Source: Nonlabens xylanidelens | GTDB lineage: Bacteria > Bacteroidota > Bacteroidia > Flavobacteriales > Flavobacteriaceae | Assembly: GCF_002934445.1 (NCBI RefSeq) | Contig: NZ_PTJE01000001.1 | Location: 124,001-188,000, forward strand | DNA length: 64,000 nt | Direction: 5' to 3' | Part shown: positions 1-64,000 of the stretch, piece after piece | Numbering within the stretch: the stretch's first letter is position 1 | Layout of the letters: every line of letters begins with the position of its first letter | The notes under the pieces: generated by a model | Told to the model about the DNA's origin: nothing | What the model saw: only the letters and a program-made list of their open reading frames with translations | The model's database searches: none | Translations under genes and position numbers: made by a program

Positions 1-149
1 GACTTTTGTAAAAACTCCCAGTTTTCTAGGGACAGTGATTGCGGTAACAATTCTGGATACGGCCAGTTGCGTCCTAGACTAAGTAATAGCAGGAATGCGA
101 TCGGGAAAAAGATCGATAGAATAAATAATATTTGGAGGGCTTTCTTCAT
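1..149 (-). CDS. ABC transporter permease, N-terminal part (cut by window edge)
   Basis: Partial gene: only the first 50 or so residues are inside the window and the rest lies beyond base 1. Translation from the ATG whose first base is 149 gives a basic N-terminus (MKKALQ) and one long hydrophobic segment, as expected for the first membrane helix of an ABC permease. Its ATG shares one base with the TGA of the preceding permease (TGATG), so the two are probably translationally coupled. In the YnjBCD-type importers of other bacteria a single permease, YnjC, has two fused halves. Here the two halves appear to be separate genes. The assignment rests on context and hydrophobicity, because too little sequence is visible for a family call. 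Confidence 0.6.
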   Translation of the reverse strand, partial: MKKALQILFILSIFFPIAFLLLLSLGRNWPYPELLPQSLSLENWEFLQK

Positions 150-1009
150 CAGTTTTTTTCTGGATTAAAGAATGCTGGTCTCGTTTTATAAACTACCGCT
201 ATTAAGGTTGCTATTAAAAGTATATAAATAACTGACACCGCATATGCCTGTGGTATGTCTGCCAGATTAAATTTTTGAAGTTTTTGAATTATAAAAACCG
301 ATAGCATAGATGGATCTTGTCTACCTAACAATAGCGGTATTTCATAAGTTCCCATCACAAATATGAGAAACAACATAATTGTAAAAGCACTCTTTTTTAA
401 TAAGATAGGTACTATTATTCTGGTAGTGATTTGATTTTTCTTTGCTCCTAAGGTTTGAGCAAGTGCTTTAAGTTCTGGAATGCGCTCGTTTTGATATAAA
501 TTAGAATATAAAATGATAAAAAACGGCGTGATCAGTAGGCACAAGCTGAATATAATTGCAACTCCATAAGCATCATTAGTCCAGTCTGGAAACTGACTTA
601 GGTCATCTATCCATCCTAAATTAAAAATGACACGACTTATAAAACCACTTTTAGAAAGCAACTGAAAGCTAAAAAATGCCATTACAATAGCAGGAAATGC
701 TAGTGGCAAATAGGTCACATAAGACAGCAGTCCTTTATATAAATTCTTAGTCCACGAGATTACTATCCATAAAGAAAAGAACAACGAAGTAGTCATTACT
801 ACTGCAGCTATAAAAAGACTGAAACCTAAGGACTTCCAGAACTCTGTAGCTAGTAGTGTTTTCTCCCAATACTCTGTTGTAAAACCTTCACTTAAAATAC
901 CTGTAAGCCCAAAACTATACAACAAAGCATATCCAAACCCTAAGAGAACAGGCACTGCTGCAAATAGGATAAAAATAGTAATGGAGATATGTTTTGACTT
1001 AAATTTCAA
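149..1009 (-). CDS. ABC transporter permease (YnjC-like half)
   Basis: Inner-membrane permease of an ABC importer, 286 aa, with about six hydrophobic helices. The region around residues 180-205 (ELKALAQTLGAKKNQITTRI) fits the cytoplasmic EAA loop (EAAxxxG) that contacts the ATPase. It lies 126 bp downstream of a YnjB-like binding-protein gene on the same strand and overlaps the next permease by one base, so binding protein, permease 1 and permease 2 form one operon. No ATPase gene is visible; it probably lies beyond the window start. The substrate is unknown. Family membership is well supported, whereas the YnjC label is inferred mainly from the neighbouring binding protein. Confidence 0.8.
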   Translation of the reverse strand: MKFKSKHISITIFILFAAVPVLLGFGYALLYSFGLTGILSEGFTTEYWEKTLLATEFWKSLGFSLFIAAVVMTTSLFFSLWIVISWTKNLYKGLLSYVTYLPLAFPAIVMAFFSFQLLSKSGFISRVIFNLGWIDDLSQFPDWTNDAYGVAIIFSLCLLITPFFIILYSNLYQNERIPELKALAQTLGAKKNQITTRIIVPILLKKSAFTIMLFLIFVMGTYEIPLLLGRQDPSMLSVFIIQKLQKFNLADIPQAYAVSVIYILLIATLIAVVYKTRPAFFNPEKN

Positions 1010-1135
1010 TATTTTATGTTGCGTTATTATTGTTTAATATGATAAATAAAAAATGCTATTAATTTTGAACAAGAATAAATGAACTGGTAAATAATATACA
1101 CCTATTTAACTTATTCTTAAATTGTATTCTTCTAT

Positions 1136-2356
1136 CTAACTATTTATAATTTCTGTTCTAAAATCTTCGGCTAGTCTTATCATGTACTCAGGTGCTAACT
1201 CTTGAAGTGCTTTTTCTTGAATATCTTTTCTGTTAGGAGCTTGTTTTCTAGAAGGTATGTTTTGAAATTTCTCTTGGAATTCTTGTGATAATCTATCCAA
1301 TTTTAAAACCGTACCGTCACCCCACACATCTGGATTTTGCTTTTCTAATTGTGCCTCTGGCGAGATCATAAAATTAATCATGACCATAGCCGCAGCTTTA
1401 TCTACTGCGTCACTTGCTATACCTAAATAATGACTATTCTGTATGGTACCGAATTCTGGTACATAAGCTCTAGAAGATGCTGCAAAAACACCTTCATTAA
1501 TTTTGTTATCTACCTCAGCATCATTATTACTCATGGTAAACAGCAACTCTCCACTAGCAAACAGCTGGTGCATTTGCGCCACGTTTTGTGGGAATGCCTC
1601 GCCATTTTTCCATAGATAAGGCTGTAATTCTTTAACATAACTCCATAATTGAGCGCTGTACTTATTATACTTTTCTTCATTAAAATCTCCTGCTAGTGCA
1701 TCTTTACCACCAGCGATATCGATTAATAAAGCCTTTAAAAAGGTTAATCCTGTAAAGTGATTATCAAAGGTGAATTTACCTGGGTTTGCTTTTACAAAAT
1801 CAAGTAAATCCTCACGTGATTGAGGTAAATCAGTCACGTTATCACTGTTGTAAATAAGAGTCATTTGCACATTTCCCCAAGGTGTTTCCATGCCATTAAT
1901 AGGTTCTTGAAAATCTGTTCCTATAAATGGGTTATCTAGATCTATGTATTGCGCATTAGGTAATTGATCTACAAATGGACCGTATAAACCTTTAACCTGT
2001 CTTAACTGGTAGAATGTCTCTCCATTAATCCACATCATGTCTATGTTACTCTTTTTACCAGCTTGTTTTTCTGTCATGATCAGTTGCACAACTGCATTTC
2101 CCTGACCGTTAGATAATTCTACATCTATATTATGACGTTCTTTCATCGCTGGTGCGACATAGTTTTTCATGTAAGAATTAATCTTAGGGTCACCGCTCCA
2201 CATCATCATGTTTACAGTTTTACCATGCGCTTCTTTTTCTATTTCTTCCCAGCTAGCACTAGTTAGATCTATAGAATTTTCTTCCTTTTCCTTACCACCA
2301 CAAGCGGTTATTAAAACCGCTGTGATTAGGATAAGGTAAATATGTACTTTTTTCAT
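1136..2356 (-). CDS. ABC transporter substrate-binding lipoprotein, YnjB-like (COG4134)
   Basis: Periplasmic binding protein, 406 aa. It has a lipoprotein signal peptide with lipobox ITAC (Cys19) followed by a charged, flexible stretch, so it is probably anchored as a lipoprotein. The mature part shows features of the YnjB family of extracellular solute-binding proteins: an early VNMMMWSGDPKIN segment, the MMWINGETFYQL motif near residue 110, GLYGPF shortly after, and TPWGNVQ near residue 160. It is the first gene of the importer operon, followed by two permeases. The family's substrate is not established. A neighbouring TonB receptor on the same strand suggests uptake of a scarce nutrient across both membranes, which is inference only. 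Confidence 0.82.
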   Translation of the reverse strand: MKKVHIYLILITAVLITACGGKEKEENSIDLTSASWEEIEKEAHGKTVNMMMWSGDPKINSYMKNYVAPAMKERHNIDVELSNGQGNAVVQLIMTEKQAGKKSNIDMMWINGETFYQLRQVKGLYGPFVDQLPNAQYIDLDNPFIGTDFQEPINGMETPWGNVQMTLIYNSDNVTDLPQSREDLLDFVKANPGKFTFDNHFTGLTFLKALLIDIAGGKDALAGDFNEEKYNKYSAQLWSYVKELQPYLWKNGEAFPQNVAQMHQLFASGELLFTMSNNDAEVDNKINEGVFAASSRAYVPEFGTIQNSHYLGIASDAVDKAAAMVMINFMISPEAQLEKQNPDVWGDGTVLKLDRLSQEFQEKFQNIPSRKQAPNRKDIQEKALQELAPEYMIRLAEDFRTEIINS

Positions 2357-2386
2357 AGATTCTTTACATCTTATATTAAGCTTGAT

Positions 2387-2418
2387 AAAAGTTCCGCTTT
2401 CGCGAAAGCGGAACTTTT
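2387..2418. repeat. Dispersed palindrome, copy 1 (perfect 32-bp palindrome)
   Basis: The core CGCTTTCGCGAAAGCG lies at 2395-2410 and the symmetry extends outward without a mismatch to 2387 and 2418. This is the most symmetric copy in the window. It begins 8 bp beyond the TonB-receptor stop codon, between that gene and the downstream ABC operon, and could form a strong hairpin in RNA. Confidence 0.95.
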
Positions 2419-2425
2419 CAATTTT

Positions 2426-5407
2426 CTAAAACAAATATCTAACACCAAATTGAAACTGTCTAGGTGGACCTGCGTTGCGCTGGACAAAACGGCCACTAGA
2501 AGCAGGACCTGCCTGAATTTGATTAGACTGTGTTGCGTTGTTACTATAACCACTCAAATTCTCTACGTTAAAAACATTAAAGACATCTGCTCTTAGTTCT
2601 AGTTTTTTATCGCCTTTAAGTTTAAACTGGTGTTGTACACCTAGATCAAAGTTAACGGACCATGGAAGACGGTCGTTATTACGAGCCTCTCCCGGAGAAC
2701 GATCACTATTACCCTGGTATGCATCTCCAAAACCACTACCGTCACCATTTAAATCTGTTGTTCCATATAACAAAGCATCTGGAATGCGGTTAATAGGCTG
2801 TCCACTTTGCAGGATGTTTGCAAGTGTTATGGTCGTTCCTTCTAGTGGATAATAATTAAAAATACTGTTTATGTTATGTCTTCTATCATTGATAGATGCT
2901 CCATATTCATCTCCATAGTTATTACCATCTTGTGCACGGAAGTTAATATCTTCTGTATCGTTTTTTAAACTAGCTAGTGTATAGTTAACACGGTAAGAAT
3001 AGTTGTCCTCTCCACGAGATTTCTGTAAATTAAAACTAGCAGCATAATAGCGAGATTTACCACCATTTTCTGTAATAACAACACTTCTAGCAACACCAGT
3101 TCTAGTCTGCCCGTCTATTACGGCACTGTTATTAGAAATAGGAATAGGTCGTGTAGCATCAGCCTCTGCTTGTGTTCTTACTACTACGTTATCAGGATCC
3201 ACCGTATACTCTGCAGCGGCATTTAAGTTTCTTAATCTTAAAAGATCTTCACCTCTATTATGAATAAGGTCTACAAAGAACAGTTTATCTTCTTCTACCT
3301 GTACTTGATATCCTATAGCAAACTGGTGTGAGTATGGATTATCATATCCATTAGGATTAAGTATACGTCTCTCATTTGAGAAAACACCTTCACGTTGATC
3401 TTGTAAAGATGCTGCAGTAGGTCCATTAAGGTAAGATACTCCTGCTACGTTTGCAGTAAGGTTACCATCAAAGGTTACTCTATCAATGTTAGTGTCTGAA
3501 GGAAGTATTCCTAAATCTACAAATTCCTGAATTTGCGCTTGATAATCTTCACTAGTTGTGTTTTGTTGTAAAGCATCACTATATACTGCATATGGTATTT
3601 TACCATAAGAAACAGCATATCCACCACGTAGACTACTTTTCTCTGTCAGTTTATAGTTTAAATTTAATCGAGGTGCAAAGTTGTTTTTATCACCTTCGTC
3701 ACTACCACCTTTAGAAAGGTTATCATAATCATAACGCAAACCTAGTGTCACGTTTAAACGATCTGAAACTGACCAAAGATCTTCTGCATAAACAGAATAA
3801 ATAGACTGGTCGGTACCGTATTGTGCTGGTCTTAATTCTACACCATAGTTAGTCACTTCTACGTCAGATGGTAGGTCGTTAATATTAAGAGCGCCACCTA
3901 GATTTCTTGCTCTTAATGCATCTAATTGAGCTTGAGTTAAATCTACCGTATAATTACCTGATGGATTACCACCACCTAATAATTCATGATCACCACGTAT
4001 GTAGTTTAATCCTGCTTTAAGAGAGTGGTTATCTAAGTAGTATTTAAATTTCTGTTGAAATTGCACTGTGTTTTCTAAAGCGTCAAAAATATAACCTGGG
4101 TTACCAATAATAGCTATGGTTTCATCTGCTGGATTTCTTACCGTTACTTGAGGACTACCAAAGTTATTTGCTTGAGAATAATTCCATCTAAAACGAGAGT
4201 ACTGAATGTTAGATTCGGCAAATACATCTCCTATATTATAACTGTTCTTTAAAGCGATGTTGATAGAGTTTCTTTCTTGCGTATCTCCTGCACTAGGAAA
4301 TAACGCACCGCCATCTAGTCCACCACCCTGACGTTCTATATCCACAAAACCTACATTTGCTCTCAATGAACTACGGAAACTATCTGACCATTTATGATCA
4401 ATTTTTGCAGATAGATAATTAAAGGTATTTGTTCCTTCAACAGTTTCTGCCACTCCTAATTGTGGAGACGTTAATAAATTATCTTTTACATCTGTAGTAT
4501 GTTCTATGTTCAAATAATAAAAGGTTTTATCTTTTACTAAAGCACCACCTACTCCTACACCTGCTTGATATCTAGCAAATCCATCTTTAACCTGATTACC
4601 AGATAAATCTCTTTGTGCAAACTGACTAGTACCATCTATACTAGGACCTGGTCGTGTGATAAAAAAGGCTTCTCCTGTTAATTTATTGGTACCTGACTTT
4701 GTAGTAACGTCTATAACACCATTTTCTGTTAGACCTTGCTCTGCACTATAATTATTAGTAAAAACAGTAATGTCATTTACAAAACCAGAAGGAATCGCAA
4801 ATCTCTGCCCTCCTAAAAATCGTTCATTATTATCCATACCATCAATAGTATATGATGTGAATAATGGGTTTGCTCCATTTACACTTACATTAGGCGCTTC
4901 TGGAAAGAAACCTGTTGCTTGTGTAACGTTAGGTAGACGGTATAGAACTCTAGTGATATCACGACCTTCTACAGGTATTTCTTGAATTTCGGCAGCTTCT
5001 AGTTCAAAGGAAACCTCAGCATCACGACGGTTAATACGGTTACTAGTCTGCGAGTTAATAACAACAGTATCTAATGTATTATCATCGTTTTTTGAGAGAA
5101 TACTTAATACAACAGATGGGTTCTCATTAGAACGTATGTTAATAACAGAACTTTCTGCAGATTCATACTGGTCGTTACCTTCAAATTTTACCACATAACC
5201 ATTGATGGTAGGTAAAGATTTAAAAGTTATTTTTCCTGAAGCATCAGTAGTTTGCTCCATTGAAATATTTCTAGAGCTATTAATTAAAGTAACCTTAATT
5301 TCAGGTAAACCTTGAAAAGTGGAGAAATCAGTTACGGTAACTGTTAGATCTTGAGAGAATGCGGTAATGCACATAAGTAGCATTACCCAAAAGGATAATT
5401 GTTTCAT
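2426..5407 (-). CDS. Oar-like TonB-dependent outer-membrane receptor
   Basis: Outer-membrane receptor, 993 aa, with a signal peptide (about residues 1-19, ending in AFSQ). A carboxypeptidase-regulatory-like beta-sandwich follows (about 20-110), then a plug with the segment PLFTSYTIDGMDNNERFLGG and a VIDVTTKSGTN plug end, then a large beta-barrel ending in phenylalanine (FGVRYLF), the usual outer-membrane signature. Barrel segments show the alternating pattern and aromatic girdles of TonB-dependent transporters. Absence of a SusD partner and the domain order point to the Oar-like rather than SusC class. The ATG was chosen because the signal peptide begins there. The ligand cannot be read from sequence. 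Its neighbours are an ABC importer downstream and a DUF2064 enzyme upstream. Confidence 0.9.
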   Translation of the reverse strand: MKQLSFWVMLLMCITAFSQDLTVTVTDFSTFQGLPEIKVTLINSSRNISMEQTTDASGKITFKSLPTINGYVVKFEGNDQYESAESSVINIRSNENPSVVLSILSKNDDNTLDTVVINSQTSNRINRRDAEVSFELEAAEIQEIPVEGRDITRVLYRLPNVTQATGFFPEAPNVSVNGANPLFTSYTIDGMDNNERFLGGQRFAIPSGFVNDITVFTNNYSAEQGLTENGVIDVTTKSGTNKLTGEAFFITRPGPSIDGTSQFAQRDLSGNQVKDGFARYQAGVGVGGALVKDKTFYYLNIEHTTDVKDNLLTSPQLGVAETVEGTNTFNYLSAKIDHKWSDSFRSSLRANVGFVDIERQGGGLDGGALFPSAGDTQERNSINIALKNSYNIGDVFAESNIQYSRFRWNYSQANNFGSPQVTVRNPADETIAIIGNPGYIFDALENTVQFQQKFKYYLDNHSLKAGLNYIRGDHELLGGGNPSGNYTVDLTQAQLDALRARNLGGALNINDLPSDVEVTNYGVELRPAQYGTDQSIYSVYAEDLWSVSDRLNVTLGLRYDYDNLSKGGSDEGDKNNFAPRLNLNYKLTEKSSLRGGYAVSYGKIPYAVYSDALQQNTTSEDYQAQIQEFVDLGILPSDTNIDRVTFDGNLTANVAGVSYLNGPTAASLQDQREGVFSNERRILNPNGYDNPYSHQFAIGYQVQVEEDKLFFVDLIHNRGEDLLRLRNLNAAAEYTVDPDNVVVRTQAEADATRPIPISNNSAVIDGQTRTGVARSVVITENGGKSRYYAASFNLQKSRGEDNYSYRVNYTLASLKNDTEDINFRAQDGNNYGDEYGASINDRRHNINSIFNYYPLEGTTITLANILQSGQPINRIPDALLYGTTDLNGDGSGFGDAYQGNSDRSPGEARNNDRLPWSVNFDLGVQHQFKLKGDKKLELRADVFNVFNVENLSGYSNNATQSNQIQAGPASSGRFVQRNAGPPRQFQFGVRYLF

Positions 5408-5437
5408 TTAATAAAAGTAAAGTGATAAAAATGCACG

Positions 5438-5445
5438 CAAATTTA
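5438..5445 (-). promoter_or_regulatory. Putative -7 element (TAAATTTG) of the TonB-receptor gene
   Basis: On the minus strand the sequence reads TAAATTTG, an exact match to the Bacteroidota -7 consensus TAnnTTTG, 30 bp before the start codon at 5407. I did not find a convincing -33 TTG at the usual spacing. Confidence 0.5.
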
Positions 5446-5481
5446 TTTTCTAAATCACGCGCTTATAAATACATATAGACA

Positions 5482-6192
5482 TTAACAACAAGGAGATCCC
5501 TTGTTATAATAAACATCAGCATCCTTAATTAAGTAAAGGACACTACTATTAGACGCTATACTTTTATCGCTCTCAACTAATAATAAAATGAGTTGAAGTA
5601 TTATTTCATTTAAAGATAATGAGTAATCTAAAATCGCCCTTAAATCTACACTTGCATCTAGATCTATTAACTTATCTAGCATTTTATATAAAACTAGACC
5701 GTTACTAAAACTATCTGTAAGAGAACATGTTAATCGAGACGTTTTCCAAGGTAACTTAGAAAAGCTAGATTCTTTATTTTCTTTATTTTCTACCTTTAAA
5801 AAAGTAGCTTTATTAATTCCTAGAAGATAAAAACCACCATCTTGGGAAGGACCTATTGTAGCAACCCCTTGTTCTAGGTTACCAATAGCCTGTTTAAAAT
5901 GTGATAATTTTAAATGCGGCGTGTCATTACCTATGGCTATTACATTATCATATCCTTGCTCAAAAACTGCCTGAATAGAATTACTTAGCCTAGAACCAAA
6001 ATCAAATCCCTTTTGTTGCTTTTCTGTATGTACAAAATATGGTAAACCAGTTTTACTCGCTAGAGCAACCGTTTGATCTGTAAGTGTATCAAAAAGCACA
6101 TCACCGCCTTTAATACCTTTACGCCACGCATCTTTCTTACCAGAAGCGGCAAAGACTAGAATAGCAGTATGAGAAGATTTCTTAAAAATCAA
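5482..6192 (-). CDS. DUF2064 / TIGR04282-type glycosyltransferase-like protein
   Basis: 236 aa, a GT-A-like nucleotidyl/glycosyl transferase fold of the DUF2064 family. Diagnostic segments are the N-terminal LVFAASGKKDAWRKG, VIAIGNDTPHL (position of the metal-binding acidic motif) and GPSQDGGFYLLGI near residue 135. The family is described as associated with radical-SAM/selenodomain and arsenosugar pathways, but neither partner is seen in this window. The protein ends in two cysteines (GSPCC), an unusual tail that might bind a metal or metalloid. It lies 74 bp upstream of the TonB receptor on the same strand and may be co-transcribed. Its exact reaction is unknown. Confidence 0.75.
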   Translation of the reverse strand: MIFKKSSHTAILVFAASGKKDAWRKGIKGGDVLFDTLTDQTVALASKTGLPYFVHTEKQQKGFDFGSRLSNSIQAVFEQGYDNVIAIGNDTPHLKLSHFKQAIGNLEQGVATIGPSQDGGFYLLGINKATFLKVENKENKESSFSKLPWKTSRLTCSLTDSFSNGLVLYKMLDKLIDLDASVDLRAILDYSLSLNEIILQLILLLVESDKSIASNSSVLYLIKDADVYYNKGSPCC

Positions 6193-6538
6193 TTTTTAAT
6201 TTTAACCGTTACATTTTTATCATTCAAAATAAGCTCGCATTCATGGAATAGAAACTACGGCATTACATACGTAAAACTTCCCTCTTCAGGTTTTACAAAA
6301 TGACAATTACTCTATGATATTTGCATAATTACAATAAAATTGTCACGAAAGTTTCACTTTTTACTTTTTGATACATATTAGCATACATGAATTCTAAAAA
6401 TTCAGATAAAAAGCAAAGTGAATAATCACATAAGTAACTTCATGGCATACTACTCTTAATTCTATGACTGACACTAGATATCATAAAAAAAGGCTTCCCA
6501 AATGAGAAGCATTTTTTACATTTTTGTTGAAAACCGTA
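6193..6538. other. Intergenic spacer with a terminator and an 8-bp inverted repeat
   Basis: No credible ORF. An inverted repeat TGACAATT (6301-6308) / AATTGTCA (6338-6345) brackets a GATATTTG sequence and could be an operator for the minus-strand DUF2064 gene, but its distance (over 100 bp from the start codon) makes this weak. The right end carries the amylase terminator. Confidence 0.4.
6485..6515 (-). terminator. Intrinsic terminator after the GH13 gene
   Basis: Read on the minus strand, GCTTC (complement of 6506-6510) and GAAGC (complement of 6493-6497) form a hairpin followed by a run of T (complement of the A tract at 6485-6491). It lies 23 bp past the amylase stop codon. Confidence 0.75.
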
Positions 6539-7966
6539 TTATTTTTCTACAGTAAAAATACGATATCCATACGGTGGAAAATCAAGAAAGTCACCTTCAT
6601 TAAAATCAACACTACCACCACGTATCGCATCAGTTATTCTACCTGACAAGCCTTTTACTTTTACTTTCTCTCTCTCTGTAGATAAATTTACAATGTAATA
6701 AATAACATCTCCATTTTTCTCTCTCTTAATAGCATAAATACTATTATCATTACTTGTTTCTAGTCTGGTATAACTAGCAGGGTTTTTACCACCATTAAGT
6801 GCGGCATTATTGTTTTTTAACTCACCTAGTTTTTTCATAAGATCCCAAGTCTCCCCTTTAGTTTTAGGGATAGTATCTTTTTCAAAAAACTTTAATCTGT
6901 AATCCATACCATACTCCTGACCAGAATAAATTAATGGCATACCAGGTATCATGTAACTAAATGTAAGCATGGTATTTGCCTTAGATCCCATTCTTTCTTT
7001 TACAGATCCATTCCATGAGTTCTCATCATGATTAGTGATAAAATTCATTAAGATATCATCCTTCTCATAATTTTTCTCATTTCGTTCCATGTAATAATCC
7101 CATTCTTTAACATCAAAGTCACCCTTAGTCAGCTCATTCATTAAATGATGTCCTTCCCAATTATACCCCATATCAAATGCTTCTTTAAAAAGATCCTTCT
7201 TTTCACTCTCTGCTAGCATAAATAAGGGTTTGCGGTCTTCTAATTCTTTAGTCGCATAATTCCAAAATTCAGTAGGAACTTCATGAGCCACATCGCATCT
7301 AAAACCATCTACGTCATATCTTTCTATCCATGACGCCATAGCTTGTGTCATATACGTCCACAAGTCTTTATTATCATAATTAAGATCTACAGTATCTGTC
7401 CAGTCTGTACCTTCAGGATGCATCATTTTACCATTTTTATCCTTGGTGAAAAAGTCTGGATATTCTTTAATCCATCTATTATCCCATCCTGTATGGTTTG
7501 CAACCCAGTCCAGGATCACATACATACCATTATCATGTGCTGTTTTTATAAGATTCTTTAAATCATCAGGCGTTCCTAAATCTGGATTTACTTCTTCATA
7601 GTCTGCTACCGCATAGTAACTACCTAAATACTTCTCTCTTTCTTTAGGGTCCTTAATATCCTCTACCATTAAGTCAGCTTTTGCTTTTCTATTCTTTTCT
7701 GAAATAGGAAAAACAGGCATCAACCAGATTACCTTAACACCTAGTTCCTTAAGTTCTGGAATATCTTTAGTAAATTCATTAAAAGTCCCTTCTGGAGAAT
7801 ACTGTCTTATGTTTGCTTCATATATCACTGCATTTTCTAAGTCTTTATCCTGGATAGGAGTGTATTCTTTAACCTCATCTTTTTTTGCAAGTGTTTCTTC
7901 TTTCACCTCTTCTTTACAAGCAAATAATGCTGTTATGGCTAGTAATCCTAAAATATATTTTTTCAT
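6539..7966 (-). CDS. GH13 alpha-amylase-family glycosidase, lipoprotein
   Basis: 475-aa alpha-glucan hydrolase. The signal peptide ends in a lipobox LFAC (Cys17), so the enzyme is membrane anchored, probably facing the periplasm or cell surface. The (beta/alpha)8 barrel has the four conserved GH13 regions: DWVANH (153-158), GFRCD with nucleophile Asp225, LAE with acid/base Glu253, and NHD with Asp314. A C-terminal beta domain follows residue 390. All catalytic residues are present, so it should be active on alpha-1,4-glucans or maltodextrins. It lies 72 bp downstream of a decayed GH65 gene and near a SusC on the opposite strand, the arrangement of a maltose/starch utilization locus. Exact specificity cannot be told from the sequence. 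Confidence 0.92.
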   Translation of the reverse strand: MKKYILGLLAITALFACKEEVKEETLAKKDEVKEYTPIQDKDLENAVIYEANIRQYSPEGTFNEFTKDIPELKELGVKVIWLMPVFPISEKNRKAKADLMVEDIKDPKEREKYLGSYYAVADYEEVNPDLGTPDDLKNLIKTAHDNGMYVILDWVANHTGWDNRWIKEYPDFFTKDKNGKMMHPEGTDWTDTVDLNYDNKDLWTYMTQAMASWIERYDVDGFRCDVAHEVPTEFWNYATKELEDRKPLFMLAESEKKDLFKEAFDMGYNWEGHHLMNELTKGDFDVKEWDYYMERNEKNYEKDDILMNFITNHDENSWNGSVKERMGSKANTMLTFSYMIPGMPLIYSGQEYGMDYRLKFFEKDTIPKTKGETWDLMKKLGELKNNNAALNGGKNPASYTRLETSNDNSIYAIKREKNGDVIYYIVNLSTEREKVKVKGLSGRITDAIRGGSVDFNEGDFLDFPPYGYRIFTVEK

Positions 7967-8038
7967 TAAGCTAGTACTTTATTAATAGTTGGTTTTCTTA
8001 ATCTTATGCTCAGGTATCAAATGTAGGAGTTCTATATC

Positions 8039-8640
8039 TTATTTAAAATCTTTATTTTGAACATTTGTCATTTGTAGAATAACAAAATTACCAGGTCGTA
8101 TCTGAATATTCTTATCCGTTACTATGGCATTTATTGCGGTTCCGCTTTCGCGAAAGCGTGCATTATTTAAACCCACATTAAGTATCAAAGAATTCTCATT
8201 AAAAAACACCTTTGTACTCTCGTTAAAGTAATGACGTTCTATGTTCAACAAACCATTCATGGTAACCACAAGATATAGAGCAGCTCCAGAAGAAAACTCT
8301 AGTTTCCTAGCATTTTCAACGGCCTTGTCTAGCTGCTCATATCTATATCTTAATAATTACAAGCTACCTGTTGGTCTTTGGTAGTCATGTAGAATGAAAT
8401 ACAATAAGTTTCTGTATCTCAATAGGCAAAACACATATTTCTCTCCTACAAATCCATTGAAACCTATGTTAGAAAAGACAATCTTTACCTGAACATGTCT
8501 GATTCAACTGGAAGATCTTAAAGCGTACTCCTTAATTTGAGATCATCGTCTACAGTAACGTCTGCCATGGCTAAAAATTTGCGCCATGAATCTTCCTGCA
8601 ATTTAAGCAAACTTTCATAACTAGCTCTGTTGCTTTCTGT
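8039..8640 (-). pseudogene. Remnant of a GH65 maltose phosphorylase
   Basis: No intact ORF spans this stretch, but successive minus-strand frames reproduce GH65 segments in the right order. Around 8530-8640 reads QEDSWRKFLAMADVTV (family pattern HxxxWxxxWxxxDIxI). Around 8440-8480 reads IGFNGFVGEKY. Around 8360-8420, in another frame, reads FYMTTKDQQVACN. Around 8300-8358 reads LLRYRYEQLDKAVENARKL, leading to a TMNG segment. After TMNG, where the family should carry its catalytic glutamate, the sequence jumps to a short C-terminal-like beta segment. That tail is a 76-codon ORF beginning at a GTG (8269). At least two stops or frameshifts and internal deletions are visible. It precedes the GH13 gene, as in intact maltose operons. 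The GH65 call for the middle part is firm; the tail is less certain. Confidence 0.75.
8143..8158. repeat. Dispersed palindrome, copy 2 (inside the GH65 remnant)
   Basis: Exact core CGCTTTCGCGAAAGCG with TTCC on the left arm. On the minus strand it is read in frame as ARFRESG within the tail ORF of the GH65 remnant. Confidence 0.93.
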
Positions 8641-8925
8641 AAAACCTTAAATACTCAATCTCAATAAATTCATATAACCTAAAGTGATTACAACCTTTTA
8701 AATCTCTTTACACATTTGATAAAGAAACTTTTAAGCCCTAATATATTTATTTTTAATATACTCTATTGCGTCATTATAACTTATTTCAGGAGTTATTATT
8801 TGTTTCGCTTTCGCAAAAGTGAAGTTGCGATAAAAATCAATAACGATTAACGAAAACGTTTAATTTATATAATTTAGCCGTCGTGTGAGAAGAAGACATC
8901 ATTAATTTTTAACTAAATCAGAAAA
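8641..8925. promoter_or_regulatory. Divergent regulatory spacer upstream of susC-like gene
   Basis: The spacer separates the decayed minus-strand operon from the plus-strand susC-like gene. At 8854-8861 is AAACGTTT within a TTAACGAAAACGTTTAA context, a CG-centred palindrome of the kind bound by LacI-family repressors, which commonly control maltose loci; no lacI gene is in the window. Just downstream, TAATTTAG (8869-8876) is a near match to the -7 element TAnnTTTG, about 50 bp before the ATG. Both calls are tentative. Confidence 0.4.
8806..8821. repeat. Dispersed palindrome, copy 3 (degenerate)
   Basis: Reads CGCTTTCGCAAAAGTG, two mismatches from the core CGCTTTCGCGAAAGCG. The mismatches break the hairpin, so it looks like a decaying copy. 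It sits about 105 bp upstream of the susC-like start codon. Confidence 0.7.
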
Positions 8926-11808
8926 ATGAATCAGAAATTACAAACAGTTTTACTGTTAATTTTACTACCATTTTTTGCATTTGCGCAAAGTGTCATTACT
9001 GGTACAGTACTGGAATCTAACGGCCTACCAGCCTTAGGAGCAACTGTATCTGTAAAAGGCACATCAAATGGTACATCGACAGACTTTGATGGAAAGTACA
9101 CTTTAAATAATGTACCTAGTGATGCCGTAATCGTATTTTCTTTTATAGGTTATATGACACAAGAGATTCCTTTAAATGGACAGACTTCTATCAACATAAC
9201 ACTAGCAGAGAACCCATCAGAATTAGACACCATCGTTCTTATAGGATATGGTAGCACTAAAAAAGCAAACGTTACCGCAGCACAAACTACTGTAAAAGCA
9301 GAAGAGTTTAACAAAGGTGCGATCACCTCACCAGGTCAGTTAATATCTGGTAAAGTAGCCGGTGTACAAGTTACAGCAGCTTCTGGTCGTCCAGGTGATG
9401 GACCTGTTATTAGAGTACGTCCAGGTTCTACACTAGGTGGTAATCAAGATGCTCTTTATGTAGTAGATGGTGTACCACTAGATCAACGCAACGCTAGTCT
9501 AAATACTATTAACCCAGCAGACATTGAATCCTTTACTATTCTTAAAGATGCCAGTGCTACTGCTATTTATGGTAACCGTGCATCTAACGGTGTTGTTTTA
9601 ATTACGACTAAAAAAGCTAAACTTAATAGTGATCTCAAAATAGGGTATGATGTACAGTTTGCTGTAAATCAAGTTCAAGATTATGCTCATGTATTAAATG
9701 CAGATGAATTTAGACAACTAGTTGTTGATCAAGGTAGAGACCCTGCTGTATTAGGAGATGCTAATACAGACTGGCAAAATGAAATTTATCAAAACGGAAC
9801 AAGAGCTATTCACAATCTTACCGTAGAAAAAGGATATGAAGCAACTTCTATTAGAGCATCTTTAGGGTACACTAACGAGAATGGTACCTTATTAAGATCT
9901 GGTTATGAAAGAGCTACTTTGGGTCTTAACGTAAGACAAAACTTCTTAAAAGGAGATTTAAAACTAAACTTTACTTCTCAACTAGCTCAAGAAGAATTAA
10001 GAAGAGCAGATGAAGGTGCTGTAGGGGCAGCAGTTGTTTTTGATCCTACACAATCTATATTTAATAATACAGGAGAATTCGGCGGTTTCTTCGAGTACAC
10101 TAACTCGACTGGACCAGAAGGTAATGCACCTCGTAATCCACTAGGGTTATTAAATAGTTTAGATTCTCAACTAGATAACAAGCAAGCGAGATTAAATCTT
10201 AATGCTGCCTATAATATAAGACAAGTGCCTGGTTTAAAATTTACTGGTAACGCAGGTATCGATTATAATGAGTTTGATGAGTACACGATTAGAGATTTTA
10301 ACTCTGGTGCTGGGGCTCGTGGAAACAACAGAAGCTTTGGTGAAGGATTCAGAAGAAACCAATTATTAGATGGTCGTTTTGAATACAAAAGAACTTTAGA
10401 ATCTCTAGACACTGACATGGATCTTACTCTAGGAGGTAGTTTTCAAGATTTCACACGTCAAAGCACAAGTCATTCTACAGTAAACAACGAACTTCAAGAA
10501 AATCCTATTGCTATAGATGACTCTGCATTAGTTACTGCATTTGCAAGAGCTTCTTTTGATATTAAAGATTTAGTGGTTTTATCTGCTAGTGCATCTCGCA
10601 ATGGTAGTTCAAGATTTTCTAAAGAAAATAGATGGGCTAACTTCTATGGAGCAAGTGCTGCTATAAAACTTACCAACACTGACTTTGTACAAAACAGTGG
10701 ATTCTTATCACAGTTAAAACTACGTGGTGGTTTTGGTCAGACTGGGCAGCAAGATATAGACGCATCATTTGCATACTTATCTGTTTTCACTCCTGGACAG
10801 CCACAAGCAGCTGTACAATTCGGTGATCAATTTGTAACCACTATACGTCCAGAAGGATCCATAGATCTTAAATGGGAAACTACAGACCAATGGAATGCTG
10901 GTATCGACATAGGATTCTTTGATGACCGTATTACTGGTAGTGTAGATGGTTTTTATAGAGAGACTAAAGATTTATTATTATTCGGTCCACTTCCAGCAGG
11001 TGGATTAGAAAATGGTAGTTTTCAAAATGCAGGTTCTACTTTGAGTAGAGGTATTGAAACTAGTATTTCAGGAAAAATAATTCAAACAGAAAATATGAAC
11101 TGGACACTGTCTGCAAATGCGACTGTTCAAGAAATAGAAATTACAGACCTAGCTGGTGCAGATAACGCACCTGTTCCTGTAGGAGGAATATCTGGTGGTA
11201 CAGGAAATACGATTCAAGAATGGGCTGTAGGATCTGACCCTACCTCTTTTCATGTTTTCCGTCAGGTATATGATCAGGATGGTAATCCATTAGATGGTGT
11301 GTACGTAGATACTAATGGTGATAACATTATTAATGACGCAGATAGAGTAAGGTACAAAAAAGCAAATCACGATGTTTACTTCGGTTTAACTTCTAATTTT
11401 AATTATAAGAATCTTGATTTTAGCTTCACATTTAGAGGTGCTGCTGGTGGTTACAACTATAATAACGTAGACTCTAATTCTGCTAGTTATGGAAGTATCT
11501 TCCCTACTAACACGCAAACTCCTATATATGTAAATTCAACTGTAGATATTTTAAATACTAATTTTTCTCAACAAAGACTACAGTCTGACTATTATATACA
11601 AAAAGCTGACTTTATCAAATTAGATAATGTATCGTTAGGGTATAATTTCCCAGGTGAAAACGTAGATATAAGAGCTTCTATTACAGGAACTAACTTATTA
11701 ACTATCACTGATTATGATGGTACTGATCCAGAAGTATTTGGTGGTATCGATAATAACCTATTCCCTCGTAATAGAGGTCTAATCTTTGGATTAGGATTTA
11801 AATTTTAA
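8926..11808 (+). CDS. SusC-like TonB-dependent outer-membrane receptor
   Basis: 960-aa SusC/RagA-family receptor. It has a signal peptide (about 1-20, ending FAFAQ) and a CarboxypepD_reg-like domain (about 22-100) with TGTVLESNGLPALGATV and GTSTDFDGKYTL. The linker ILIGYG-type segment precedes a plug with VVDGVPLDQRN and the family signature LKDASATAIYGNRASNGVV (about 200-225). A beta-barrel runs to the C-terminal GLGFKF. The reading frame is intact. SusC proteins import oligosaccharides together with a SusD lipoprotein, but the gene directly downstream is a wrecked susD, so this is an orphan unless a partner lies elsewhere. Context with GH13 and GH65 remnants suggests a maltodextrin substrate (inference). 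Confidence 0.93.
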   Translation: MNQKLQTVLLLILLPFFAFAQSVITGTVLESNGLPALGATVSVKGTSNGTSTDFDGKYTLNNVPSDAVIVFSFIGYMTQEIPLNGQTSINITLAENPSELDTIVLIGYGSTKKANVTAAQTTVKAEEFNKGAITSPGQLISGKVAGVQVTAASGRPGDGPVIRVRPGSTLGGNQDALYVVDGVPLDQRNASLNTINPADIESFTILKDASATAIYGNRASNGVVLITTKKAKLNSDLKIGYDVQFAVNQVQDYAHVLNADEFRQLVVDQGRDPAVLGDANTDWQNEIYQNGTRAIHNLTVEKGYEATSIRASLGYTNENGTLLRSGYERATLGLNVRQNFLKGDLKLNFTSQLAQEELRRADEGAVGAAVVFDPTQSIFNNTGEFGGFFEYTNSTGPEGNAPRNPLGLLNSLDSQLDNKQARLNLNAAYNIRQVPGLKFTGNAGIDYNEFDEYTIRDFNSGAGARGNNRSFGEGFRRNQLLDGRFEYKRTLESLDTDMDLTLGGSFQDFTRQSTSHSTVNNELQENPIAIDDSALVTAFARASFDIKDLVVLSASASRNGSSRFSKENRWANFYGASAAIKLTNTDFVQNSGFLSQLKLRGGFGQTGQQDIDASFAYLSVFTPGQPQAAVQFGDQFVTTIRPEGSIDLKWETTDQWNAGIDIGFFDDRITGSVDGFYRETKDLLLFGPLPAGGLENGSFQNAGSTLSRGIETSISGKIIQTENMNWTLSANATVQEIEITDLAGADNAPVPVGGISGGTGNTIQEWAVGSDPTSFHVFRQVYDQDGNPLDGVYVDTNGDNIINDADRVRYKKANHDVYFGLTSNFNYKNLDFSFTFRGAAGGYNYNNVDSNSASYGSIFPTNTQTPIYVNSTVDILNTNFSQQRLQSDYYIQKADFIKLDNVSLGYNFPGENVDIRASITGTNLLTITDYDGTDPEVFGGIDNNLFPRNRGLIFGLGFKF

Positions 11809-11819
11809 AAAGCAACACT

Positions 11820-12105
11820 ATGAAAATGTACAAATCAATTATTTTTCGACTTAGCTCTTTTCATAGTTTTCGATAATATATTTACGGTAGAGTCAAGAGA
11901 CAATCGAGTTGCAAAACAGAATTATTTCAAGATCCACAACTTACCTAGGTACTATCGTAAAAAACTTACGCAAATCGTCTTCTAGATGAACATTCTGGTG
12001 AAGATGGTAGTACAGATCTTAGCAATTTTAAATAATATATTTACTTTATAAAAATCACAACCGCAGATCAAACACAGGTAGAAAAATTAATAAAAATGTA
12101 ATTCA
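11820..12105 (+). pseudogene. Remnant of a SusD-like lipoprotein gene
   Basis: Directly after susC an ATG at 11820 opens a frame (MKMYKSIIF) that hits TAA after 18 codons. In the same frame, from 11904, it resumes as SSCKTELFQDPQLT, the lipobox cysteine and early mature sequence typical of SusD proteins. Another stop follows. Further on only short fragments remain, for example an open stretch encoding DEHSGEDGSTDLSNFK and one encoding ITTADQTQVEKLIK, which I cannot assign securely. The remnant is far shorter than a roughly 500-codon susD gene, so most of the gene has been deleted. Position and lipobox motif support the call; the right boundary is approximate. Confidence 0.65.
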
Positions 12106-12284
12106 ACCTGTTTTTCTACTTTTTAAAGATAAGTGATATTTATAAAAAGAGGTTTAAGTTATTATTAAAGTGAAGTTTACTTTTGCTTTACCAAAGAGAG
12201 ATGTTTATCAGATTCCCTAAATCTTTTAAATAATTACTTTGCAGTAACCCTTTACTCTTTTCATAATTCAATTGGTTACGTAAA

Positions 12285-12308
12285 GCCTGTCCCTGACAGG
12301 CTTTTATT
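12285..12308 (+). terminator. Intrinsic terminator between convergent units
   Basis: GCCTGTC (12285-12291), loop CCT and GACAGGC (12295-12301) form a perfect 7-bp stem followed by TTTTATTTTATTT. It terminates plus-strand transcription from the susC region before the convergent DUF58 gene. Confidence 0.85.
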
Positions 12309-13238
12309 TTATTTAAAAAGTTGTCGTTCTAATAAAAAGGTAGTCATAACCACATCAAAGTTTTGTTGAATATCTACCGGCATGTATTTGATTCTATTTT
12401 GTCCACAACGTACTCTTAGTTTTTCAAAATATTCTTTTATCGCTTTTTGATAATCTTCTCTAACATTATCTGCATACAGGTTGATATGCTCTCCTGTTTC
12501 TACATCTGTATATCGTGTAGGCTTGTTAGAAAAATCAAAGTTGACCTCTGTAGCACTATCATAGGTATGAAAAAGTACCACATCATGTTTGTTATATTTT
12601 AAATGCCTAAGCGCTTCAAAGAGTTCGTTTTCATGTCTATCGCTTTGAAACATGTCAGTAAAGAGAAAAATAAGCGATCTGCGTTTTATATTCTCTGCTA
12701 TCTCGTGCAGATATTTGTAAGTATCTGTAGTTTGCCCGCTAGGTTTCTCACTACTTATTCTAGTCAGTTGATCTAGAAGCATATTGTGATGTCTCTCGCT
12801 ACCTTTTTCTGGCGCATAATATTCATACTCATTTGCATAAATACTCATTCCTACCGCATCTCTTTGCTTCTTAAGCAGGTTCATAACACTTGCTGCTGCC
12901 AGCGCTGTAAAACCTATTTTATTAAGCGAGCCTATCTCTTGTTTTTTAGTCAGTGGATAGTGCATAGAAGGACTGTTATCTACGATAAGATGACAGCGCA
13001 AATTAGTCTCTTCGTCATAACGTTTTGTGTAAAGCTTATCTGTTTTTGCAAACAACTTCCAGTCTATATGACGTGTACTCTCACCAGGATTGTAAATTTT
13101 ATGTTCTGCAAACTCTGCACTAAAACCATGAAAAGGAGATTTATGCATACCACTTATATAACCTTCTACTACCTGACTAGCCAGTAATTGCAGGTTTTTA
13201 AAGCCAGTAGTTTTATTGAGTTCCTTTTGTACATCCAT
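12309..13238 (-). CDS. DUF58 domain protein with vWA-like fold
   Basis: 309 aa, a cytoplasmic DUF58 family protein. It shows the DUF58 hallmark GESTRHIDWKLFAKTDKLYTKRYDEE (around residues 52-77, quoted only as its start GESTRHIDWK and end YDEE), followed by a von Willebrand A-like metal site DNSPSM (MIDAS-type DxSxS) and FLFTDMFQS later in the domain. DUF58 proteins usually sit beside a MoxR AAA+ ATPase and vWA/BatA-type genes. Here it stands alone, with an outer-membrane locus on one side and an MDR oxidoreductase on the other. No membrane segment is apparent. Its biological role is not established. Confidence 0.85.
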   Translation of the reverse strand: MDVQKELNKTTGFKNLQLLASQVVEGYISGMHKSPFHGFSAEFAEHKIYNPGESTRHIDWKLFAKTDKLYTKRYDEETNLRCHLIVDNSPSMHYPLTKKQEIGSLNKIGFTALAAASVMNLLKKQRDAVGMSIYANEYEYYAPEKGSERHHNMLLDQLTRISSEKPSGQTTDTYKYLHEIAENIKRRSLIFLFTDMFQSDRHENELFEALRHLKYNKHDVVLFHTYDSATEVNFDFSNKPTRYTDVETGEHINLYADNVREDYQKAIKEYFEKLRVRCGQNRIKYMPVDIQQNFDVVMTTFLLERQLFK

Positions 13239-13243
13239 AGTGT

Positions 13244-13286
13244 GAAGATAAGAAAAGCATGACCATCTTAATTGACGATCATGCTT
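13244..13286 (-). terminator. Intrinsic terminator of the MDR oxidoreductase gene
   Basis: AAGCATGA (13255-13262) and TCATGCTT (13279-13286) form an 8-bp stem. In the minus direction it is followed by TTTTCTTATCTT. It separates the oxidoreductase from the DUF58 gene. Confidence 0.65.
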
Positions 13287-13314
13287 GTTTTATTTATGGG
13301 GTTTAAATTTGTTC

Positions 13315-13330
13315 CGCTTTCGCGAAAGCG
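13315..13330. repeat. Dispersed palindrome, copy 4
   Basis: Exact core CGCTTTCGCGAAAGCG with left flank GTTC and right flank AATC. It lies 32 bp beyond the stop codon of the minus-strand oxidoreductase and before its terminator. Confidence 0.95.
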
Positions 13331-13362
13331 AATCTTAAAAAAGTATCGTGCTAAAAACGTTA

Positions 13363-14361
13363 TTAATAGATTTTAACCACCATTTTACCTTTATTTTTCC
13401 CTTCAAATAAATCAATAAATGCCTGTGGAATGGAGTCAAAACCTTCTACAACGGTCTCTTCCTTTACCAGTTTCCCATCATTTAACCATTGCGATAATTG
13501 CTTTACACCTTCAGGAAAATGCTCTTGATAATTACTAACTATAAAACCTTGCATTTTCACGCTTTGTTTTACAATAGTAGTTTCTAATCTAGGCCCAGTA
13601 GGCTTTTCAGTCTCATTATATAACGAGATCGCACCACAGTTTATAACACGACCTAAGCGGTTTATGTTTTTCATAGCTGCATCTAGCGTGTAGCTACCCA
13701 CGTTATCAAAATAAATATCTATACCATCTGGCGCGTGCTCTTTAATCGCAGCAGCTAGGTCTTCTGTTTTATTATAATTAATAGATGCATCAAAACCGAA
13801 TTTACTCTTAAGTAACTCCACTTTTTCATCAGACCCAGCGATACCTATGACTTTAAGTCCTTTTATTTTACCTATTTGCCCTACTACAGATCCTACGGCA
13901 CCTGCTGCACCAGAGACTAGTAAAGTCTCTCCTTCTTTAGGCTCTCCTATTCTATCTAGTCCAAAGTATGCGGTAAGTCCAGTCACACCTAGAATTCCTA
14001 GATTTGCACTTAATGAATTTTCATCACTACTTACTTTACGTAAATTCTCTGCAGTACTTGTTTGATATTCTTTCCATTCTAATGACCCTGTTAGAAAATC
14101 TCCTTTTTCAAATCGGTCATTGTTACTTTCTACAACCTCAGCCACAATTGCAGATGCTATGGGAGCACCTATTTCAAAAGGCTCTATATAAGATTTTTCA
14201 TCTCGCATACGTCCACGTAGATAAGGATCTACTGACACGTATTTAGTTCTCAATAAAACCTCACCATCTTTAGGCGATGGCTTTTCTTCTTCTATGAATT
14301 CAAAATTACTGTTTTGTGGTGTTCCTTGCGGTCTATTTTTCAACAATATAGTCTTGCTCAT
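13363..14361 (-). CDS. NADP-dependent MDR oxidoreductase (CurA/PTGR-like)
   Basis: 332 aa from the ATG at 14361 (MSKTILLKNRPQGTP), preferred over an upstream in-frame TTG because family members start there. This is a zinc-free medium-chain dehydrogenase/reductase. The N-terminal GroES-like domain includes VSVDPYLRGRM, typical of the prostaglandin-reductase/CurA group. The Rossmann domain has the dinucleotide loop SGAAGAVGSVVGQ near residue 150 and FDNVGSYTLDAAM. It probably reduces activated C=C bonds of enones or aldehydes with NADPH in the cytoplasm; the physiological substrate is unknown. It is a single-gene unit with its own terminator. Confidence 0.88.
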   Translation of the reverse strand: MSKTILLKNRPQGTPQNSNFEFIEEEKPSPKDGEVLLRTKYVSVDPYLRGRMRDEKSYIEPFEIGAPIASAIVAEVVESNNDRFEKGDFLTGSLEWKEYQTSTAENLRKVSSDENSLSANLGILGVTGLTAYFGLDRIGEPKEGETLLVSGAAGAVGSVVGQIGKIKGLKVIGIAGSDEKVELLKSKFGFDASINYNKTEDLAAAIKEHAPDGIDIYFDNVGSYTLDAAMKNINRLGRVINCGAISLYNETEKPTGPRLETTIVKQSVKMQGFIVSNYQEHFPEGVKQLSQWLNDGKLVKEETVVEGFDSIPQAFIDLFEGKNKGKMVVKIY

Positions 14362-14490
14362 AATCATTAATTTTATTTTCAAATTAACCCAAATACTCTA
14401 GAAAAGTATTAGGGTTATATTAAAATTGAACCTAAAATGGTTAAACTTTAAACAAGATCATGATCATCTGTTTTTTTAAGAAAAGAGCAA

Positions 14491-14516
14491 AAAAAATCCT
14501 ACTCAAAATGAACAGG
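14491..14516 (-). terminator. Intrinsic terminator after the 246-aa lipoprotein gene
   Basis: On the minus strand CCTGTTCA and TGAGTAGG pair over eight positions (two G-T pairs) and run into TTTTTTTT. It is a diverged look-alike of the trxA terminator at 15367-15396. Confidence 0.6.
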
Positions 14517-14536
14517 CTTTACTAAGAGACACTCCC

Positions 14537-15277
14537 TTAATTGATTATTCTACCAAAGAAAGAATTAATATTATAAAATACAAAAGCTGTATCATTAATT
14601 TGAACCTCATTACCTCTAGCTATATAAATATCCAGACCATCACCAATTTCAAAATCAGCTAATGCATCTGGACTAATAGTAAAAGATTCCTCATCATCAG
14701 TAATCACCTCGCTTATGACACCAAATGGATTATCTTCAATGTTTGAAAAACGTTCTCCTCTATTAATTACTACTAAGAAGATTTTACCAAAAGGATTATA
14801 ACTGTCTTGTGTCCAAGGTATAGTAATACCATTTTCCTTTGAAATATCAACAAATAAGCCATTAGTAAATAAATTTTCCGGCACTTCAACTAACCTAGGA
14901 ACATATACTTCTTCACTAATTCCTTGATAAATAACCTCCTTTACATTCCCTATTGAAGTAACATTCGTCATGTTCATATTTTCTCCAGCACCTATGTATA
15001 AAATATTTTCAGAAAACAAATCAGTAATGAAGTTACTACCATCAATTGCAAAAGGTTGAATATCATCCCCCACAAAATCAACTTGAACAGTATTATGAGT
15101 TCCTTCAACATTATTAGCTCCAGTAACTTCTACAAAAACTTGATTTTCGGCAGAAGACAAGGCGGACTTAAAAATGTATGATTCAATATCAATAGAGCCA
15201 GAAACTTTATCAGAACTACATGAATTAAAAGCTATTATACCTAGTAATATAGCTGTATAGTTTATTATTTTTTTCAT
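14537..15277 (-). CDS. Predicted lipoprotein of unknown function
   Basis: 246 aa. The N-terminus MKKIINYTAILLGIIAFNSC is a lipoprotein signal with lipobox FNSC (Cys20), followed by a serine-rich linker. I do not recognise a family. The mature part is rich in beta-prone segments, acidic overall, and contains ITDLFSENILYIGAGENMNM and a late DGLDIYIARGNE segment, without obvious catalytic motifs. It is probably anchored in an envelope membrane. It has its own terminator downstream and lies 141 bp from trxA on the same strand, so it is likely an independent unit. Confidence 0.75.
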   Translation of the reverse strand: MKKIINYTAILLGIIAFNSCSSDKVSGSIDIESYIFKSALSSAENQVFVEVTGANNVEGTHNTVQVDFVGDDIQPFAIDGSNFITDLFSENILYIGAGENMNMTNVTSIGNVKEVIYQGISEEVYVPRLVEVPENLFTNGLFVDISKENGITIPWTQDSYNPFGKIFLVVINRGERFSNIEDNPFGVISEVITDDEESFTISPDALADFEIGDGLDIYIARGNEVQINDTAFVFYNINSFFGRIIN

Positions 15278-15363
15278 TTACTCACATTTTAATTAATTAA
15301 GCTAGTAATTAGTTATGGCCATAACTCGAAAGTAAAGAAAGTTAACAAAGATTTAAATATTTT

Positions 15364-15396
15364 TAACAAAAAAAGCCTGCTCAAAATGAGCAGGCT
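15364..15396 (-). terminator. Intrinsic terminator of trxA
   Basis: A perfect 10-bp stem AGCCTGCTCA (15374-15383) / TGAGCAGGCT (15387-15396) with loop AAA. In the minus direction it is followed by a run of seven T. Confidence 0.92.
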
Positions 15397-15418
15397 TATC
15401 TATTTTATATTTTGAATA

Positions 15419-15739
15419 CTAGTTCAAAAGAGAGTCTAAAGCGTCTGTATAAGCATCTTTAGGAGCAACTCCTACCTGACGACCTACTACTTCACCGTTT
15501 TGAAAAACTAATACTGTAGGGATGTTACGTACACCATATTTAGCAGCAAATTCTTGATTTGCATCTACGTCCATTTTACCTACTACAGCTTTATCAGCAT
15601 ACTCAGTAGAAACCTCGTCGATGATAGGTCCTACCATACGACATGGTCCACACCACGCTGCCCAAAAGTCAACCAATACTGGCTTTTCACTTTTTAATAC
15701 TGTTTCTTCAAAGTTTGCATCTGTTATTTCTAGTGCCAT
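15419..15739 (-). CDS. trxA: Thioredoxin
   Basis: 106-aa cytoplasmic thioredoxin. The active-site WCGPC is at residues 29-33 within the FWAAWCGPCRMVGP block, and the cis-proline segment RNIPTVLVF is near residue 75. Length and absence of a signal peptide match housekeeping TrxA, which reduces disulfides in proteins such as ribonucleotide reductase using thioredoxin reductase. NrdA/NrdB are encoded a few kilobases away but not in the same unit. A TAAATTTG -7 element lies upstream and a strong terminator downstream, so it is a single-gene unit. Confidence 0.97.
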   Translation of the reverse strand: MALEITDANFEETVLKSEKPVLVDFWAAWCGPCRMVGPIIDEVSTEYADKAVVGKMDVDANQEFAAKYGVRNIPTVLVFQNGEVVGRQVGVAPKDAYTDALDSLLN

Positions 15740-15764
15740 GATATTTTTCTTTAATAATTATATA

Positions 15765-15772
15765 CAAATTTA
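15765..15772 (-). promoter_or_regulatory. Putative -7 element (TAAATTTG) of trxA
   Basis: Exact TAnnTTTG match on the minus strand, 25 bp before the trxA ATG. No clear -33 TTG is present. Confidence 0.5.
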
Positions 15773-15880
15773 AACAAAACTAACGCCATACACACTAGTC
15801 TGGTATTGTAGTTACTTATATTGATATTTCACTTATTAATGCTGACTATATAATAGGTGAAATATCATATCAGGAATAAA

Positions 15881-18800
15881 TCAATTCACCCCATAAGTTA
15901 TGTCGTTATCATCTAGCAGTTGCAACAGCTCTGCACTGACGTTTACCTTTTGTAATCTAGCAGACATATCTATAGAGATCTTTTCTTCATGATCTTTTAA
16001 ATTAAAGAGCAGTCTATGATCTCCTTGATGTTTATCTAGTGCGTCTTTTAATAGAGCAATGCGTTCTTCTAGTATTTCACTTACATGAAATTCTATAGTA
16101 AGTTTCTTTGCAGCTTGCGCCATGACATCTTGTAACTGTGCCATCTGAACAAATAAAATACGTGGATCTCGCGGCTTACCAGTATTCTTATCTATCCAGC
16201 CTTGTTGTATTTTAACCTTGGCATGTAAGAAACTATTAGGCACTAAAAAGTGTCTGAATTTTAAATAATCCTCACCGAACATTCTGAATTCAAAGGACTC
16301 GTCATAATCCTCCATGGTAAAAATACCCCAAGGTTTATTTGCTTTACTCATCATGTGTCGTGCCTCAGATATCACCCCACAAAATGTAAGCTCTCTATTT
16401 ACCAGAGGTGTGAGATCTTTCATAGCAGCGAGGTTTGCATTACAAAAGAATTTCATCTCTCGCTTATAATCGTCTAGTGGATGACCAGATATGTAAATAC
16501 CTACTACTTCTCGTTCTCTTTTCAATTTCTCCATCGTTCCCCAATCTTCACAAACAGGTAGTTGTGGCTCTGGAATTTGCACATCGCTGGCCTCACCAAA
16601 AAGGCTTACTTGAGCACTGTTCTCATTTTCTTGAAACTTCTGTGCATACTTAACTACTTGTTCTAAGAATATCTGTCCGTTATCAAATTCGTGGAAAAAT
16701 TGCGCACGATTCTCTCCACCTAATCCGTCAAAACCACCGCTTAAAGCTAGTGCTTCAAAAGATTTTTTATTTGCAGCACGCAAGTCTATGCGCTTTGCCA
16801 TATCAAAGATGCTCTTATAATGACCATCTTTTCTATTTTCAATAATAGTCATTACCGCACCATGGCCTAAACCTTTTACAGCTCCCATACCAAAACGTAT
16901 AGCACCTTTAGGGTTTACTGTAAATTTATAGTTAGATTCATTTACATCTGGACCTAATACATCGAGTCCCATGCGGCGACACTCATCCATAAATTTAGTC
17001 ACATCCTTGATCTGGTTCATATTGTTAGACAAGGTTGCTGCCATAAACTCTGCTCCATAGTTTGCTTTTAAATAAGCTGTTTGATAGGCTATCCATGCAT
17101 AACAGGTAGAGTGAGATTTATTAAAGGCATAAGATGCAAAGGCTTCCCAGTCTTTCCATACTTTTTCTAATACCGTACGGTCGTGCCCATTTCCTTCTCC
17201 AGCATCTAGAAATTTAGGCTTCATTTTTTGTAGCGTTGCCATTTGCTTTTTACCCATAGCTTTTCTCAAAACATCGGCATCACCTTTTGAGAAGTTTGCC
17301 AGCTTTTGAGAGAGTAGCATTACTTGCTCTTGGTAAACAGTAATACCATACGTTTCCTTTAGGTATTCTTCCATCGCATCTAGATCATAAACGATCTCTT
17401 TACGACCGTGTTTACGATCAATAAATTCTGGAATATATTCTAGTGGACCAGGTCTGTACAAGGCATTCATGGCAATAAGATCGGCAAATTGAGTAGGTTT
17501 TAACTCTCTCATATATTTTTGCATCCCCAAACTTTCATACTGAAAAATGGCAGTAGTCTCTCCACGCTGGAAAAGCTCATAAGTCTTCTCGTCGTCTAGC
17601 GGTATAGATTCTATATCCAGCTCTATTCCATGACGTTCTTTTATAATCGCAACAGTATCCTTAATCTGGCTCAAGGTTTTTAATCCCAAGAAATCCATCT
17701 TAAGCAGTCCAGCACTTTCTACGACCTCGTTATCAAACTGAGTCACATAAAGATCTGAATTTTTTGCTGTTGCTACAGGTACAAAATTAGTAAGGTCATC
17801 TGGTGTAATGATCACACCACAGGCGTGTACACCGGTATTTCTCACACATCCTTCTAGAATTCTAGCTTTCTGTATAGTTTCTGCGATAAGATCATTTCCC
17901 TCAGCTAGGCTTCTTAATTCTCGCACCATGTCTGCATCATCACCACGGAATTTTCCTGCGATTTCATTATCTTCTAGAGCAAACATTTTCTTCAACTTAG
18001 CAAAATCAGGAATTAATTTTGCCACACGGTCTGCGTCTTGTAATGGTAAATCTAGTGCTCGAGCTGTATCTCTAATAGACGACTTTGCCGCCATCGTACC
18101 ATAGGTAATAATTTGTGCTACTTGTGACGCTCCATATTTCTCAATAACGTAGTCCATTACTTTGTAACGGTTCTCATCATCAAAATCTATATCAATATCG
18201 GGCATGGATACACGATCTGGATTTAGGAAACGCTCAAAAAGCAGGTCGTAATGTATAGGATCTACATTTGTAATCCATAAACAATAGGCTACCACACTAC
18301 CAGCGGCACTACCACGACCAGGTCCTACAGCCACATCCATGTCTCTGGCTGCTTTTATAAAATCCCAAGTAATCAAGAAATAACCAGGATAACCGGTCTT
18401 TTTAATTGTCTCTAATTCAAATTCTAGTCGTTCTTCTATTTCTGGAGTGATCTCACCATAACGTATTTTTGCACCTTCATAAGTAAGGTGTCTCAAATAG
18501 CTATTCTCACCATTCTTAGTATTATTAACTGCGTCATTTTCATCTACAAACTCTGTTGGAATATCAAAGGCAGGTAACAGTACATCTCTCGCAAGCTCAT
18601 ATGCCTCTACTTTATCTACTACTTCTTGTACATTAAGTATCGCCTCGGGCAAGTCTTTAAAGAGTTCTTTCATCTCTGGAGCAGACTTGTAATAATACTC
18701 CTGATTAGGCAATCCATAACGGTAACCACGACCACGACCTATAGGCGTTGCTTGCTTCTCATTATCTTTTACACAAAGTAAAATATCATGTGCATTTGCA

Positions 18801-20230
18801 TCTTCTTTATGTATGTAATACGTATTATTAGTCGCTACTATTTTTACATCGTGTTTACGAGCAAAGCTGACTAACACCTCATTTGCGCGATTTTCATCTT
18901 CTTGACCATGGCGCATTACCTCAACATAAAGATCGTCACCAAAGTGCTTTTTCCACCACAATAGTGCTTCTTCGGCCTGATTTTCTCCTAAGTTCAAAAT
19001 CTTAGAAGGCACCTCACCATACATGTTTCCTGTAAGAACAATTAGGTCTTCCTTATATTCTTCTACCAGTTTTTTATCTATACGCGGCATGTAGTAAAAC
19101 CCATCTGTGTAGGCTTTACTTGCCATTTTTGCTAGATTGTGATATCCATTCTTGTTTTTGGCTAGAATTACTATCTGGTATCCATTATCCTTGTGTGTAC
19201 GATCGTACATATCTTCACACACCTGGAACTCACAACCTATTATAGGTTTTATAGGTTCTTTTTCTTCTCCTTCTTCCGCATCTGCTAGACTCGCATTATG
19301 TGCTTTTACCGCACGTACAAAATGGAATGCTCCCATCATGTTTGCATGGTCTGTCATGGTAACGGCATTCATATTATTTGCCGCAGCAGCTGTAACTAGA
19401 TCTTTTACACTAGCTGTACATTGTAATATAGAAAACTGACTATGACTGTGTAAATGTGCAAAACTCGCATCTCTTAATTCATTTAAGTTCTCTTTAATTT
19501 CTGCCTTAGATATCTCTGGACTATCGTTGGACTTTAATCTTTCTGATGCTTTTTTAAGATTGACATGCTTTATTCCTACCGGTGCGATGGTTGTAGGGTT
19601 GCTTTCGCGAAAGCGTAAAAAATATCCATCTTCAAAACCTAGTTGTTCTAGCGAGTACTGCTCTTTTCTAAGTAATTCTAAGAAACAACGCGTGGTTGCC
19701 TCCACATCTGCAGTCGCGTTGTGCGCTTCTCCAAAGGGCTGATTAAACAGAAACTGGTGCAGCTCTGTAAGTGTCGGTAATTTAAATTTACCATATCGCC
19801 CACCGGGAATCTGACATAAATTTGCCGTGTGCTCTGTACAGGTATCTAGAACAGGTAACTCTTGTAAATCGTTACCTATTTGAGTGCGCTCAAATTCTGC
19901 TCCAGTAACATTAAGGTCAAATTTTAAATTCTGACCTACAATAAATTTTGTTTTACTAAGTGCTATGTTAAATTTCTCTAACATCTCCACTAGAGGAATA
20001 CCGTCTTTTTGAGCAAGTGCTGTAGAGATACCATGTATACGCTCTGCATCATAAGGGATGTCAAAACCGTCTGGTTGTATCAAATAATCTTGAGCCTCTA
20101 TAAGGTTACCCATCTCGTCATGTAACTGCCACGCTATCTGTATAACCCTAGGCCAGTTATCTACATCTGTAAAAGGTGCATCCCAGCGTTTAGGTAATCC
20201 AGTAGTTTCTGTGTCAAAAATTAAGTACAT
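15881..20230 (-). CDS. dnaE: DNA polymerase III alpha subunit with fused N-terminal 3'-5' exonuclease
   Basis: 1449-aa replicative polymerase. Residues 1-190 are a DEDDh proofreading exonuclease: FDTETTG (Asp6, Glu8), GQNLKFDLN near 100, and HNATADVEA near 170. A linker of about 60 residues follows, then the PHP domain starting HLHSHSQFS near 256. The C-family polymerase core has PDIDIDF near 676 and GPGRGSAAGS before it, then the beta-binding and OB-fold region. In E. coli exonuclease and polymerase are separate subunits (DnaQ, DnaE); the fusion is a lineage feature of flavobacteria as far as I know. The dispersed palindrome is inserted in frame in the linker (residues about 205-210, RFRES), which should be tolerated. 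Single-gene unit. Confidence 0.96.
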   Translation of the reverse strand: MYLIFDTETTGLPKRWDAPFTDVDNWPRVIQIAWQLHDEMGNLIEAQDYLIQPDGFDIPYDAERIHGISTALAQKDGIPLVEMLEKFNIALSKTKFIVGQNLKFDLNVTGAEFERTQIGNDLQELPVLDTCTEHTANLCQIPGGRYGKFKLPTLTELHQFLFNQPFGEAHNATADVEATTRCFLELLRKEQYSLEQLGFEDGYFLRFRESNPTTIAPVGIKHVNLKKASERLKSNDSPEISKAEIKENLNELRDASFAHLHSHSQFSILQCTASVKDLVTAAAANNMNAVTMTDHANMMGAFHFVRAVKAHNASLADAEEGEEKEPIKPIIGCEFQVCEDMYDRTHKDNGYQIVILAKNKNGYHNLAKMASKAYTDGFYYMPRIDKKLVEEYKEDLIVLTGNMYGEVPSKILNLGENQAEEALLWWKKHFGDDLYVEVMRHGQEDENRANEVLVSFARKHDVKIVATNNTYYIHKEDANAHDILLCVKDNEKQATPIGRGRGYRYGLPNQEYYYKSAPEMKELFKDLPEAILNVQEVVDKVEAYELARDVLLPAFDIPTEFVDENDAVNNTKNGENSYLRHLTYEGAKIRYGEITPEIEERLEFELETIKKTGYPGYFLITWDFIKAARDMDVAVGPGRGSAAGSVVAYCLWITNVDPIHYDLLFERFLNPDRVSMPDIDIDFDDENRYKVMDYVIEKYGASQVAQIITYGTMAAKSSIRDTARALDLPLQDADRVAKLIPDFAKLKKMFALEDNEIAGKFRGDDADMVRELRSLAEGNDLIAETIQKARILEGCVRNTGVHACGVIITPDDLTNFVPVATAKNSDLYVTQFDNEVVESAGLLKMDFLGLKTLSQIKDTVAIIKERHGIELDIESIPLDDEKTYELFQRGETTAIFQYESLGMQKYMRELKPTQFADLIAMNALYRPGPLEYIPEFIDRKHGRKEIVYDLDAMEEYLKETYGITVYQEQVMLLSQKLANFSKGDADVLRKAMGKKQMATLQKMKPKFLDAGEGNGHDRTVLEKVWKDWEAFASYAFNKSHSTCYAWIAYQTAYLKANYGAEFMAATLSNNMNQIKDVTKFMDECRRMGLDVLGPDVNESNYKFTVNPKGAIRFGMGAVKGLGHGAVMTIIENRKDGHYKSIFDMAKRIDLRAANKKSFEALALSGGFDGLGGENRAQFFHEFDNGQIFLEQVVKYAQKFQENENSAQVSLFGEASDVQIPEPQLPVCEDWGTMEKLKREREVVGIYISGHPLDDYKREMKFFCNANLAAMKDLTPLVNRELTFCGVISEARHMMSKANKPWGIFTMEDYDESFEFRMFGEDYLKFRHFLVPNSFLHAKVKIQQGWIDKNTGKPRDPRILFVQMAQLQDVMAQAAKKLTIEFHVSEILEERIALLKDALDKHQGDHRLLFNLKDHEEKISIDMSARLQKVNVSAELLQLLDDNDITYGVN
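19600..19615. repeat. Dispersed palindrome, copy 5 (inside dnaE)
   Basis: Reads TGCTTTCGCGAAAGCG, one outer mismatch from the core. On the minus strand it encodes FLRFRESNP in the linker between the exonuclease and PHP domains of DnaE. Confidence 0.9.
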
Positions 20231-20637
20231 AAGCGCGCGTTCTAAAAGATGAAATTACTTCTATAAAAGGAATTGAAAAATATTTACATAAATCTGATTA
20301 TCAATAGCATGAAATCTGTAATCTAATTATTTTTCGGATTTTAAATATAGGTCTTTGAGTTGCTTTTTGAAAGTAGAGTTATGAACAATCTTAGTTAAAA
20401 TTACAGCTCTTGTAAAGACTATAGACAATTGAAAAACAAAATATTTCTTACTTATCCCGACACAATTGTCACAATCTTGCAATAACATGTGATATAAATG
20501 AAATGAAATCGAGAGGCAATCGTGAATTAAAAAATCGCTATTTGTTGTGTTCAAAAACAGTAAGCTTTTAGAGAATTAAAAACTCTTACTGTTTCACATA
20601 ACAACTCGAACTTAAATTTCAATTTTAAAATTTTATC
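20231..20637. other. Intergenic region between dnaE and an outer-membrane protein gene
   Basis: No gene is seen; a 75-codon minus-strand ORF here has no recognisable features. Perfect 10-bp inverted repeats AAACAGTAAG (20555-20564) and CTTACTGTTT (20585-20594) lie 43 bp upstream of the plus-strand gene at 20638. They may form a leader hairpin, or a minus-strand terminator because TTTTTGAA follows in that direction. Nothing else is supported. Confidence 0.45.
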
Positions 20638-21555
20638 ATGAAAACAAATTTTTTATTTTCACTATTACTATCAGTAGTATTTACATCTACTGTATTTTCT
20701 CAAGGACTAGTAGATGGTTTTTTTAATCCTAAAGGCGATTTATCTGTTACGGCTAGTTATACACGCAGCACCTTTGACGCATTTTATATAGGAAAAGATA
20801 AAGTAGACCCTATACCTGCTCACAATGAAATAGATCAAGACATATATAATCTCTATGCAAAATATTCCATCACAGACAACTTTACTGTTATCGCAAACGC
20901 ACCTTATATAAGTGCTCAAGGAAATGGCGCTGCAGACCCAGTAAATGGGACTACAGAGCAATCTGACTTTCAAGATATAAGTTTATATGGTAAATACAGA
21001 GCCTTCAGTACAAAACTAGGTAAAGCAAGATTAGACGGTCTAGGTGCTGTAGGTGTTACACTACCTGGCGGTTATGAGCCTAATGGAATACTATCTCTAG
21101 GTTCTGGAGCGGTAACGACTAACTTACATCTAGGTGCTCACTTACAAGCAGACTCTGGTTTATTTGCTACTGCAGTTGCAGGATACAGTCTACGTGGTGA
21201 TGCAGATGATAATCTAGGTGTTAATGGTGGTAACGATCTAGATGTACCAGATGCTTTATTATTCATGGGTAAAATAGGATATTCTAACGCACTTTTTTAT
21301 GTAGAAGCATGGATGGATTACCAGTCTTCTTCTGACGGTAGAGATATTTCTGACGCAGATTTTGGTGGTAGATTTCCAGAGACAGAAGTAGATTACACAC
21401 GTATAGGTGTTACTGCTTATGTACCTGTACTTCCATCATTAGGATTAAGTGCTGGATATGGAACACTAGTCGACGGACGCAATGTAGGAGATTCTAATTA
21501 TTTTAATCTAGGAGTGACCTATTCGCTTTCAGTCGGTTCTAAGAAAGCAAAATAA
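20638..21555 (+). CDS. Outer-membrane beta-barrel protein of unknown function
   Basis: 305 aa. The signal peptide is about residues 1-21 (ending TVFSQ). The mature protein is built of alternating-polarity strands such as LSVTASYTRSTFDAFYIG, TVIANAPYIS, YGKYRAFST and LGLSAGYGTLV, ending LGVTYSLSVG. This resembles barrel proteins of the putative outer-membrane transporter group (MetA-pathway type), but I cannot name a substrate. It is monocistronic: a hairpin lies upstream and a strong bidirectional terminator downstream. The ATG is the only start preceding a full signal sequence. Confidence 0.75.
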   Translation: MKTNFLFSLLLSVVFTSTVFSQGLVDGFFNPKGDLSVTASYTRSTFDAFYIGKDKVDPIPAHNEIDQDIYNLYAKYSITDNFTVIANAPYISAQGNGAADPVNGTTEQSDFQDISLYGKYRAFSTKLGKARLDGLGAVGVTLPGGYEPNGILSLGSGAVTTNLHLGAHLQADSGLFATAVAGYSLRGDADDNLGVNGGNDLDVPDALLFMGKIGYSNALFYVEAWMDYQSSSDGRDISDADFGGRFPETEVDYTRIGVTAYVPVLPSLGLSAGYGTLVDGRNVGDSNYFNLGVTYSLSVGSKKAK

Positions 21556-21630
21556 TTAGTTAGTTCTATTTTATAGAAGAGAACTCTTACATGAAAATCG
21601 CTTCTATAAACTCTAAAAAATAGGACATAA

Positions 21631-21660
21631 AAAAGCTCGATCTTAAAAGATCGAGCTTTT
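21631..21660. terminator. Bidirectional intrinsic terminator
   Basis: AAAAGCTCGATCTT (21631-21644) is the exact reverse complement of 21647-21660. A runs on one side and T runs on the other allow termination in both directions, between the convergent outer-membrane protein gene and the PA2169-type gene. Confidence 0.92.
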
Positions 21661-21680
21661 ACTATTTTACACCTTTTCTA

Positions 21681-22127
21681 TTAGGCTATTTCTTCCATTG
21701 CATTTACTCTAGTTAATGCATTTTGAATAGTATCTCTATGCTTTATCAACACGTTTTTTGTTGATGGCGGCAAGGTAGTTTCTGCAATAATCTCATTGTA
21801 TTCTTCTACTGCGCTTTTTTCACCTCTTACGGCCTCTTCTAGAATTGCTTCTTCTTTATCTGAAGTAAAAGTAGACTTTATGTTCATCCAGGTGCGATGC
21901 GCATCTCCTTTTAAACTTGTCCCTTTTTCTGGACTCTCTCCATAACTTTTAATCTCTTCTTTTAATTCATGTCCAAAATTATAACGCTCTTCTTGTTGTT
22001 TTGAGAAAAAATCTTTTAATCTACTGCTATTCACTTGCTCTGTTGCTAGTTTATATCCAGCCTCTGCATCATAGTTTTTAGTTAGTAAATCATTTAATTT
22101 TTGGGACACTTCTTTTGTGTAGTTCAT
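21681..22127 (-). CDS. PA2169-family four-helix-bundle protein (DUF2383)
   Basis: 148 aa, almost entirely helical. It follows the family layout: an N-terminal helix EVSQKLNDLLTKNYDAEAGYKLA, a second helix with FFSKQQEERYNFGHELKEEI, GTSLKGDAHRTWMNIKS in the middle, and ILEEAVRGEKSAVEEYNEII in the third helix. The spaced Glu and His residues recall ferritin-like bundles, and the family is annotated as ferritin-like, but metal binding is not proven. It is probably a cytoplasmic, stress-related protein (inference). The gene stands alone with a shared terminator downstream. Confidence 0.85.
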   Translation of the reverse strand: MNYTKEVSQKLNDLLTKNYDAEAGYKLATEQVNSSRLKDFFSKQQEERYNFGHELKEEIKSYGESPEKGTSLKGDAHRTWMNIKSTFTSDKEEAILEEAVRGEKSAVEEYNEIIAETTLPPSTKNVLIKHRDTIQNALTRVNAMEEIA

Positions 22128-22323
22128 AATATTTGTTTGTATGGTTAATAATTAATTATACCACAAACATATAACAATGAACCAGTTACAAACGACCGAT
22201 TAAGACAGGTTTAAAAAAAGCTTAGTAGAGATTTAAGATTAGCTTACTTTATCCCGCTTTTATGTTAAGAGATTTAAGGTTTTTATGTCTTTCAAAACAA
22301 CTTCTTAAAGTAGTTTATCATTC

Positions 22324-22339
22324 CGCTTTCGCGAAAGCG
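22324..22339. repeat. Dispersed palindrome, copy 6
   Basis: Exact core CGCTTTCGCGAAAGCG with left flank ATTC and right flank AAAC. It lies just beyond the nrdA terminator, between nrdA and the PA2169-type gene. Confidence 0.95.
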
Positions 22340-22353
22340 AAACTATAGAACAT

Positions 22354-22380
22354 AAAAAAGCCCAATCACAGGATTGGGCT
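22354..22380 (-). terminator. Intrinsic terminator of nrdBA
   Basis: AGCCCAATC (22359-22367), loop ACAG and GATTGGGCT (22372-22380) make a 9-bp stem. In the minus direction a run of T follows. Confidence 0.92.
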
Positions 22381-22412
22381 TTGATACGTTTTAGTAATAA
22401 ATGTAATAAAAA

Positions 22413-25019
22413 TTATGAACCGCACATCTCACAGTCGTCACCATTACTGGCAGCGTCTTTTGCACGTTGCAAGATTAATTTATATTCTTCGGCAGTCATT
22501 TCTTCGTTTTCTGTAACTACGTTAGTATTTACAACTGGCTGCGTTTGATTCATAACGTTTGCCGCTGCTGGAGCACTATCTTCTACAAATAAAGACTGAG
22601 ACTGTACTGGAGCTGCTGCTTGAGCCTGAACAGGAGCAGGTTGTGACACTTGCTGTTGTGCTCTTAGTGTGCTTGCTGCTTGTGCTGGCGCTGTTGTATT
22701 AAGAACAGGAACCTCTACTGCTGCAGGTGCTGCGATAGGTGCTGCTTTCTTTTCCTTTGTTACCGTAAATTTAATTGCATCTACTGCTGCCTTTGTTCTT
22801 AGGTAATACATTCCTGTTTTTAAACCACTTTTCCACGCATAGAAGTGCATAGAGGTAAGCTTAGAAGTAGTCACGTTTTCCATGAATAGGTTTAAGGATT
22901 GCGACTGGTCGATAAAGAAACCTCTCTCGCGAGACATATCGATAATGTCCTTCATCTTTAATTCCCACACTGTTTTATAAAGCTCTTTAATATCTGCTGG
23001 AATTCCTTCTATCGCTTGTATAGAACCATTATTTCTCATGATCGCGTTCTTTAAGCTATCATCCCAAAGTCCTAAATCTACTAGGTCTTTTAATAAATGT
23101 TTATTCACGACGATAAACTCACCAGAGAGTGTTCTACGTGTGTAAATGTTAGAAGTATAAGGCTCAAACGCCTCATTGTTACCAAGGATTTGAGAAGTAC
23201 TGGCTGTAGGCATAGGCGCAACTAATAGTGAGTTTCTCACACCGTGTTCCATTACCTTAGTTCTTAGATCTGCCCAGTTCCAGCGACCGCTTAAATCTGT
23301 ATCATTTACATTCCACATGTTGTACTGGAATTCTCCTTTTGACATAGGTGAACCGGCAAATGTAGAATAAGGTCCTTCTTCAATAGCCATTTCCATAGAA
23401 GCCTCACAAGCTGCAAAGTATAAGGTCTCAAAAATCTCTGAGTTTAATTTCTTTGCCTCGTCACTTGTAAATGGAAGACGTAACATGATAAAAGCATCTG
23501 CTAGACCTTGAATACCTAATCCTACTGGTCTGTGACGCATGTTAGAATTTCTCGCCTCAATTACTGGGTAATAGTTGCGATCGATAACTTTGTTAAGGTT
23601 GCGAGTTACTCTTTTTGTTACTTTATATAATGCTTTGTGATCAAATGCACCATCTTTAATAAACATAGGTAATGCAATAGAGGCTAGGTTACATACTGCA
23701 ACCTCGTCTGGAGATGTATACTCCATGATCTCTGTACATAGGTTTGAAGACCTGATGGTACCTAAATTCTTCTGGTTAGACTTATTATTTGCTGCATCTT
23801 TATATAACATGTATGGTGTACCTGTCTCGATTTGAGATTCTAGTATCTTATCCCATAACTCACGAGCCTGGATAGTCTTGCGACCTTTTCCTTCTTGCTC
23901 ATATTTAGTATACAATGCTTCAAACTCATCTCCATGAAGGTTATAAAGATCTGGACACTCGTGTGGACACATTAATGTCCATGTAGAGTTAGTCTCTACT
24001 CTTTTCATGAAAAGGTCTGAGATCCACATCGCATAGAATAAATCGCGTGCACGCATTTCTTCTTTACCGTGATTCTTTTTAAGATCGAGGAAATCAAATA
24101 TATCTGCATGCCATGGTTCCATATAAATAGCAAAGGAACCTTTACGTTTTCCTCCACCTTGATCTACATAACGTGCCGTATCGTTATATACTTTAAGCAT
24201 AGGCACAATACCGTTAGAAGTACCGTTAGTACCACCTATGTAAGAACCTCTCGCACGTATATTATGAATAGATAGTCCTATACCACCAGCGCTTTGTGAG
24301 ATTTTTGCTGTTTGTTTTAATGTATCGTAAATACCTTCTATACTATCATCTTGCATCGTTAATAAGAAACAAGAAGACATTTGAGGCTTAGGTGTACCTG
24401 CATTAAATAATGTAGGTGTTGCATGAGTGAAGAACTTTTTAGACATCAACTCATAGGTCTCTATAGCTGCATCTAAATCGTCTATATGAATACCTACAGA
24501 CACACGCATTAACATGTGTTGTGGACGCTCTGCAATCTGACCGTTAATTTTTAATAAATAACTACGTTCTAATGTTTTAAACCCAAAGTAATCGTACCCA
24601 AAATCACGATTATAGATAATGGCCGAGTTCAAGCGGTCTGCATTATCTTGTATTACTTTATACACCTCGTCAGAGATCATAGGTGCAGCTTTCTCTGTAC
24701 GTGGATTTACGTATTGATAAAGATCTGTTACTACGTCAGTGAAGGTCTTTTTTGTGTTCTTATGCAGGTTAGAAACCGAGATACGTGCCGCAAGACGTGC
24801 ATAATCTGGATGTGCAGTAGTCATAGTTGCAGCAGTCTCTGCAGCTAGGTTATCAAGTTCACTAGTAGTAACACCGTCATATAACCCATCGATTACACGC
24901 ATAGCTACTTTTACTGGGTCTACATGATTACTTAAACCGTAACATAATTTACGTACTCTCGCTGTGATTTTATCAAACATCACTGGCTCCTTGTGGCCGT
25001 CTCTTTTTACTACAAACAT
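22413..25019 (-). CDS. nrdA: Ribonucleoside-diphosphate reductase, class Ia large subunit
   Basis: 868-aa catalytic subunit that reduces ribonucleoside diphosphates to deoxy forms with radical partner NrdB. The N-terminal ATP-cone ([20 protein letters not shown]) indicates allosteric control by ATP/dATP. The core contains the active-site block PQMSSCFLL near residue 210, the segment [11 protein letters not shown] with NLCTE (Cys-Asn-Glu active-site loop) near 420, and [12 protein letters not shown] near 600. A long Ala/Pro/Gln-rich linker (about 755-840) connects to a C-terminal CEMC tail, the cysteine pair that re-reduces the active site. It lies 148 bp downstream of nrdB and is followed by a strong terminator, so nrdB-nrdA is one operon. 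Confidence 0.97.
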
Positions 25020-25167
25020 ATTGAACTGTTTTATTTGGGTTAAGAGATAAGGATTCTACTCCCTTTCTCTTGTAATTGGGTTAACATAAGTGAAAATATC
25101 TTGACATATTTTCGGTAATTTATAATGGAACAACTGTTGCAGTTGTAAGGTCTAAATAAGCTTTGCT

Positions 25168-26160
25168 CTAGAAATCAGCATCTAAAGAAAAAGAATCCAT
25201 AGAATCTTTATCTTCTTTAGTACTGTTCATAACACCAGCTTTCTGGTACTCACCTACTCTTTTTTCAAAGAAGTTGGTCTTACCTTCCATACCTATTAAA
25301 TCCATAAAATCAAACGGATTAGTCACGTTATAAACAGGCTCGCATTCTAATTCTACTAGTAAACGGTCTGTTACAAACTCTAGGTATTGAGTCATTAATT
25401 TTGCATTCATACCTATTAAACTAGCAGGTAATGACTCTGTAATGAACTCGCGCTCTATATTTAAGGCGTCCACAATAATTTCTGTGATACGTTCTTTAGG
25501 CACTTTATTAACTAGGTGGTGATTATGTAGGTGTACTGCAAAATCACAGTGCATACCCTCATCACGAGAAATCAATTCATTAGAAAAAGTAAGTCCTGGC
25601 ATTAAACCACGCTTCTTTAACCAGTAAATAGAACAAAAAGCACCTGAGAAGAAAATACCTTCTACTGCTGCAAATGCAATAAGACGCTCTGCAAATGATG
25701 GACTATCGATCCATTTCATTGCCCAGTCTGCCTTTAATTTAATCGCAGGGAAATTTTCTATAGCTCTAAAAAGCTGATCTTTTTCTTTATCGTCTTTTAC
25801 ATAAGTATCAATAAGAAGAGAGTAAGTCTCTGAATGTATGTTTTCCATCATGATCTGGAAACCATAGAAAAACTTAGCTTCAGAATATTGAACTTCATTT
25901 ACAAAGTTCTCTGCTAGATTCTCATTTACAATACCATCACTCGCTGCAAAAAATGCAAGAATGTGTTTTATAAAATAACGCTCGTCAGAATTAAGAGATT
26001 GTTCCCAGTCTGTAATATCAACTTGCAAATCGATTTCTTCTGCCGTCCATATACATGCCTGTTGCTTCTTATACCATTCCCATAAATCATCATGTTGAAT
26101 AGGAAAAATAACAAATCTATCTGGATTCTCTTGTAAAATAGGTTCTGGAGTCGTCTGCAT
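25168..26160 (-). CDS. nrdB: Ribonucleoside-diphosphate reductase, class Ia small subunit
   Basis: 330-aa radical-generating subunit. Metal ligands and radical site are in place: Asp75 (AASDGIV), Glu106 and His109 in [10 protein letters not shown], the predicted radical tyrosine Tyr113, then AVEGIFFSG and [10 protein letters not shown] for the second Glu pair and His. The [15 protein letters not shown] block closely matches the eukaryote-like branch. The retained tyrosine argues for an ordinary tyrosyl-radical enzyme. First gene of the nrdB-nrdA operon. The 350-bp upstream spacer contains a candidate operator (26255-26286). Confidence 0.97.
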
Positions 26161-26514
26161 GTGGCCTTTAATTATCTCGTTAATTTCTTAAAACTTAAGA
26201 GTAACAAAGATGGCTAAAGTTTGAGGCGATATGGAGGTTTTAACATTTGCCTTTTTCACAAGTTTTCAACATAGAACTTTTGTGAATTATTTACCACAAA
26301 AAACTAACTGACAGCCATTTAACATATTGTTTCGATGAATGGTTTTTTACTCAATTTAGAAATGTTAAATCACTTATTTCATCACTACTGAGCCTCGATT
26401 TGAAGACTTTTCCTACGTCTAGTTAGCATATTTTTTACAAGAAGTTATTCACGGTTTCACAAAAGGAGAACTATAAAAAACGCTCTTTGAAAACGCAGAT
26501 TTTGAATTAACGCT
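26161..26514. other. Long spacer upstream of nrdB
   Basis: No ORF is supported. It holds the inverted repeat described at 26255-26286, a nearby TTACCACAAAAAAC and further TTATTCACGG and TTTCACAA words, and two copies of AACGCTCT near its left-gene end. The cluster of TTCAC/TTATT-type words resembles DnaA-box-like sequence, but none is an exact TTATCCACA, so I make no origin call. Confidence 0.35.
26255..26286. promoter_or_regulatory. Candidate operator in the nrdB upstream region
   Basis: TTCACAA (26255-26261) and TTGTGAA (26280-26286) are perfect inverted half-sites separated by 18 bp, about 95 bp upstream of nrdB. Centre-to-centre spacing is about 25 bp. The sequence does not match the NrdR box well. 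The regulator is unknown. Confidence 0.35.
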
Positions 26515-27078
26515 CTAAAAATCCTTTGCAATTTCTTCTAATTCTGAATACCATTCCTGACCGAATTTTCTGGTCAGTGGTTCTTTCAAAAATTTATAAA
26601 CTGGCACGCCTAATTCTTCACCTAGCGCACAGGCGTCGTCACAAATTTGCCATTTGTGATAATTCACCGCTTTAAAATCGGTATATTCTTGAATACGTAC
26701 TGGGTATAAATGACAAGATATAGGTTTATAAAAAGTCGTTTTACCATCTCTATAAGCAGACTCTATACCACACAACGCTGTACCATCTTCTTTAAAAGTA
26801 GCATAAACACACTCTTCATTATTAACGAGTGGAGTTTCTAACTCTCCATTCTCACGTTCTATCCATGTACCTTGCTCCTCTATAACCGCAATACCTTCTG
26901 GACGTAAATAAGGTTTTATCTTCTCATACTCACGATCTAGTATATCTAATTCTTTTTGCTCTAGAGGCGCGCCTGCCTCTCCTGCTACACAACAAATTCC
27001 TTTACATGCAGTAAGATTACATACAAAGTCTTTTTCAAGAAGATCGTCTGACACAATGGTTTTTCCCAGCTGGAACAT
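26515..27078 (-). CDS. DUF3109 family cysteine-rich protein
   Basis: 187-aa cytoplasmic protein of the DUF3109 family. Cys20, Cys25, Cys29 and Cys30 (FVCNLTACKGICC) are followed by ECVY, ALCG, ISCHLYPVR and ICDDAC, a cysteine pattern like that of YkgJ-type metal (Zn or Fe-S) binding proteins. Conserved segments GEAGAPLEQKEL and KPISCHLYPVRI fit the family along its whole length. The function is not known. An exact -7 element lies just upstream of the start codon. Transcribed divergently from pyrH. Confidence 0.88.
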   Translation of the reverse strand: MFQLGKTIVSDDLLEKDFVCNLTACKGICCVAGEAGAPLEQKELDILDREYEKIKPYLRPEGIAVIEEQGTWIERENGELETPLVNNEECVYATFKEDGTALCGIESAYRDGKTTFYKPISCHLYPVRIQEYTDFKAVNYHKWQICDDACALGEELGVPVYKFLKEPLTRKFGQEWYSELEEIAKDF

Positions 27079-27097
27079 AAGGTAAATAGTTAGATTG

Positions 27098-27105
27098 CAA
27101 AGATA
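27098..27105 (-). promoter_or_regulatory. Putative -7 element (TATCTTTG) of the DUF3109 gene
   Basis: Exact TAnnTTTG match on the minus strand, 19 bp before the ATG at 27078. Confidence 0.55.
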
Positions 27106-27239
27106 GCTTTTGAACCTGAATTTGAGATTTAATCTCAGACTCTAAATACCAAGCATTTAAATAAATCGCAGATACATATGAAACGACTGCTATTATTTAG
27201 GACTGTTTCTTTAATATGTAGAGATGATTATTCTTATAT

Positions 27240-27255
27240 CGCTTTCGCGAAAGCG
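27240..27255. repeat. Dispersed palindrome, copy 7
   Basis: Exact core, with the symmetry extending to TATCGCTTTCGCGAAAGCGATA. It sits between the divergent DUF3109 and pyrH promoters, about 40 bp upstream of the pyrH -7 element. Confidence 0.95.
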
Positions 27256-27293
27256 ATACCTAAATAAATATTTAATAGGATTTCTAATTCATT

Positions 27294-27301
27294 TATATTT
27301 G
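27294..27301 (+). promoter_or_regulatory. Putative -7 element (TATATTTG) of pyrH
   Basis: Exact TAnnTTTG match, 19 bp before the pyrH ATG, implying a very short leader. Confidence 0.6.
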
Positions 27302-27320
27302 CAGCACACACATCTATGTT

Positions 27321-28028
27321 ATGAAATACAATCGCATTTTATTAAAACTATCTGGAGAAGCCTTAATGGGTGAACGACAGTACGGTATCGACCCTAAACG
27401 CCTGGCAGAATATGCTCAGGAAATAAAAGAAGTTACCGATCTAGGTATAGAGGTAGCCATAGTTATAGGTGGTGGTAACATTTTTAGAGGTGTTGCTGGA
27501 GCTAGTAATGGTATGGATCGCGTACAAGGTGACCACATGGGAATGCTAGCAACTGTAATTAATGGTCTTGCTTTACAGAGCGCTCTAGAAGATGCTGATG
27601 TACCGACTAGATTACAGACTGCGATTAAAATTAATGAAGTAGCAGAGCCTTTTATACGTCGCAAGGCGATGAGACACCTACAGAAGGGACGCGTAGTAAT
27701 TTTCGGTGGTGGAACAGGTAACCCATACTTTACTACAGACAGCGCCGCTGTTCTTAGAGCCATAGAAATAGAGGCAGATGTTATTCTTAAAGGTACTCGT
27801 GTAGATGGTATTTACACTGCAGACCCAGAGAAAGATGCGTCGGCAACTAAATTTGATTTTATATCCTTTGACGATGTATTGAGCAAAGGCCTTAAAGTAA
27901 TGGACACTACGGCATTTACTTTAAGTCAAGAAAATGAATTACCTATTATTGTTTTTGACATGAACACAAATGGCAACTTAATTAAGCTATTGAGTGGTGA
28001 AAACATAGGTACTAAAGTACAAATGTAA
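27321..28028 (+). CDS. pyrH: Uridylate kinase
   Basis: 235-aa UMP kinase of the amino-acid-kinase fold, which phosphorylates UMP to UDP with ATP in pyrimidine nucleotide synthesis. The segments [13 protein letters not shown] (N-terminus), IGGGNIFRG near residue 50, [14 protein letters not shown], and [18 protein letters not shown] near 135 are all characteristic. Bacterial PyrH is hexameric and regulated by GTP and UTP. The gene is followed 43 bp later by frr, the conserved bacterial pyrH-frr pairing. Confidence 0.98.
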
Positions 28029-28037
28029 AAACGGCAA

Positions 28038-28045
28038 TATATTTG
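28038..28045 (+). promoter_or_regulatory. Putative -7 element (TATATTTG) between pyrH and frr
   Basis: Exact TAnnTTTG match in the pyrH-frr gap, 26 bp before the frr ATG. This would allow frr to be transcribed separately as well as from the pyrH promoter. Confidence 0.5.
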
Positions 28046-28071
28046 CATAGCATATTATAAAAATACTAGTG

Positions 28072-28626
28072 ATGACTGAAGAAATTAATTTTATACTAGA
28101 TAGCGCCAAGGAAAACATGGATAACGCTATCACACACTTAGAAAAAGAACTTTTAAGTATACGTGCAGGAAAAGCATCTCCTGCCATGTTAAGCACTGTA
28201 ATGGTAGACTACTACGGTAGCCAGACGCCCTTATCACAGGTAGCAAACGTTTCTACTCCAGACGCTCGTACGTTAACTATACAGCCGTGGGAAAAAGGTA
28301 TGATTACCGAAATTGAGAAGGGAATCATGTATGCTAACCTAGGTTTAAACCCTATGAATAACGGCGAGAGCGTTATCATAAACGTACCTGCTCTTACAGA
28401 AGAAAGACGTAAGGACCTTGCAAAACAAGCAAAAGCTGAAGGTGAGGAAGCAAAAATAGGTGTCCGTAACGACCGTAAGGTGGCTATGAATGATCTTAAG
28501 AAACTTGATATTTCTGAAGATTTACTTAAAAATGCTGAAGACGATGTGCAAAACTTAACTAACAAATATGTTGCTAAAATAGACGAGCATCTAGTTGTTA
28601 AGGAACAAGAGATTATGAAAGTATAA
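28072..28626 (+). CDS. frr: Ribosome recycling factor
   Basis: 184 aa from ATG 28072 (MTEEINF). A GTG three bases upstream is less likely. RRF splits post-termination ribosomes together with EF-G. Family features are the coiled three-helix-bundle segments EKELLSIRAGKASPAML, VDYYGSQTPLSQVANVS (around residue 45), TIQPWEKGMI, and LTEERRKDLAKQAKAEGEEAKI near 120. Length matches the usual 185 aa. It forms an operon with pyrH and is followed by a strong terminator. Confidence 0.97.
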   Translation: MTEEINFILDSAKENMDNAITHLEKELLSIRAGKASPAMLSTVMVDYYGSQTPLSQVANVSTPDARTLTIQPWEKGMITEIEKGIMYANLGLNPMNNGESVIINVPALTEERRKDLAKQAKAEGEEAKIGVRNDRKVAMNDLKKLDISEDLLKNAEDDVQNLTNKYVAKIDEHLVVKEQEIMKV

Positions 28627-28650
28627 TAGATTGCTATCTATTTAACAAAA

Positions 28651-28677
28651 CGCCAGTGTCACCACTGGCGTTTTTTT
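28651..28677 (+). terminator. Intrinsic terminator of pyrH-frr
   Basis: CGCCAGTG (28651-28658), loop TCAC and CACTGGCG (28663-28670) followed by seven T. Confidence 0.95.
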
Positions 28678-28757
28678 ACGCTCACAATATTCTCATAAGT
28701 ACCGTAGTTTTATAACTGTGCTTATTCTATTTTTAACCTTTCTAAGCAAATCATTTT

Positions 28758-30947
28758 ATGAAGTTAGTTTTTGGTATTTTTATTTTGCTTTTATCTATAG
28801 GTATGTTTGCACAACAGCAAAGTACCAGAGAGGCCGAGATGTTAATGACCAAGGTACTTATCTCTTCAAAAAAAAATGACCCTACTCATAAACTGAATTC
28901 CTATAAGTACGATGCTTATGAGAATCTTAAGGTTTCTGGAGATCCAGAAGCACTTACCGGACCAGGATATAAAAAAACAGAATTAAGGAAAACGCTTAAG
29001 AAAACCGGAGTCTTCTTTGCCGAAAAAACATCACAACACATTTATGATGACATAGAAGGCTACAAAGAGGTTATCACTGGGGCAAACATGCCTGGATTTG
29101 AAAAACCAGTCTACCCTATTTACAATATAGATTTTCAATCAGAAAATATATATGACAACACCTACATAATATTTGACCAAGAGTTTATAAGCCCACTTAA
29201 TGAAAAGGCTCCTTCTTTATATGATTTTAAAATAGAGAAAGACACGATAATTAATGACAGGCCTGTTTCTAAAATCATCTTTACTCCTAGATATAAGAAA
29301 GAAGCACAATTATTCTACGGCTCCTTATATATAGATCATCAAACTAATGGCGTAGCAAAGGCTGTTTTTAAAAAAACAGGCGATCTTAACATTATCGCAT
29401 ATCATGATTTTATTTATGACCCTACCACATCACTATGGTTCAACAGCTCTAGAAAACTCTATGTAAGAAAAGAGAAAACTAGAAAAGAATTAGAAATACT
29501 AGGTGCAAGACTAGAAGTAGGTATAGAAAAAAAAGTAGGTGATGATCAAAATGCTTCTGAAGAACTCTACCTTATAATAGAAGCCTTAAACTCCAATTTT
29601 AAAACCAATAAAGAAATTAATTACGGTAGAAAAGGTCTTAAAATAGAAGTACAGGACAGCGCTATAACACAACAAGAACAGTACTGGGATAAATACCGTG
29701 GAGATGACGCCTTTTCTACCACAGAGCTTGCTCGATTTATGGATCTAGACAGTATAGTCGCAGCGTCCAAAATCACTCGCAAGCTAGAAACTCTAGATAA
29801 ATTTAAGGTAGGTTATTTTCCTGTCAGCTTCTTTGATGTAGATTTAAAATACTTAGTTAAATTCAATGATTATGAAGCGTTTAGAATAGGTATAGGCGGG
29901 CAAACTAATGAAAAGTTAAGTGAAAAATTTAGGATTAATGGATACCTGGCCTACGGTACTAACGATGCTGTTTTTAAACATAAAATAGGAATAGGCTACC
30001 GTATTAACAAAGAAAAAAACACCTGGTTAAACATCTATAAACAAGATGATATCAACGAGTTTGCTGCAGAAAGTTTTCTGACAGATGCAAGGGTTTACTC
30101 TCTTTTTGAACCTAGATTAATCAACATACCTACCTTTTATTTATATAAACAGTATGGTATGTCTTTACAACAACGATTATTTCCATCTGTTATTAGTGAG
30201 GTTTCGCTTTCGCGAAAGCGAATCACCCAAACAACAAATTACCAATTTAACCCAACAGGAGATCCTTTTTCTGATTATGTATTATCAGAAATATCTCTAG
30301 GCGCTAGATGGAGTCCCGTAAGCGAGTTTATGCGCACGCCACAAGGTTATCAAGAAATAACAAGAGGTTACCCTATTTTAAGTGGGCAAATCACACAAGG
30401 AATAAAAGGCCTCGCAGAGAGTAACTTTAATTATCTTAAAGTTTCTGGAAAAGCAGAATACACCATAAATAGGCCCAATAAAACTAGTACCGATTTTATG
30501 ATAGAAGGTCATTACAGCGCTGGAGAAGTACCTTTAACACATTTGTATCACGCCTACCCTAACGCGCCTAATAAAGATGAGATCCTACAACGTTTTTCTG
30601 TAGCTGGTAGACGCAGTTTTGAAACCATGTATTTTAATGAGTTTTTCTCTGATAAACTTTTAATAGGACAGGTAAAACATAGGTTTGCTCCATTTAAGAT
30701 CTTCTCGTTTTTGCAACCAGAACTGGTATTGATATCAAAAGCCGCATGGGGCGATCTAGATAACGAGCAACGTCATGAAAACATAAGCTTTAACACCTTA
30801 GAAAAAGGTTATTTAGAGAGCGGTTTTGAATTAAATAAACTCATCTTTGGATTCGGTTTAAGTGCTAGTTACCGCTATGGAGCCTATCATTTACCTGATT
30901 TTGCAGACAACCTCGCCCTCAAGTTTACATTCTACCTAGAGCTATAA
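28758..30947 (+). CDS. DUF5686 family outer-membrane-associated protein
   Basis: 729 aa with a signal peptide (about 1-18, ending GMFAQ). The first half carries the conserved DUF5686 pattern: KLNSYKYDAYENLKV, a VKNIDFQ-like NIDFQSENIYDN and LYIDHQTNGVAKAVFKK. The second half is a predicted beta-barrel ending ALKFTFYLEL. Family members are abundant in Bacteroidota and localise to the outer membrane, but their function is not known. The N-terminal CarboxypepD_reg-like domain found in many relatives is missing or reduced here. A dispersed palindrome is inserted in frame at residues 483-488 (LSRKR) in the barrel. The downstream MMPL gene is 82 bp away on the same strand. Confidence 0.82.
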   Translation: MKLVFGIFILLLSIGMFAQQQSTREAEMLMTKVLISSKKNDPTHKLNSYKYDAYENLKVSGDPEALTGPGYKKTELRKTLKKTGVFFAEKTSQHIYDDIEGYKEVITGANMPGFEKPVYPIYNIDFQSENIYDNTYIIFDQEFISPLNEKAPSLYDFKIEKDTIINDRPVSKIIFTPRYKKEAQLFYGSLYIDHQTNGVAKAVFKKTGDLNIIAYHDFIYDPTTSLWFNSSRKLYVRKEKTRKELEILGARLEVGIEKKVGDDQNASEELYLIIEALNSNFKTNKEINYGRKGLKIEVQDSAITQQEQYWDKYRGDDAFSTTELARFMDLDSIVAASKITRKLETLDKFKVGYFPVSFFDVDLKYLVKFNDYEAFRIGIGGQTNEKLSEKFRINGYLAYGTNDAVFKHKIGIGYRINKEKNTWLNIYKQDDINEFAAESFLTDARVYSLFEPRLINIPTFYLYKQYGMSLQQRLFPSVISEVSLSRKRITQTTNYQFNPTGDPFSDYVLSEISLGARWSPVSEFMRTPQGYQEITRGYPILSGQITQGIKGLAESNFNYLKVSGKAEYTINRPNKTSTDFMIEGHYSAGEVPLTHLYHAYPNAPNKDEILQRFSVAGRRSFETMYFNEFFSDKLLIGQVKHRFAPFKIFSFLQPELVLISKAAWGDLDNEQRHENISFNTLEKGYLESGFELNKLIFGFGLSASYRYGAYHLPDFADNLALKFTFYLEL
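30205..30220. repeat. Dispersed palindrome, copy 8 (inside DUF5686 gene)
   Basis: Exact core CGCTTTCGCGAAAGCG, read in frame as VSLSRKRI within the barrel half of the DUF5686 protein. This is a different frame from the RFRES copies. Confidence 0.95.
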
Positions 30948-31003
30948 CAGTGTTTTAAGCATAATTAAGTCTTCATTCCTTATTTAATTACGTCTTTTAA
31001 AAG

Positions 31004-31011
31004 TACCTTTG
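31004..31011 (+). promoter_or_regulatory. Putative -7 element (TACCTTTG) of the MMPL gene
   Basis: Exact TAnnTTTG match 18 bp before the ATG at 31030. Confidence 0.55.
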
Positions 31012-31029
31012 CGCGCCTTAAATTGAGCC

Positions 31030-33420
31030 ATGCAAAAGTTATTTAGTTTTAGATTTTGGAATAGTATCGCTAGACTTATACTGCGCAATAGAGAAGTGAT
31101 TCTAGCCTTAATAGTTATCGCAACTATTGCACTAGCCTCACAATGGAAATACATGCAGTTTACTCATACAGAGGCTAACTTACTGCCTGATGACCATCCT
31201 GTTAATGAAGAATACAATAAATTTCTAGACAAATTTGGTGAAGAAGGAAATCTAATTATTCTAGGTGTTGAAAACAATAATCTTGACAACTACCAAAGGT
31301 TCAATGCCTGGAACGCACTTGCAGACTCTCTCGCAACATTTGAAGAAGTAGAGCTGGTCTTATCCACCTCTAACTTGCCTAACCTTACTAAAAACAGCGA
31401 TAACACAAAGTTTATAGTAGAACCTGTTCTTCAAGAACCTCTTAAAAACGATCAAGAATTAGCTGCATTTAAAAAGAAACTTTTTAATGAACTACCTTTT
31501 TATAAAAACCTAATCTACTCAGAAAATGATAGCGTTATACGCACCGCTGTTTATATAAAAAAGGATATCGTAAATACTATCCTGCGCAAGGATTTTATAA
31601 TCGATAAATTTCAACCTGTTCTAGATCAATATGCTAGCGATAATCAGCTAGACATTAAAGTGTCTGGTATGCCGTACATAAGAACTCTTAACTCTCAAAA
31701 CATAGTAGACGAGATAGGAATGTTTTTACTGGCCGCTCTAGCTATTACTTCTGGTATTTTCTTCTTTTTCTTTAGATCCTGGCGCGCTACTTTTATCTCC
31801 ATAGTAACCGTTGTTATAGGTGTGATGTGGGCTTTTGGTATCTTAGGCTGGATAGGTTATGAGATTACCGTGCTTACCGCATTAATACCACCGCTTATTA
31901 TCGTAATCGGGATTCCTAACTGTATATTCTTAATCAATAAGTACCAGCAAGAAATCAAGAAACACGGTAACCAGGCAAAATCTTTACAGCGCGTAATTAC
32001 TAAAGTCGGTAACGCCACTTTAATGACCAACCTAACCACTGCCAGTGGATTTGCGACATTTATCTTTACACAAAGTAAATTGTTAGTAGAATTCGGTGTA
32101 GTAGCAAGTATATGTATTATCGCCATATTCTTACTTAGTTTAATGATCATACCCATCATTTATAGTTACCTCTCTATTCCTAAAGAACGTCACTTAAAAC
32201 ACTTAGGTAAAACATGGATCAACAAATTTGTAGACTGGAATGAACGCATGGTAAAAAAACAGCGCATTCCTATTTACATTACTAGTGTAGTAGTTCTTAT
32301 TTTAAGCTTTATAGGTATATATCAGATCAAAGTTTCTGGTAGTCTCATTGAAGACATGCCTAAAAGTATGCAGTTCTATAAAGACATTAAGTTTTTTGAA
32401 GAAAGCTTTGACGGTATCATGCCATTAGAAATACTTGTCGAGAGTAAAAATGAAAAAGTAACTTCCTTAAAGACACTTAAAAGACTTAATAAACTAGAAG
32501 AACACATTATTGAGACTCCAGAACTGTCCAGACCTATGTCCATTGTATCTGCTGTAAAATTTAGCAAACAGGCACATTATGGTGGCGATCCAGAGTACTT
32601 TGACCTACCATCTACTTATGATGCAGTTACTATGTCTAAGCTGGTAAAGAAAAGCTCTAACGACATCTCTCTAATGAAAAGCTTTGTAGACAGCACCGGA
32701 CAAAATGCTCGCATCACCACATTCATGAAAGATATGGGAACTGATCGCATGGAACGTGTAGAAGAAAACCTAAGAGAGAAAATTAAAACCATATTCCCAG
32801 AAGAACGTTATGAAGTAACCCTAACTGGTAAAGCACTTGTTTTCCAAAAAGGGACCAACTACCTTATCAACAATCTTATTCTATCCCTATCACTTGCAAT
32901 CGTGCTTATAGCCGTATTCATGGCATGGATGTTCAAGTCTCTACGCATGATTTTTGTGTCACTCGTTCCTAACTTGTTGCCATTATTAATTACTGCTGGA
33001 CTTATGGGCTACTTAGGCGTACCTATTAAACCATCTACTATACTTGTATTCTCCATCGCATTTGGAATATCAGTGGACGACACGATACACTTTCTGGCAA
33101 AATACCGTCAGGAATTGATCGCAAACGACTGGAAGATTAAAAAGTCAGTTTATGGCGCCTTAAAAGAAACCGGTGTGAGTATGTTTTACACATCTATCGT
33201 TTTATTCTTTGGCTTCTTGACTTTTACCGCATCCAGCTTTGGTGGTACCGTAGCGTTAGGTGCTTTGGTAAGTGCTACTTTACTTTTTGCAATGGCAGCA
33301 AACTTATTATTACTACCTAGTATGTTGCTTTCATTAGAAAAAAGTATTGCAAATGAGCGCACCTTTAAAAAACCAGCGATTCCATTAATCGCACAAGATA
33401 CAGATGGTATAGAAGAGTAG
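31030..33420 (+). CDS. MMPL/RND-superfamily exporter
   Basis: 796-aa inner-membrane exporter of the predicted RND superfamily (COG1033). It has two repeats, each an extracytoplasmic domain and a six-helix bundle. The first membrane helix is near residues 25-45 and the first bundle runs about 225-400. A second extracytoplasmic domain covers about 420-610, and the second bundle contains the family motif FGISVDDTIHFLAKYR near 680, whose paired aspartates carry protons in RND pumps. Substrates of relatives are lipids or hopanoids, but none is known here. No membrane-fusion protein or outer-membrane channel is adjacent. Confidence 0.9.
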   Translation: MQKLFSFRFWNSIARLILRNREVILALIVIATIALASQWKYMQFTHTEANLLPDDHPVNEEYNKFLDKFGEEGNLIILGVENNNLDNYQRFNAWNALADSLATFEEVELVLSTSNLPNLTKNSDNTKFIVEPVLQEPLKNDQELAAFKKKLFNELPFYKNLIYSENDSVIRTAVYIKKDIVNTILRKDFIIDKFQPVLDQYASDNQLDIKVSGMPYIRTLNSQNIVDEIGMFLLAALAITSGIFFFFFRSWRATFISIVTVVIGVMWAFGILGWIGYEITVLTALIPPLIIVIGIPNCIFLINKYQQEIKKHGNQAKSLQRVITKVGNATLMTNLTTASGFATFIFTQSKLLVEFGVVASICIIAIFLLSLMIIPIIYSYLSIPKERHLKHLGKTWINKFVDWNERMVKKQRIPIYITSVVVLILSFIGIYQIKVSGSLIEDMPKSMQFYKDIKFFEESFDGIMPLEILVESKNEKVTSLKTLKRLNKLEEHIIETPELSRPMSIVSAVKFSKQAHYGGDPEYFDLPSTYDAVTMSKLVKKSSNDISLMKSFVDSTGQNARITTFMKDMGTDRMERVEENLREKIKTIFPEERYEVTLTGKALVFQKGTNYLINNLILSLSLAIVLIAVFMAWMFKSLRMIFVSLVPNLLPLLITAGLMGYLGVPIKPSTILVFSIAFGISVDDTIHFLAKYRQELIANDWKIKKSVYGALKETGVSMFYTSIVLFFGFLTFTASSFGGTVALGALVSATLLFAMAANLLLLPSMLLSLEKSIANERTFKKPAIPLIAQDTDGIEE

Positions 33421-33431
33421 GATTTTAGTTC

Positions 33432-33447
33432 CGCTTTCGCGAAAGCG
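33432..33447. repeat. Dispersed palindrome, copy 9
   Basis: Exact core with left flank GTTC and right flank AGAT, 11 bp after the MMPL stop codon and 41 bp before the asnS -33 element. Confidence 0.95.
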
Positions 33448-33487
33448 AGATAAACACCAACACCATCACATTTACAATCATTATTAA

Positions 33488-33518
33488 TTGTGCTTACGGC
33501 CCATAAAAATTATATTTG
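33488..33518 (+). promoter_or_regulatory. Putative promoter of asnS
   Basis: TTG at 33488-33490, 20-bp spacer, then TATATTTG at 33511-33518, the best complete match in the window to the Bacteroidota -33/-7 promoter. The start codon is 26 bp further on. Confidence 0.65.
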
Positions 33519-33544
33519 CCGTACTGAATTCATCAAGTAAACCA

Positions 33545-34993
33545 ATGAAAAGAATAGCAGCAATACTCCAGTCTGATCCTAGTATGATCGAGATAACCGT
33601 AAAAGGATGGGTACGTAGTTTTAGAAACGATAGATTTATAGCATTAAACGATGGGTCTACCATACATAACTTACAAGCAGTAATAGAGCCGGAAAATTAT
33701 GATCGTGATCTTCTAGATCAAATTAATGTTGCCGCAGCAGTTGCTGTAACAGGTACACTTACAGAGAGTGCAGGTTCTGGACAGCGCATAGAATTACAGG
33801 CTACTAAAATAGAAATACTTGCCACTGCAGACCCTGAAGAGGTGAAGAAAACTATATTATCGCCTAAGAAGCATAATCTAGAAACCTTAAGAGAACAAGC
33901 GCATTTACGTGTGCGTACTAACACCTTCGGCGCAGTGATGCGTGTGAGAGCAGCACTATCTTTTGCGGTACACAAATATTTTCAAGAACAAGGATTTTAT
34001 CAGGCGCATACACCTATAATTACAGGTAGTGACGCAGAAGGTGCTGGAGAAATGTTCCGCATTTCTACGTTAGATCCTAAGAATCCGCCGCTGGATGAAG
34101 AAGGAAACATAGATTACAAACAAGACTTCTTTGAGAAGGAATCAAACCTTACTGTTTCTGGTCAGTTAGAAGCCGAAACGTATGCTATGGGATTAGGTCA
34201 GGTATACACCTTTGGCCCGACTTTTAGAGCAGAAAATTCTAATACATCTCGTCACCTTGCAGAATTCTGGATGATAGAGCCTGAGGTTGCATTTAACGAT
34301 CTAGATGCTAACATGGACCTAGCAGAAGGTTTCTTAAAATCTGTTATTGATTATGCATTAGAAAATTGTGCAGATGATATTGCATTTTTAGAAAAAAGAC
34401 AAGCCGACGAAGACAAACAAAAGCCAGCTGCAGAACGTAGTCCAATGCCACTACGTGAGAAGCTAGAGTTTATAGGTAAGAATAACTTTAAACGTGTTTC
34501 TTATACGGAAGCTATTGATATTCTTAGAAATTCTAAGCCTAACAAAAAGAAGAAATTCAAATATCCTATTAATGAATGGGGTGCAGACTTACAGTCAGAA
34601 CACGAGCGTTACTTAGTAGAAAAGCACTTTGAATGTCCTGTAATTCTTTTTGATTATCCTGCAAAAATTAAAGCATTCTACATGCGCCTTAATGATAAGG
34701 ATGCAAACGGAAATGAAACGGTAAGAGCCATGGACATCCTTTTCCCTGGAATAGGTGAAATGGTAGGTGGATCACAACGTGAAGAGCGTTATGATGTCTT
34801 AAAACAGAAAATGACCGACATGGAAATCTCTGAAGAAGAACTAGGATGGTATCTAGAGATGCGCAAATTCGGTAGTGTGGTACATAGTGGTTTTGGACTA
34901 GGGTTTGAACGTCTCGTAATGTTTGTAACTGGTATGGGTAACATAAGAGATGTAATTCCTTATCCACGTACTCCTGGAAATGCTGAATTTTAA
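33545..34993 (+). CDS. asnS: Asparagine-tRNA ligase
   Basis: 482-aa class IIb aminoacyl-tRNA synthetase, starting at ATG 33545 (MKRIAAIL). The upstream extension of the frame lies inside the promoter. An N-terminal OB-fold anticodon-binding domain (VKGWVRSFRNDRFIALNDGS) is followed by the catalytic domain with motif 2 (TFRAENSNTSRHLAEFWMIEPE, quoted as FRAENSNTSRHLAEFWM) and motif 3 (GFGLGFERLVMFVTGM) near the C-terminus. SRHLAEFWMIEPE favours Asn over Asp specificity. The length is as expected. A long palindromic terminator follows. Confidence 0.97.
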   Translation: MKRIAAILQSDPSMIEITVKGWVRSFRNDRFIALNDGSTIHNLQAVIEPENYDRDLLDQINVAAAVAVTGTLTESAGSGQRIELQATKIEILATADPEEVKKTILSPKKHNLETLREQAHLRVRTNTFGAVMRVRAALSFAVHKYFQEQGFYQAHTPIITGSDAEGAGEMFRISTLDPKNPPLDEEGNIDYKQDFFEKESNLTVSGQLEAETYAMGLGQVYTFGPTFRAENSNTSRHLAEFWMIEPEVAFNDLDANMDLAEGFLKSVIDYALENCADDIAFLEKRQADEDKQKPAAERSPMPLREKLEFIGKNNFKRVSYTEAIDILRNSKPNKKKKFKYPINEWGADLQSEHERYLVEKHFECPVILFDYPAKIKAFYMRLNDKDANGNETVRAMDILFPGIGEMVGGSQREERYDVLKQKMTDMEISEEELGWYLEMRKFGSVVHSGFGLGFERLVMFVTGMGNIRDVIPYPRTPGNAEF

Positions 34994-35010
34994 ATAGCAT
35001 AAAGATTAAT

Positions 35011-35047
35011 AAAAGTCCCGATTTCTAATTTAGAAATCGGGACTTTT
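35011..35047 (+). terminator. Intrinsic terminator of asnS
   Basis: Arms of 18 bp at 35011-35028 and 35030-35047 are exact inverted repeats around one central base, with a GC-rich part GTCCCGATTTC / GAAATCGGGAC and a terminal T run. Confidence 0.93.
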
Positions 35048-35158
35048 TAATTAAAGCAAGTATTTAAAAGCAACATGATCTATGATTACTTATAATTTTA
35101 ACAACTTTAGCACTTATCAAATAGGCTTTTAGTATTTTTACATAGTTAGAAAACAAAC

Positions 35159-36616
35159 ATGCTTAAACAGTCTTTAAATTTTAAATTATCTCAGAAGTTA
35201 TCTCCTCAACAAATACAGTTGATGAAGTTGATACAATTGCCTACACAGGCTTTTGAACAACGTGTAAAATCTGAACTAGAAGAAAACCCTGCTCTAGACA
35301 GCGGAAAGGAAAAGTCTGAAGACGAGTACGACGAGTATTCTAATCAAGATGACTATGACGACGGTAATGAAACTATAGAAACCGACATCAATGTTGATGA
35401 TTATTTAAGTGATGACGATGTTCCCGAATACCGCACAAAAGTAAATAACTACAGTGCTGACGACGACGATAAAAGCGTTCCATATGCAGCTGGTAAGTCC
35501 TTTACACAAACCCTAGTAGAGCAATTAAACACTAGAAGACTAAGTGAGCAACATAGAGCAATAGCAGAGTTTCTAGTGGGTAGTATAGACGGTAGTGGTT
35601 ACATAAGAAGATCTATTGAAGACATTGCAGACGATCTTGCTTTTACTATGAACATATATACCGATGTTGAAGAGGTAGAAAAAGTTCTAGAAGTAGTTCA
35701 TGATCTAGATCCTGCAGGTGTAGGAGCTAGAAGCCTGCAAGAATGTTTACTACTGCAATTAAAACGCAAAACAAAATCAGAGAGTAATGAACTAGCCATA
35801 AAGTTGATTAGAGATTACTTTGACGCATTTAGTAAAAAGCATTATTCTAAAATAATGACTAAATACGATATCAATGAAGAAGAATTACGTGACGCTATCG
35901 ATGACATTGAGCATTTAAATCCAAAACCAGGAGGATCTTACACTGGTGGAAGTACAAGAATAGTAGAACAAGTAGTACCAGATTTTAATATTAGAATTAA
36001 AGATGGCGTCCTAGAATTAACTCTTAATGGTCGTAATGCTCCAGAATTACATGTTTCTAGAGATTACTCTAACATGTTACGAGGTTATAAAGAAGCCAAA
36101 GAAAAGACCAAATCTCAAAAAGATGCGGTTATGTTTATTAAACAGAAATTAGATGGTGCAAAGTGGTTTATAGACGCGATAAAACAACGTCAGGAAACAC
36201 TTTTTGTAACCATGTCTACGATTATGCATTATCAAGAGGAATATTTCCTTACAGGTGATGAACGTAATTTAAAACCAATGATCTTAAAAGATATCGCAGA
36301 TAAGATCAACATGGATGTATCTACAGTTTCAAGAGTTGCAAATTCTAAATATGTAGACACACCATATGGTACTAAATTGATTAAAGAATTTTTCTCAGAA
36401 TCAATGACTAATTCTGATGGTGAAGAGGTTTCTACAAGAGAGATAAAGAAAATTCTAGAAACAGTTATAGGAGAAGAAAGTAAGAAAAAACCCCTTACTG
36501 ATCAAAAACTAGCTGAATTGCTAAAAGAAAAAGGGTACCCTATTGCACGTAGAACTGTTGCAAAATACAGAGAACAACTAGACATACCAGTAGCAAGGTT
36601 AAGAAAAGAGATCTAG
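35159..36616 (+). CDS. rpoN: RNA polymerase sigma-54 factor
   Basis: 485 aa. Region I (KLSPQQIQLMKLIQLPTQAF) is the activator-interacting, glutamine/leucine-rich segment at residues 13-40. An acidic region II lies around 45-110, rich in Asp and Glu. The core-binding domain follows. Near 400 is the helix-turn-helix (MDVSTVSRVANSKYVDTPYG), and the RpoN box ARRTVAKYRE sits near residue 463. Sigma-54 recognises -24/-12 promoters and needs an AAA+ enhancer-binding activator; none is encoded in this window. The next gene begins 6 bp downstream. Confidence 0.97.
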   Translation: MLKQSLNFKLSQKLSPQQIQLMKLIQLPTQAFEQRVKSELEENPALDSGKEKSEDEYDEYSNQDDYDDGNETIETDINVDDYLSDDDVPEYRTKVNNYSADDDDKSVPYAAGKSFTQTLVEQLNTRRLSEQHRAIAEFLVGSIDGSGYIRRSIEDIADDLAFTMNIYTDVEEVEKVLEVVHDLDPAGVGARSLQECLLLQLKRKTKSESNELAIKLIRDYFDAFSKKHYSKIMTKYDINEEELRDAIDDIEHLNPKPGGSYTGGSTRIVEQVVPDFNIRIKDGVLELTLNGRNAPELHVSRDYSNMLRGYKEAKEKTKSQKDAVMFIKQKLDGAKWFIDAIKQRQETLFVTMSTIMHYQEEYFLTGDERNLKPMILKDIADKINMDVSTVSRVANSKYVDTPYGTKLIKEFFSESMTNSDGEEVSTREIKKILETVIGEESKKKPLTDQKLAELLKEKGYPIARRTVAKYREQLDIPVARLRKEI

Positions 36617-36622
36617 AATCTT

Positions 36623-37228
36623 ATGAAGTGGTTTCTCACACTATGGAGCTATATAGTAAATCCTATATTCATTCCTTCCTTAGTATCGTTATGGTATTTT
36701 AACTTCAGTTATTACAGTGATGCTGACAGTGTCAAATTACAACTGTATTTAATTGTAATTCTTACCGCTGCTATACCGTTATTTACCTATAGCATATTGA
36801 AGGTCTTAGGAATTGTAAAAAGTGTACATCTATCTACTACTGGTGAGAGAATAACACCTTTAATTGTGTATGCTATTTTACTGATCATGCTATTGAGAAC
36901 CGCTTTTGTCAACGGTTTACACCTATCTTTATACAACTTCTTTTTAGGTACTTTAATTGCCACAATAGTAGCCACAATACTCACATCTATTAGGTACAAA
37001 ATAAGCCTTCATTTAATGGCTACAGGTGGCACATTAGGCTTTTTAATAATGCTATCTTATACTTTAGGAATTAATCTACTCATAGAAATTGCAGCGCTAG
37101 GCATTATTTCTGGTCTTACAGCTACATCTCGATTAAGCATGAAGGCACATAATAGCCATCAGCTAATATTTGGGTTTCTATTAGGACTCTTAAGTCAGGT
37201 ATTAGCATTTAGTTATATGACGACATAA
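36623..37228 (+). CDS. PAP2-like integral membrane protein
   Basis: 201 aa with about six hydrophobic helices. Late motifs resemble the PAP2 phosphatase family: SLHLMATGG near residue 132 at the place of motif C2, and SRLSMKAHNSHQ near 170 matching SRx5Hx3 of motif C3, but with Gln where the usual aspartate sits. The first PAP2 motif (KxxxxxxRP) is not clear. It may be a lipid phosphatase-related protein of the Bacteroidota subgroup with reduced motifs; enzymatic activity is uncertain. It starts 6 bp after rpoN, so the two are co-transcribed. Confidence 0.65.
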   Translation: MKWFLTLWSYIVNPIFIPSLVSLWYFNFSYYSDADSVKLQLYLIVILTAAIPLFTYSILKVLGIVKSVHLSTTGERITPLIVYAILLIMLLRTAFVNGLHLSLYNFFLGTLIATIVATILTSIRYKISLHLMATGGTLGFLIMLSYTLGINLLIEIAALGIISGLTATSRLSMKAHNSHQLIFGFLLGLLSQVLAFSYMTT

Positions 37229-37244
37229 CCAAAGAATACTAAAG

Positions 37245-37955
37245 CTATAATAAGTAGAATTCAATTCCGAATTTTATCGGCTGTAGATTAACACGCTCTG
37301 TCCCTATTACTGCGTTATCGTCAAATAAAGTATTTAGATCGTATTGAACAAATGCGTTAAAACTACCATGACCTAAGGTCAATGTCGCAGCATATCTAAA
37401 TCTATTCAACTCTGGAATAGAAGTTTTCTTAACCGAAGAAACGTCATCTTTAAAGCTTGCTCTATGGGTGAACATGTAAGATAATTTCACACCGCTATAT
37501 ATACGCCAAAATGTAGTATTGGTAGCTGTAGAAGTACGCCATCTAAATTGTATAGGCATCTCTATTAAATTCGTGTAAAAACGATTTCTATCTACACTAT
37601 CCTCATCTTCAAGAATACTAAAAACTGTTGCTCCCGAAGGGTCTTCTCCAATGAACAAATTAGAATTATAGGAATTTGTAGAAAACCCAAGACCAACGCC
37701 TAAAGCCATATTACGTCGTTTATTTACCGGCATATCTCTAATAAAACCAAGACTTAAACCACCAGAAAATCCATTTTGAGAAAAAGAATCAGGCTCGTTA
37801 TTAATAAGGTTAAAAGATAAAGCTACATAAAATTGATCTTCTCTATAAAGCGAATCAACTACCGTAGGAATAGCATTTTCAGAACGTTTAACATCTTGAG
37901 CTCTTACAACTGTAAAAGCGGTTAAAAACAATAAAACAAGCAAAAATAATCTCAT
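37245..37955 (-). CDS. Outer-membrane beta-barrel protein (PorT/porin-like)
   Basis: 236 aa. Signal peptide about 1-19 (ending VVRAQ). The mature protein shows barrel strands such as FYVALSFNLIN, GLSLGFIRDMPV, NMALGVGLGFST, TNLIEMPIQFRWR, YSGVKLSYMFTH and FNAFVQYDLN, ending IKFGIEFYLL. The pattern IEMPIQFRWR is typical of the small 8-stranded PF13568-type barrels that include PorT of the type IX secretion system. PorT identity is possible but not proven. A terminator separates it from the ExbB/ExbD operon upstream on the same strand. Confidence 0.7.
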   Translation of the reverse strand: MRLFLLVLLFLTAFTVVRAQDVKRSENAIPTVVDSLYREDQFYVALSFNLINNEPDSFSQNGFSGGLSLGFIRDMPVNKRRNMALGVGLGFSTNSYNSNLFIGEDPSGATVFSILEDEDSVDRNRFYTNLIEMPIQFRWRTSTATNTTFWRIYSGVKLSYMFTHRASFKDDVSSVKKTSIPELNRFRYAATLTLGHGSFNAFVQYDLNTLFDDNAVIGTERVNLQPIKFGIEFYLL

Positions 37956-37983
37956 AATGAAAAGATAAGGCCGTAAAGTTAAA

Positions 37984-38019
37984 GCAAAAAAATAGCCGCT
38001 CTAAAAAAGAACGGCTATT
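37984..38019 (-). terminator. Intrinsic terminator of the exbB-exbD operon
   Basis: On the minus strand AATAGCCGTTCT and AGAGCGGCTATT pair (one mismatch) around a T-rich loop, followed by a run of seven T and GC. It lies just past the last exbD stop codon (38044). Confidence 0.85.
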
Positions 38020-38043
38020 AATATTAAATTAAAGAACTTATTA

Positions 38044-38529
38044 TTAATTCTTTAAGTTTTTTAAAGGATCACCTTCTACTGAAGTGTAACTAATTTTAAG
38101 AGCATATGCATCTCTTAATTCTTGTTTAACATCAGTTAGAATACCAACCTGTGAATTCTGATCTACTTTTAAAGAAACAGTCATCGCATCCTTATCATCT
38201 TCGTCCATAAGATTTCTCTTAGTATTAACGAAGGTTTGAACATCACTGACTGGGGCAATCTTATCTCCTAATTGAACAACTTCAGTAAGACCATAAGTCT
38301 TTTGGAAGTTAGGACTAGGTTTACCTATGTAAATAGTAACTACCTTCTTCTTTTCCGCTAGCTTTTCAACTTGATTAGCTTGTGGTAATTTGTTTTCAAT
38401 TTGTAGTTCATCATCTCTCATTACAGTCGCAACCATAAAGAAGAATAATAACATGAAAACAATATCTGGAAGAGATGCTGTAGAAACAGCTGGCAATTCA
38501 CCACTCTTTTTTTTCTTAAACTTAGACAT
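38044..38529 (-). CDS. exbD: ExbD/TolR family biopolymer transport protein (second copy)
   Basis: 161 aa. A short cytoplasmic tail (KFKKKKSGELPAVSTASLPD) precedes one membrane helix (IVFMLLFFFMVATVM) with the aspartate at its cytosolic edge (LPDIVFMLLFF), the proton-conducting residue of ExbD/TolR. A periplasmic domain of about 110 residues follows. It starts 2 bp after the first exbD stop, so the pair is translationally close. Together with ExbB it would energise a TonB-like protein. No tonB gene is in the window. Confidence 0.9.
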   Translation of the reverse strand: MSKFKKKKSGELPAVSTASLPDIVFMLLFFFMVATVMRDDELQIENKLPQANQVEKLAEKKKVVTIYIGKPSPNFQKTYGLTEVVQLGDKIAPVSDVQTFVNTKRNLMDEDDKDAMTVSLKVDQNSQVGILTDVKQELRDAYALKISYTSVEGDPLKNLKN

Positions 38530-38531
38530 AA

Positions 38532-39161
38532 TTATTCTCTGTTTTGAGGTTCAGCTTCAGAAAGGTTTCTAGGAAACAATTCTCTCACTTTATCAATTTT
38601 ACCCTTTAGCTCTTCATATTCTGGAGACTCAACTTCTGTTGCAGGCCAATCCGACAATCTTTTTGTCATAGAACCATAAGTCTCATTATAAAGACGCTGC
38701 CCTTCTCTATCTCTAAGAGTAGCATAAGCTCTTACCAGCTCATTAGTCACCGCTAGATACATCTTATAAGACGCTTGTCTATCATTAACTAAAGAAATAA
38801 TTGCTTTCTTAGGATTATCAGAAGATTCTGGATCCTTAGCACCTCTACAGTACGTACAAGCATTTCTAGCATCTGTTCCTCCACCGTTATCTAAAAACTT
38901 AACAGCAGCTGCAGTCAAATCCTTGATATCCATGTCAGCATCTTCTACAAGTAGACGATTCTCAGCGTTCACAATTACTTGGAAAATATTCTTCTCCTTA
39001 ATTAATGGCGGCTGAACCTCATCAGGAAGAGGTGGTGGCAATTTACTTGCGATACCACTATCCACTTCAATCGTGGTAGTAACCAGGAAGAAGATCAATA
39101 GTAGGAATGCGATGTCTGCCATCGATCCCGCGTTTACTTCTGGTGCAGATCTTCTAGCCAT
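38532..39161 (-). CDS. exbD: ExbD/TolR family protein (first copy, with a Cys pair)
   Basis: 209 aa, longer than typical ExbD. N-terminal RRSAPEVNAGSMADIAFLLLIFFLV contains the single transmembrane helix with the essential aspartate (SMADIAFLLL, about residue 16). The periplasmic domain contains an extra segment with NACTYCRGAKD (a CxxC pair near residue 95), absent from the neighbouring copy and from standard ExbD. In the periplasm this pair could form a disulfide or bind metal. It forms a heteromeric motor with the ExbB upstream and the second ExbD downstream. Confidence 0.9.
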   Translation of the reverse strand: MARRSAPEVNAGSMADIAFLLLIFFLVTTTIEVDSGIASKLPPPLPDEVQPPLIKEKNIFQVIVNAENRLLVEDADMDIKDLTAAAVKFLDNGGGTDARNACTYCRGAKDPESSDNPKKAIISLVNDRQASYKMYLAVTNELVRAYATLRDREGQRLYNETYGSMTKRLSDWPATEVESPEYEELKGKIDKVRELFPRNLSEAEPQNRE

Positions 39162-39164
39162 AAT

Positions 39165-39638
39165 TTATTTTTTTATAAGTTTACTTACTCCTGCCCATAC
39201 TATTGTTCCAACAGCAACTACTCCTAATATGTAGAACATATATAAAGAAGCACCTATCCATTTAGAAGTTCCAGCAGTTAACAGCTCTCCATCTTCTAAC
39301 TCAATAACCTTGCCAGACGCATCTAAAACGCTATCATCTGCAAGAACGAAATAAGACACCAATGCAACAACTGCAAGAAGTCCAACAGAAATCAAAGATT
39401 TCTTTAAAACCTCAGCACTAGAGAAAAGTCCTTTGAAAACAAAGATTATCACTATAACAGCGATAAGAGCTAACGAAATATAAGCCAAATAGATTAATGG
39501 CGATACGGTAACAGCCTGGCTGCCTTCCGTATTTAGTTCAATTGCTTCATCACCTAAAGCTAGCGTATAGAAAAAGAATCCCATCGCTATAAGGCTCAAA
39601 AGAAGAACTAGGTATTTTAATACTTTATGTAAAACCAT
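39165..39638 (-). CDS. Four-helix membrane protein between exbB and exbD
   Basis: 157 aa, about four transmembrane helices: LVLLLSLIAMGFFFYTLAL, PLIYLAYISLALIAVIVIIFVF, SLISVGLLAVVALVSYFVL and ASLYMFYILGVVAVGTIVWAGV. I do not recognise a named family. A polar, probably extracytoplasmic loop (DDSVLDASGKVIELEDGELLT) lies between helices 3 and 4. It is placed 22 bp after exbB and 3 bp before exbD, so it is in the same operon and may be an accessory subunit of this motor (inference). Confidence 0.7.
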   Translation of the reverse strand: MVLHKVLKYLVLLLSLIAMGFFFYTLALGDEAIELNTEGSQAVTVSPLIYLAYISLALIAVIVIIFVFKGLFSSAEVLKKSLISVGLLAVVALVSYFVLADDSVLDASGKVIELEDGELLTAGTSKWIGASLYMFYILGVVAVGTIVWAGVSKLIKK

Positions 39639-39660
39639 GATTTGTTTTTGTAATGGTTAA

Positions 39661-40404
39661 TTACTTACCGTTCTTATAGTCTACAAGAATATCGATAAGA
39701 GTAATAGAAGCGTCTTCCATATCGTTTACAATACTATCGATTTTAGAAACGATATAATTATAAAAGATTTGAAGGATAATCGCTACGATAAGACCAAATA
39801 CTGTTGTAAGAAGTGCTACTTTAATACCACCAGCTACAAGAGAAGGCTCCATAGTACCTGCTTCTTCAATACTGTTAAATGATCCAATCATACCTATTAC
39901 CGTACCCATGAAACCTAACATAGGTGCAAGAGCGATAAATAAAGATACCCAAGATACATTCTTTTCTAATTGACCCATTTGAACACCACCATAAGCTACG
40001 ACAGCTTTTTCAGCAGCTTCAATGCTCTCATCTGCTCTATCAAGTCCTTGATAGTAGATAGATGCTACAGGTCCTTTTGTGTTACGACACACATCTTTAG
40101 CAGCTTCTATACCACCACTTTTTAGAGCTTGCTCTACATCAGCAGCAAGTTTCTTAGAATTTGTTGTAGAAAGATTTAAATAAATAATTCTTTCTATAGC
40201 AACTGCAAGTCCTAATATAAGACATACTAATACGATGGCCATGAATCCAGGTCCTCCATCAATAAAGTTTTTCTTTAAAACTTGGTGGAAAGACTCTGTC
40301 TTAATTACCTCTGGAGCTTCTTGAATTAATGCAGATGCTGAAGCAACACCAGTAACACCTAATGTCATGGCTGCCGTGAATAAAATTGAAAGTGATCGTT
40401 TCAT
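39661..40404 (-). CDS. exbB: MotA/TolQ/ExbB proton channel family protein
   Basis: 247 aa from ATG 40404 (MKRSLSILFTAAMTLG), chosen over an upstream ATG because it yields a proper N-terminal hydrophobic segment. Three further helices follow: GFMAIVLVCLILGLAVAIERII near 65-90, and a pair around 150-215 (LFIALAPMLGFMGTVIGMIGSF and VALLTTVFGLIVAIILQIF). The GFMGTVIGMI and LLTTVFGL segments are hallmarks of the ExbB/TolQ/MotA channel. With two ExbD proteins it would use the proton gradient to drive TonB-dependent or Tol-like envelope work. Confidence 0.92.
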   Translation of the reverse strand: MKRSLSILFTAAMTLGVTGVASASALIQEAPEVIKTESFHQVLKKNFIDGGPGFMAIVLVCLILGLAVAIERIIYLNLSTTNSKKLAADVEQALKSGGIEAAKDVCRNTKGPVASIYYQGLDRADESIEAAEKAVVAYGGVQMGQLEKNVSWVSLFIALAPMLGFMGTVIGMIGSFNSIEEAGTMEPSLVAGGIKVALLTTVFGLIVAIILQIFYNYIVSKIDSIVNDMEDASITLIDILVDYKNGK

Positions 40405-40640
40405 TTGACTTATTTGATTTATTTGAATTTTCAGATTAAAGGAGGTAAATATATAATTTCTTGAGCTAAAATAGCACAACTAATGTTAATCTATAATTAA
40501 ATATTCTAGTAAACGTATAGGAACAGCTATTTCAACGGTAAGAAAAACTGCTAGAAACCGTAAGACTTTCAGAAGTTTAGATCTAATCAAAAGATGTGAT
40601 GTTATGTAAATGTTAATATTTAAAAATCTGCTTCTAAATA

Positions 40641-40679
40641 AAAAAAAGGAGCATCCTTATTATACAGAATACTCCTTTT
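40641..40679 (-). terminator. Intrinsic terminator of tRNA-Leu
   Basis: On the minus strand AAAAGGAG...CTCCTTTT with a partly paired interior (GAGTATTC / GGATGCTC), ending in eight T, immediately after the tRNA. Confidence 0.85.
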
Positions 40680-40680
40680 G

Positions 40681-40762
40681 TACCTCAGGCCGGAATCGAA
40701 CCGGCACGCCGTGAAGCATTGGATTTTGAATCCAACGTGTCTACCAATTCCACCACTGAGGC
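40681..40762 (-). tRNA. tRNA-Leu (anticodon CAA)
   Basis: On the minus strand the sequence folds as a class II tRNA: acceptor arm GCCTCAG / CTGAGGT (with a terminal G-T pair), D arm with GGTAGACACG, anticodon stem TTGGA / TCCAA around loop TTCAAAA (anticodon CAA, Leu UUG), a long variable arm TGCTTCACGGCGT typical of tRNA-Leu, and T arm GCCGGTTCGATTCCGGC. The 3' CCA is not encoded. Length is 82 nt. A T-run terminator follows directly. Confidence 0.95.
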
Positions 40763-40854
40763 ATTAATCAATTGGAGCGGCAAAAGTAATACATTAAAAT
40801 TATTTTTAAATACAATTTGACTCTTATTTAGAGAGCCTTCTCTAAAATTATAAG

Positions 40855-40862
40855 TACATTTG
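40855..40862 (+). promoter_or_regulatory. Putative -7 element (TACATTTG) of prs
   Basis: Exact TAnnTTTG match 33 bp before the prs ATG, followed by GCAGCC as at several other starts. Confidence 0.55.
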
Positions 40863-40895
40863 CAGCCTTAAAATCAAGACCTAAAGGATTTTAAT

Positions 40896-41837
40896 ATGAA
40901 CTACCCTTTAAACAACGCTAAGTTATTCGGCTGTCGCCAAAGTATGGACCTTGCTATTGCTATAGCAGACAAGTACGGCGCAACTTTAGGTAAGGTAAAT
41001 TTTTCTACATTTAGTGATGGAGAATTCCAACCTTCTTTTGAAGAATCTATAAGAGGCCGCCGTGTCTTTATTATAGGGTCTACACAACCTAGTAGTGACC
41101 ATTTAATGGAAATGCTATTAATGATGGATGCTGCAAAACGCGCAAGCGCGAGACACATCACAGCAGTAATACCATATTTCGGTTGGGCTAGACAAGATCG
41201 CAAAGACAAGCCTCGTGTACCAATAGGTGCAAAGATGATCGCAAAAATTCTAGAATCTGCTGGAGCAACTCGTATTATAACGATGGACCTACATGCAGAC
41301 CAGATACAAGGCTTCTTTGAAAAGCCAGTAGATCATCTTTTTGCAAGTTCTTTATTCATACCTTATTTAAAGAGTCTTAATTTAAGCGACCTTACTATAG
41401 CATCTCCAGACATGGGTGGATCAAAACGTGCTTATGCATATGCTAAAGTATTAGAAAGTGATGTAGTAGTATGCTACAAACAACGTCAGAAAGCAAATGT
41501 GATATCTCACATGGAGCTTATAGGTGATGTAACTGGTAAAAACGTAGTCTTAGTAGATGACATGGTCGATACAGCAGGCACACTTACTAAAGCGGCAGAT
41601 GTGATGATGGAAAGAGGCGCAAAAAGTGTAAGAGCAATTTGTACACACGCTATTTTATCTGGTAAAGCATATGAACGCATAGAAGACTCACAATTATTAG
41701 AATTAATCGTTACAGACTCGATTCCTTTAAAGCAGCAAAGTAATAAGATAAGAGTGTTATCTTGCGCCGAATTATTTGCAGGCGTTATGCAAAGCGTGCA
41801 AAACAATGAATCTATCAGTGACAACTTTATAATGTAA
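40896..41837 (+). CDS. prs: Ribose-phosphate pyrophosphokinase (PRPP synthetase)
   Basis: 313 aa. Converts ribose 5-phosphate and ATP to PRPP for nucleotide, histidine and tryptophan synthesis. Signatures are FSDGEFQPSFEESIRG near residue 40, YFGWARQDRKDKPRVPI near 90-107, DLHADQIQGFF (metal-binding) near 130, and the PRPP loop VVLVDDMVDTAGTL near 215. Length matches class I enzymes (about 315 aa). It is the first gene of a prs-rplY unit (25 bp gap). Confidence 0.97.
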   Translation: MNYPLNNAKLFGCRQSMDLAIAIADKYGATLGKVNFSTFSDGEFQPSFEESIRGRRVFIIGSTQPSSDHLMEMLLMMDAAKRASARHITAVIPYFGWARQDRKDKPRVPIGAKMIAKILESAGATRIITMDLHADQIQGFFEKPVDHLFASSLFIPYLKSLNLSDLTIASPDMGGSKRAYAYAKVLESDVVVCYKQRQKANVISHMELIGDVTGKNVVLVDDMVDTAGTLTKAADVMMERGAKSVRAICTHAILSGKAYERIEDSQLLELIVTDSIPLKQQSNKIRVLSCAELFAGVMQSVQNNESISDNFIM

Positions 41838-41861
41838 TTTCATTAACTAAATATATATAAC

Positions 41862-42482
41862 ATGAAATCAATCACGATCTTAGGATCTAAAAGAGAAAGC
41901 GTGGGCAAAAAGGCAACTAAAGCCCTACGTAATGCTGGATTGGTACCTTGCGTAATTTACGGAGGAGACGAAGCAATACATTTCTCAGCAGAAGAAAAAG
42001 CGTTCAAAAAACTTATCTACACTCCAGATGCACACACTGTAGTTATCGATTTAGGAAAAGACGGACAGTTCAACGCAATCGCTCAAGATATGCAATGGCA
42101 CCCAGTAAAAGAATTACTTTTACACGCAGATTTTTATCAAATATTTGATGATAAAGCTGTAACTATGGAAGTACCTGTTATTCTTGAAGGTTCTGCAAGA
42201 GGTGTACTTAATGGTGGTGTTTTACGTCGTAACAACCGTAAATTAAAAGTAAAAGCTTTACCAGCTAACTTACCAGATTACATCACAATCGACATCTCTC
42301 CAATGAAAATTGGTGCTAAGAAGTACGTACGTGACTTAAGAGTAGATGAATATGAAATCATGCACCAAGACTCTGTAGTAGTTTGTATGATCAAAACGTC
42401 TCGTACTGCTGTTGCAGATGAAGAAGAGGAAGAGGAAGAAGCCCCAGCCGAAGGTGCTGAAGCTCCATCAGCTGCTGAATAA
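41862..42482 (+). CDS. rplY: 50S ribosomal protein L25 / general stress protein Ctc
   Basis: 206 aa. L25 binds 5S rRNA. The N-terminal L25 domain ([27 protein letters not shown]) is followed by the Ctc-type beta domain ([20 protein letters not shown]), giving the long L25/Ctc form. The C-terminus is a low-complexity acidic/alanine tail (a run of seven glutamates, then [13 protein letters not shown]), common in this lineage. It follows prs by 24 bp and precedes pth across a strong terminator. Confidence 0.95.
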
Positions 42483-42504
42483 TCAGTATCTTTTTAATAT
42501 TCTT

Positions 42505-42537
42505 AAAAGCTGCAAGATTTATTTCTTGCAGCTTTTT
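42505..42537 (+). terminator. Intrinsic terminator of prs-rplY
   Basis: AAAAGCTGCAAGA (42505-42517), loop TTTATT and TCTTGCAGCTTTT (42524-42536), followed by more T. Confidence 0.93.
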
Positions 42538-42549
42538 TATTTTTACAGC

Positions 42550-43188
42550 ATGTTTAAATGGTTACAAAACATATGGAATAGTGAACCTCAAACCACTATC
42601 ATCTTAAAGAAAGAAGACCCCATGAAGAAATTCTTGATCATAGGCTTGGGTAATCCAGGCGCAAAATACACAGAGACCAGACACAATATAGGCTTTAAAG
42701 TACTAGACGAAATCGCCTCATTAAAAGAGGCTAGTTTTGAAACTCTAAAACTAGGCGACGTTGCATCTATTAAACACAAGGGTAAAAGCGTTATCCTGCT
42801 TAAACCTAACACTTTCATGAATTTAAGCGGTAAAGCGATTAAATACTACATGAAACAAGAAGGTATCGATATAGAGAACATACTTGTTATCACCGATGAC
42901 TTGAACCTACCATTCGGTACGCTGCGCATGAAGGCAAAAGGAACCGATGGCGGCCACAATGGTTTAAAAGACACTCAAATCACACTTAACACACCTAAAT
43001 ATCCACGTTTACGTTTCGGTATTTCCAATACTTTTTCCAGCGGCAGACAGGTAGATTATGTACTTGGAGAATGGAATAAAGAAGAACAAAAAGACCTTCC
43101 AGAACGCCTCAGCACTACTGCAGACATGGCGCTATCCTTCACTCACGCAGGACTAGCTAACACCATGAATCAATACAATGGCAAGTAG
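42550..43188 (+). CDS. pth: Peptidyl-tRNA hydrolase
   Basis: 212 aa from ATG 42550. The N-terminal 24 residues (MFKWLQNIWNSE...) are a short lineage-specific extension before the usual start (MKKFLIIGLGNPG, possible ATG 42622). Pth frees tRNA from peptidyl-tRNAs that drop off ribosomes. Motifs are GLGNPGAKYTETRHNIGF with the catalytic His, LLKPNTFMNLSGKAI, DDLNLPFGTLRMKAKG and GGHNGLKD. Longer upstream starts in the same frame overlap rplY and the terminator and are rejected. Confidence 0.95.
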   Translation: MFKWLQNIWNSEPQTTIILKKEDPMKKFLIIGLGNPGAKYTETRHNIGFKVLDEIASLKEASFETLKLGDVASIKHKGKSVILLKPNTFMNLSGKAIKYYMKQEGIDIENILVITDDLNLPFGTLRMKAKGTDGGHNGLKDTQITLNTPKYPRLRFGISNTFSSGRQVDYVLGEWNKEEQKDLPERLSTTADMALSFTHAGLANTMNQYNGK

Positions 43189-43220
43189 CTGGACACTTAA
43201 TAATGGGTGTATATAGATCT

Positions 43221-43236
43221 CGCTTTCGCGAAAGCG
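43221..43236. repeat. Dispersed palindrome, copy 10
   Basis: Exact core with left flank ATCT and right flank AAAC, 32 bp after the pth stop codon and about 100 bp before ribF. Confidence 0.95.
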
Positions 43237-43334
43237 AAACAGCAACCACCATCACACTCATTAAAAGGCTCTTAAAAACATAAAAATATGCGCAGATTAT
43301 TTTAATTTGCAAGTTCTCAAAAGAAAACTCTGAA

Positions 43335-44270
43335 TTGAATACCTACGATAATATTGATAAATATAAAGCTGTAAAAGGCGCAGTGGTAACTATAGGAACC
43401 TTTGATGGCGTGCATCAAGGACATCAGAAAATCTTGCAACGTGTAGTTAAGAAAGCTGATGAAGACAATCTAACGAGCCTTCTTCTAACCTTTTTCCCAC
43501 ACCCTAGAATGGTATTACAGCCAGATCATGATCTGAAATTAATCAATTCTATCGCAGAGCGTGTCGATCTAGTTGCAAATCAAGGTATCGAGAATATCGT
43601 CATACACCCCTTTTCTAAAGAATTTTCTAGAACAACTGCGATAGATTATGTTAAGGACATTCTAGTAGATAAACTGAAAGCCAAGGTAATAGTTATAGGT
43701 TATGACCACCGTTTTGGAATCAATAGATCTGCTAGTATTGAACAACTCATAGAATATTCTAAAGAATATGACTTTGAGGTTATAGAAATTTCAAAAAAAG
43801 AAGTAGAAGAAGTTGCTGTAAGCAGTACCAAGGTTAGACATGCCTTAGAAAAAGGAGCAATAGAAATAACCAATAAATATTTAAACTGCAATTTCAGCAT
43901 GCACGGCACTGTAGTTACTGGAAAACAAGTGGGCCGCACTATAGGCTATCCTACTGCAAATTTAATGATTAAAGAATCTTATAAACTTATTCCTGCGCCA
44001 GGTGTCTACATCACGAGTTCTATTATCAACGACACACGTGTGTATGGAATGACTAATATAGGTGTAAATCCTACTGTCTCTAACGAAGCTATTCAAACTA
44101 TAGAGACCTATTACCTAGACTTTAATGAAGATCTTTATGGTAAGAATTTAGAATTATTCTTTCATAAAAGATTGAGACAAGAAGAAAAATTTAATCATCT
44201 CGACGATCTAGTAAAAGCTATGCAACTAGACGAGCATAAAACAAGAGCCTATGTACAGCAAGTGGGATAA
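43335..44270 (+). CDS. ribF: Bifunctional riboflavin kinase / FAD synthetase
   Basis: 311 aa. Converts riboflavin to FMN and FAD. The N-terminal nucleotidyltransferase domain has TIGTFDGVHQGHQKIL (residues 20-35) and the SSTKVRHALEKG segment near 155; the C-terminal flavokinase domain has GRTIGYPTANL near 200 and GMTNIGVNPTV near 240. The start must be TTG 43335, because no ATG exists between the upstream in-frame stop (43281) and the first conserved motif. The end overlaps the next gene by 20 bp. Confidence 0.95.
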   Translation: MNTYDNIDKYKAVKGAVVTIGTFDGVHQGHQKILQRVVKKADEDNLTSLLLTFFPHPRMVLQPDHDLKLINSIAERVDLVANQGIENIVIHPFSKEFSRTTAIDYVKDILVDKLKAKVIVIGYDHRFGINRSASIEQLIEYSKEYDFEVIEISKKEVEEVAVSSTKVRHALEKGAIEITNKYLNCNFSMHGTVVTGKQVGRTIGYPTANLMIKESYKLIPAPGVYITSSIINDTRVYGMTNIGVNPTVSNEAIQTIETYYLDFNEDLYGKNLELFFHKRLRQEEKFNHLDDLVKAMQLDEHKTRAYVQQVG

Positions 44271-45585
44271 ATGGCTTTTTACACAGGTAGACAATACTGC
44301 TCTAGTCCTTTTCAGGATGATTTTTGGATTACTTATAGCCTGTGAAGCATTTGGTTCCATTGCCTTAGGTGCCGTGAGAAGATTATTTATAGAGCCAGAT
44401 TTCACATTTACTTTTATAGGTTTTGAATTTCTAGAACCATTGCCTGGTAACTGGATGTATGTACTGTACTCGATTATGGGAATCGCTGGTTTAATGGTTA
44501 TGGTAGGCTACAAATACCGCATGGCGATAATATTTTATGCTATAAGCTGGGCTTATGTTTATTTATTGCAAAAGAGTAGTTATAACAACCATTGTTACCT
44601 ACTTATGTTGCTTAACTTTATCATGATCTTTTTACCTGCAAACAGATCTACCTCCATAGACGCGAGACTAGACGACAGTTATAGAAAAGAGCACATGTCT
44701 AGATGGATTTACGCCTTTATAATTACCTTTATATGGATCGTTTATGCCTATGCAAGTATCGCAAAGTTCTACCCAGATTGGTTAGACGGTAGTTTTGCAA
44801 AATACTTAATGAGCACAAGAGGTAAGTCCTTTGAAATTTTACAACACGATTGGTCACATCAGGCGATATTGTATTTCGGTTTATTCTTTGATTTGTTAAT
44901 CGTCCCTTTCTTATTATGGAAAAAAACAAGATGGATAGCCATTATCGCTTCTATCTTCTTCCATATATTTAATAGTATTGTTTTTCAAATAGGTATTTTC
45001 CCTTATCTCGCACTATCCTTTTTACTGTTCTTTTTCTCCACCGAGGTATTACACAAAAGATTGATTTGGAAAAAAGCCTATTATGCCGCAGCAGAGGTTA
45101 TTGTACCTAAAACAAAACCTGTTATCCTATTTTGTACCGTCACGTTTTTAATCACCATGTTTTTACTACCCTTAAGACACTGGGTTATAAAAGACGATGT
45201 ATTATGGACAGAAGAAGGACATAGATTAAGCTGGCGCATGATGTTGCGCAGCAGGTCTGGATATGGTACTTTTTATGTAGTAGATAAAGAAAATGGCAAA
45301 AAGATGCCTGTACATGTAAACCAGTATTTGAGTAAAAAGCAACAACGTTCTGTACAATCTAAACCTGATTTTATCTGGCAGTTTGCACAAAAGCTAGAAG
45401 AAATCTATGCCGAAGAAGGTAAAGAAATAGAGGTCTATGCTGACATAAAGGTTTCTATAAATGGAAGACCTAGAAAACAACTTACTGATCCCACGGTAGA
45501 TCTTACACAAGAAGAATGGAGCCACTTTAAACACCATTCTTGGATTATGCCTTCTTCACTTTATGAAGAAAAACAACTGGATTAA
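44251..45585 (+). CDS. HTTM domain membrane protein (vitamin K-dependent gamma-carboxylase-like)
   Basis: 444 aa. The N-terminal 290 residues form a horizontally transferred transmembrane (HTTM) domain with several helices. Conserved features are VLFRMIFGLLIACEAF, the loop SSYNNHCYLLMLLNF near 110-125, and ASIAKFYPDWLDG near 165. The C-terminal 140 residues are soluble and resemble the lumenal half of gamma-glutamyl carboxylase (FYVVDKENGKKMPVHVNQYLS). Bacterial relatives have no known substrate. It overlaps ribF by 20 bp, implying co-translation. The last codons are partly duplicated 340 bp downstream. Confidence 0.83.
   Translation: MYSKWDKWLFTQVDNTALVLFRMIFGLLIACEAFGSIALGAVRRLFIEPDFTFTFIGFEFLEPLPGNWMYVLYSIMGIAGLMVMVGYKYRMAIIFYAISWAYVYLLQKSSYNNHCYLLMLLNFIMIFLPANRSTSIDARLDDSYRKEHMSRWIYAFIITFIWIVYAYASIAKFYPDWLDGSFAKYLMSTRGKSFEILQHDWSHQAILYFGLFFDLLIVPFLLWKKTRWIAIIASIFFHIFNSIVFQIGIFPYLALSFLLFFFSTEVLHKRLIWKKAYYAAAEVIVPKTKPVILFCTVTFLITMFLLPLRHWVIKDDVLWTEEGHRLSWRMMLRSRSGYGTFYVVDKENGKKMPVHVNQYLSKKQQRSVQSKPDFIWQFAQKLEEIYAEEGKEIEVYADIKVSINGRPRKQLTDPTVDLTQEEWSHFKHHSWIMPSSLYEEKQLD
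45554..45571 (+). repeat. Direct repeat, left copy (in the HTTM 3' end)
   Basis: CTTCACTTTATGAAGAAA occurs here, within the last codons of the HTTM gene, and again at 45893-45910. Similarity extends leftwards with a 3-bp difference (TGCCTTCTTCAC against TGCCTTCAC). Confidence 0.85.
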
Positions 45586-45830
45586 TAGGGTAAATAATGT
45601 CTCATTTATATAAAAACAGAGCTTTTATTTAAATCTGGCATCGCAACACCCTTTGTCATGCGGACATTTCCCTCAAGGGAAACCTTAATAACTAGCTACA
45701 GTTGTAAATTAATGCTATTGAGAAAATACCGTCTTCTCTTGAGAGAAGATAAGAGTTGGGTATTTGTAGTGTTAATAGAGAAAATATATTCAAAGTACGT
45801 CATACCAATAATCGAGAGCTATTGTTAACT

Positions 45831-45846
45831 ATCTTTCGCGAAAGCG
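45831..45846. repeat. Dispersed palindrome, copy 11 (degenerate left arm)
   Basis: Reads ATCTTTCGCGAAAGCG, two mismatches at the outer left arm; the right arm continues AAAC as in other copies. Confidence 0.8.
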
Positions 45847-45892
45847 AAACGCAACAAAATTGCTTTTCTACCTTAAAGAAGGGAATTACTGC

Positions 45893-45910
45893 CTTCACTT
45901 TATGAAGAAA
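45893..45910 (+). repeat. Direct repeat, right copy
   Basis: Exact 18-bp copy of 45554-45571, 339 bp downstream in the same orientation, outside any gene. Confidence 0.85.
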
Positions 45911-45997
45911 TTCCCACGCTTAAAAACTAAGCAGCTGTTCCTATCGTTATGTTAACGATTATCCCTAATTTTACCATCATACTTTAAATCAGATCAC

Positions 45998-47269
45998 ATG
46001 CTACAAATAGCAGAAATACGTGAAAACAAAGACGCGTTTGCAATCGCATTGCAAAAGAGAAACATCGATGCACTTCCTTTATTAGAGAGCGCTATTGCTG
46101 TAGATGAAAATCGACGTAACCTACAAGGTCAACTAGATGAAATTCTTGCAAAAAGCAATAAACTATCTAAAGAAATAGGAGATTTATTTAAATCTGGAAA
46201 AGGTGCTGAAGCAAATGAACTAAAGTCACAAACTTCTGGTTTAAAAGAATCTTCAAAAGAAATAGGTGAGCAATTAAATGCTGCCGTAGAAGAGTTACAA
46301 AACATTTTATACACGATTCCTAACATACCACAAGACAGCGTTCCAGCTGGGAACAGTGATGAAGATAACGAGGTAATATCTCAACATGGAGAAATACCTA
46401 CTTTACATGACGGTGCAAAACCACACTGGGAACTAGTAAAAGATTATGATATCATAGACTTTGAACTAGGTAATAAAATTACTGGTGCTGGATTCCCTGT
46501 TTATAAGAAGAAAGGTGCTCGTTTACAACGTGCGTTAATCAATTACTTTCTAGATAAAAACACCGCTGCTGGATATGAAGAAATGCAAGTACCGCATCTT
46601 GTAAATGAAGCTAGTGGTTATGGAACTGGACAATTACCAGATAAAGAAGGACAGATGTACCACGTAGGTGTGGACGACCTTTATTTAATCCCAACTGGAG
46701 AAGTACCTATAACTAACATTTATAGAGACAGTATTTTAGATAATAAAGATTTCCCTATTAAAATGACTGGTTATACACCATGTTTTCGTCGTGAGGCTGG
46801 TAGTTATGGTAGCGATGTAAGAGGTCTTAATCGTTTACACCAGTTTGATAAAGTAGAGATTTTACGTATCGAGCATCCAGAAAATAGTGATGCAGCACTA
46901 GATAACATGGTATCACATGTACAGGAAATTCTAGAAGAACTAGAATTACCTTACCGTATTTTACGCCTTTGTGGTGGTGACCTAGGTTTTACCTCTACTC
47001 TAACTTATGATTTTGAAGTGTACAGTACGGCACAAGAGAAATGGCTAGAAGTAAGTAGTGTTTCTAACTTTAAAGCTTTTCAGGCAAATCGTTTGAAATT
47101 GCGTTATAGAAGTGGAGAAAAAGGAACAGAATTGGCACATACTTTAAATGGTAGCTCACTAGCATTACCACGTATTCTTGCTAGTATTCTAGAAAACTTT
47201 CAAGTAGAGAGTGGAATTAAAATTCCTAAAGTATTGATTCCTTATTGTGGTTTTGATACTATAGATTAA
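45998..47269 (+). CDS. serS: Serine-tRNA ligase
   Basis: 423-aa class II synthetase. The N-terminal coiled-coil arm (about residues 30-105, ILAKSNKLSKEIGDLFKSGKG) grips the long variable arm of tRNA-Ser. The catalytic domain has ALINYFLDKNTAAGYEEMQVP, LIPTGEVPITNIY, motif 2 CFRREAGSYGSDVRGL, and motif 3 NGSSLALPRILASILEN near 395. The length is as expected. Twelve bases separate it from the TPR-protein gene, so the two may be co-transcribed. Confidence 0.97.
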   Translation: MLQIAEIRENKDAFAIALQKRNIDALPLLESAIAVDENRRNLQGQLDEILAKSNKLSKEIGDLFKSGKGAEANELKSQTSGLKESSKEIGEQLNAAVEELQNILYTIPNIPQDSVPAGNSDEDNEVISQHGEIPTLHDGAKPHWELVKDYDIIDFELGNKITGAGFPVYKKKGARLQRALINYFLDKNTAAGYEEMQVPHLVNEASGYGTGQLPDKEGQMYHVGVDDLYLIPTGEVPITNIYRDSILDNKDFPIKMTGYTPCFRREAGSYGSDVRGLNRLHQFDKVEILRIEHPENSDAALDNMVSHVQEILEELELPYRILRLCGGDLGFTSTLTYDFEVYSTAQEKWLEVSSVSNFKAFQANRLKLRYRSGEKGTELAHTLNGSSLALPRILASILENFQVESGIKIPKVLIPYCGFDTID

Positions 47270-47281
47270 CTTTAAAACCTT

Positions 47282-49072
47282 ATGCGTTACCTTTTTGTAG
47301 TTTTTACGGCACTTTTTTGCACCTTTAGTTTTGCTCAAGATTCTAAACTTGCTGAAAATTACATGGATCAAGGTGAGTACAATAAGGCATTAAAAATCTA
47401 TCAAAAAATATACGATAAAAATAAGCGCAATCCCAGAGCGGTGTTTGCGCTTATTGAAGTATATCAACAGTTAGAACGTTATTCTAGTGTAGATTCTATT
47501 ATCGATATTGCACAAAAAAGCACCCCTCGCAAAGAGCAATTTTACATAGAACGTGGTTATAATGCAACGCTACAAGGCAAAGACAGTATCGCAACTAACT
47601 ATTACCAAAAAGCGATTCATGTTATAGATTCCTTACCACAACTTACCTATCAAATAGCCTATAGATTTGAAAAGCGTAATGAGCTAGAAGAAGCTATACT
47701 GTCCTATGAAAAAGGAATGGCTCTCAACGATAAACTCAACTACAATTATCAACTAGCTAAATTATATGGTGAACAAGGTGATCTAGAAAAGATGTTCGAC
47801 ACTAACGTGACCTTAATAGAACAAAATGCTGTTTACCGCTCTCGAGCACAAGCTATATTTGCTCAATATGTTACCGATAATCCAGATAATGAAGGCAACA
47901 AATTATTAAGAAAGGTGCTTTTATTGCGCTTGCGTGAAAATCCAGATCCTATTTATAATCAATTGCTCTCTTGGTTATTTGTGCAACAAAAGGATTTTAA
48001 AAAAGCATTTATACAAGAAAAAGCGATCTATAAACGTGAGGAATCTAATATGGACAACCTTAGAGATCTTGTAATAACTGCTATAGATGAAAATGATCTA
48101 GAAGCTGCAAAGGACATTCTTGATTACATGATTGAAGAAACGCAATCTTTAAGTACTAAATACATCGCGCAAAGTTTAAAAATTAAATTGCGTGCAAACG
48201 CAGCTACTGCTCAAGAGTTTGAATCTATTAAATTAGATTATGAAAATCTACTTACTACTTATGGTAGGGACAAAGAAACTTTTAGACTACAACTGGACTA
48301 TGCAGATTTTCTAGCTTTTAAAACTAACGAACCTCAAACGGCTAGCGATTTATTGATAGCTCTAGAAAAAACTAATTTAAGTAAATTTCAAAAAGCAGAT
48401 GTAAAAATACTTCTTGCCGACATACTCGTTCTACAGGAGCAATTTAACAGAGCACTTATATTTTACAGTCAGGTACAAAACGACTTACCTAACGACCTGC
48501 GTGCTCAAGAATCTCAATTTAAAGTAGCACGTACCAGCTATTATCAGGGTGACTTTCCCTGGAGTCTGACTCAATTAAAAGTATTGCGCAGCGCTGCCAG
48601 TAAGTTAATCGCAAATGATGCCATGGAGTTAAGCCTGACTATTGCAGACCACTCTGTAGAAGACACGACGTTTGTTGCGTTAAAAGCTTTCGCGAAAGCG
48701 GAATTAAAACAATACCAGAATAAAAGATCTGAGGCCATAACTCTTTACGATCAATTACTGTTAGATCACAAAGGAGACCCTATCGAAGATGAAGCTTTAT
48801 TAAAACAAGCACAGCTTTATGAAATAGATGGCAAATTTGAAAAAGCTAGAGATAATTACCAGCTTATTATTGATAATTACAGCGATGGTATTCTTGCAGA
48901 TGACGCTATTTACAGACTAGGCCTATTGTATCAAGAACACCTAGAAAACCCATTAAAAGCCAAGGAGCTTTTTGAAAAAATAATATTTTCACACGCAGAC
49001 AGTATTCACTTTGTAGATGCTCGCAGGCGCTATCGCAGGTTGCGTGGTGATGAAAACGACAAAGCTTTTTAA
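47282..49072 (+). CDS. TPR-repeat exported protein
   Basis: 596 aa with a signal peptide (about 1-18, ending FSFAQ), so it is periplasmic or outer-membrane associated. Tetratricopeptide-like helical repeats run nearly the whole length, for example YMDQGEYNKALKIYQKIY near 30, YQKAIHVIDSLPQLTYQIAY near 110, FNRALIFYSQVQNDLP near 390, and FEKARDNYQLIIDNYSDGILADDAIYRLG at the C-terminus. It likely scaffolds protein complexes. A dispersed palindrome copy is embedded in frame at residues 468-473 as AFAKA, inside a helix just before a repeat. It ends 19 bp before the DUF4286 gene. Confidence 0.85.
   Translation: MRYLFVVFTALFCTFSFAQDSKLAENYMDQGEYNKALKIYQKIYDKNKRNPRAVFALIEVYQQLERYSSVDSIIDIAQKSTPRKEQFYIERGYNATLQGKDSIATNYYQKAIHVIDSLPQLTYQIAYRFEKRNELEEAILSYEKGMALNDKLNYNYQLAKLYGEQGDLEKMFDTNVTLIEQNAVYRSRAQAIFAQYVTDNPDNEGNKLLRKVLLLRLRENPDPIYNQLLSWLFVQQKDFKKAFIQEKAIYKREESNMDNLRDLVITAIDENDLEAAKDILDYMIEETQSLSTKYIAQSLKIKLRANAATAQEFESIKLDYENLLTTYGRDKETFRLQLDYADFLAFKTNEPQTASDLLIALEKTNLSKFQKADVKILLADILVLQEQFNRALIFYSQVQNDLPNDLRAQESQFKVARTSYYQGDFPWSLTQLKVLRSAASKLIANDAMELSLTIADHSVEDTTFVALKAFAKAELKQYQNKRSEAITLYDQLLLDHKGDPIEDEALLKQAQLYEIDGKFEKARDNYQLIIDNYSDGILADDAIYRLGLLYQEHLENPLKAKELFEKIIFSHADSIHFVDARRRYRRLRGDENDKAF
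48685..48700. repeat. Dispersed palindrome, copy 12 (inside the TPR gene)
   Basis: Reads AGCTTTCGCGAAAGCG, one outer mismatch; the right arm continues GAAT. Read in frame as LKAFAKAEL, an alpha-helix-compatible sequence in the TPR protein. Confidence 0.92.
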
Positions 49073-49091
49073 GTATAAAATCAACAGATTT

Positions 49092-49415
49092 ATGATCATA
49101 TATAATGTCACTTGTAACATGCACTCTTCATTAGAACCAGAATGGGTACCATGGATTAGAGAACACATTGCCAAAGTACTAGGAACAGGACTTTTTATGG
49201 ACGCTAGATTTACAAGAGTTCTTGTAGAGGATAAAGATGGACACAGTACTTTTTCTATCCAGTATAAGGCAAACAGTAAAGAAGCATTATTGGATTACTA
49301 TGAAAATCATGCTGCAGAATTGAGAAAAGAAGGCATCAGTAAATTTGGAGAACAGGTTCTCTCCTTTAGAACAGAGCTAGAATTAATCGACGAATATAAC
49401 GTGCGTAGAGGTTAG
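49092..49415 (+). CDS. DUF4286 family protein
   Basis: 107 aa from ATG 49092 (MIIYNVTCNMHSSLEPEWVPW). The longer frame upstream overlaps the TPR gene and is not family-like. It matches the Bacteroidota DUF4286 family, with MIIYNVT at the start, WIREHIAKVLGTGLFMDARFTRVL, STFSIQYKANS and LRKEGISKFGEQVLSFRTELELI. It is probably a small cytoplasmic alpha/beta protein of ferredoxin-like type. The function is unknown. It sits between a TPR protein and rsmA. Confidence 0.88.
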   Translation: MIIYNVTCNMHSSLEPEWVPWIREHIAKVLGTGLFMDARFTRVLVEDKDGHSTFSIQYKANSKEALLDYYENHAAELRKEGISKFGEQVLSFRTELELIDEYNVRRG

Positions 49416-49461
49416 AAATAATCATTGATTTCCATTAAAAACATATTCAAACAGAAGAAAA

Positions 49462-50301
49462 TTGGCAAAATATAAACCTAAATACACATCGCAAGACAAA
49501 GGTGTTACTGCAAAGAAACACTTAGGACAGCACTTCCTTAAGGATGACACTGTTGCTGTGCGCATTGCCGACTGTTTAACTTATAAAGGCTATGATCAAG
49601 TACTAGAAATAGGTCCAGGAACAGGTGTCCTTACTAAACATGTTTTGAGAAAAGATATTAAAGTAACTGCACTAGAACTAGACAGTGAGTCTGTAGAATA
49701 TTTAACCACCAGTTTCCCGATAGAACATGCTGGCCTGGTAAACGATAAAACATTTGCCGTAATAGAAGCAGATTTTCTTAAGAAAGATCTGTCAGATATT
49801 TATGGAGATCGCTCATTTGCCATTATAGGTAATTTCCCATATAACATAAGTACACAAATTGTATTTAAGACTATAGAGAACAGAGACCAGATTCCAGAAT
49901 TCGGTGGTATGTTTCAAAAAGAGGTAGCACAGCGCATTTGCGCACCACACGGTTCAAAAACCTATGGTATTCTATCTGTTCTTGCACAGGCCTACTATCA
50001 TGCAGAGTATATTTTTACTGTTGGTCCAGAGGTTTTTAATCCGCCACCTAGAGTGGACAGTGGTGTATTGCTTTTAACACGTAAAGAAGATTATGATCAA
50101 CTGCCTTGTTCTTATGCAAAATTGCGCCAGGTAGTAAAACTAGCTTTTCAACAACGTCGCAAGACTTTAAGAAATTCATTAAAAACAATGAATTTACCTG
50201 ACGAGATGCGAGAAAAAGAACTCTTTAATCTACGTCCAGAACAAATAAGTGTCGCCATGTTTGTAGAATTAGTTCAAGAAATTGAGGCACTAGAGTCATA
50301 A
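49462..50301 (+). CDS. rsmA: 16S rRNA (adenine-N6,N6)-dimethyltransferase
   Basis: 279 aa (KsgA). Dimethylates two adjacent adenosines in the helix-45 loop of 16S rRNA using SAM. Motifs are [12 protein letters not shown] near residue 18, SAM-binding [16 protein letters not shown] near 48, [12 protein letters not shown] near 120 (motif IV, N-F-P-Y instead of the common N-L-P-Y), and [12 protein letters not shown] near 193. The start is TTG 49462: the frame has a TGA at 49426 and no ATG before the conserved region. Confidence 0.95.
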
Positions 50302-50347
50302 TTCCTACAAATTTGTAAAAAACCACACCTACTCCTATTCAAAAAAT

Positions 50348-50355
50348 TATCTTTG
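50348..50355 (+). promoter_or_regulatory. Putative -7 element (TATCTTTG) of mgtE
   Basis: Exact TAnnTTTG match 18 bp before the mgtE ATG. Confidence 0.55.
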
Positions 50356-50373
50356 CTAGCTTAAGTAAGAATC

Positions 50374-51723
50374 ATGCAATTTAATATCACCAAAGACTTT
50401 CTTGAAGAAGTAAAATCACTTATTGAAGTCAGTGATACTAAAAAGCTAGAACATATTCTAGAAGAACTACACTTTGCAGACATAGCAGAGATTATAGACG
50501 AACTTAATCTAGAAGATGCCGTCTTTATAGTAAAGTTACTAGATTCTGAAAAAACGTCTGAAGCTCTCATGGAGCTAGACGAGGCACAAAGAGACCGCAT
50601 CCTTAACGCATTATCTCCTAAAGAAATAGCTGGAGAGCTAGAAGAAATGGATACCGATGATGCGGCAGATATTCTTAATGAACTATCTGAAGACGTAGCA
50701 CAATCTGTAATCAATGAGCTCGTAGATGAGCAACATGCTGAGGACATAGTAGATCTATTGCGCTATGAAGAAAACAGTGCCGGTGGACTTATGGCCAAAG
50801 AACTCGTGAGAGTTAACGAGAACTGGAGCGTTACCGGTTGCGTGAGCGAGATGCGTGCACAAGCAGAAAATGTAACACGTGTACACTCTATCTATGTAGT
50901 AGATAACAACAATAAACTGAAAGGAAGACTCTCTTTAAAAGATTTACTAACTAGTAAGGAAGACACACCTATAAAAGACGTTTATATTCCCAAAGTAGAT
51001 TTTGTAACCGTAAACACACCAGGTGAAGAAGTATCTCGTATCATGCGTAAGTATGACCTAGAAGCCATACCTGTAGTTGATGAGTTAGACCGACTAGTAG
51101 GTCGCATTACCATAGATGATATTGTAGATTTTATTACAGAAGAGGCAGAAAAAGATTACCAACTAGCCAGTGGTATATCACAAGACGTAGAGGCTAACGA
51201 TAGCATCTGGGAACTGACTAAAGCACGACTACCATGGCTCGTTCTAGGACTTCTAGGTGGTATAGGTGCTGCAGCTATTATGGGCGGTTTTGAAGAAATA
51301 TTTGAAAAACACGCCGTACTCTTTTTCTTTACACCACTTATAGCCGCTATGGCTGGTAACGTAGGTGTGCAATCTAGCGCTATTATAGTACAAGGTATTG
51401 CAAACGACGACCTCAAAGGAAGTATAGGAAATCGATTAATTAAAGAAATACTTCTCGCGATGTTAAACGGTGTCATACTCGCTATACTTTTATTTGCTTA
51501 TACATTTGCTACCAAAGGGGAGATATTCACATCTATCGCGATCTCTACATCACTTTTTGTTGTGATCATAGTTGCTGGACTAGTAGGTACATTTGTACCG
51601 CTTGCATTGCATAAAAGAGGAATAGATCCAGCACTAGCAACTGGCCCATTTATTACCACCAGTAACGATATATTTGGAATTCTCATCTATTTCATGATTG
51701 CAAAGGCTATAATAGGTATCTAG
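50374..51723 (+). CDS. mgtE: Magnesium transporter MgtE
   Basis: 449 aa. Layout is the MgtE N domain (about 1-125, acidic helical repeats such as LHFADIAEIIDELN and MDTDDAADILNEL), two CBS domains (about 130-255, with VHSIYVVDNNNKLKGRLSLKDLL and IPVVDELDRLVGRITIDDI), and a C-terminal five-helix channel (about 285-449) with MAGNVGVQSSAIIVQGIA and ISTSLFVVIIVAGLVGTFVPL. The cytosolic domains gate the channel by sensing Mg2+. It has its own -7 element. A dispersed palindrome lies 17 bp after the stop codon. Confidence 0.95.
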   Translation: MQFNITKDFLEEVKSLIEVSDTKKLEHILEELHFADIAEIIDELNLEDAVFIVKLLDSEKTSEALMELDEAQRDRILNALSPKEIAGELEEMDTDDAADILNELSEDVAQSVINELVDEQHAEDIVDLLRYEENSAGGLMAKELVRVNENWSVTGCVSEMRAQAENVTRVHSIYVVDNNNKLKGRLSLKDLLTSKEDTPIKDVYIPKVDFVTVNTPGEEVSRIMRKYDLEAIPVVDELDRLVGRITIDDIVDFITEEAEKDYQLASGISQDVEANDSIWELTKARLPWLVLGLLGGIGAAAIMGGFEEIFEKHAVLFFFTPLIAAMAGNVGVQSSAIIVQGIANDDLKGSIGNRLIKEILLAMLNGVILAILLFAYTFATKGEIFTSIAISTSLFVVIIVAGLVGTFVPLALHKRGIDPALATGPFITTSNDIFGILIYFMIAKAIIGI

Positions 51724-51740
51724 ATTATAGATTTTTATTC

Positions 51741-51756
51741 CGCTTTCGCGAAAGCG
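51741..51756. repeat. Dispersed palindrome, copy 13
   Basis: Exact core with left flank ATTC and right flank AGAT, 17 bp after the mgtE stop codon. Confidence 0.95.
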
Positions 51757-51830
51757 AGATCAAAAAGATCACAAAGTATTTCTAGCATAAGATTAAGTAA
51801 AAAGTAGCATCCATTACTTATCTTCACTTT

Positions 51831-52307
51831 ATGAAAACGGCAACTGTAAAAGAACTAAAGGAAGAACTTAAATTCAGGTCTGAAGAGGACTTGATGAAGA
51901 TAATCTTGCGCCTTTCTAGATTTAAAAAAGAAAACAAAGAACTACTTACCTACTTGCTTTTTGAGTCTAATGATGAAGATGATTATGTAGTAAATGTAAA
52001 GACCTTAATGGACACTATGTTTCTAGCACTTAACACTTCTAATAATTATCGTTTACAAAAAGGAGTGCGCAAAATACTGCGTGAGGCAAAAAAATATGTG
52101 CGCTACTCTGGAAATAAAGAGACAGAGGTGGCTGTGCTTATTCATTTCTGTCGTTTAATGCGCGAGACACATCCACAGGTGATGCGCAGTAAAACTATGA
52201 GAGATTTAATGGCAAGACAAATTATATTGATAAGAACTCGTATCTCTACCTTGCATGAAGATCTTCAATATGATTTTGAAACTGAACTGAACATGGTGGA
52301 AGTTTGA
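51831..52307 (+). CDS. Conserved helical protein of unknown function
   Basis: 158 aa, predicted all-helical and charged, with no signal peptide or membrane segment. I do not recognise a characterised family. Visible features are the KELKEELKFRSEEDLMKIILRLSRFKKENKELLTYLLFE start, a DEDDYV acidic turn near residue 48, KGVRKILREAKKYVRYSGNKETEV in the middle and a long final helix RDLMARQIILIRTRISTLHEDL. It has promoter-like AT-rich sequence upstream and is likely a separate unit between mgtE and a dehydrogenase gene. Confidence 0.75.
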   Translation: MKTATVKELKEELKFRSEEDLMKIILRLSRFKKENKELLTYLLFESNDEDDYVVNVKTLMDTMFLALNTSNNYRLQKGVRKILREAKKYVRYSGNKETEVAVLIHFCRLMRETHPQVMRSKTMRDLMARQIILIRTRISTLHEDLQYDFETELNMVEV

Positions 52308-52375
52308 TGAACTGTTATTGCGCAATTGATGCCAAATCTAATTTTATCTCTCTCCATCTTAATTAATGACTCTTT

Positions 52376-53320
52376 ATGAAAATACTCCACCTAGATAGCA
52401 ACCATGATATTCTAGCAAAAAAGCTAGGAGAGGCTGGTTTTGAAAATTACTTTGACTTTACTTCTTCAAAGGAAGAAATCATGAAAGTTATCGATACCTA
52501 TGATGGCATTGTAGTACGCAGTCGCTTTCCTATAGATCGTGAATTTTTAAGTGCAGCAACTCATTTGAAATGCATAGGTCGTGTAGGTGCTGGACTAGAA
52601 AACATAGATCTAGATTATACGGCAGCTAATAACATCGCCTGTTATAACGCGCCAGAGGGAAATAGAAATGCCGTAGGAGAACACGCTCTAGGTATGTTGC
52701 TCTCTTTATTTAATCACTTAAACAAAGGAGATAAAGAAGTACGCTCTGGTTTATGGCATAGAGAAGAAAATCGCGGTGTAGAGTTAGATGGTAAAACGGT
52801 AGGTCTTATAGGTTATGGTAATATGGGAAAAGCATTTGCAAAAAAGCTCTCTGGCTTTGACTGTAAGGTAATTTGCTATGACATTAAGCAAAATGTAGGA
52901 GATAAGAATAGCCAGCAGGTCTCTCTCAAAGAATTACAAGAACAGTCTGACGTGTTAAGTTTACATACACCTCAAACACCGCTAACTGTAAAGATGATAG
53001 ACGCAGCTTTTATTGCTGCTTTTAAAAAGCCTTTTTATTTAATTAATACCGCTAGAGGTAAATCTGTTGTTACGGAAGATCTAGTAGCTGGATTAAAAAC
53101 AAGTAAAATTCTAGCTGCAGGGTTAGATGTGTTAGAGTATGAGAAGGGTTCTTTTGAATCTCTTTTTCGCGACAGTGAAATACCTCAAGCATTTAAAGAA
53201 CTGCTAGAAATGGAAAATGTTCTTTTAAGTCCTCATGTAGCTGGATGGACCGTAGAATCTAAGTATAAACTAGCAGAAGTTATAGCTGATAAAATAATTG
53301 CAAATCACAAGACGGCATGA
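52376..53320 (+). CDS. D-2-hydroxyacid dehydrogenase (phosphoglycerate dehydrogenase-like)
   Basis: 314-aa NAD-dependent dehydrogenase. The substrate-binding half includes VVRSRFPIDREF and GRVGAGLENIDLDY near residues 65-85. The Rossmann half has VGLIGYGNMGKAFAKKL near 142, catalytic Arg region LINTARGKSVV near 222, Glu region DVLEYEKG near 248 and the His segment LLSPHVAGWT near 286. It lacks a C-terminal ACT domain, so it could be a short SerA or a related 2-hydroxyacid enzyme. It overlaps the next gene by ATGA. Confidence 0.88.
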   Translation: MKILHLDSNHDILAKKLGEAGFENYFDFTSSKEEIMKVIDTYDGIVVRSRFPIDREFLSAATHLKCIGRVGAGLENIDLDYTAANNIACYNAPEGNRNAVGEHALGMLLSLFNHLNKGDKEVRSGLWHREENRGVELDGKTVGLIGYGNMGKAFAKKLSGFDCKVICYDIKQNVGDKNSQQVSLKELQEQSDVLSLHTPQTPLTVKMIDAAFIAAFKKPFYLINTARGKSVVTEDLVAGLKTSKILAAGLDVLEYEKGSFESLFRDSEIPQAFKELLEMENVLLSPHVAGWTVESKYKLAEVIADKIIANHKTA

Positions 53321-53712
53321 AAAAAGTAACAGGAATAGGCGGTATATTTTTTAAATGTAAAGATACCGCAGTGACTAAAGCGTGGTATGAAAAGCACTTA
53401 GGCCTACCGGTAGATGATTATGGCTGCACCTTCTGGCAAGCAGATAGTGTGGCGCTAGATAAAAAAGCGAGCCAGCAATGGAGTCCTTTTAAGAAAGATA
53501 GTAATTACTTTGAGCCAGGAGAACAAGAATTCATGATCAATTACAGAGTACATGATCTACATGGATTAATAAACGAACTGAGAGAAAACGATGTTGAAAT
53601 AGCAGGAGAGATTCAAGAATTTGATTACGGTAAATTTGGCTGGATTATAGACTGTGATGGCCGTAAAGTAGAACTTTGGGAACCGATCAATGAGCATCTA
53701 TTTGAAAAATAA
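53317..53712 (+). CDS. VOC family (glyoxalase-like) protein
   Basis: 131-aa vicinal-oxygen-chelate fold protein. Paired beta-alpha-beta-beta-beta modules run about 4-60 and 65-128; segments FFKCKDTAVTKAWYEKHLGL, MINYRVHDLHGLINELREN and FGWIIDCDGRKVELWEP are typical. Possible metal ligands are the terminal Glu of KVELWEP and others, but the first-module His is not evident, so enzymatic activity is uncertain. It overlaps the dehydrogenase stop by four bases, implying coupled translation and perhaps a related substrate. Confidence 0.85.
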   Translation: MKKVTGIGGIFFKCKDTAVTKAWYEKHLGLPVDDYGCTFWQADSVALDKKASQQWSPFKKDSNYFEPGEQEFMINYRVHDLHGLINELRENDVEIAGEIQEFDYGKFGWIIDCDGRKVELWEPINEHLFEK

Positions 53713-53748
53713 CATACATTTACAAAAAACTAATCAAAAATAACAAAC

Positions 53749-54123
53749 ATGAGTACAGAGGGATACGATAGTTCAAAAAACAGTTTTGATAACGCAGCAG
53801 AGTCTGCAAAGGAAACATTTAATCAAGCATCTCAAGGAGCAAAAGAAAGTGCAAAGGATTTTCAACAAGGTTTTAACCAAACAATGAACAATCAGGAGAA
53901 CAAGAAAGTTATGGCAGGCATCTTAGGAATTCTACTTGGAGGCTTTGGAGTACATAAGTTCATACTAGGATACAATCAAGAAGGTATTATTCAACTAATT
54001 GCAGGTATATTAACATGTGGTTTTGCAGGTATAATAGGTGTCATAGAAGGAATTATTTACCTTACAAAATCAGATGAAGAATTTTATCAAACGTATCAAG
54101 TAGGTAAAAAAGGTTGGTTTTAA
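53749..54123 (+). CDS. TM2 domain membrane protein
   Basis: 124 aa. The first 60 residues are polar, with Asn/Gln/Ser and Ala-rich heptads (SAKETFNQASQGAKESAKDF) suggesting an amphipathic helix. The remainder is a TM2 domain: two hydrophobic helices around residues 62-105 with MAGILGILLGGFGVHKFILGY (given here to its key part GILLGGFGVHKF) and a short loop before IAGILTCGFAGIIGVIEGI. TM2 proteins are small membrane proteins of unclear function. It is followed by a strong terminator. Confidence 0.9.
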   Translation: MSTEGYDSSKNSFDNAAESAKETFNQASQGAKESAKDFQQGFNQTMNNQENKKVMAGILGILLGGFGVHKFILGYNQEGIIQLIAGILTCGFAGIIGVIEGIIYLTKSDEEFYQTYQVGKKGWF

Positions 54124-54147
54124 CACTTACTGATTAACAGATAAATA

Positions 54148-54180
54148 AGGTCTTAAATGTTAAGTTTAAGACCTTTTTTT
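54148..54180 (+). terminator. Intrinsic terminator after the TM2 gene
   Basis: AGGTCTTAAA (54148-54157) pairs with TTTAAGACCT (54165-54174), followed by a T run. Confidence 0.92.
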
Positions 54181-54201
54181 GTGTGCACGAATTAATGGTC
54201 T

Positions 54202-54209
54202 TAACTTTG
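54202..54209 (+). promoter_or_regulatory. Putative -7 element (TAACTTTG)
   Basis: Exact TAnnTTTG match 40 bp before the ATG of the phosphatase-like gene. Confidence 0.5.
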
Positions 54210-54249
54210 CCTTAACATTACAACTACCAGAGGTTAGAATGTTCAACAC

Positions 54250-54684
54250 ATGGCTTTAAAAATATTAGTTCTCAGTACCACTAACTCTACATTAGGGCCT
54301 ATGGCTCAAGGGTTTTTAGACTATTACAGTTCCAAGAAAACGAAGGTAATTAGTGCCGGTTTAAAACCTTTGCCTATAAACGAGATGACCCTTAAGGTTA
54401 TGGATTCTTTAGGTATACCAGTAGAACAATCAAGAAAGAGTTTTGAAGATATAGAAGAAATCACTTTTGACTATATATTTACTTTTTCTAGAAAAGCAAA
54501 TGACCTAGCTGTTAAAACTGCTAAAAGAGCTCAAATATTCCATCTGGACATGGATAACCTTGATGAAGTAAACGGTACTAACAAAGAGGTTAAACAAGCA
54601 TTTAAAGCGAGTCGTAAGGAATTACAAAATTACTGTATTGAATTCGCAGAAAATCACTTGCAAAAGAAAATAAAGAAAGACTAG
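54250..54684 (+). CDS. Low-molecular-weight phosphatase/arsenate-reductase-like protein, catalytic residues missing
   Basis: 144 aa with the LMW-PTP/ArsC fold pattern: ILVLSTTNSTLGPMAQG at 5-21 aligns with the P-loop (C-T-G-N-S-C-R-S-Q-M-A-E-G), then VISAGLKPLPINEMTLKVMDSLGI aligns with the SAG and later conserved segments. The nucleophilic cysteine is replaced by Ser9 and the phosphate-binding arginine by Leu15, so neither phosphatase nor arsenate-reductase chemistry is expected. It retains an intact reading frame and its own -7 element, suggesting a non-catalytic role. It is convergent with the next gene with a 1-bp gap. Confidence 0.75.
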   Translation: MALKILVLSTTNSTLGPMAQGFLDYYSSKKTKVISAGLKPLPINEMTLKVMDSLGIPVEQSRKSFEDIEEITFDYIFTFSRKANDLAVKTAKRAQIFHLDMDNLDEVNGTNKEVKQAFKASRKELQNYCIEFAENHLQKKIKKD

Positions 54685-54685
54685 A

Positions 54686-55717
54686 TTACTTTAATTCATA
54701 ATCTAGAGGCAGCATACCAGACACTTTTAAATAAGATACAAAACCACCTGTTTTGAGTACATGGTAATTAATCACATTACCAGATCCAGAAACTATTAAT
54801 GTAGGGTCTTCTAAATATATCGCAGACTGGAAATTCTTAGAATCCATAATATCATATTGAGTCTCTCTAAAATCTAATAGATACTTATCACCTCGCTTTC
54901 TACTCCTCACATGTTTATCAAAAGAGACCTTTTTTCTTTTGAAGAACAACTTATAACCCTCTTTTTCAAACTCTCCTAAAGCCATTAATTTAAATAAACG
55001 CACCTCTGACACTTTATAAGCTCGCTTGCGGTGGCGTTTTACCCAACCTTTATTAGCTTTACTTTCATCTAACTCTTTAAAAAAAGCACTACCTACAAAG
55101 AAAGAAGACACCATTCTATGAGTAGGAGTTTCAAAATCACCAGTAATACGCATATTATCTAAGCTTATACTTTCAAACGTAATCTCAAAATCGGTTAAAT
55201 CATAAGTTACAAGGTAATTTAAATCTCTGTTTTCTATCAATACTGGTTCTTGAGCAAAGGCTATCATCTTACCAGTAGATGGATTAAACCTCATCTTAAC
55301 TTTATCTAGATTAAGAATGGTACACTGCTTTGCAATTAAAGTAGTTCCTAAGAACTGTTTGATAAAATATTGTTCTTTCTTCTCTCTACTCCATGGATCT
55401 GGATTAAGAAATACAGCTGGCAATTCTCCTACTTTAGGTTGTAATCTTATGTTAGAAAAATCTGTATGTAAAGGGTCATTAAAAGATTGAGAGACATAAC
55501 CTAATAAGCTAATTGTAAAAACACTTTGACTATTATCATAATAAGGAATTTCAAAATTCCCATCAAAATCAGTGATAGTACCTTTTGATGTTCCAGAAAA
55601 ATAGACATTTACAGATGCAAGTGTTTCATTAGTCACAGCGTCGTAAACGGTTCCTTTTATTTGCTGTGCACTTAGAGAAAGTGGGAGAATTAAGAGTAAT
55701 AAAAATTTAAAATTCAA
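54686..55717 (-). CDS. CarboxypepD_reg-like domain envelope protein
   Basis: 343 aa. A signal peptide (about 1-18, ending SLSAQ) leads into a CarboxypepD_reg-like beta-sandwich (about 19-100: IKGTVYDAVTNETLASVNVYF, GTITDFDGNFEIPY). About 240 further residues have many beta-prone stretches but no recognised domain and no TonB plug or barrel end. Family relatives are envelope proteins of unknown function. It starts 13 bp after the olsF-like gene on the same strand, so the two form an operon. Confidence 0.8.
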   Translation of the reverse strand: MNFKFLLLLILPLSLSAQQIKGTVYDAVTNETLASVNVYFSGTSKGTITDFDGNFEIPYYDNSQSVFTISLLGYVSQSFNDPLHTDFSNIRLQPKVGELPAVFLNPDPWSREKKEQYFIKQFLGTTLIAKQCTILNLDKVKMRFNPSTGKMIAFAQEPVLIENRDLNYLVTYDLTDFEITFESISLDNMRITGDFETPTHRMVSSFFVGSAFFKELDESKANKGWVKRHRKRAYKVSEVRLFKLMALGEFEKEGYKLFFKRKKVSFDKHVRSRKRGDKYLLDFRETQYDIMDSKNFQSAIYLEDPTLIVSGSGNVINYHVLKTGGFVSYLKVSGMLPLDYELK

Positions 55718-55730
55718 AGTATAATTCTGT

Positions 55731-57566
55731 TTAAGATTTATCTTCTACTTTATCATCATCCTGCTTAGAAAAATATTTAGATTCCATCTCTGCCTGAAAT
55801 TCTTCTAAGACTGGCTTTACAGTACTTTCTGGTAAATCTGCTATACGTATATACATCAATCCATCTACTGCATTATTAAATAAAGGATCTACATTAAAAG
55901 CTACCACTTTTGCGTTTTGCTTTACGTACTTCTTTATTAATACCGGTAATCTTAACTCGTTAGGCTCTAACTCGTCAATGATTTTGTCAAATTTATTAAG
56001 ATCTGCCTCGCTCTCGTCAAATATAAAATCCTTGTCGGCATCTTCTAGCTTTACTTTAAACTCTTGTTTTGGTGTAATGTACTGCGCAACATAAGGATCG
56101 TAGTAATTACTCTTCATAAACTCTATCATCAATGACTTAGAGAAATTAGAAAACTTATTACTGATACTCACACCACCTATTAGATATTTATGCTCGGGAA
56201 ATCTAAGAGTACAATGCACGATACCTTTCCATAAAAGGAATAAAGGCATAGGCTTTAACTGGTATTCTTTTATAATAAAAGCGCGCCCCATTTCTATGGA
56301 CTCGCTCATCATTTTATGCAGCTCTGGCTCAAATTTAAATAACTCATTAAGATAGAAACCTTCTAACCCATAAGCTTTACTTATCTCACTACCCATACCC
56401 ATACGGTATGCTCCTGCAATACGGTTTGCATCGCGATCCCATAAAAACATTTGATGGTAGTACTCGTCATAGTGATCTAGATCTGTAGCGTTATTAGTCC
56501 CTTCTCCTATCGCTCTAAAGGTAATCTCTCTTAACCTACCTAATTCCTTAAGAATATTAGGGATATCATTTTTTCTAGCTAAGAAAACCTCGTAGTTCTT
56601 AGATTCTAATAATCGTTTATCACCTTTTATACGAAGCTTTTCCACCTCTTTAATCATCGCATTTTGATCTACTGTATCGATAATTTTTTTAGGCGTTTTA
56701 GTTAATTTAATAGTTTTAGGAATGTCGCTTAACTTCTTAGCTTCCTTATCATATGCCTTAGAGAGCATATACGTTTTCTTGCGTAAGAAGTCTGTAAAGT
56801 CTTCTAGCCTGTTGTGTTCTTTTTGTGCTTTAACAGAAATAGGGTTTCCTATCCTCACTTTAATCACACGTCGTTTTTGTGATAAAACTTCTGACGGTAA
56901 TTTTGCAGTTCTAAAAACGGACGATAATTTTGCAAGTCTGTAAAATAACTGACTGTTTTTTGCATGAAAGTAAATAGGAATAACAGGCACCTCAGCTCTT
57001 TGAACTAATTTCATAGCGCTTTCTTCCCATTTTTTATCTACCATAAGTGTACCGTCCTTATAGGTTGACACCTCTCCAGCAGGAAAGATACCTAATGGCA
57101 AATCACTTTTTAAATGCCTAATAGCCTGCATAAAACCAGCCGTACTAGACTTTGCATCTTTATGATCTTCAAATGGATTTACAGGCATTATATAAGGCTT
57201 TAACGGCTCTATACGGTGCAGTAAAAAATTTGCTATTATCTTATAATCAGGCCTGCGTTCTAAAAGAAGTTTTAAAAGAAGAATACCATCTACTCCACCT
57301 AGTGGATGATTAGAAATAGTTATAAACGCACCTGTTTTAGGAATACGTCTTAAATCTTCTTCAGGAATTTCAAACTCAATTTTTAAATCTTCTAGAAGTG
57401 CATTTAAAAATACTGTAGAACTTTTATCCTTGTGTCTATTGTATAACTTATTAAGAGTAGAGATGCGCAATAACTTCATAAGTGACCAGCCTCCTAGGGT
57501 ACCTAGAAAACCGTACTTATCTATATTGATAGCTTTGGCTACCTCTTTTGCATTAACAATTCCCAT
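55731..57566 (-). CDS. olsF: Bifunctional ornithine-lipid synthase, OlsF type
   Basis: 611 aa with two acyltransferase domains. The N-terminal half is a PlsC-type glycerophosphate-acyltransferase-like domain with the catalytic HxxxxD box (NHPLGGVDGIL, His near residue 83) and LGIFPAGEVSTYKDG near 150. The C-terminal half (about 325-540) is a GNAT-like acyl-ACP:ornithine N-acyltransferase related to OlsB (LREITFRAIGEGTNNATDLDHYD). This matches the OlsF architecture reported for Serratia and flavobacteria, which makes phosphorus-free ornithine lipids. An exact -7 element lies 25 bp upstream. The second gene in the unit is the CarboxypepD protein. Confidence 0.82.
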   Translation of the reverse strand: MGIVNAKEVAKAINIDKYGFLGTLGGWSLMKLLRISTLNKLYNRHKDKSSTVFLNALLEDLKIEFEIPEEDLRRIPKTGAFITISNHPLGGVDGILLLKLLLERRPDYKIIANFLLHRIEPLKPYIMPVNPFEDHKDAKSSTAGFMQAIRHLKSDLPLGIFPAGEVSTYKDGTLMVDKKWEESAMKLVQRAEVPVIPIYFHAKNSQLFYRLAKLSSVFRTAKLPSEVLSQKRRVIKVRIGNPISVKAQKEHNRLEDFTDFLRKKTYMLSKAYDKEAKKLSDIPKTIKLTKTPKKIIDTVDQNAMIKEVEKLRIKGDKRLLESKNYEVFLARKNDIPNILKELGRLREITFRAIGEGTNNATDLDHYDEYYHQMFLWDRDANRIAGAYRMGMGSEISKAYGLEGFYLNELFKFEPELHKMMSESIEMGRAFIIKEYQLKPMPLFLLWKGIVHCTLRFPEHKYLIGGVSISNKFSNFSKSLMIEFMKSNYYDPYVAQYITPKQEFKVKLEDADKDFIFDESEADLNKFDKIIDELEPNELRLPVLIKKYVKQNAKVVAFNVDPLFNNAVDGLMYIRIADLPESTVKPVLEEFQAEMESKYFSKQDDDKVEDKS

Positions 57567-57590
57567 AAAAGTTGGTTAGTAATAAGTTTA

Positions 57591-57598
57591 CAAATATA
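57591..57598 (-). promoter_or_regulatory. Putative -7 element (TATATTTG) of olsF
   Basis: Exact TAnnTTTG match on the minus strand, 24 bp before the ATG at 57566. Confidence 0.6.
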
Positions 57599-57615
57599 AG
57601 ATAATTGTAAACCGA

Positions 57616-58902
57616 CTATTCCTTAACGATCAACTGAAGTGTTTCTTGTGCACGTTGCTTCAATAAAACTTTTTTATCTGACTCTATCATTTCTACAGAA
57701 TCTCCATCATAATGTCTTACTGTATAGAGTGATACATCTTCTACATAACTCACTTTATAACGCGATTCTAGATCGTTAACTAGCTCATTAATTTTATGAT
57801 ATTTATCTTCTACACAAATTGAAAAACTAATTGCACTGTTTTGCAACAGCCCTACTTGCATTTTATGAACGCTTAGTTCTTGAAAAATATCAGATATATT
57901 ATTCTCTCCTATAAAACTAAAATCCCTAGAAGAAATCTTGAGAAAAACCATTTCTTTTCTCACGATATAACAAGGTATCAAAGGCTCTATAGTCTCTACA
58001 GACGTAATGACCGTACCCTCTTTTGTAGGATTAATAAAAGATTTTACATAAAGAGGTATCTTCTTACCTTGTAATGGTTGTAATGTTTTAGGATGTATCA
58101 CAGACGCACCGTAAAATGCTAATTCTATCGCCTCGTTATAAGGCATTTTATTAAGTAAAACGGTGTTTTTAAAAACTCTAGGATCTGCATTGAGAACACC
58201 AGGAACATCTTTCCATATAGTCACGTTTTTTGCATTAAGACAGTAGGCAAGAATAGCTGCAGTGTAATCACTACCTTCTCTACCTAGTGTTGTGGTAAAA
58301 CCATTATCATCAGACCCTATAAAACCTTGTGTAATGAACAATTGTCCCTGACAGGATTGAGATATGAGTTTTCCGCTTTTTTTCCAGTCCACACCAGCAT
58401 CACGATATTTATGATCTGTTTTTATCAATTGCCTGGCGTCTTTCCACACCGTAGGAATACCACAAGCATTCATAAAAGCCGAAACGATTCTTGTAGAAAG
58501 CAACTCTCCATGACACACGACTTGATCATATAAGAAACTATAATTTTTACTCTGATTGCGTAGCATTTCACCTTTGAGAGACTCTATTATTGCTTTTATG
58601 TCTTTTTTAATTCCGCTTTCGCGAAAGCGAGACAACCATAAATCTTCCATACCAGGTACTGGCACCTCTAGATCTTCAATAATTTTTAAATGTTGGTCAT
58701 ACAAATCGTCAATAAGCGAGAGATAACTGGCATCATTCTCTTGATAGGTAGCGATAATAACTTCTAGAGCATTAGTAGTTTTTCCCATTGCAGAAACCAC
58801 TATACCTAAATCTTCTATACCTGTAGTTTGCAATACATTTAAAACGTTGCGCACTGCTGAGGCATCTTTTACTGACGCACCACCAAATTTAAATATCCTC
58901 AT
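57616..58902 (-). CDS. lysC: Aspartate kinase
   Basis: 428-aa monofunctional aspartokinase, the first enzyme of lysine, threonine and methionine synthesis. Motifs are FKFGGASVKDASAVRNV (residues 3-19), TTLGREGSDYTAAILAYCL near 203-220, and VWKDVPGV-like IWKDVPGVLNADPRV near 230. The C-terminal region about 300-428 contains ACT-type regulatory strands (FLKISSRDFSFIGENNISDIFQ). The dispersed palindrome lies in frame at residues 92-97 (SRFRESG). Its start codon directly follows the stop of the upstream GNAT gene with no gap, so they are one operon. Confidence 0.93.
   Translation of the reverse strand: MRIFKFGGASVKDASAVRNVLNVLQTTGIEDLGIVVSAMGKTTNALEVIIATYQENDASYLSLIDDLYDQHLKIIEDLEVPVPGMEDLWLSRFRESGIKKDIKAIIESLKGEMLRNQSKNYSFLYDQVVCHGELLSTRIVSAFMNACGIPTVWKDARQLIKTDHKYRDAGVDWKKSGKLISQSCQGQLFITQGFIGSDDNGFTTTLGREGSDYTAAILAYCLNAKNVTIWKDVPGVLNADPRVFKNTVLLNKMPYNEAIELAFYGASVIHPKTLQPLQGKKIPLYVKSFINPTKEGTVITSVETIEPLIPCYIVRKEMVFLKISSRDFSFIGENNISDIFQELSVHKMQVGLLQNSAISFSICVEDKYHKINELVNDLESRYKVSYVEDVSLYTVRHYDGDSVEMIESDKKVLLKQRAQETLQLIVKE
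58614..58629. repeat. Dispersed palindrome, copy 14 (inside lysC)
   Basis: Exact core with left flank ATTC and right flank AGAC. On the minus strand it is read in frame as LSRFRESGI in the aspartate kinase. Confidence 0.95.
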
Positions 58903-59376
58903 CTATTTGTTAATGTAAGCTTTTAATGATTTTTTATCCATTTGAGCTAGGTACCATTCTTTATCAATAGTAGCTCCAGACTTTTCATAAAATTCTATAG
59001 CGTTAGTATTCCAGTCTAAAACTACCCATTCTACACGACCCACATTTTGATCATAAGCATAGTGCATTACCTTATCATAAAGCGCTTTACCTAGGCCTTT
59101 ACCTCTCATTTTTTCTGTAACTATTAAATCTTCTAGATGAATGGTTTTACCTTTCCATGTAGAAAAACGTGGATAACACAAACTTATTCCTTCTATCTGA
59201 CCTTCATGTAAACCTACAAAACATTTAAATAAACTGGACTCACCTAGCCCGTGTTCTTCTAGGTCTTTTACAGTAATATCTACAGCATCGGGCTCGTTTT
59301 CAAAAACAGCAAGCTCTGTAATAAGCTCAATAACTCTAGGGAAATCTTCTTTAACGGCCTCTCTAACTTCTATCAT
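58903..59376 (-). CDS. GNAT family N-acetyltransferase
   Basis: 157 aa from ATG 59376 (MIEVREAVKEDFPRVIELI), chosen over a more upstream start because the family begins at this segment. The GNAT fold motif A, VTEKMRGKGLGKALYDKVM (R/QxxGxG/A acetyl-CoA loop near residue 93), and motif B, WNTNAIEFYEKSGATI near 128, are intact. Its DxKPE-like substrate residues are not diagnostic. Similar to spermidine/spermine or diamine N-acetyltransferases, but the substrate is unknown. It directly precedes lysC with no intergenic base. Confidence 0.85.
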   Translation of the reverse strand: MIEVREAVKEDFPRVIELITELAVFENEPDAVDITVKDLEEHGLGESSLFKCFVGLHEGQIEGISLCYPRFSTWKGKTIHLEDLIVTEKMRGKGLGKALYDKVMHYAYDQNVGRVEWVVLDWNTNAIEFYEKSGATIDKEWYLAQMDKKSLKAYINK

Positions 59377-59468
59377 AAGGTGAATTTTGATGTAAATATA
59401 ATTGACCAATTTTAAAGAAATCTAAAAACTATCCTATACAACGTTGTAGGGGCAGCGTTTTTATTAAG

Positions 59469-59476
59469 ATATTTGC
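59469..59476 (+). promoter_or_regulatory. Putative -7 element (GATATTTG) of fbp
   Basis: Seven of eight matches to TAnnTTTG, 15 bp before the fbp ATG. Confidence 0.35.
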
Positions 59477-59491
59477 ACAACTTATCAAATT

Positions 59492-60502
59492 ATGGCTACA
59501 AAGAATCAATCCTTAGGAGAATTTATTATTGAAAACCAAAATGACTTTCAATACAGTAGTGGAGAACTCTCTAGACTGATCAACTCTATCAGGCTTGCTG
59601 CAAAGATGGTCAACCACGAAGTTAACAAAGCTGGCCTAGTAGATATAACTGGTAGTGCTGGTGAAATTAACACTCAAGGTGAAGACCAGCAGAAGCTAGA
59701 TGTATTTGCAAACGATACATTTATAAGAACACTAACTAAAAGGCAAATAGTTTGTGGTATTGCTAGTGAAGAAAATGATGATTTTATCACCATAGAAGGG
59801 CAGCGCAATGATCACGGTAACAAATACGTGGTTGCTATGGACCCACTGGATGGTAGTTCTAACATCGATGTAAACGTATCTGTAGGTACTATTTTTTCTA
59901 TTTATAGAAGAATTACACCGGTAGGAACACCTGTACAACTAGAGGACTTTTTACAACCTGGTAATATGCAGGTTGCGGCTGGTTACATAATTTACGGTAC
60001 TTCTACCATGTTAGTATATACTACTGGTAACGGTGTTAATGGTTTTACACTTAACCCATCGCTAGGTACTTATTACTTATCTCACCCTAACATGACTTTT
60101 CCAGATGATGGAAATATCTATAGTGTAAATGAAGGAAACTACAGTCATTTCCCTCAAGGCGTTAAAGATTACATCAAATACTGTCAGACCGAAGAAGGCG
60201 ACAGACCTTATACAAGCAGGTATATAGGTAGTCTAGTTAGTGACATACACCGTAATATGATCAAGGGTGGTATTTATATGTACCCTAGGAGTTCCAAAGC
60301 AAAAGAAGGAAAACTGAGATTGCTTTATGAATGTAACCCTATGGCTTTTATAGCAGAGCAAGCTGGCGGTAGTGCTAGTGATGGACATGAAAGAATTCTA
60401 GACCTTAAACCTACAGAGCTACATCAACGAGTTCCATTCTTTTGTGGTAGTAAAAACATGGTCGCAAAGGCAGAGGAATTCATGACCAAATATCCTCGAT
60501 AA
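59492..60502 (+). CDS. fbp: Fructose-1,6-bisphosphatase, class I
   Basis: 336 aa. Hydrolyses fructose 1,6-bisphosphate in gluconeogenesis. The class I fingerprint [19 protein letters not shown] (about residues 112-130) provides the metal-binding Asp and Asn; GIASEEND near 88 gives the upstream Glu pair, [23 protein letters not shown] near 240 binds the sugar phosphate, and [19 protein letters not shown] carries the last metal ligand (Glu). Length is as expected. The GTPase-module operon begins 33 bp downstream in the same direction and may be partly co-transcribed. Confidence 0.96.
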
Positions 60503-60535
60503 TTTTACTTAAATTAGCTTATTAATATTAACCTT

Positions 60536-60889
60536 ATGGCCAATAACAAATCACAAGCTGAAGAACCAGCAATATCTATAGATAGCAGTTCTAAACTTGA
60601 AGCGATAAAGAACCTCATCTTTGGGGAGAATATACAGCAATACGATTCTGAATTTGAATTATTAAAGAAAGACCTTTTAGCTAAACGTCAAGAGCTTAAC
60701 GAGATGATCGATGATACTCGTGAAGAATTGAACAAAAGCATAGATAGCCTGTCTACTGATTTAAATATTCGCATTACTGATTTAGAATCAAAGATGGATG
60801 ATAGATTAGACCGTATGGAAGATGACAAAACGAGTCGTTCTATGCTAGGTGAAGCATTAATTGAATTAGGTAAAAAAATAAAAGCCTAA
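60536..60889 (+). CDS. Coiled-coil protein, first gene of the GTPase module
   Basis: 117-aa cytoplasmic protein without signal or membrane segment. Residues about 20-30 contain LEAIKNLIFGENIQQYDSEF; from 40 to 105 it is a continuous coiled coil (heptads in LLAKRQELNEMIDDTREELNKSIDSLSTDL and MDDRLDRMEDDKTSRSM), ending LGEALIELGKKIKA. I recall similar short proteins (LFGEE... followed by a coiled coil and a terminal LLxELxxRL) beside GTPase-related genes in other bacteria, but have no database confirmation. Six bases separate it from the next gene. Confidence 0.75.
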   Translation: MANNKSQAEEPAISIDSSSKLEAIKNLIFGENIQQYDSEFELLKKDLLAKRQELNEMIDDTREELNKSIDSLSTDLNIRITDLESKMDDRLDRMEDDKTSRSMLGEALIELGKKIKA

Positions 60890-60895
60890 AACAAA

Positions 60896-61726
60896 ATGAT
60901 TAATCAGGATGATAAGCTAGACTTATTACGCACTCTTTTACTTACTGATGACAGACAACTTGCTGAAAGCATTTCTACTAAAATTTCTATTCTCGAAGAA
61001 ACTTTAAGAGAAAAAGACAAGCTTTCAGAAAAGATTTCTCCTATCATAAGAGAAGAGTTAGAACAGTACACCCTGAATATGCCTAAAACATTAGGCCCAG
61101 CTATCACAAAAACCCTTAAGATTCAAATTCAAGAATCCAAAGACGAAGTAGTTGAAGCTCTATACCCTATACTGGGTAAAATGATTAAAAAATACATCTC
61201 TAACGAGATCAAAATGCTCTCAGAAAGCATAGATAAGTCTACTAAGGAAGCATTTTCTAGTAAAGGTATCAAGAGAAAATTAATGTCTATCTTTAGTGGT
61301 GTTAAAGAAAATGATATGATCATAAGTGCCCTGGCCAAAGCACATGTAGAACAAATATTTGTTATAGAAAAAGGTTCTGGAATACTCTTAGGCAGCTACC
61401 AGACTAAAGAAACTGTAGATGAGGACATGATAAGCGGTATGCTTACAGCCATAAAAGCATTTGTAGAAGATGCTTTTAAAGAAACCCATCACGATCTTCA
61501 GTCTATTGAATACGATCTCTATGAAATACACCTACATAGTTTTCACAAATACTACATTGCATCTGCAGTAAGTGGGACATTTACAGAAAGATTAGAAAAC
61601 GAATTAGAAAATTTTAATTTTGAAATTAGTGAAGATATAAGCAAAAAAAGTATCTTACACGATAGAGATGCTCTAGAAGCTTTATTACTAGACAGATTTA
61701 AAACATACAAATTCACAGAGGAATAA
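60896..61726 (+). CDS. Putative GTPase partner: coiled coil plus roadblock-like domain
   Basis: 276 aa, cytoplasmic. Residues 1-145 are helical, with LLRTLLLTDDRQLAES (repeat of the first-gene opening) and a coiled segment around 80-115 (SKDEVVEALYPILGKMIKKYIS). Residues about 150-250 form an alpha/beta domain with VEQIFVIEKGSGILLGSY (150-168) and DEDMISGMLTAIKAFVEDAF (175-194). In Proteobacteria this segment is joined to an OmpA domain, which is absent here. The pattern (beta strand, turn, GxLL strand, helix) resembles roadblock/longin-type folds that control small GTPases, an inference only. It lies 5 bp before a GTPase gene. Confidence 0.6.
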   Translation: MINQDDKLDLLRTLLLTDDRQLAESISTKISILEETLREKDKLSEKISPIIREELEQYTLNMPKTLGPAITKTLKIQIQESKDEVVEALYPILGKMIKKYISNEIKMLSESIDKSTKEAFSSKGIKRKLMSIFSGVKENDMIISALAKAHVEQIFVIEKGSGILLGSYQTKETVDEDMISGMLTAIKAFVEDAFKETHHDLQSIEYDLYEIHLHSFHKYYIASAVSGTFTERLENELENFNFEISEDISKKSILHDRDALEALLLDRFKTYKFTEE

Positions 61727-61731
61727 ATAAG

Positions 61732-62214
61732 ATGACATCAAAAAAAATAGTTATAGTAGGAAGTTTTGGAGTAGGTAAAACGTCGCTTATACGTCGTTTT
61801 GTGGACGAGACTTTTTCTGAAGATTACAAAGTTACTATAGGTGTACATATACTAAAGAAGACTGTAGAAATACAGGAAAACATAGTAAACCTTATCATCT
61901 GGGATACAGAAGGTACTGACGATATAGAAGAAATAAGAAAAGCCTATTTACTAGGAACTCATGGTTTTATCTACGTTACAGATATTACTAGACCTAAAAC
62001 ATATGAGAATCTAGCGGCTCATAAAACATACCTGAATGAACAATTCGGCAATGTGCCTATAATAGCAGTAGGAAACAAAACAGATTTACTTGCCAAAGGT
62101 AGCATAGCGCAAATGAAAGAAGACATGGACTTCTTAGACTTACTTATAAGTGCAAAAGAAGGAAACAACGTGCAACGCTTATTTGAAAGAATGGCAAAAA
62201 TGCTTATCGCATGA
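61732..62214 (+). CDS. Ras/Rab-like small GTPase
   Basis: 160-aa single-domain GTPase. G1 GSFGVGKTS (10-18), switch I threonine Thr35 in DYKVTIGVHI, G3 WDTEGTDDI with Asp58 and Gly61, G4 NKTD (115-118) and G5 SAK (140-142). The catalytic glutamine position after DTxG is Thr62, so intrinsic hydrolysis is probably low and an activating partner is expected. It has no C-terminal prenylation cysteine. It begins 5 bp after the roadblock-like gene and its stop overlaps the kinase gene by ATGA, so the four products are likely made together. Confidence 0.9.
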   Translation: MTSKKIVIVGSFGVGKTSLIRRFVDETFSEDYKVTIGVHILKKTVEIQENIVNLIIWDTEGTDDIEEIRKAYLLGTHGFIYVTDITRPKTYENLAAHKTYLNEQFGNVPIIAVGNKTDLLAKGSIAQMKEDMDFLDLLISAKEGNNVQRLFERMAKMLIA

Positions 62215-63713
62215 TACCAGATAAAAGCAACAAAGACTTTATAGTAAAAGTACAATTTATAGCAATTGATGATCAAGGTAGGATCAAAAAGTCAGACCAA
62301 AATTTAATAAAGTTTACTGAAGGAACACAAATAGTAGATGTTCATCCTTTTTTTGAATCTCTTATTACTTATTTCGATCACAAATCTGATCACATAAAAT
62401 TAGATTGTGTCAACATGTTCGACCATTCTTATGATATAGAGGTAATCACTCATAAGGATAATACCGGAGTAATTATTTTAAGAGATCGCACAGACTTTTA
62501 TGATCGTATCCAAAAGATCGCACAAAAGCGTAACGAGTCCCTTATATTTAATGAAGTTCTTGAATTAAAGAACAACATGCTTCATGAAAAAGAAGCGTTT
62601 AAAACTAAATTTATACAGAATTTTGCACACGAGGTGAGAAGTCCACTCACTTTAATAAGTGCCTTTTCCTCTCTATTACTTAAAGGAGAATTAAATCTAG
62701 ATCAAACTAAATTAGTCGAGGCTGTTAATGAACAAAGCGATAAGCTTAGAAAATTAATGGACGATATTATAGAGCTTTCTCAACTTAAAAAAGGAAAACC
62801 AGAGATTATAAACACTCCTTTTTCTTTTCTAGAATTAATAGAAAGCATTCATCTTAATTTCAGTTCAAAAATAAGCATCTCCAGTAATATTTTTGAGATG
62901 AGTGTCTCACAAGATGTTCCTGAATTTTTAATAGGAGATAAAAGGAGAATAGAACAAATTATAAGTAATCTTATTGAAAACGCTTTATTGTACAATAGCG
63001 GTAATAAGATTAAATTAGAAATTTCAGAAAACAACAGAAGAGCTGGTAAATCTAGTTTAAGATTTGTCGTACACCATCAAGGACTTGTTCCAGAAGATCT
63101 AGAAAACCGACACCTAGTTAAAGATATAGAAAAAATAGAACCAGAAGGACTATCTTTTTCTATAGTTAGAGAGTTAGTAGATCTAATGGATGGTAGTATT
63201 TCTATTAAAAAAATAGACAACAATAGTACTCAGCAAATTATAAACATAAGAGTCTCTTTTCCATTACACAACGTAGAAATACCGGTTAAAGAAACTAAAA
63301 CAGCACAACAATATAACTTTACAGATAAAGTAAGAGTTCTTATTGCAGACCAAAATAGCACTACACAATTTACCGCCTTAAAGGTACTTGTGAGTACAGG
63401 TAACTTTGACACCGTAGTATACAAAGACCCTAAAGAATTATTAGAAGCTGTAGAAAAGCATGAATATGACCTTATTCTAATATCTTCTAGCATCTCTCAG
63501 ATAGATGCCGTAGAATTAATAGGTATTATTAAAGAGTTTGCAAACGATAAGAATAAGAGTATTCCTATTATTGCATTAACCGTGCGCACAAGTAAAGAAG
63601 ACATTGCAACTTACCGTAAGGCAGGATTTAAAGATGTAGTAAAAAAGCCTTATACAGATGACGAGTTGTTAAACACCATCTATAAAAGGCTCAATCTTAA
63701 AAAATTCCTTTAA
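62211..63713 (+). CDS. Histidine kinase with degenerate receiver domain
   Basis: 500 aa, soluble. The N-terminal 115 residues look like a PAS-type sensor (VQFIAIDDQGRIKKSD, VIILRDRTDFYDRI). A coiled linker leads to HisKA with His140 in NFAHEVRSPLTLIS. The HATPase has an N box (IEQIISNLIENALLY) but poorly conserved glycine boxes (FVVHHQGLVPED, EGLSFSIVRELV), so ATP binding may be impaired. Residues about 370-500 form a receiver-like domain in which the phospho-acceptor aspartate is Ser425 (YDLILISSS), while the conserved Lys (VKKPYT) and Thr remain. It is the last gene of the GTPase module. Confidence 0.85.
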   Translation: MIPDKSNKDFIVKVQFIAIDDQGRIKKSDQNLIKFTEGTQIVDVHPFFESLITYFDHKSDHIKLDCVNMFDHSYDIEVITHKDNTGVIILRDRTDFYDRIQKIAQKRNESLIFNEVLELKNNMLHEKEAFKTKFIQNFAHEVRSPLTLISAFSSLLLKGELNLDQTKLVEAVNEQSDKLRKLMDDIIELSQLKKGKPEIINTPFSFLELIESIHLNFSSKISISSNIFEMSVSQDVPEFLIGDKRRIEQIISNLIENALLYNSGNKIKLEISENNRRAGKSSLRFVVHHQGLVPEDLENRHLVKDIEKIEPEGLSFSIVRELVDLMDGSISIKKIDNNSTQQIINIRVSFPLHNVEIPVKETKTAQQYNFTDKVRVLIADQNSTTQFTALKVLVSTGNFDTVVYKDPKELLEAVEKHEYDLILISSSISQIDAVELIGIIKEFANDKNKSIPIIALTVRTSKEDIATYRKAGFKDVVKKPYTDDELLNTIYKRLNLKKFL

Positions 63714-63723
63714 GAACAGGAAT

Positions 63724-64000
63724 TTATCTGTCTTTGTTTAATAAGTGTCTATAATCCTCAAGATTAAGATGTCCATTAAATATTTGAATAGAACGCTCTA
63801 CTAGGTATTCAGCATCTTCATCATTATAACCTAATGCAGTAGCATATTTTTTCAACAGAATATGCTCTGCCTCTTCCATATGGTGGTCTGCAAATACTAC
63901 TTTGAAAAGATCATGCAACCACTGGATGCGTTCTTCTGATGTATTAGGAGGCGTTACAGGATAAGCTTTAGGATTTTCTACTATCTTATCATAGTCAGCA
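63724..64000 (-). CDS. TerB-like protein, C-terminal part (cut by window edge)
   Basis: The frame is open to the end of the window, so only the last 91 codons are seen and the start lies beyond 64000. Visible sequence: DKIVENPKAYPVTPPNTSEERIQWL, HDLFKVVFADHHMEEAEHILLKKYATALGYND, then LVERSIQIFNGHLNLEDYRHLL. The DHHMEEAEHILLKKYATALGY segment and surrounding helices resemble the second half of the TerB (DUF533-like) tellurite-resistance family. It is convergent with the histidine kinase gene, with 10 bp between stop codons. Confidence 0.55.
   Translation of the reverse strand, partial: ADYDKIVENPKAYPVTPPNTSEERIQWLHDLFKVVFADHHMEEAEHILLKKYATALGYNDEDAEYLVERSIQIFNGHLNLEDYRHLLNKDR

Follow-up and report, generated by a model that had tools for sequence, protein, structure and literature searches.

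Several kinds of short, dispersed DNA site have been described in bacteria. Noc-binding, SlmA-binding and matS sites are palindromes of 12-16 bp, read by dimeric DNA-binding proteins; Chi sites are short (5-8 nt) and strand-polar; the cyanobacterial HIP1 (GCGATCGC) is a highly repeated, lineage-restricted palindrome in genes and spacers; and REP/BIME and MITE elements are dispersed, palindromic and enriched in spacers. DNA uptake sequences (DUS, USS) occur in hundreds of near-perfect, relatively even copies in spacers and are tolerated in genes, have AT-rich informative flanks and are conserved at orthologous places (PMC2397512, PMC7811141). Transformation of Riemerella anatipestifer requires a pair of outer-envelope genes, and no pilus homologue was found there (PMC8459023); R. 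columbina prefers its own DNA, for which only A/T-rich k-mers were offered as candidate signals (PMC7965970).

The palindrome described here, from the genome of a marine bacterium of the genus Nonlabens (Flavobacteriaceae), shares the listed features of DUS and USS, and it shares those of the Noc-binding, SlmA-binding and matS sites (dispersed palindromes), of HIP1, and of REP/BIME and MITE elements; its copy density is comparable to that of Chi. Unlike DUS and USS, it is a perfect palindrome of 16 bp (we know of no uptake sequence that is one), its host belongs to the Bacteroidota, and seven of nine palindrome-rich genomes searched have no pilus ATPase over the cut-off. Unlike Chi, it is a long palindrome and so cannot be polar. 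HIP1 is far commoner in rich cyanobacteria than this palindrome, which is twice as long, is evenly spaced and has no known methylase link. In contrast to REP/BIME and MITE elements, the coding sites that were compared have no insertion signature and differ by substitution.

Occurrence in the window and in genomes

The window, i.e. the whole 64-kb stretch of DNA that was analysed, contains 14 copies (positions in the window; the palindrome is given without strand):

2395-2410: exact; spacer between ORFs 1136-2356 (reverse strand) and 2426-5407 (reverse strand)
8143-8158: exact; spacer
8806-8821: degenerate, two mismatches; spacer; the copy at 8143 lies 663 bp away
13315-13330: exact; spacer
19600-19615: one mismatch, at the outer pair; within dnaE (DNA polymerase III alpha), in-frame reading RFRES
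22324-22339: exact; spacer directly downstream of the nrdA stop (22413-25019, reverse strand)
27240-27255: exact; spacer
30205-30220: exact; within a DUF5686 ORF (28758-30947, forward strand)
33432-33447: exact; spacer directly past the stop of an MMPL gene (31030-33420, forward strand)
43221-43236: exact; spacer
45831-45846: degenerate, two mismatches at the outer left edge; spacer
48685-48700: one mismatch, at the outer pair; within a TPR-protein ORF (47282-49072, forward strand)
51741-51756: exact; spacer
58614-58629: exact; within an amino-acid kinase ORF (57616-58902, reverse strand)

All 14 positions given in the initial annotation, which held that such a word should essentially never recur by chance, are correct (chance expectation in the 64-kb window, 0.04). 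Ten copies are exact, two have one mismatch (19600, 48685) and two have two (8806, 45831); 10 of the 14, rather than the nine first counted, lie in spacers and four lie in ORFs (19600, 30205, 48685, 58614).

The copies are not confined to the window, and the hundreds predicted for the genome were found: the whole source genome (Nonlabens; G000) has 579 exact copies in 3,276,842 bases, and no copy of a reversed, uncomplemented control pattern. Noc sites are far fewer, at about 70 (PMC4331003). In a 464-kb sample of G000 (the window plus 400 kb; 14% of the genome, one contig), 88 exact, 25 one-mismatch, seven two-mismatch and two three-mismatch sites were found, and a Markov background of this sample gave no sites below four mismatches. 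The density is one site per 3.9 kb, counting sites with up to two mismatches; Neisseria and Haemophilus are much denser, with one per 1-1.5 kb (PMC2397512, PMC7811141). Of the exact copies in the sample, 40 of 88 lie inside ORFs; the share of neisserial DUS in genes is 34-42% (PMC2397512). The ratio of one-mismatch to exact sites is 0.28 (25/88) in the sample and 0.39 in four pooled Nonlabens data sets (106 one-mismatch, 274 exact), and both values fall within the DUS-1/DUS range of 0.25-0.43 in six Neisseria genomes (PMC2397512). As is characteristic of DUS and USS, few near-misses accompany a copy number far above chance.

All 23 Nonlabens genomes searched carry exact copies (180-737 per genome). 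In a 397-genome sample of the family, only two genomes outside Nonlabens are rich (630 and 153 copies), and 42 others carry 1-13 copies, often in tight clusters with a transferred look. As for dialects of other genera, no palindromic 12-mer was reported in the pooled 36-238 kb of nine genera, by a filter that merges similar contexts and hence undercounts. The 16-, 14- and 12-mer of the palindrome were not found in the open-licence literature, and the 10-mer TTTCGCGAAA occurs there in contexts judged unrelated; no such paper combines a highly iterated palindrome with 'Flavobacteri', matches to Nonlabens with 'palindrom' were judged unrelated, and the main text of a HIP1 study (PMC4390886) mentions neither Flavobacteri nor Bacteroidetes.

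Structure of the site

The inner 14-mer GCTTTCGCGAAAGC, and not the centre as first proposed, varies least: in 78 of 106 one-mismatch sites the only deviation is at the outermost pair. Both flanks approach the core symmetrically T/G-rich and C-poor, alike in coding and spacer sites; this bias reaches about 16-18 bp beyond the core and is one of composition, with no constant sequence. The proposed symmetry of 22-32 bp holds as an average of composition; no co-variation was found between complementary positions 2-15 away from the inner 14-mer.

The structure bears on a role as transcription terminator or mRNA-stability hairpin, as had been suggested from copies near stop codons. This proximity was confirmed for tandem spacers, in which 22 of 31 copies are closer to the stop upstream than to the start downstream (eight farther, one tie). 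However, the spacer copies show no preference for gene orientation. Of 57, one had no neighbour on its right and was left out; the other 56 divide into 31 tandem, 15 divergent and 10 convergent copies, in line with spacer-length shares of 0.53, 0.28 and 0.19, so that divergent spacers have their full share, and nearly half of the exact copies are inside ORFs. The stem does not co-vary, and the sequence after it is A-rich, not T-rich, on either strand. Separate terminator-like hairpins were called instead, among them one at 22357-22382 near the copy at 22324 (overall without excess over shuffles, 12 against 10.2), and none of the four palindrome copies in 20,001-40,000 was called a terminator. 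The proximity to stops is thus no mark of terminators, and a terminator or hairpin function is scarcely credible.

A highly iterated palindrome like HIP1 would go with a DNA methyltransferase or mutational bias and not with a reader of the full site. The dispersed, lineage-specific occurrence in genes and spacers agrees with such an origin, as do the depletion of TTCG, part of the core, outside sites in Nonlabens (0.37-0.50 of expectation; 0.92 in other genera; in G000 in all codon phases and in spacers) and the lone half-sites, which are mildly above Markov expectation (CGCTTTC, 35 vs 25 in G000 and 58 vs 34 in G010). An avoidance of half-sites, suspected from raw counts, was rejected, half-sites being at or mildly above this expectation; behind the low raw counts is the depletion of TTCG. 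However, a short-word bias predicts many more half-sites than full sites, and GCTTTCG occurs outside sites only eight times in G000 (both strands) against 105 exact inner 14-mers; two rich genomes, G227 (0.73) and G211 (0.88), show a weaker depletion of TTCG; the site is 16 bp long with near-exclusion spacing; and in two cultured Nonlabens phages (2 x 35 kb) there is no site with up to three mismatches, where 18 would be expected at host density. We consider a HIP1-like origin quite improbable.

Conservation and origin of sites

Of 36 aligned exact sites, 24 remain exact in G010, whose DNA there is on average about 77% identical. The copy at 30205 is kept in all 19 relatives fetched (the genus has 22), as 15 exact and four one-mismatch sites, and the position of the copy at 19600 is kept in six of seven Nonlabens dnaE genes compared (five one-mismatch, one two-mismatch); dnaE was also used as tree marker in place of nrdA, which is without a close homologue in some genomes. 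Between species, the dnaE sites vary by substitution: existing codons are replaced at unchanged length, at positions that differ among lineages, and the codons flanking the three dnaE positions that were compared contain no indel. At the locus of the copy at 27240, three of 20 genomes (its own included) have the copy, 15 have a copy projected to about 1-2 kb away, none has both and two have neither; many of these projections are extrapolated by up to 1 kb and one by 3.5 kb, and the shuffle values for compensation between neighbouring sites ignore shared ancestry and are descriptive only.

These comparisons speak to a selfish mobile palindromic unit (REP/MITE-like) that target immunity would keep evenly spread, which was another of the initial suggestions and for which empty sites in relatives had been proposed as a check. 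The high copy number and even spacing would fit such a unit, and so would the gaps within 10 bases of the site in 14 of 36 G000-G010 alignments, the 43-44 extra bases between the half-sites of two G010 orthologues, and a 21-nt insert at the palindrome centre in one relative. Spaced half-site pairs (split palindromes) are few in both G000 and G010, and no common insert was seen there. In the coding sequence open to a test, that of dnaE, the unit is contradicted by substitutions that change no length and fall at positions differing among lineages, with no insertion; furthermore, intact copies far outnumber slightly decayed ones in the 464 kb of G000, with no decaying series, and no sequence past the core is constant. 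A mobile unit is highly improbable.

From the substitutions in dnaE, the non-co-varying flanks and the orientation-blind spacer copies, it follows that the palindrome is probably a protein target at the DNA level, neither mobile unit nor terminator. Most likely, it is a mark for the recognition of self-DNA by cells or by a chromosome protein; the initial annotation's third suggestion, a nucleoid-protein or DNA-processing role, is close to both of these leading explanations.

Spacing and proposed function

The sites are evenly spaced. In the 464 kb of G000 the gap CV is 0.44 (1.0 by chance), and two of 118 gaps are below 1 kb (27 expected); a class-preserving null gave a CV of 1.03 +- 0.09, with none of 5000 replicates as even as the palindrome. 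Among 128 8-mers with 100-140 copies, only the palindrome core TTCGCGAA is even (CV 0.449; next lowest 0.838). The CV is 0.49 in G010, and 0.76 in the rich genome G211, whose 13 gaps do not establish evenness. Each of 20 stretches round the G015 contig (steps of about 163 kb) holds 3-9 sites with up to two mismatches (mean 6.2 sites per 20 kb, variance 2.38, index of dispersion 0.38). The relatively even distribution known of DUS and USS was hence found both in the 464 kb of G000 and in the 20 stretches of G015. Close pairs are nearly absent (one of 364 gaps below 500 bp), unlike in one Haemophilus strain, where 23% of USS10 have a neighbouring copy at 100 bp or less (PMC7811141). An architectural site predicts even spacing just as well as an uptake tag does.

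The preferred reading of this analysis, plausible though still tentative, is that a sequence-specific DNA-binding protein recognises the palindrome, which would act in the manner of a DNA uptake (self-recognition) sequence. Judged from the anatomy of the site, a symmetric, probably dimeric reader would bind the double-stranded 16-mer and about 16 biased bases per side. Site-bearing fragments would be preferentially taken up, or processed for recombination, and recombined fragments would replace site-less or mutated alleles, such that biased transfer would spread and repair the sites; new sites would arise by substitution where the local protein or spacer permits, as was observed for dnaE. One site per fragment would suffice and a nearby second would gain nothing, which could account for the even spacing; in a toy model, one site per fragment of 3-5 kb gave mean gaps of 3.1-5.9 kb and CVs of 0.36-0.44. 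Uptake in the Nonlabens group would need no type IV pilus: transformation in Riemerella does without one, and likely counterparts of two Riemerella outer-envelope transformation genes are neighbours in Nonlabens.

The main rival is a chromosome-organising site, for which an abundant, clade-specific dimeric nucleoid protein would bind palindromes every 3-5 kb and bridge, bend or tether the chromosome, like matS/MatP or Noc/SlmA but genome-wide. The perfect dyad symmetry and the symmetric flank bias suit such a protein, and so do the even spacing with few gaps below 1 kb (in the sampled G000 contig and round G015), the retention of sites at orthologous places, and the alternate positions found in 15 and three of 20 genomes but never both (shared ancestry not corrected). 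However, none of the 20 stretches round G015 is without sites, so that a gap of more than about 160 kb is unlikely, in contrast to Noc and SlmA sites (PMC4331003); a site-free zone near the terminus, as for Noc and SlmA sites, was not seen round G015, on which the terminus was not located and a gap below about 140 kb could escape. This explanation does not predict the host-like site densities of some phage contigs and of an island with a transferred look either, nor was a distinctive ParB found (see below), and we regard it as rather unlikely. If architectural, the palindrome would mark out protein sites at regular intervals over the whole chromosome, a 4-kb ruler of sorts.

Even spacing would also be compatible with a Chi-like recombination or repair signal, read by a DNA-end-processing recombinase and raising exchange nearby; the site is DNA-level and strand-neutral, and its copies are about as dense as those of Chi in E. 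coli. As a 16-bp palindrome with broad flanks, the site is nevertheless unlike the short, polar Chi, and this explanation is improbable.

Candidate readers

No reader protein of the palindrome was found among the candidates searched, which included ParB/Noc and pilus proteins. Each of the nine rich genomes searched has one canonical ParB, whose helix-turn-helix region is not distinctive: the Nonlabens proteins differ at two residues, but those of the rich genomes G227 and G211 match the poor genomes. An extra ParB-domain protein was found in only one of the nine (G006), and in the poor genomes G122 and G222. ParB/Noc was rejected as reader, as the nine rich genomes have one canonical ParB each and share no paralogue; in this, and in the missing gap round G015, the palindrome differs from Noc-binding, SlmA-binding and matS sites. 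Allowing up to three mismatches, a parS consensus was found at one of 20 parB loci (G099) and at none of the rich genomes.

A pilus-based reader was likewise rejected. The pilus/type II ATPase domain PF00437 passes the cut-off in only two of 20 genomes, and seven of the nine rich genomes therefore are without a classical pilus motor. The pilus-based uptake machinery of the proteobacterial DUS and USS cases was thus not found in these seven genomes, and for this reason the palindrome is not filed as a member of DUS/USS but only as working like one.

ComEC is present in 20 of 20 genomes searched and DUF5689 in 30 of 30. The DUF5689 lipoprotein gene adjoins a gene for a large protein in G000 and G010, and a carboxypeptidase-regulatory domain was found in the large protein of G010; by domain and position, this pair is likely the counterpart of the R. 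anatipestifer transformation pair. The lipoprotein is the obvious candidate at the cell surface, yet its G000 and G010 versions share only 33-37% identity (its neighbour, 83-84%), a divergence unlike that of a reader of an invariant word. Its structure model was unusable (mean pLDDT 31), and the one match of its sequence in the PDB was weak and to another protein. The ComEC and DUF5689 uptake genes occur family-wide, and the palindrome does not.

In the open-licence literature, no paper combines 'naturally transformable' and 'Nonlabens', and no flavobacterial uptake sequence is evident beyond Riemerella. The palindrome might be the first self-DNA recognition sequence described in Bacteroidota, a proposal that we make with reserve: a palindromic one-per-fragment tag with a pilus-free uptake or DNA-processing reader, and one invariant word of 14-16 bp over at least three genera while positions turn over. 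An uptake tag of this kind would be a palindromic self-recognition sequence outside proteobacteria, tied to the little-understood pilus-free uptake of the Riemerella type. Either leading reading would be new, and under either the palindrome is a ready bait for finding its protein.

Phages and transferred DNA

DUS and USS are rare in recently acquired DNA and enriched in the core genome. For the palindrome the picture is mixed: the two cultured phages have no site, but the site density is host-like on some other phage contigs and on one transferred-looking island; sites are sparse in one island, which was chosen for its sparseness. In DNA that has moved into other genera, the palindrome may point back to the clade it came from.

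Copy number and distribution

All 14 copies of the palindrome reported for the window in the initial annotation are present, and the 3.28-Mb genome of Nonlabens xylanidelens contains 579 exact copies of the 16-mer and none of the reversed control pattern. The best named-genome matches of one window protein were from Nonlabens dokdonensis, N. ulvanivorans, N. antarcticus, uncultured Nonlabens (one match 96% identical) and Flavobacteria bacterium BBFL7; all 23 genomes of the genus that were searched carry 180-737 exact copies. In a sample of 397 genomes of the family the palindrome was found in 48, four of which are Nonlabens; exact copies outside the genus numbered 630 in G227, 153 in G211, and 1-13 in each of 42 further genomes. 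With up to one mismatch in the inner 14-mer, the counts were 1017 in G227 and 536 in G211. These two genomes are sisters in a DnaE tree of 30 genomes (support 100/99) and adjoin Nonlabens; a single origin of the palindrome in the three is possible but not proven, since the branch that separates them from the other sampled genera is supported at 84/59.

In site-poor genomes with several copies, the palindromes are often clustered. Among the matches listed, the 16 copies of the inner 14-mer in G097 are all confined to 78 kb of a single contig (CV of gaps 0.76), and the 19 copies in G307 and 17 in G072 lie on three contigs each; gaps of 933, 2446 and 3460 bp between copies recur across genera. 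Clustering is not general, as about 1.1 Mb separates the two copies listed for G294. In 20 stretches around such copies the sites are located within ORFs, with the sole exception of one exact copy in stretch L067, and the six ORFs scanned gave matches to AcrB-family efflux pumps, to an outer-membrane efflux partner, to metal P-type ATPases and to a TonB receptor. The clusters resemble islands acquired by transfer from the site-rich clade.

Structure of the site and its flanks

The site was characterized in a 464-kb sample of N. xylanidelens, comprising the window and 400 kb of the same contig, with a 4-kb gap left out. The sample contains 88 exact copies, 25 with one, seven with two and two with three mismatches; with four or more mismatches, numbers are little above background. 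In four pooled Nonlabens data sets (274 exact and 106 one-mismatch copies), the mismatch is located in the outermost pair in 78 of the 106. Pooling the flanks of 403 sites, each taken 5' to 3' in the direction of the core, showed an excess of T at distances 2, 3, 6, 9, 11 and 12, an excess of purines at distances 4-5 and 14-17, and a shortage of C out to about 18. This bias is alike in coding and spacer sites and is therefore no gene-end effect; furthermore, complementary matching between flank positions at distances 2-15 was no commoner than in shuffles, hence the arms are not selected for mutual pairing. Each half of the palindrome seems to be selected separately, as expected for a protein dimer on double-stranded DNA.

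At position 11427 of the fetched stretch L167, a nearly palindromic insert of 21 nt (CTGCC/GGCAG type) interrupts the centre of the palindrome; the insert may be another dispersed repeat. Separately, 43-44 extra bases part the half-sites in the orthologues of a second Nonlabens genome, G010, that correspond to sample positions 27946 and 216229 (concatenated coordinates).

Of the 88 exact copies, 40 were placed within ORFs by a crude ORF caller; as ORFs make up 90% of the sampled DNA, spacers are enriched in copies. Among coding copies the AFAKA reading frame is favoured (26 of 40), and copies in tandem, divergent and convergent spacers are proportional to spacer length (56 of 57 spacer copies classed).

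Spacing

Sites with up to two mismatches are evenly spaced in the N. xylanidelens sample (mean gap 3.9 kb, CV 0.44; 0.99 ± 0.09 for uniform placement), and only two of 118 gaps are shorter than 1 kb, versus 27 expected. None of 5000 replicates with coding and spacer site counts held fixed was equally even, and when 128 8-mers that occur 100-140 times in this DNA were compared, the core TTCGCGAA had the lowest CV, 0.449, followed by 0.838. The CV was 0.49 in G010, with none of 84 gaps below 1 kb. For a third Nonlabens genome, G015, 20-kb stretches at 20 points round its single contig, set irrespective of origin and terminus, held 3-9 sites each, with a mean of 6.2 and a variance of 2.38; a gap of less than about 140 kb could escape this sampling. 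The stretch at 2928001 held no exact copy, five one-mismatch copies and one with two mismatches. Five of 103 gaps in these stretches were below 1 kb, so the exclusion of close pairs is strong, not absolute. Evenness is weaker or unproven in G227 and G211, given CVs of 0.52 on 26 gaps and 0.76 on 13 gaps.

Conservation and origin of sites

Of 36 exact N. xylanidelens sites alignable to G010 (mean identity 77%), 24 are exact, six have one mismatch, three have four to six and three have more; in the reverse comparison 25 of 31 are still exact. Among queries with up to two mismatches, 49 of 120 and 48 of 85, respectively, aligned across, the rest being unmatched in the other sample or not spanned. 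An alignment gap lies within 10 bases of the site in 14 of the 36 cases. The site at 30205, inside an ORF, is retained in all 19 relatives fetched. In dnaE, six of the seven Nonlabens genes compared carry a site at codon 213, never as a full 16/16 copy, while G003, G227 and G211 instead share a site that aligns close to codon 461; G227 has an additional exact site at codon 342. In each case the difference lies in the codons used, with no indels, so sites differ between species by substitution, with a similar density maintained.

Phages and other mobile DNA

Over 35 kb from each of two cultured Nonlabens phages (P12024S/L), the site is absent even at a tolerance of three mismatches; host density would give 18 across the pair. 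The exact 16-mer was found in 41 IMG/VR stretches from 30 contigs, 11 of which carry two or more copies in the portion examined; on seven others, with a GC content over 0.5, it may be there by chance. Two of the four richest contigs are genuine phages, as judged from portal, terminase or capsid matches, and one of these two is Mu-like. In contrast to P12024S/L, this Mu-like phage (a 37-kb contig; L210, L227, L230) carries the palindrome in exact form six times, including once each in the portal and terminase ORFs.

A 59-kb stretch of the compared genome G001, picked for its gap (C4 296001-355000; L325-L327), has three exact copies, or six when up to two mismatches are allowed, with about 12-13 exact copies expected at the genome average. 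A secretion ATPase of type II/IV is encoded there, and a pair of very large ORFs (about 1800 and 1550 aa) is present twice, in DNA whose GC content reaches 0.52.

Candidate mechanisms

With its many exact copies and few near-misses, even spacing, tolerance within genes, origin by substitution and informative AT-rich flanks, the palindrome displays much of the pattern of DNA uptake sequences. Biased uptake (molecular drive) is held, in passages of PMC7811141 and PMC2397512, to generate the distributions of such sequences. If a site were favoured only where its DNA fragment has no other site, even spacing would result: a toy model with this rule and 3-5 kb fragments gave CVs of 0.36-0.44 and gaps that averaged 3.1-5.9 kb, with 0-5% of them below 1 kb. 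Uptake is thereby a sufficient explanation, not necessarily the correct one, because any rule favouring a single site every few kb has the same outcome. It is nearly as likely that a nucleoid protein reads the palindrome, which would be the more natural account of the dyad symmetry.

As context, PMC8459023 describes transformation without pilus homologues in Riemerella, a genus that this paper and PMC7965970 assign to the Flavobacteriaceae; the process requires ComEC, DprA and a DUF5689 protein together with the outer-membrane protein adjacent to it. PMC7965970 describes an unexplained preference of R. columbina for its own DNA. Genes for ComEC (20 of 20 genomes searched) and DUF5689 (30 of 30) are family-wide, Nonlabens included. 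The DUF5689 gene adjoins a gene for a large protein in N. xylanidelens and G010, with a carboxypeptidase-regulatory domain in the G010 neighbour. Between two species (L039:2221-3681 and L174:3274-4689) the DUF5689 lipoproteins share 33-37% identity and the neighbouring proteins 83-84%; the low lipoprotein identity could reflect fast evolution or replacement. With genes that are this widespread in the family and a lipoprotein this divergent, neither points to a reader of the palindrome.

No paper on the motif was found in the literature searched, and it is not classed as a DUS, Noc/SlmA site, HIP1, Chi or REP. Among high-copy genome-wide recognition motifs it is unusual in its perfect symmetry, length and near-exclusion spacing and, if it is a self-DNA recognition sequence, would, judging by these searches only, be the first in Bacteroidota.

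Base composition and window genes

Outside the palindrome, TTCG/CGAA counts in Nonlabens (464-kb sample, G010 and G015) are depleted to 0.37-0.50 of the Markov expectation, in N. xylanidelens in all codon phases and in spacers; the depletion is lesser in G227 (0.73) and G211 (0.88) and absent in other genera (0.92). TCCG and TTGG are likewise low in Nonlabens.

The class I NrdA encoded at window 22413-25019 had just weak matches in eight of 30 genomes searched (G006, G007, G015, G227, G097, G307, G033 and G105), so the ribonucleotide reductase may have been replaced, including inside the genus. The window has a single Rfam match at gathering score:
40680-40762, (-) strand, tRNA-Leu (CAA)
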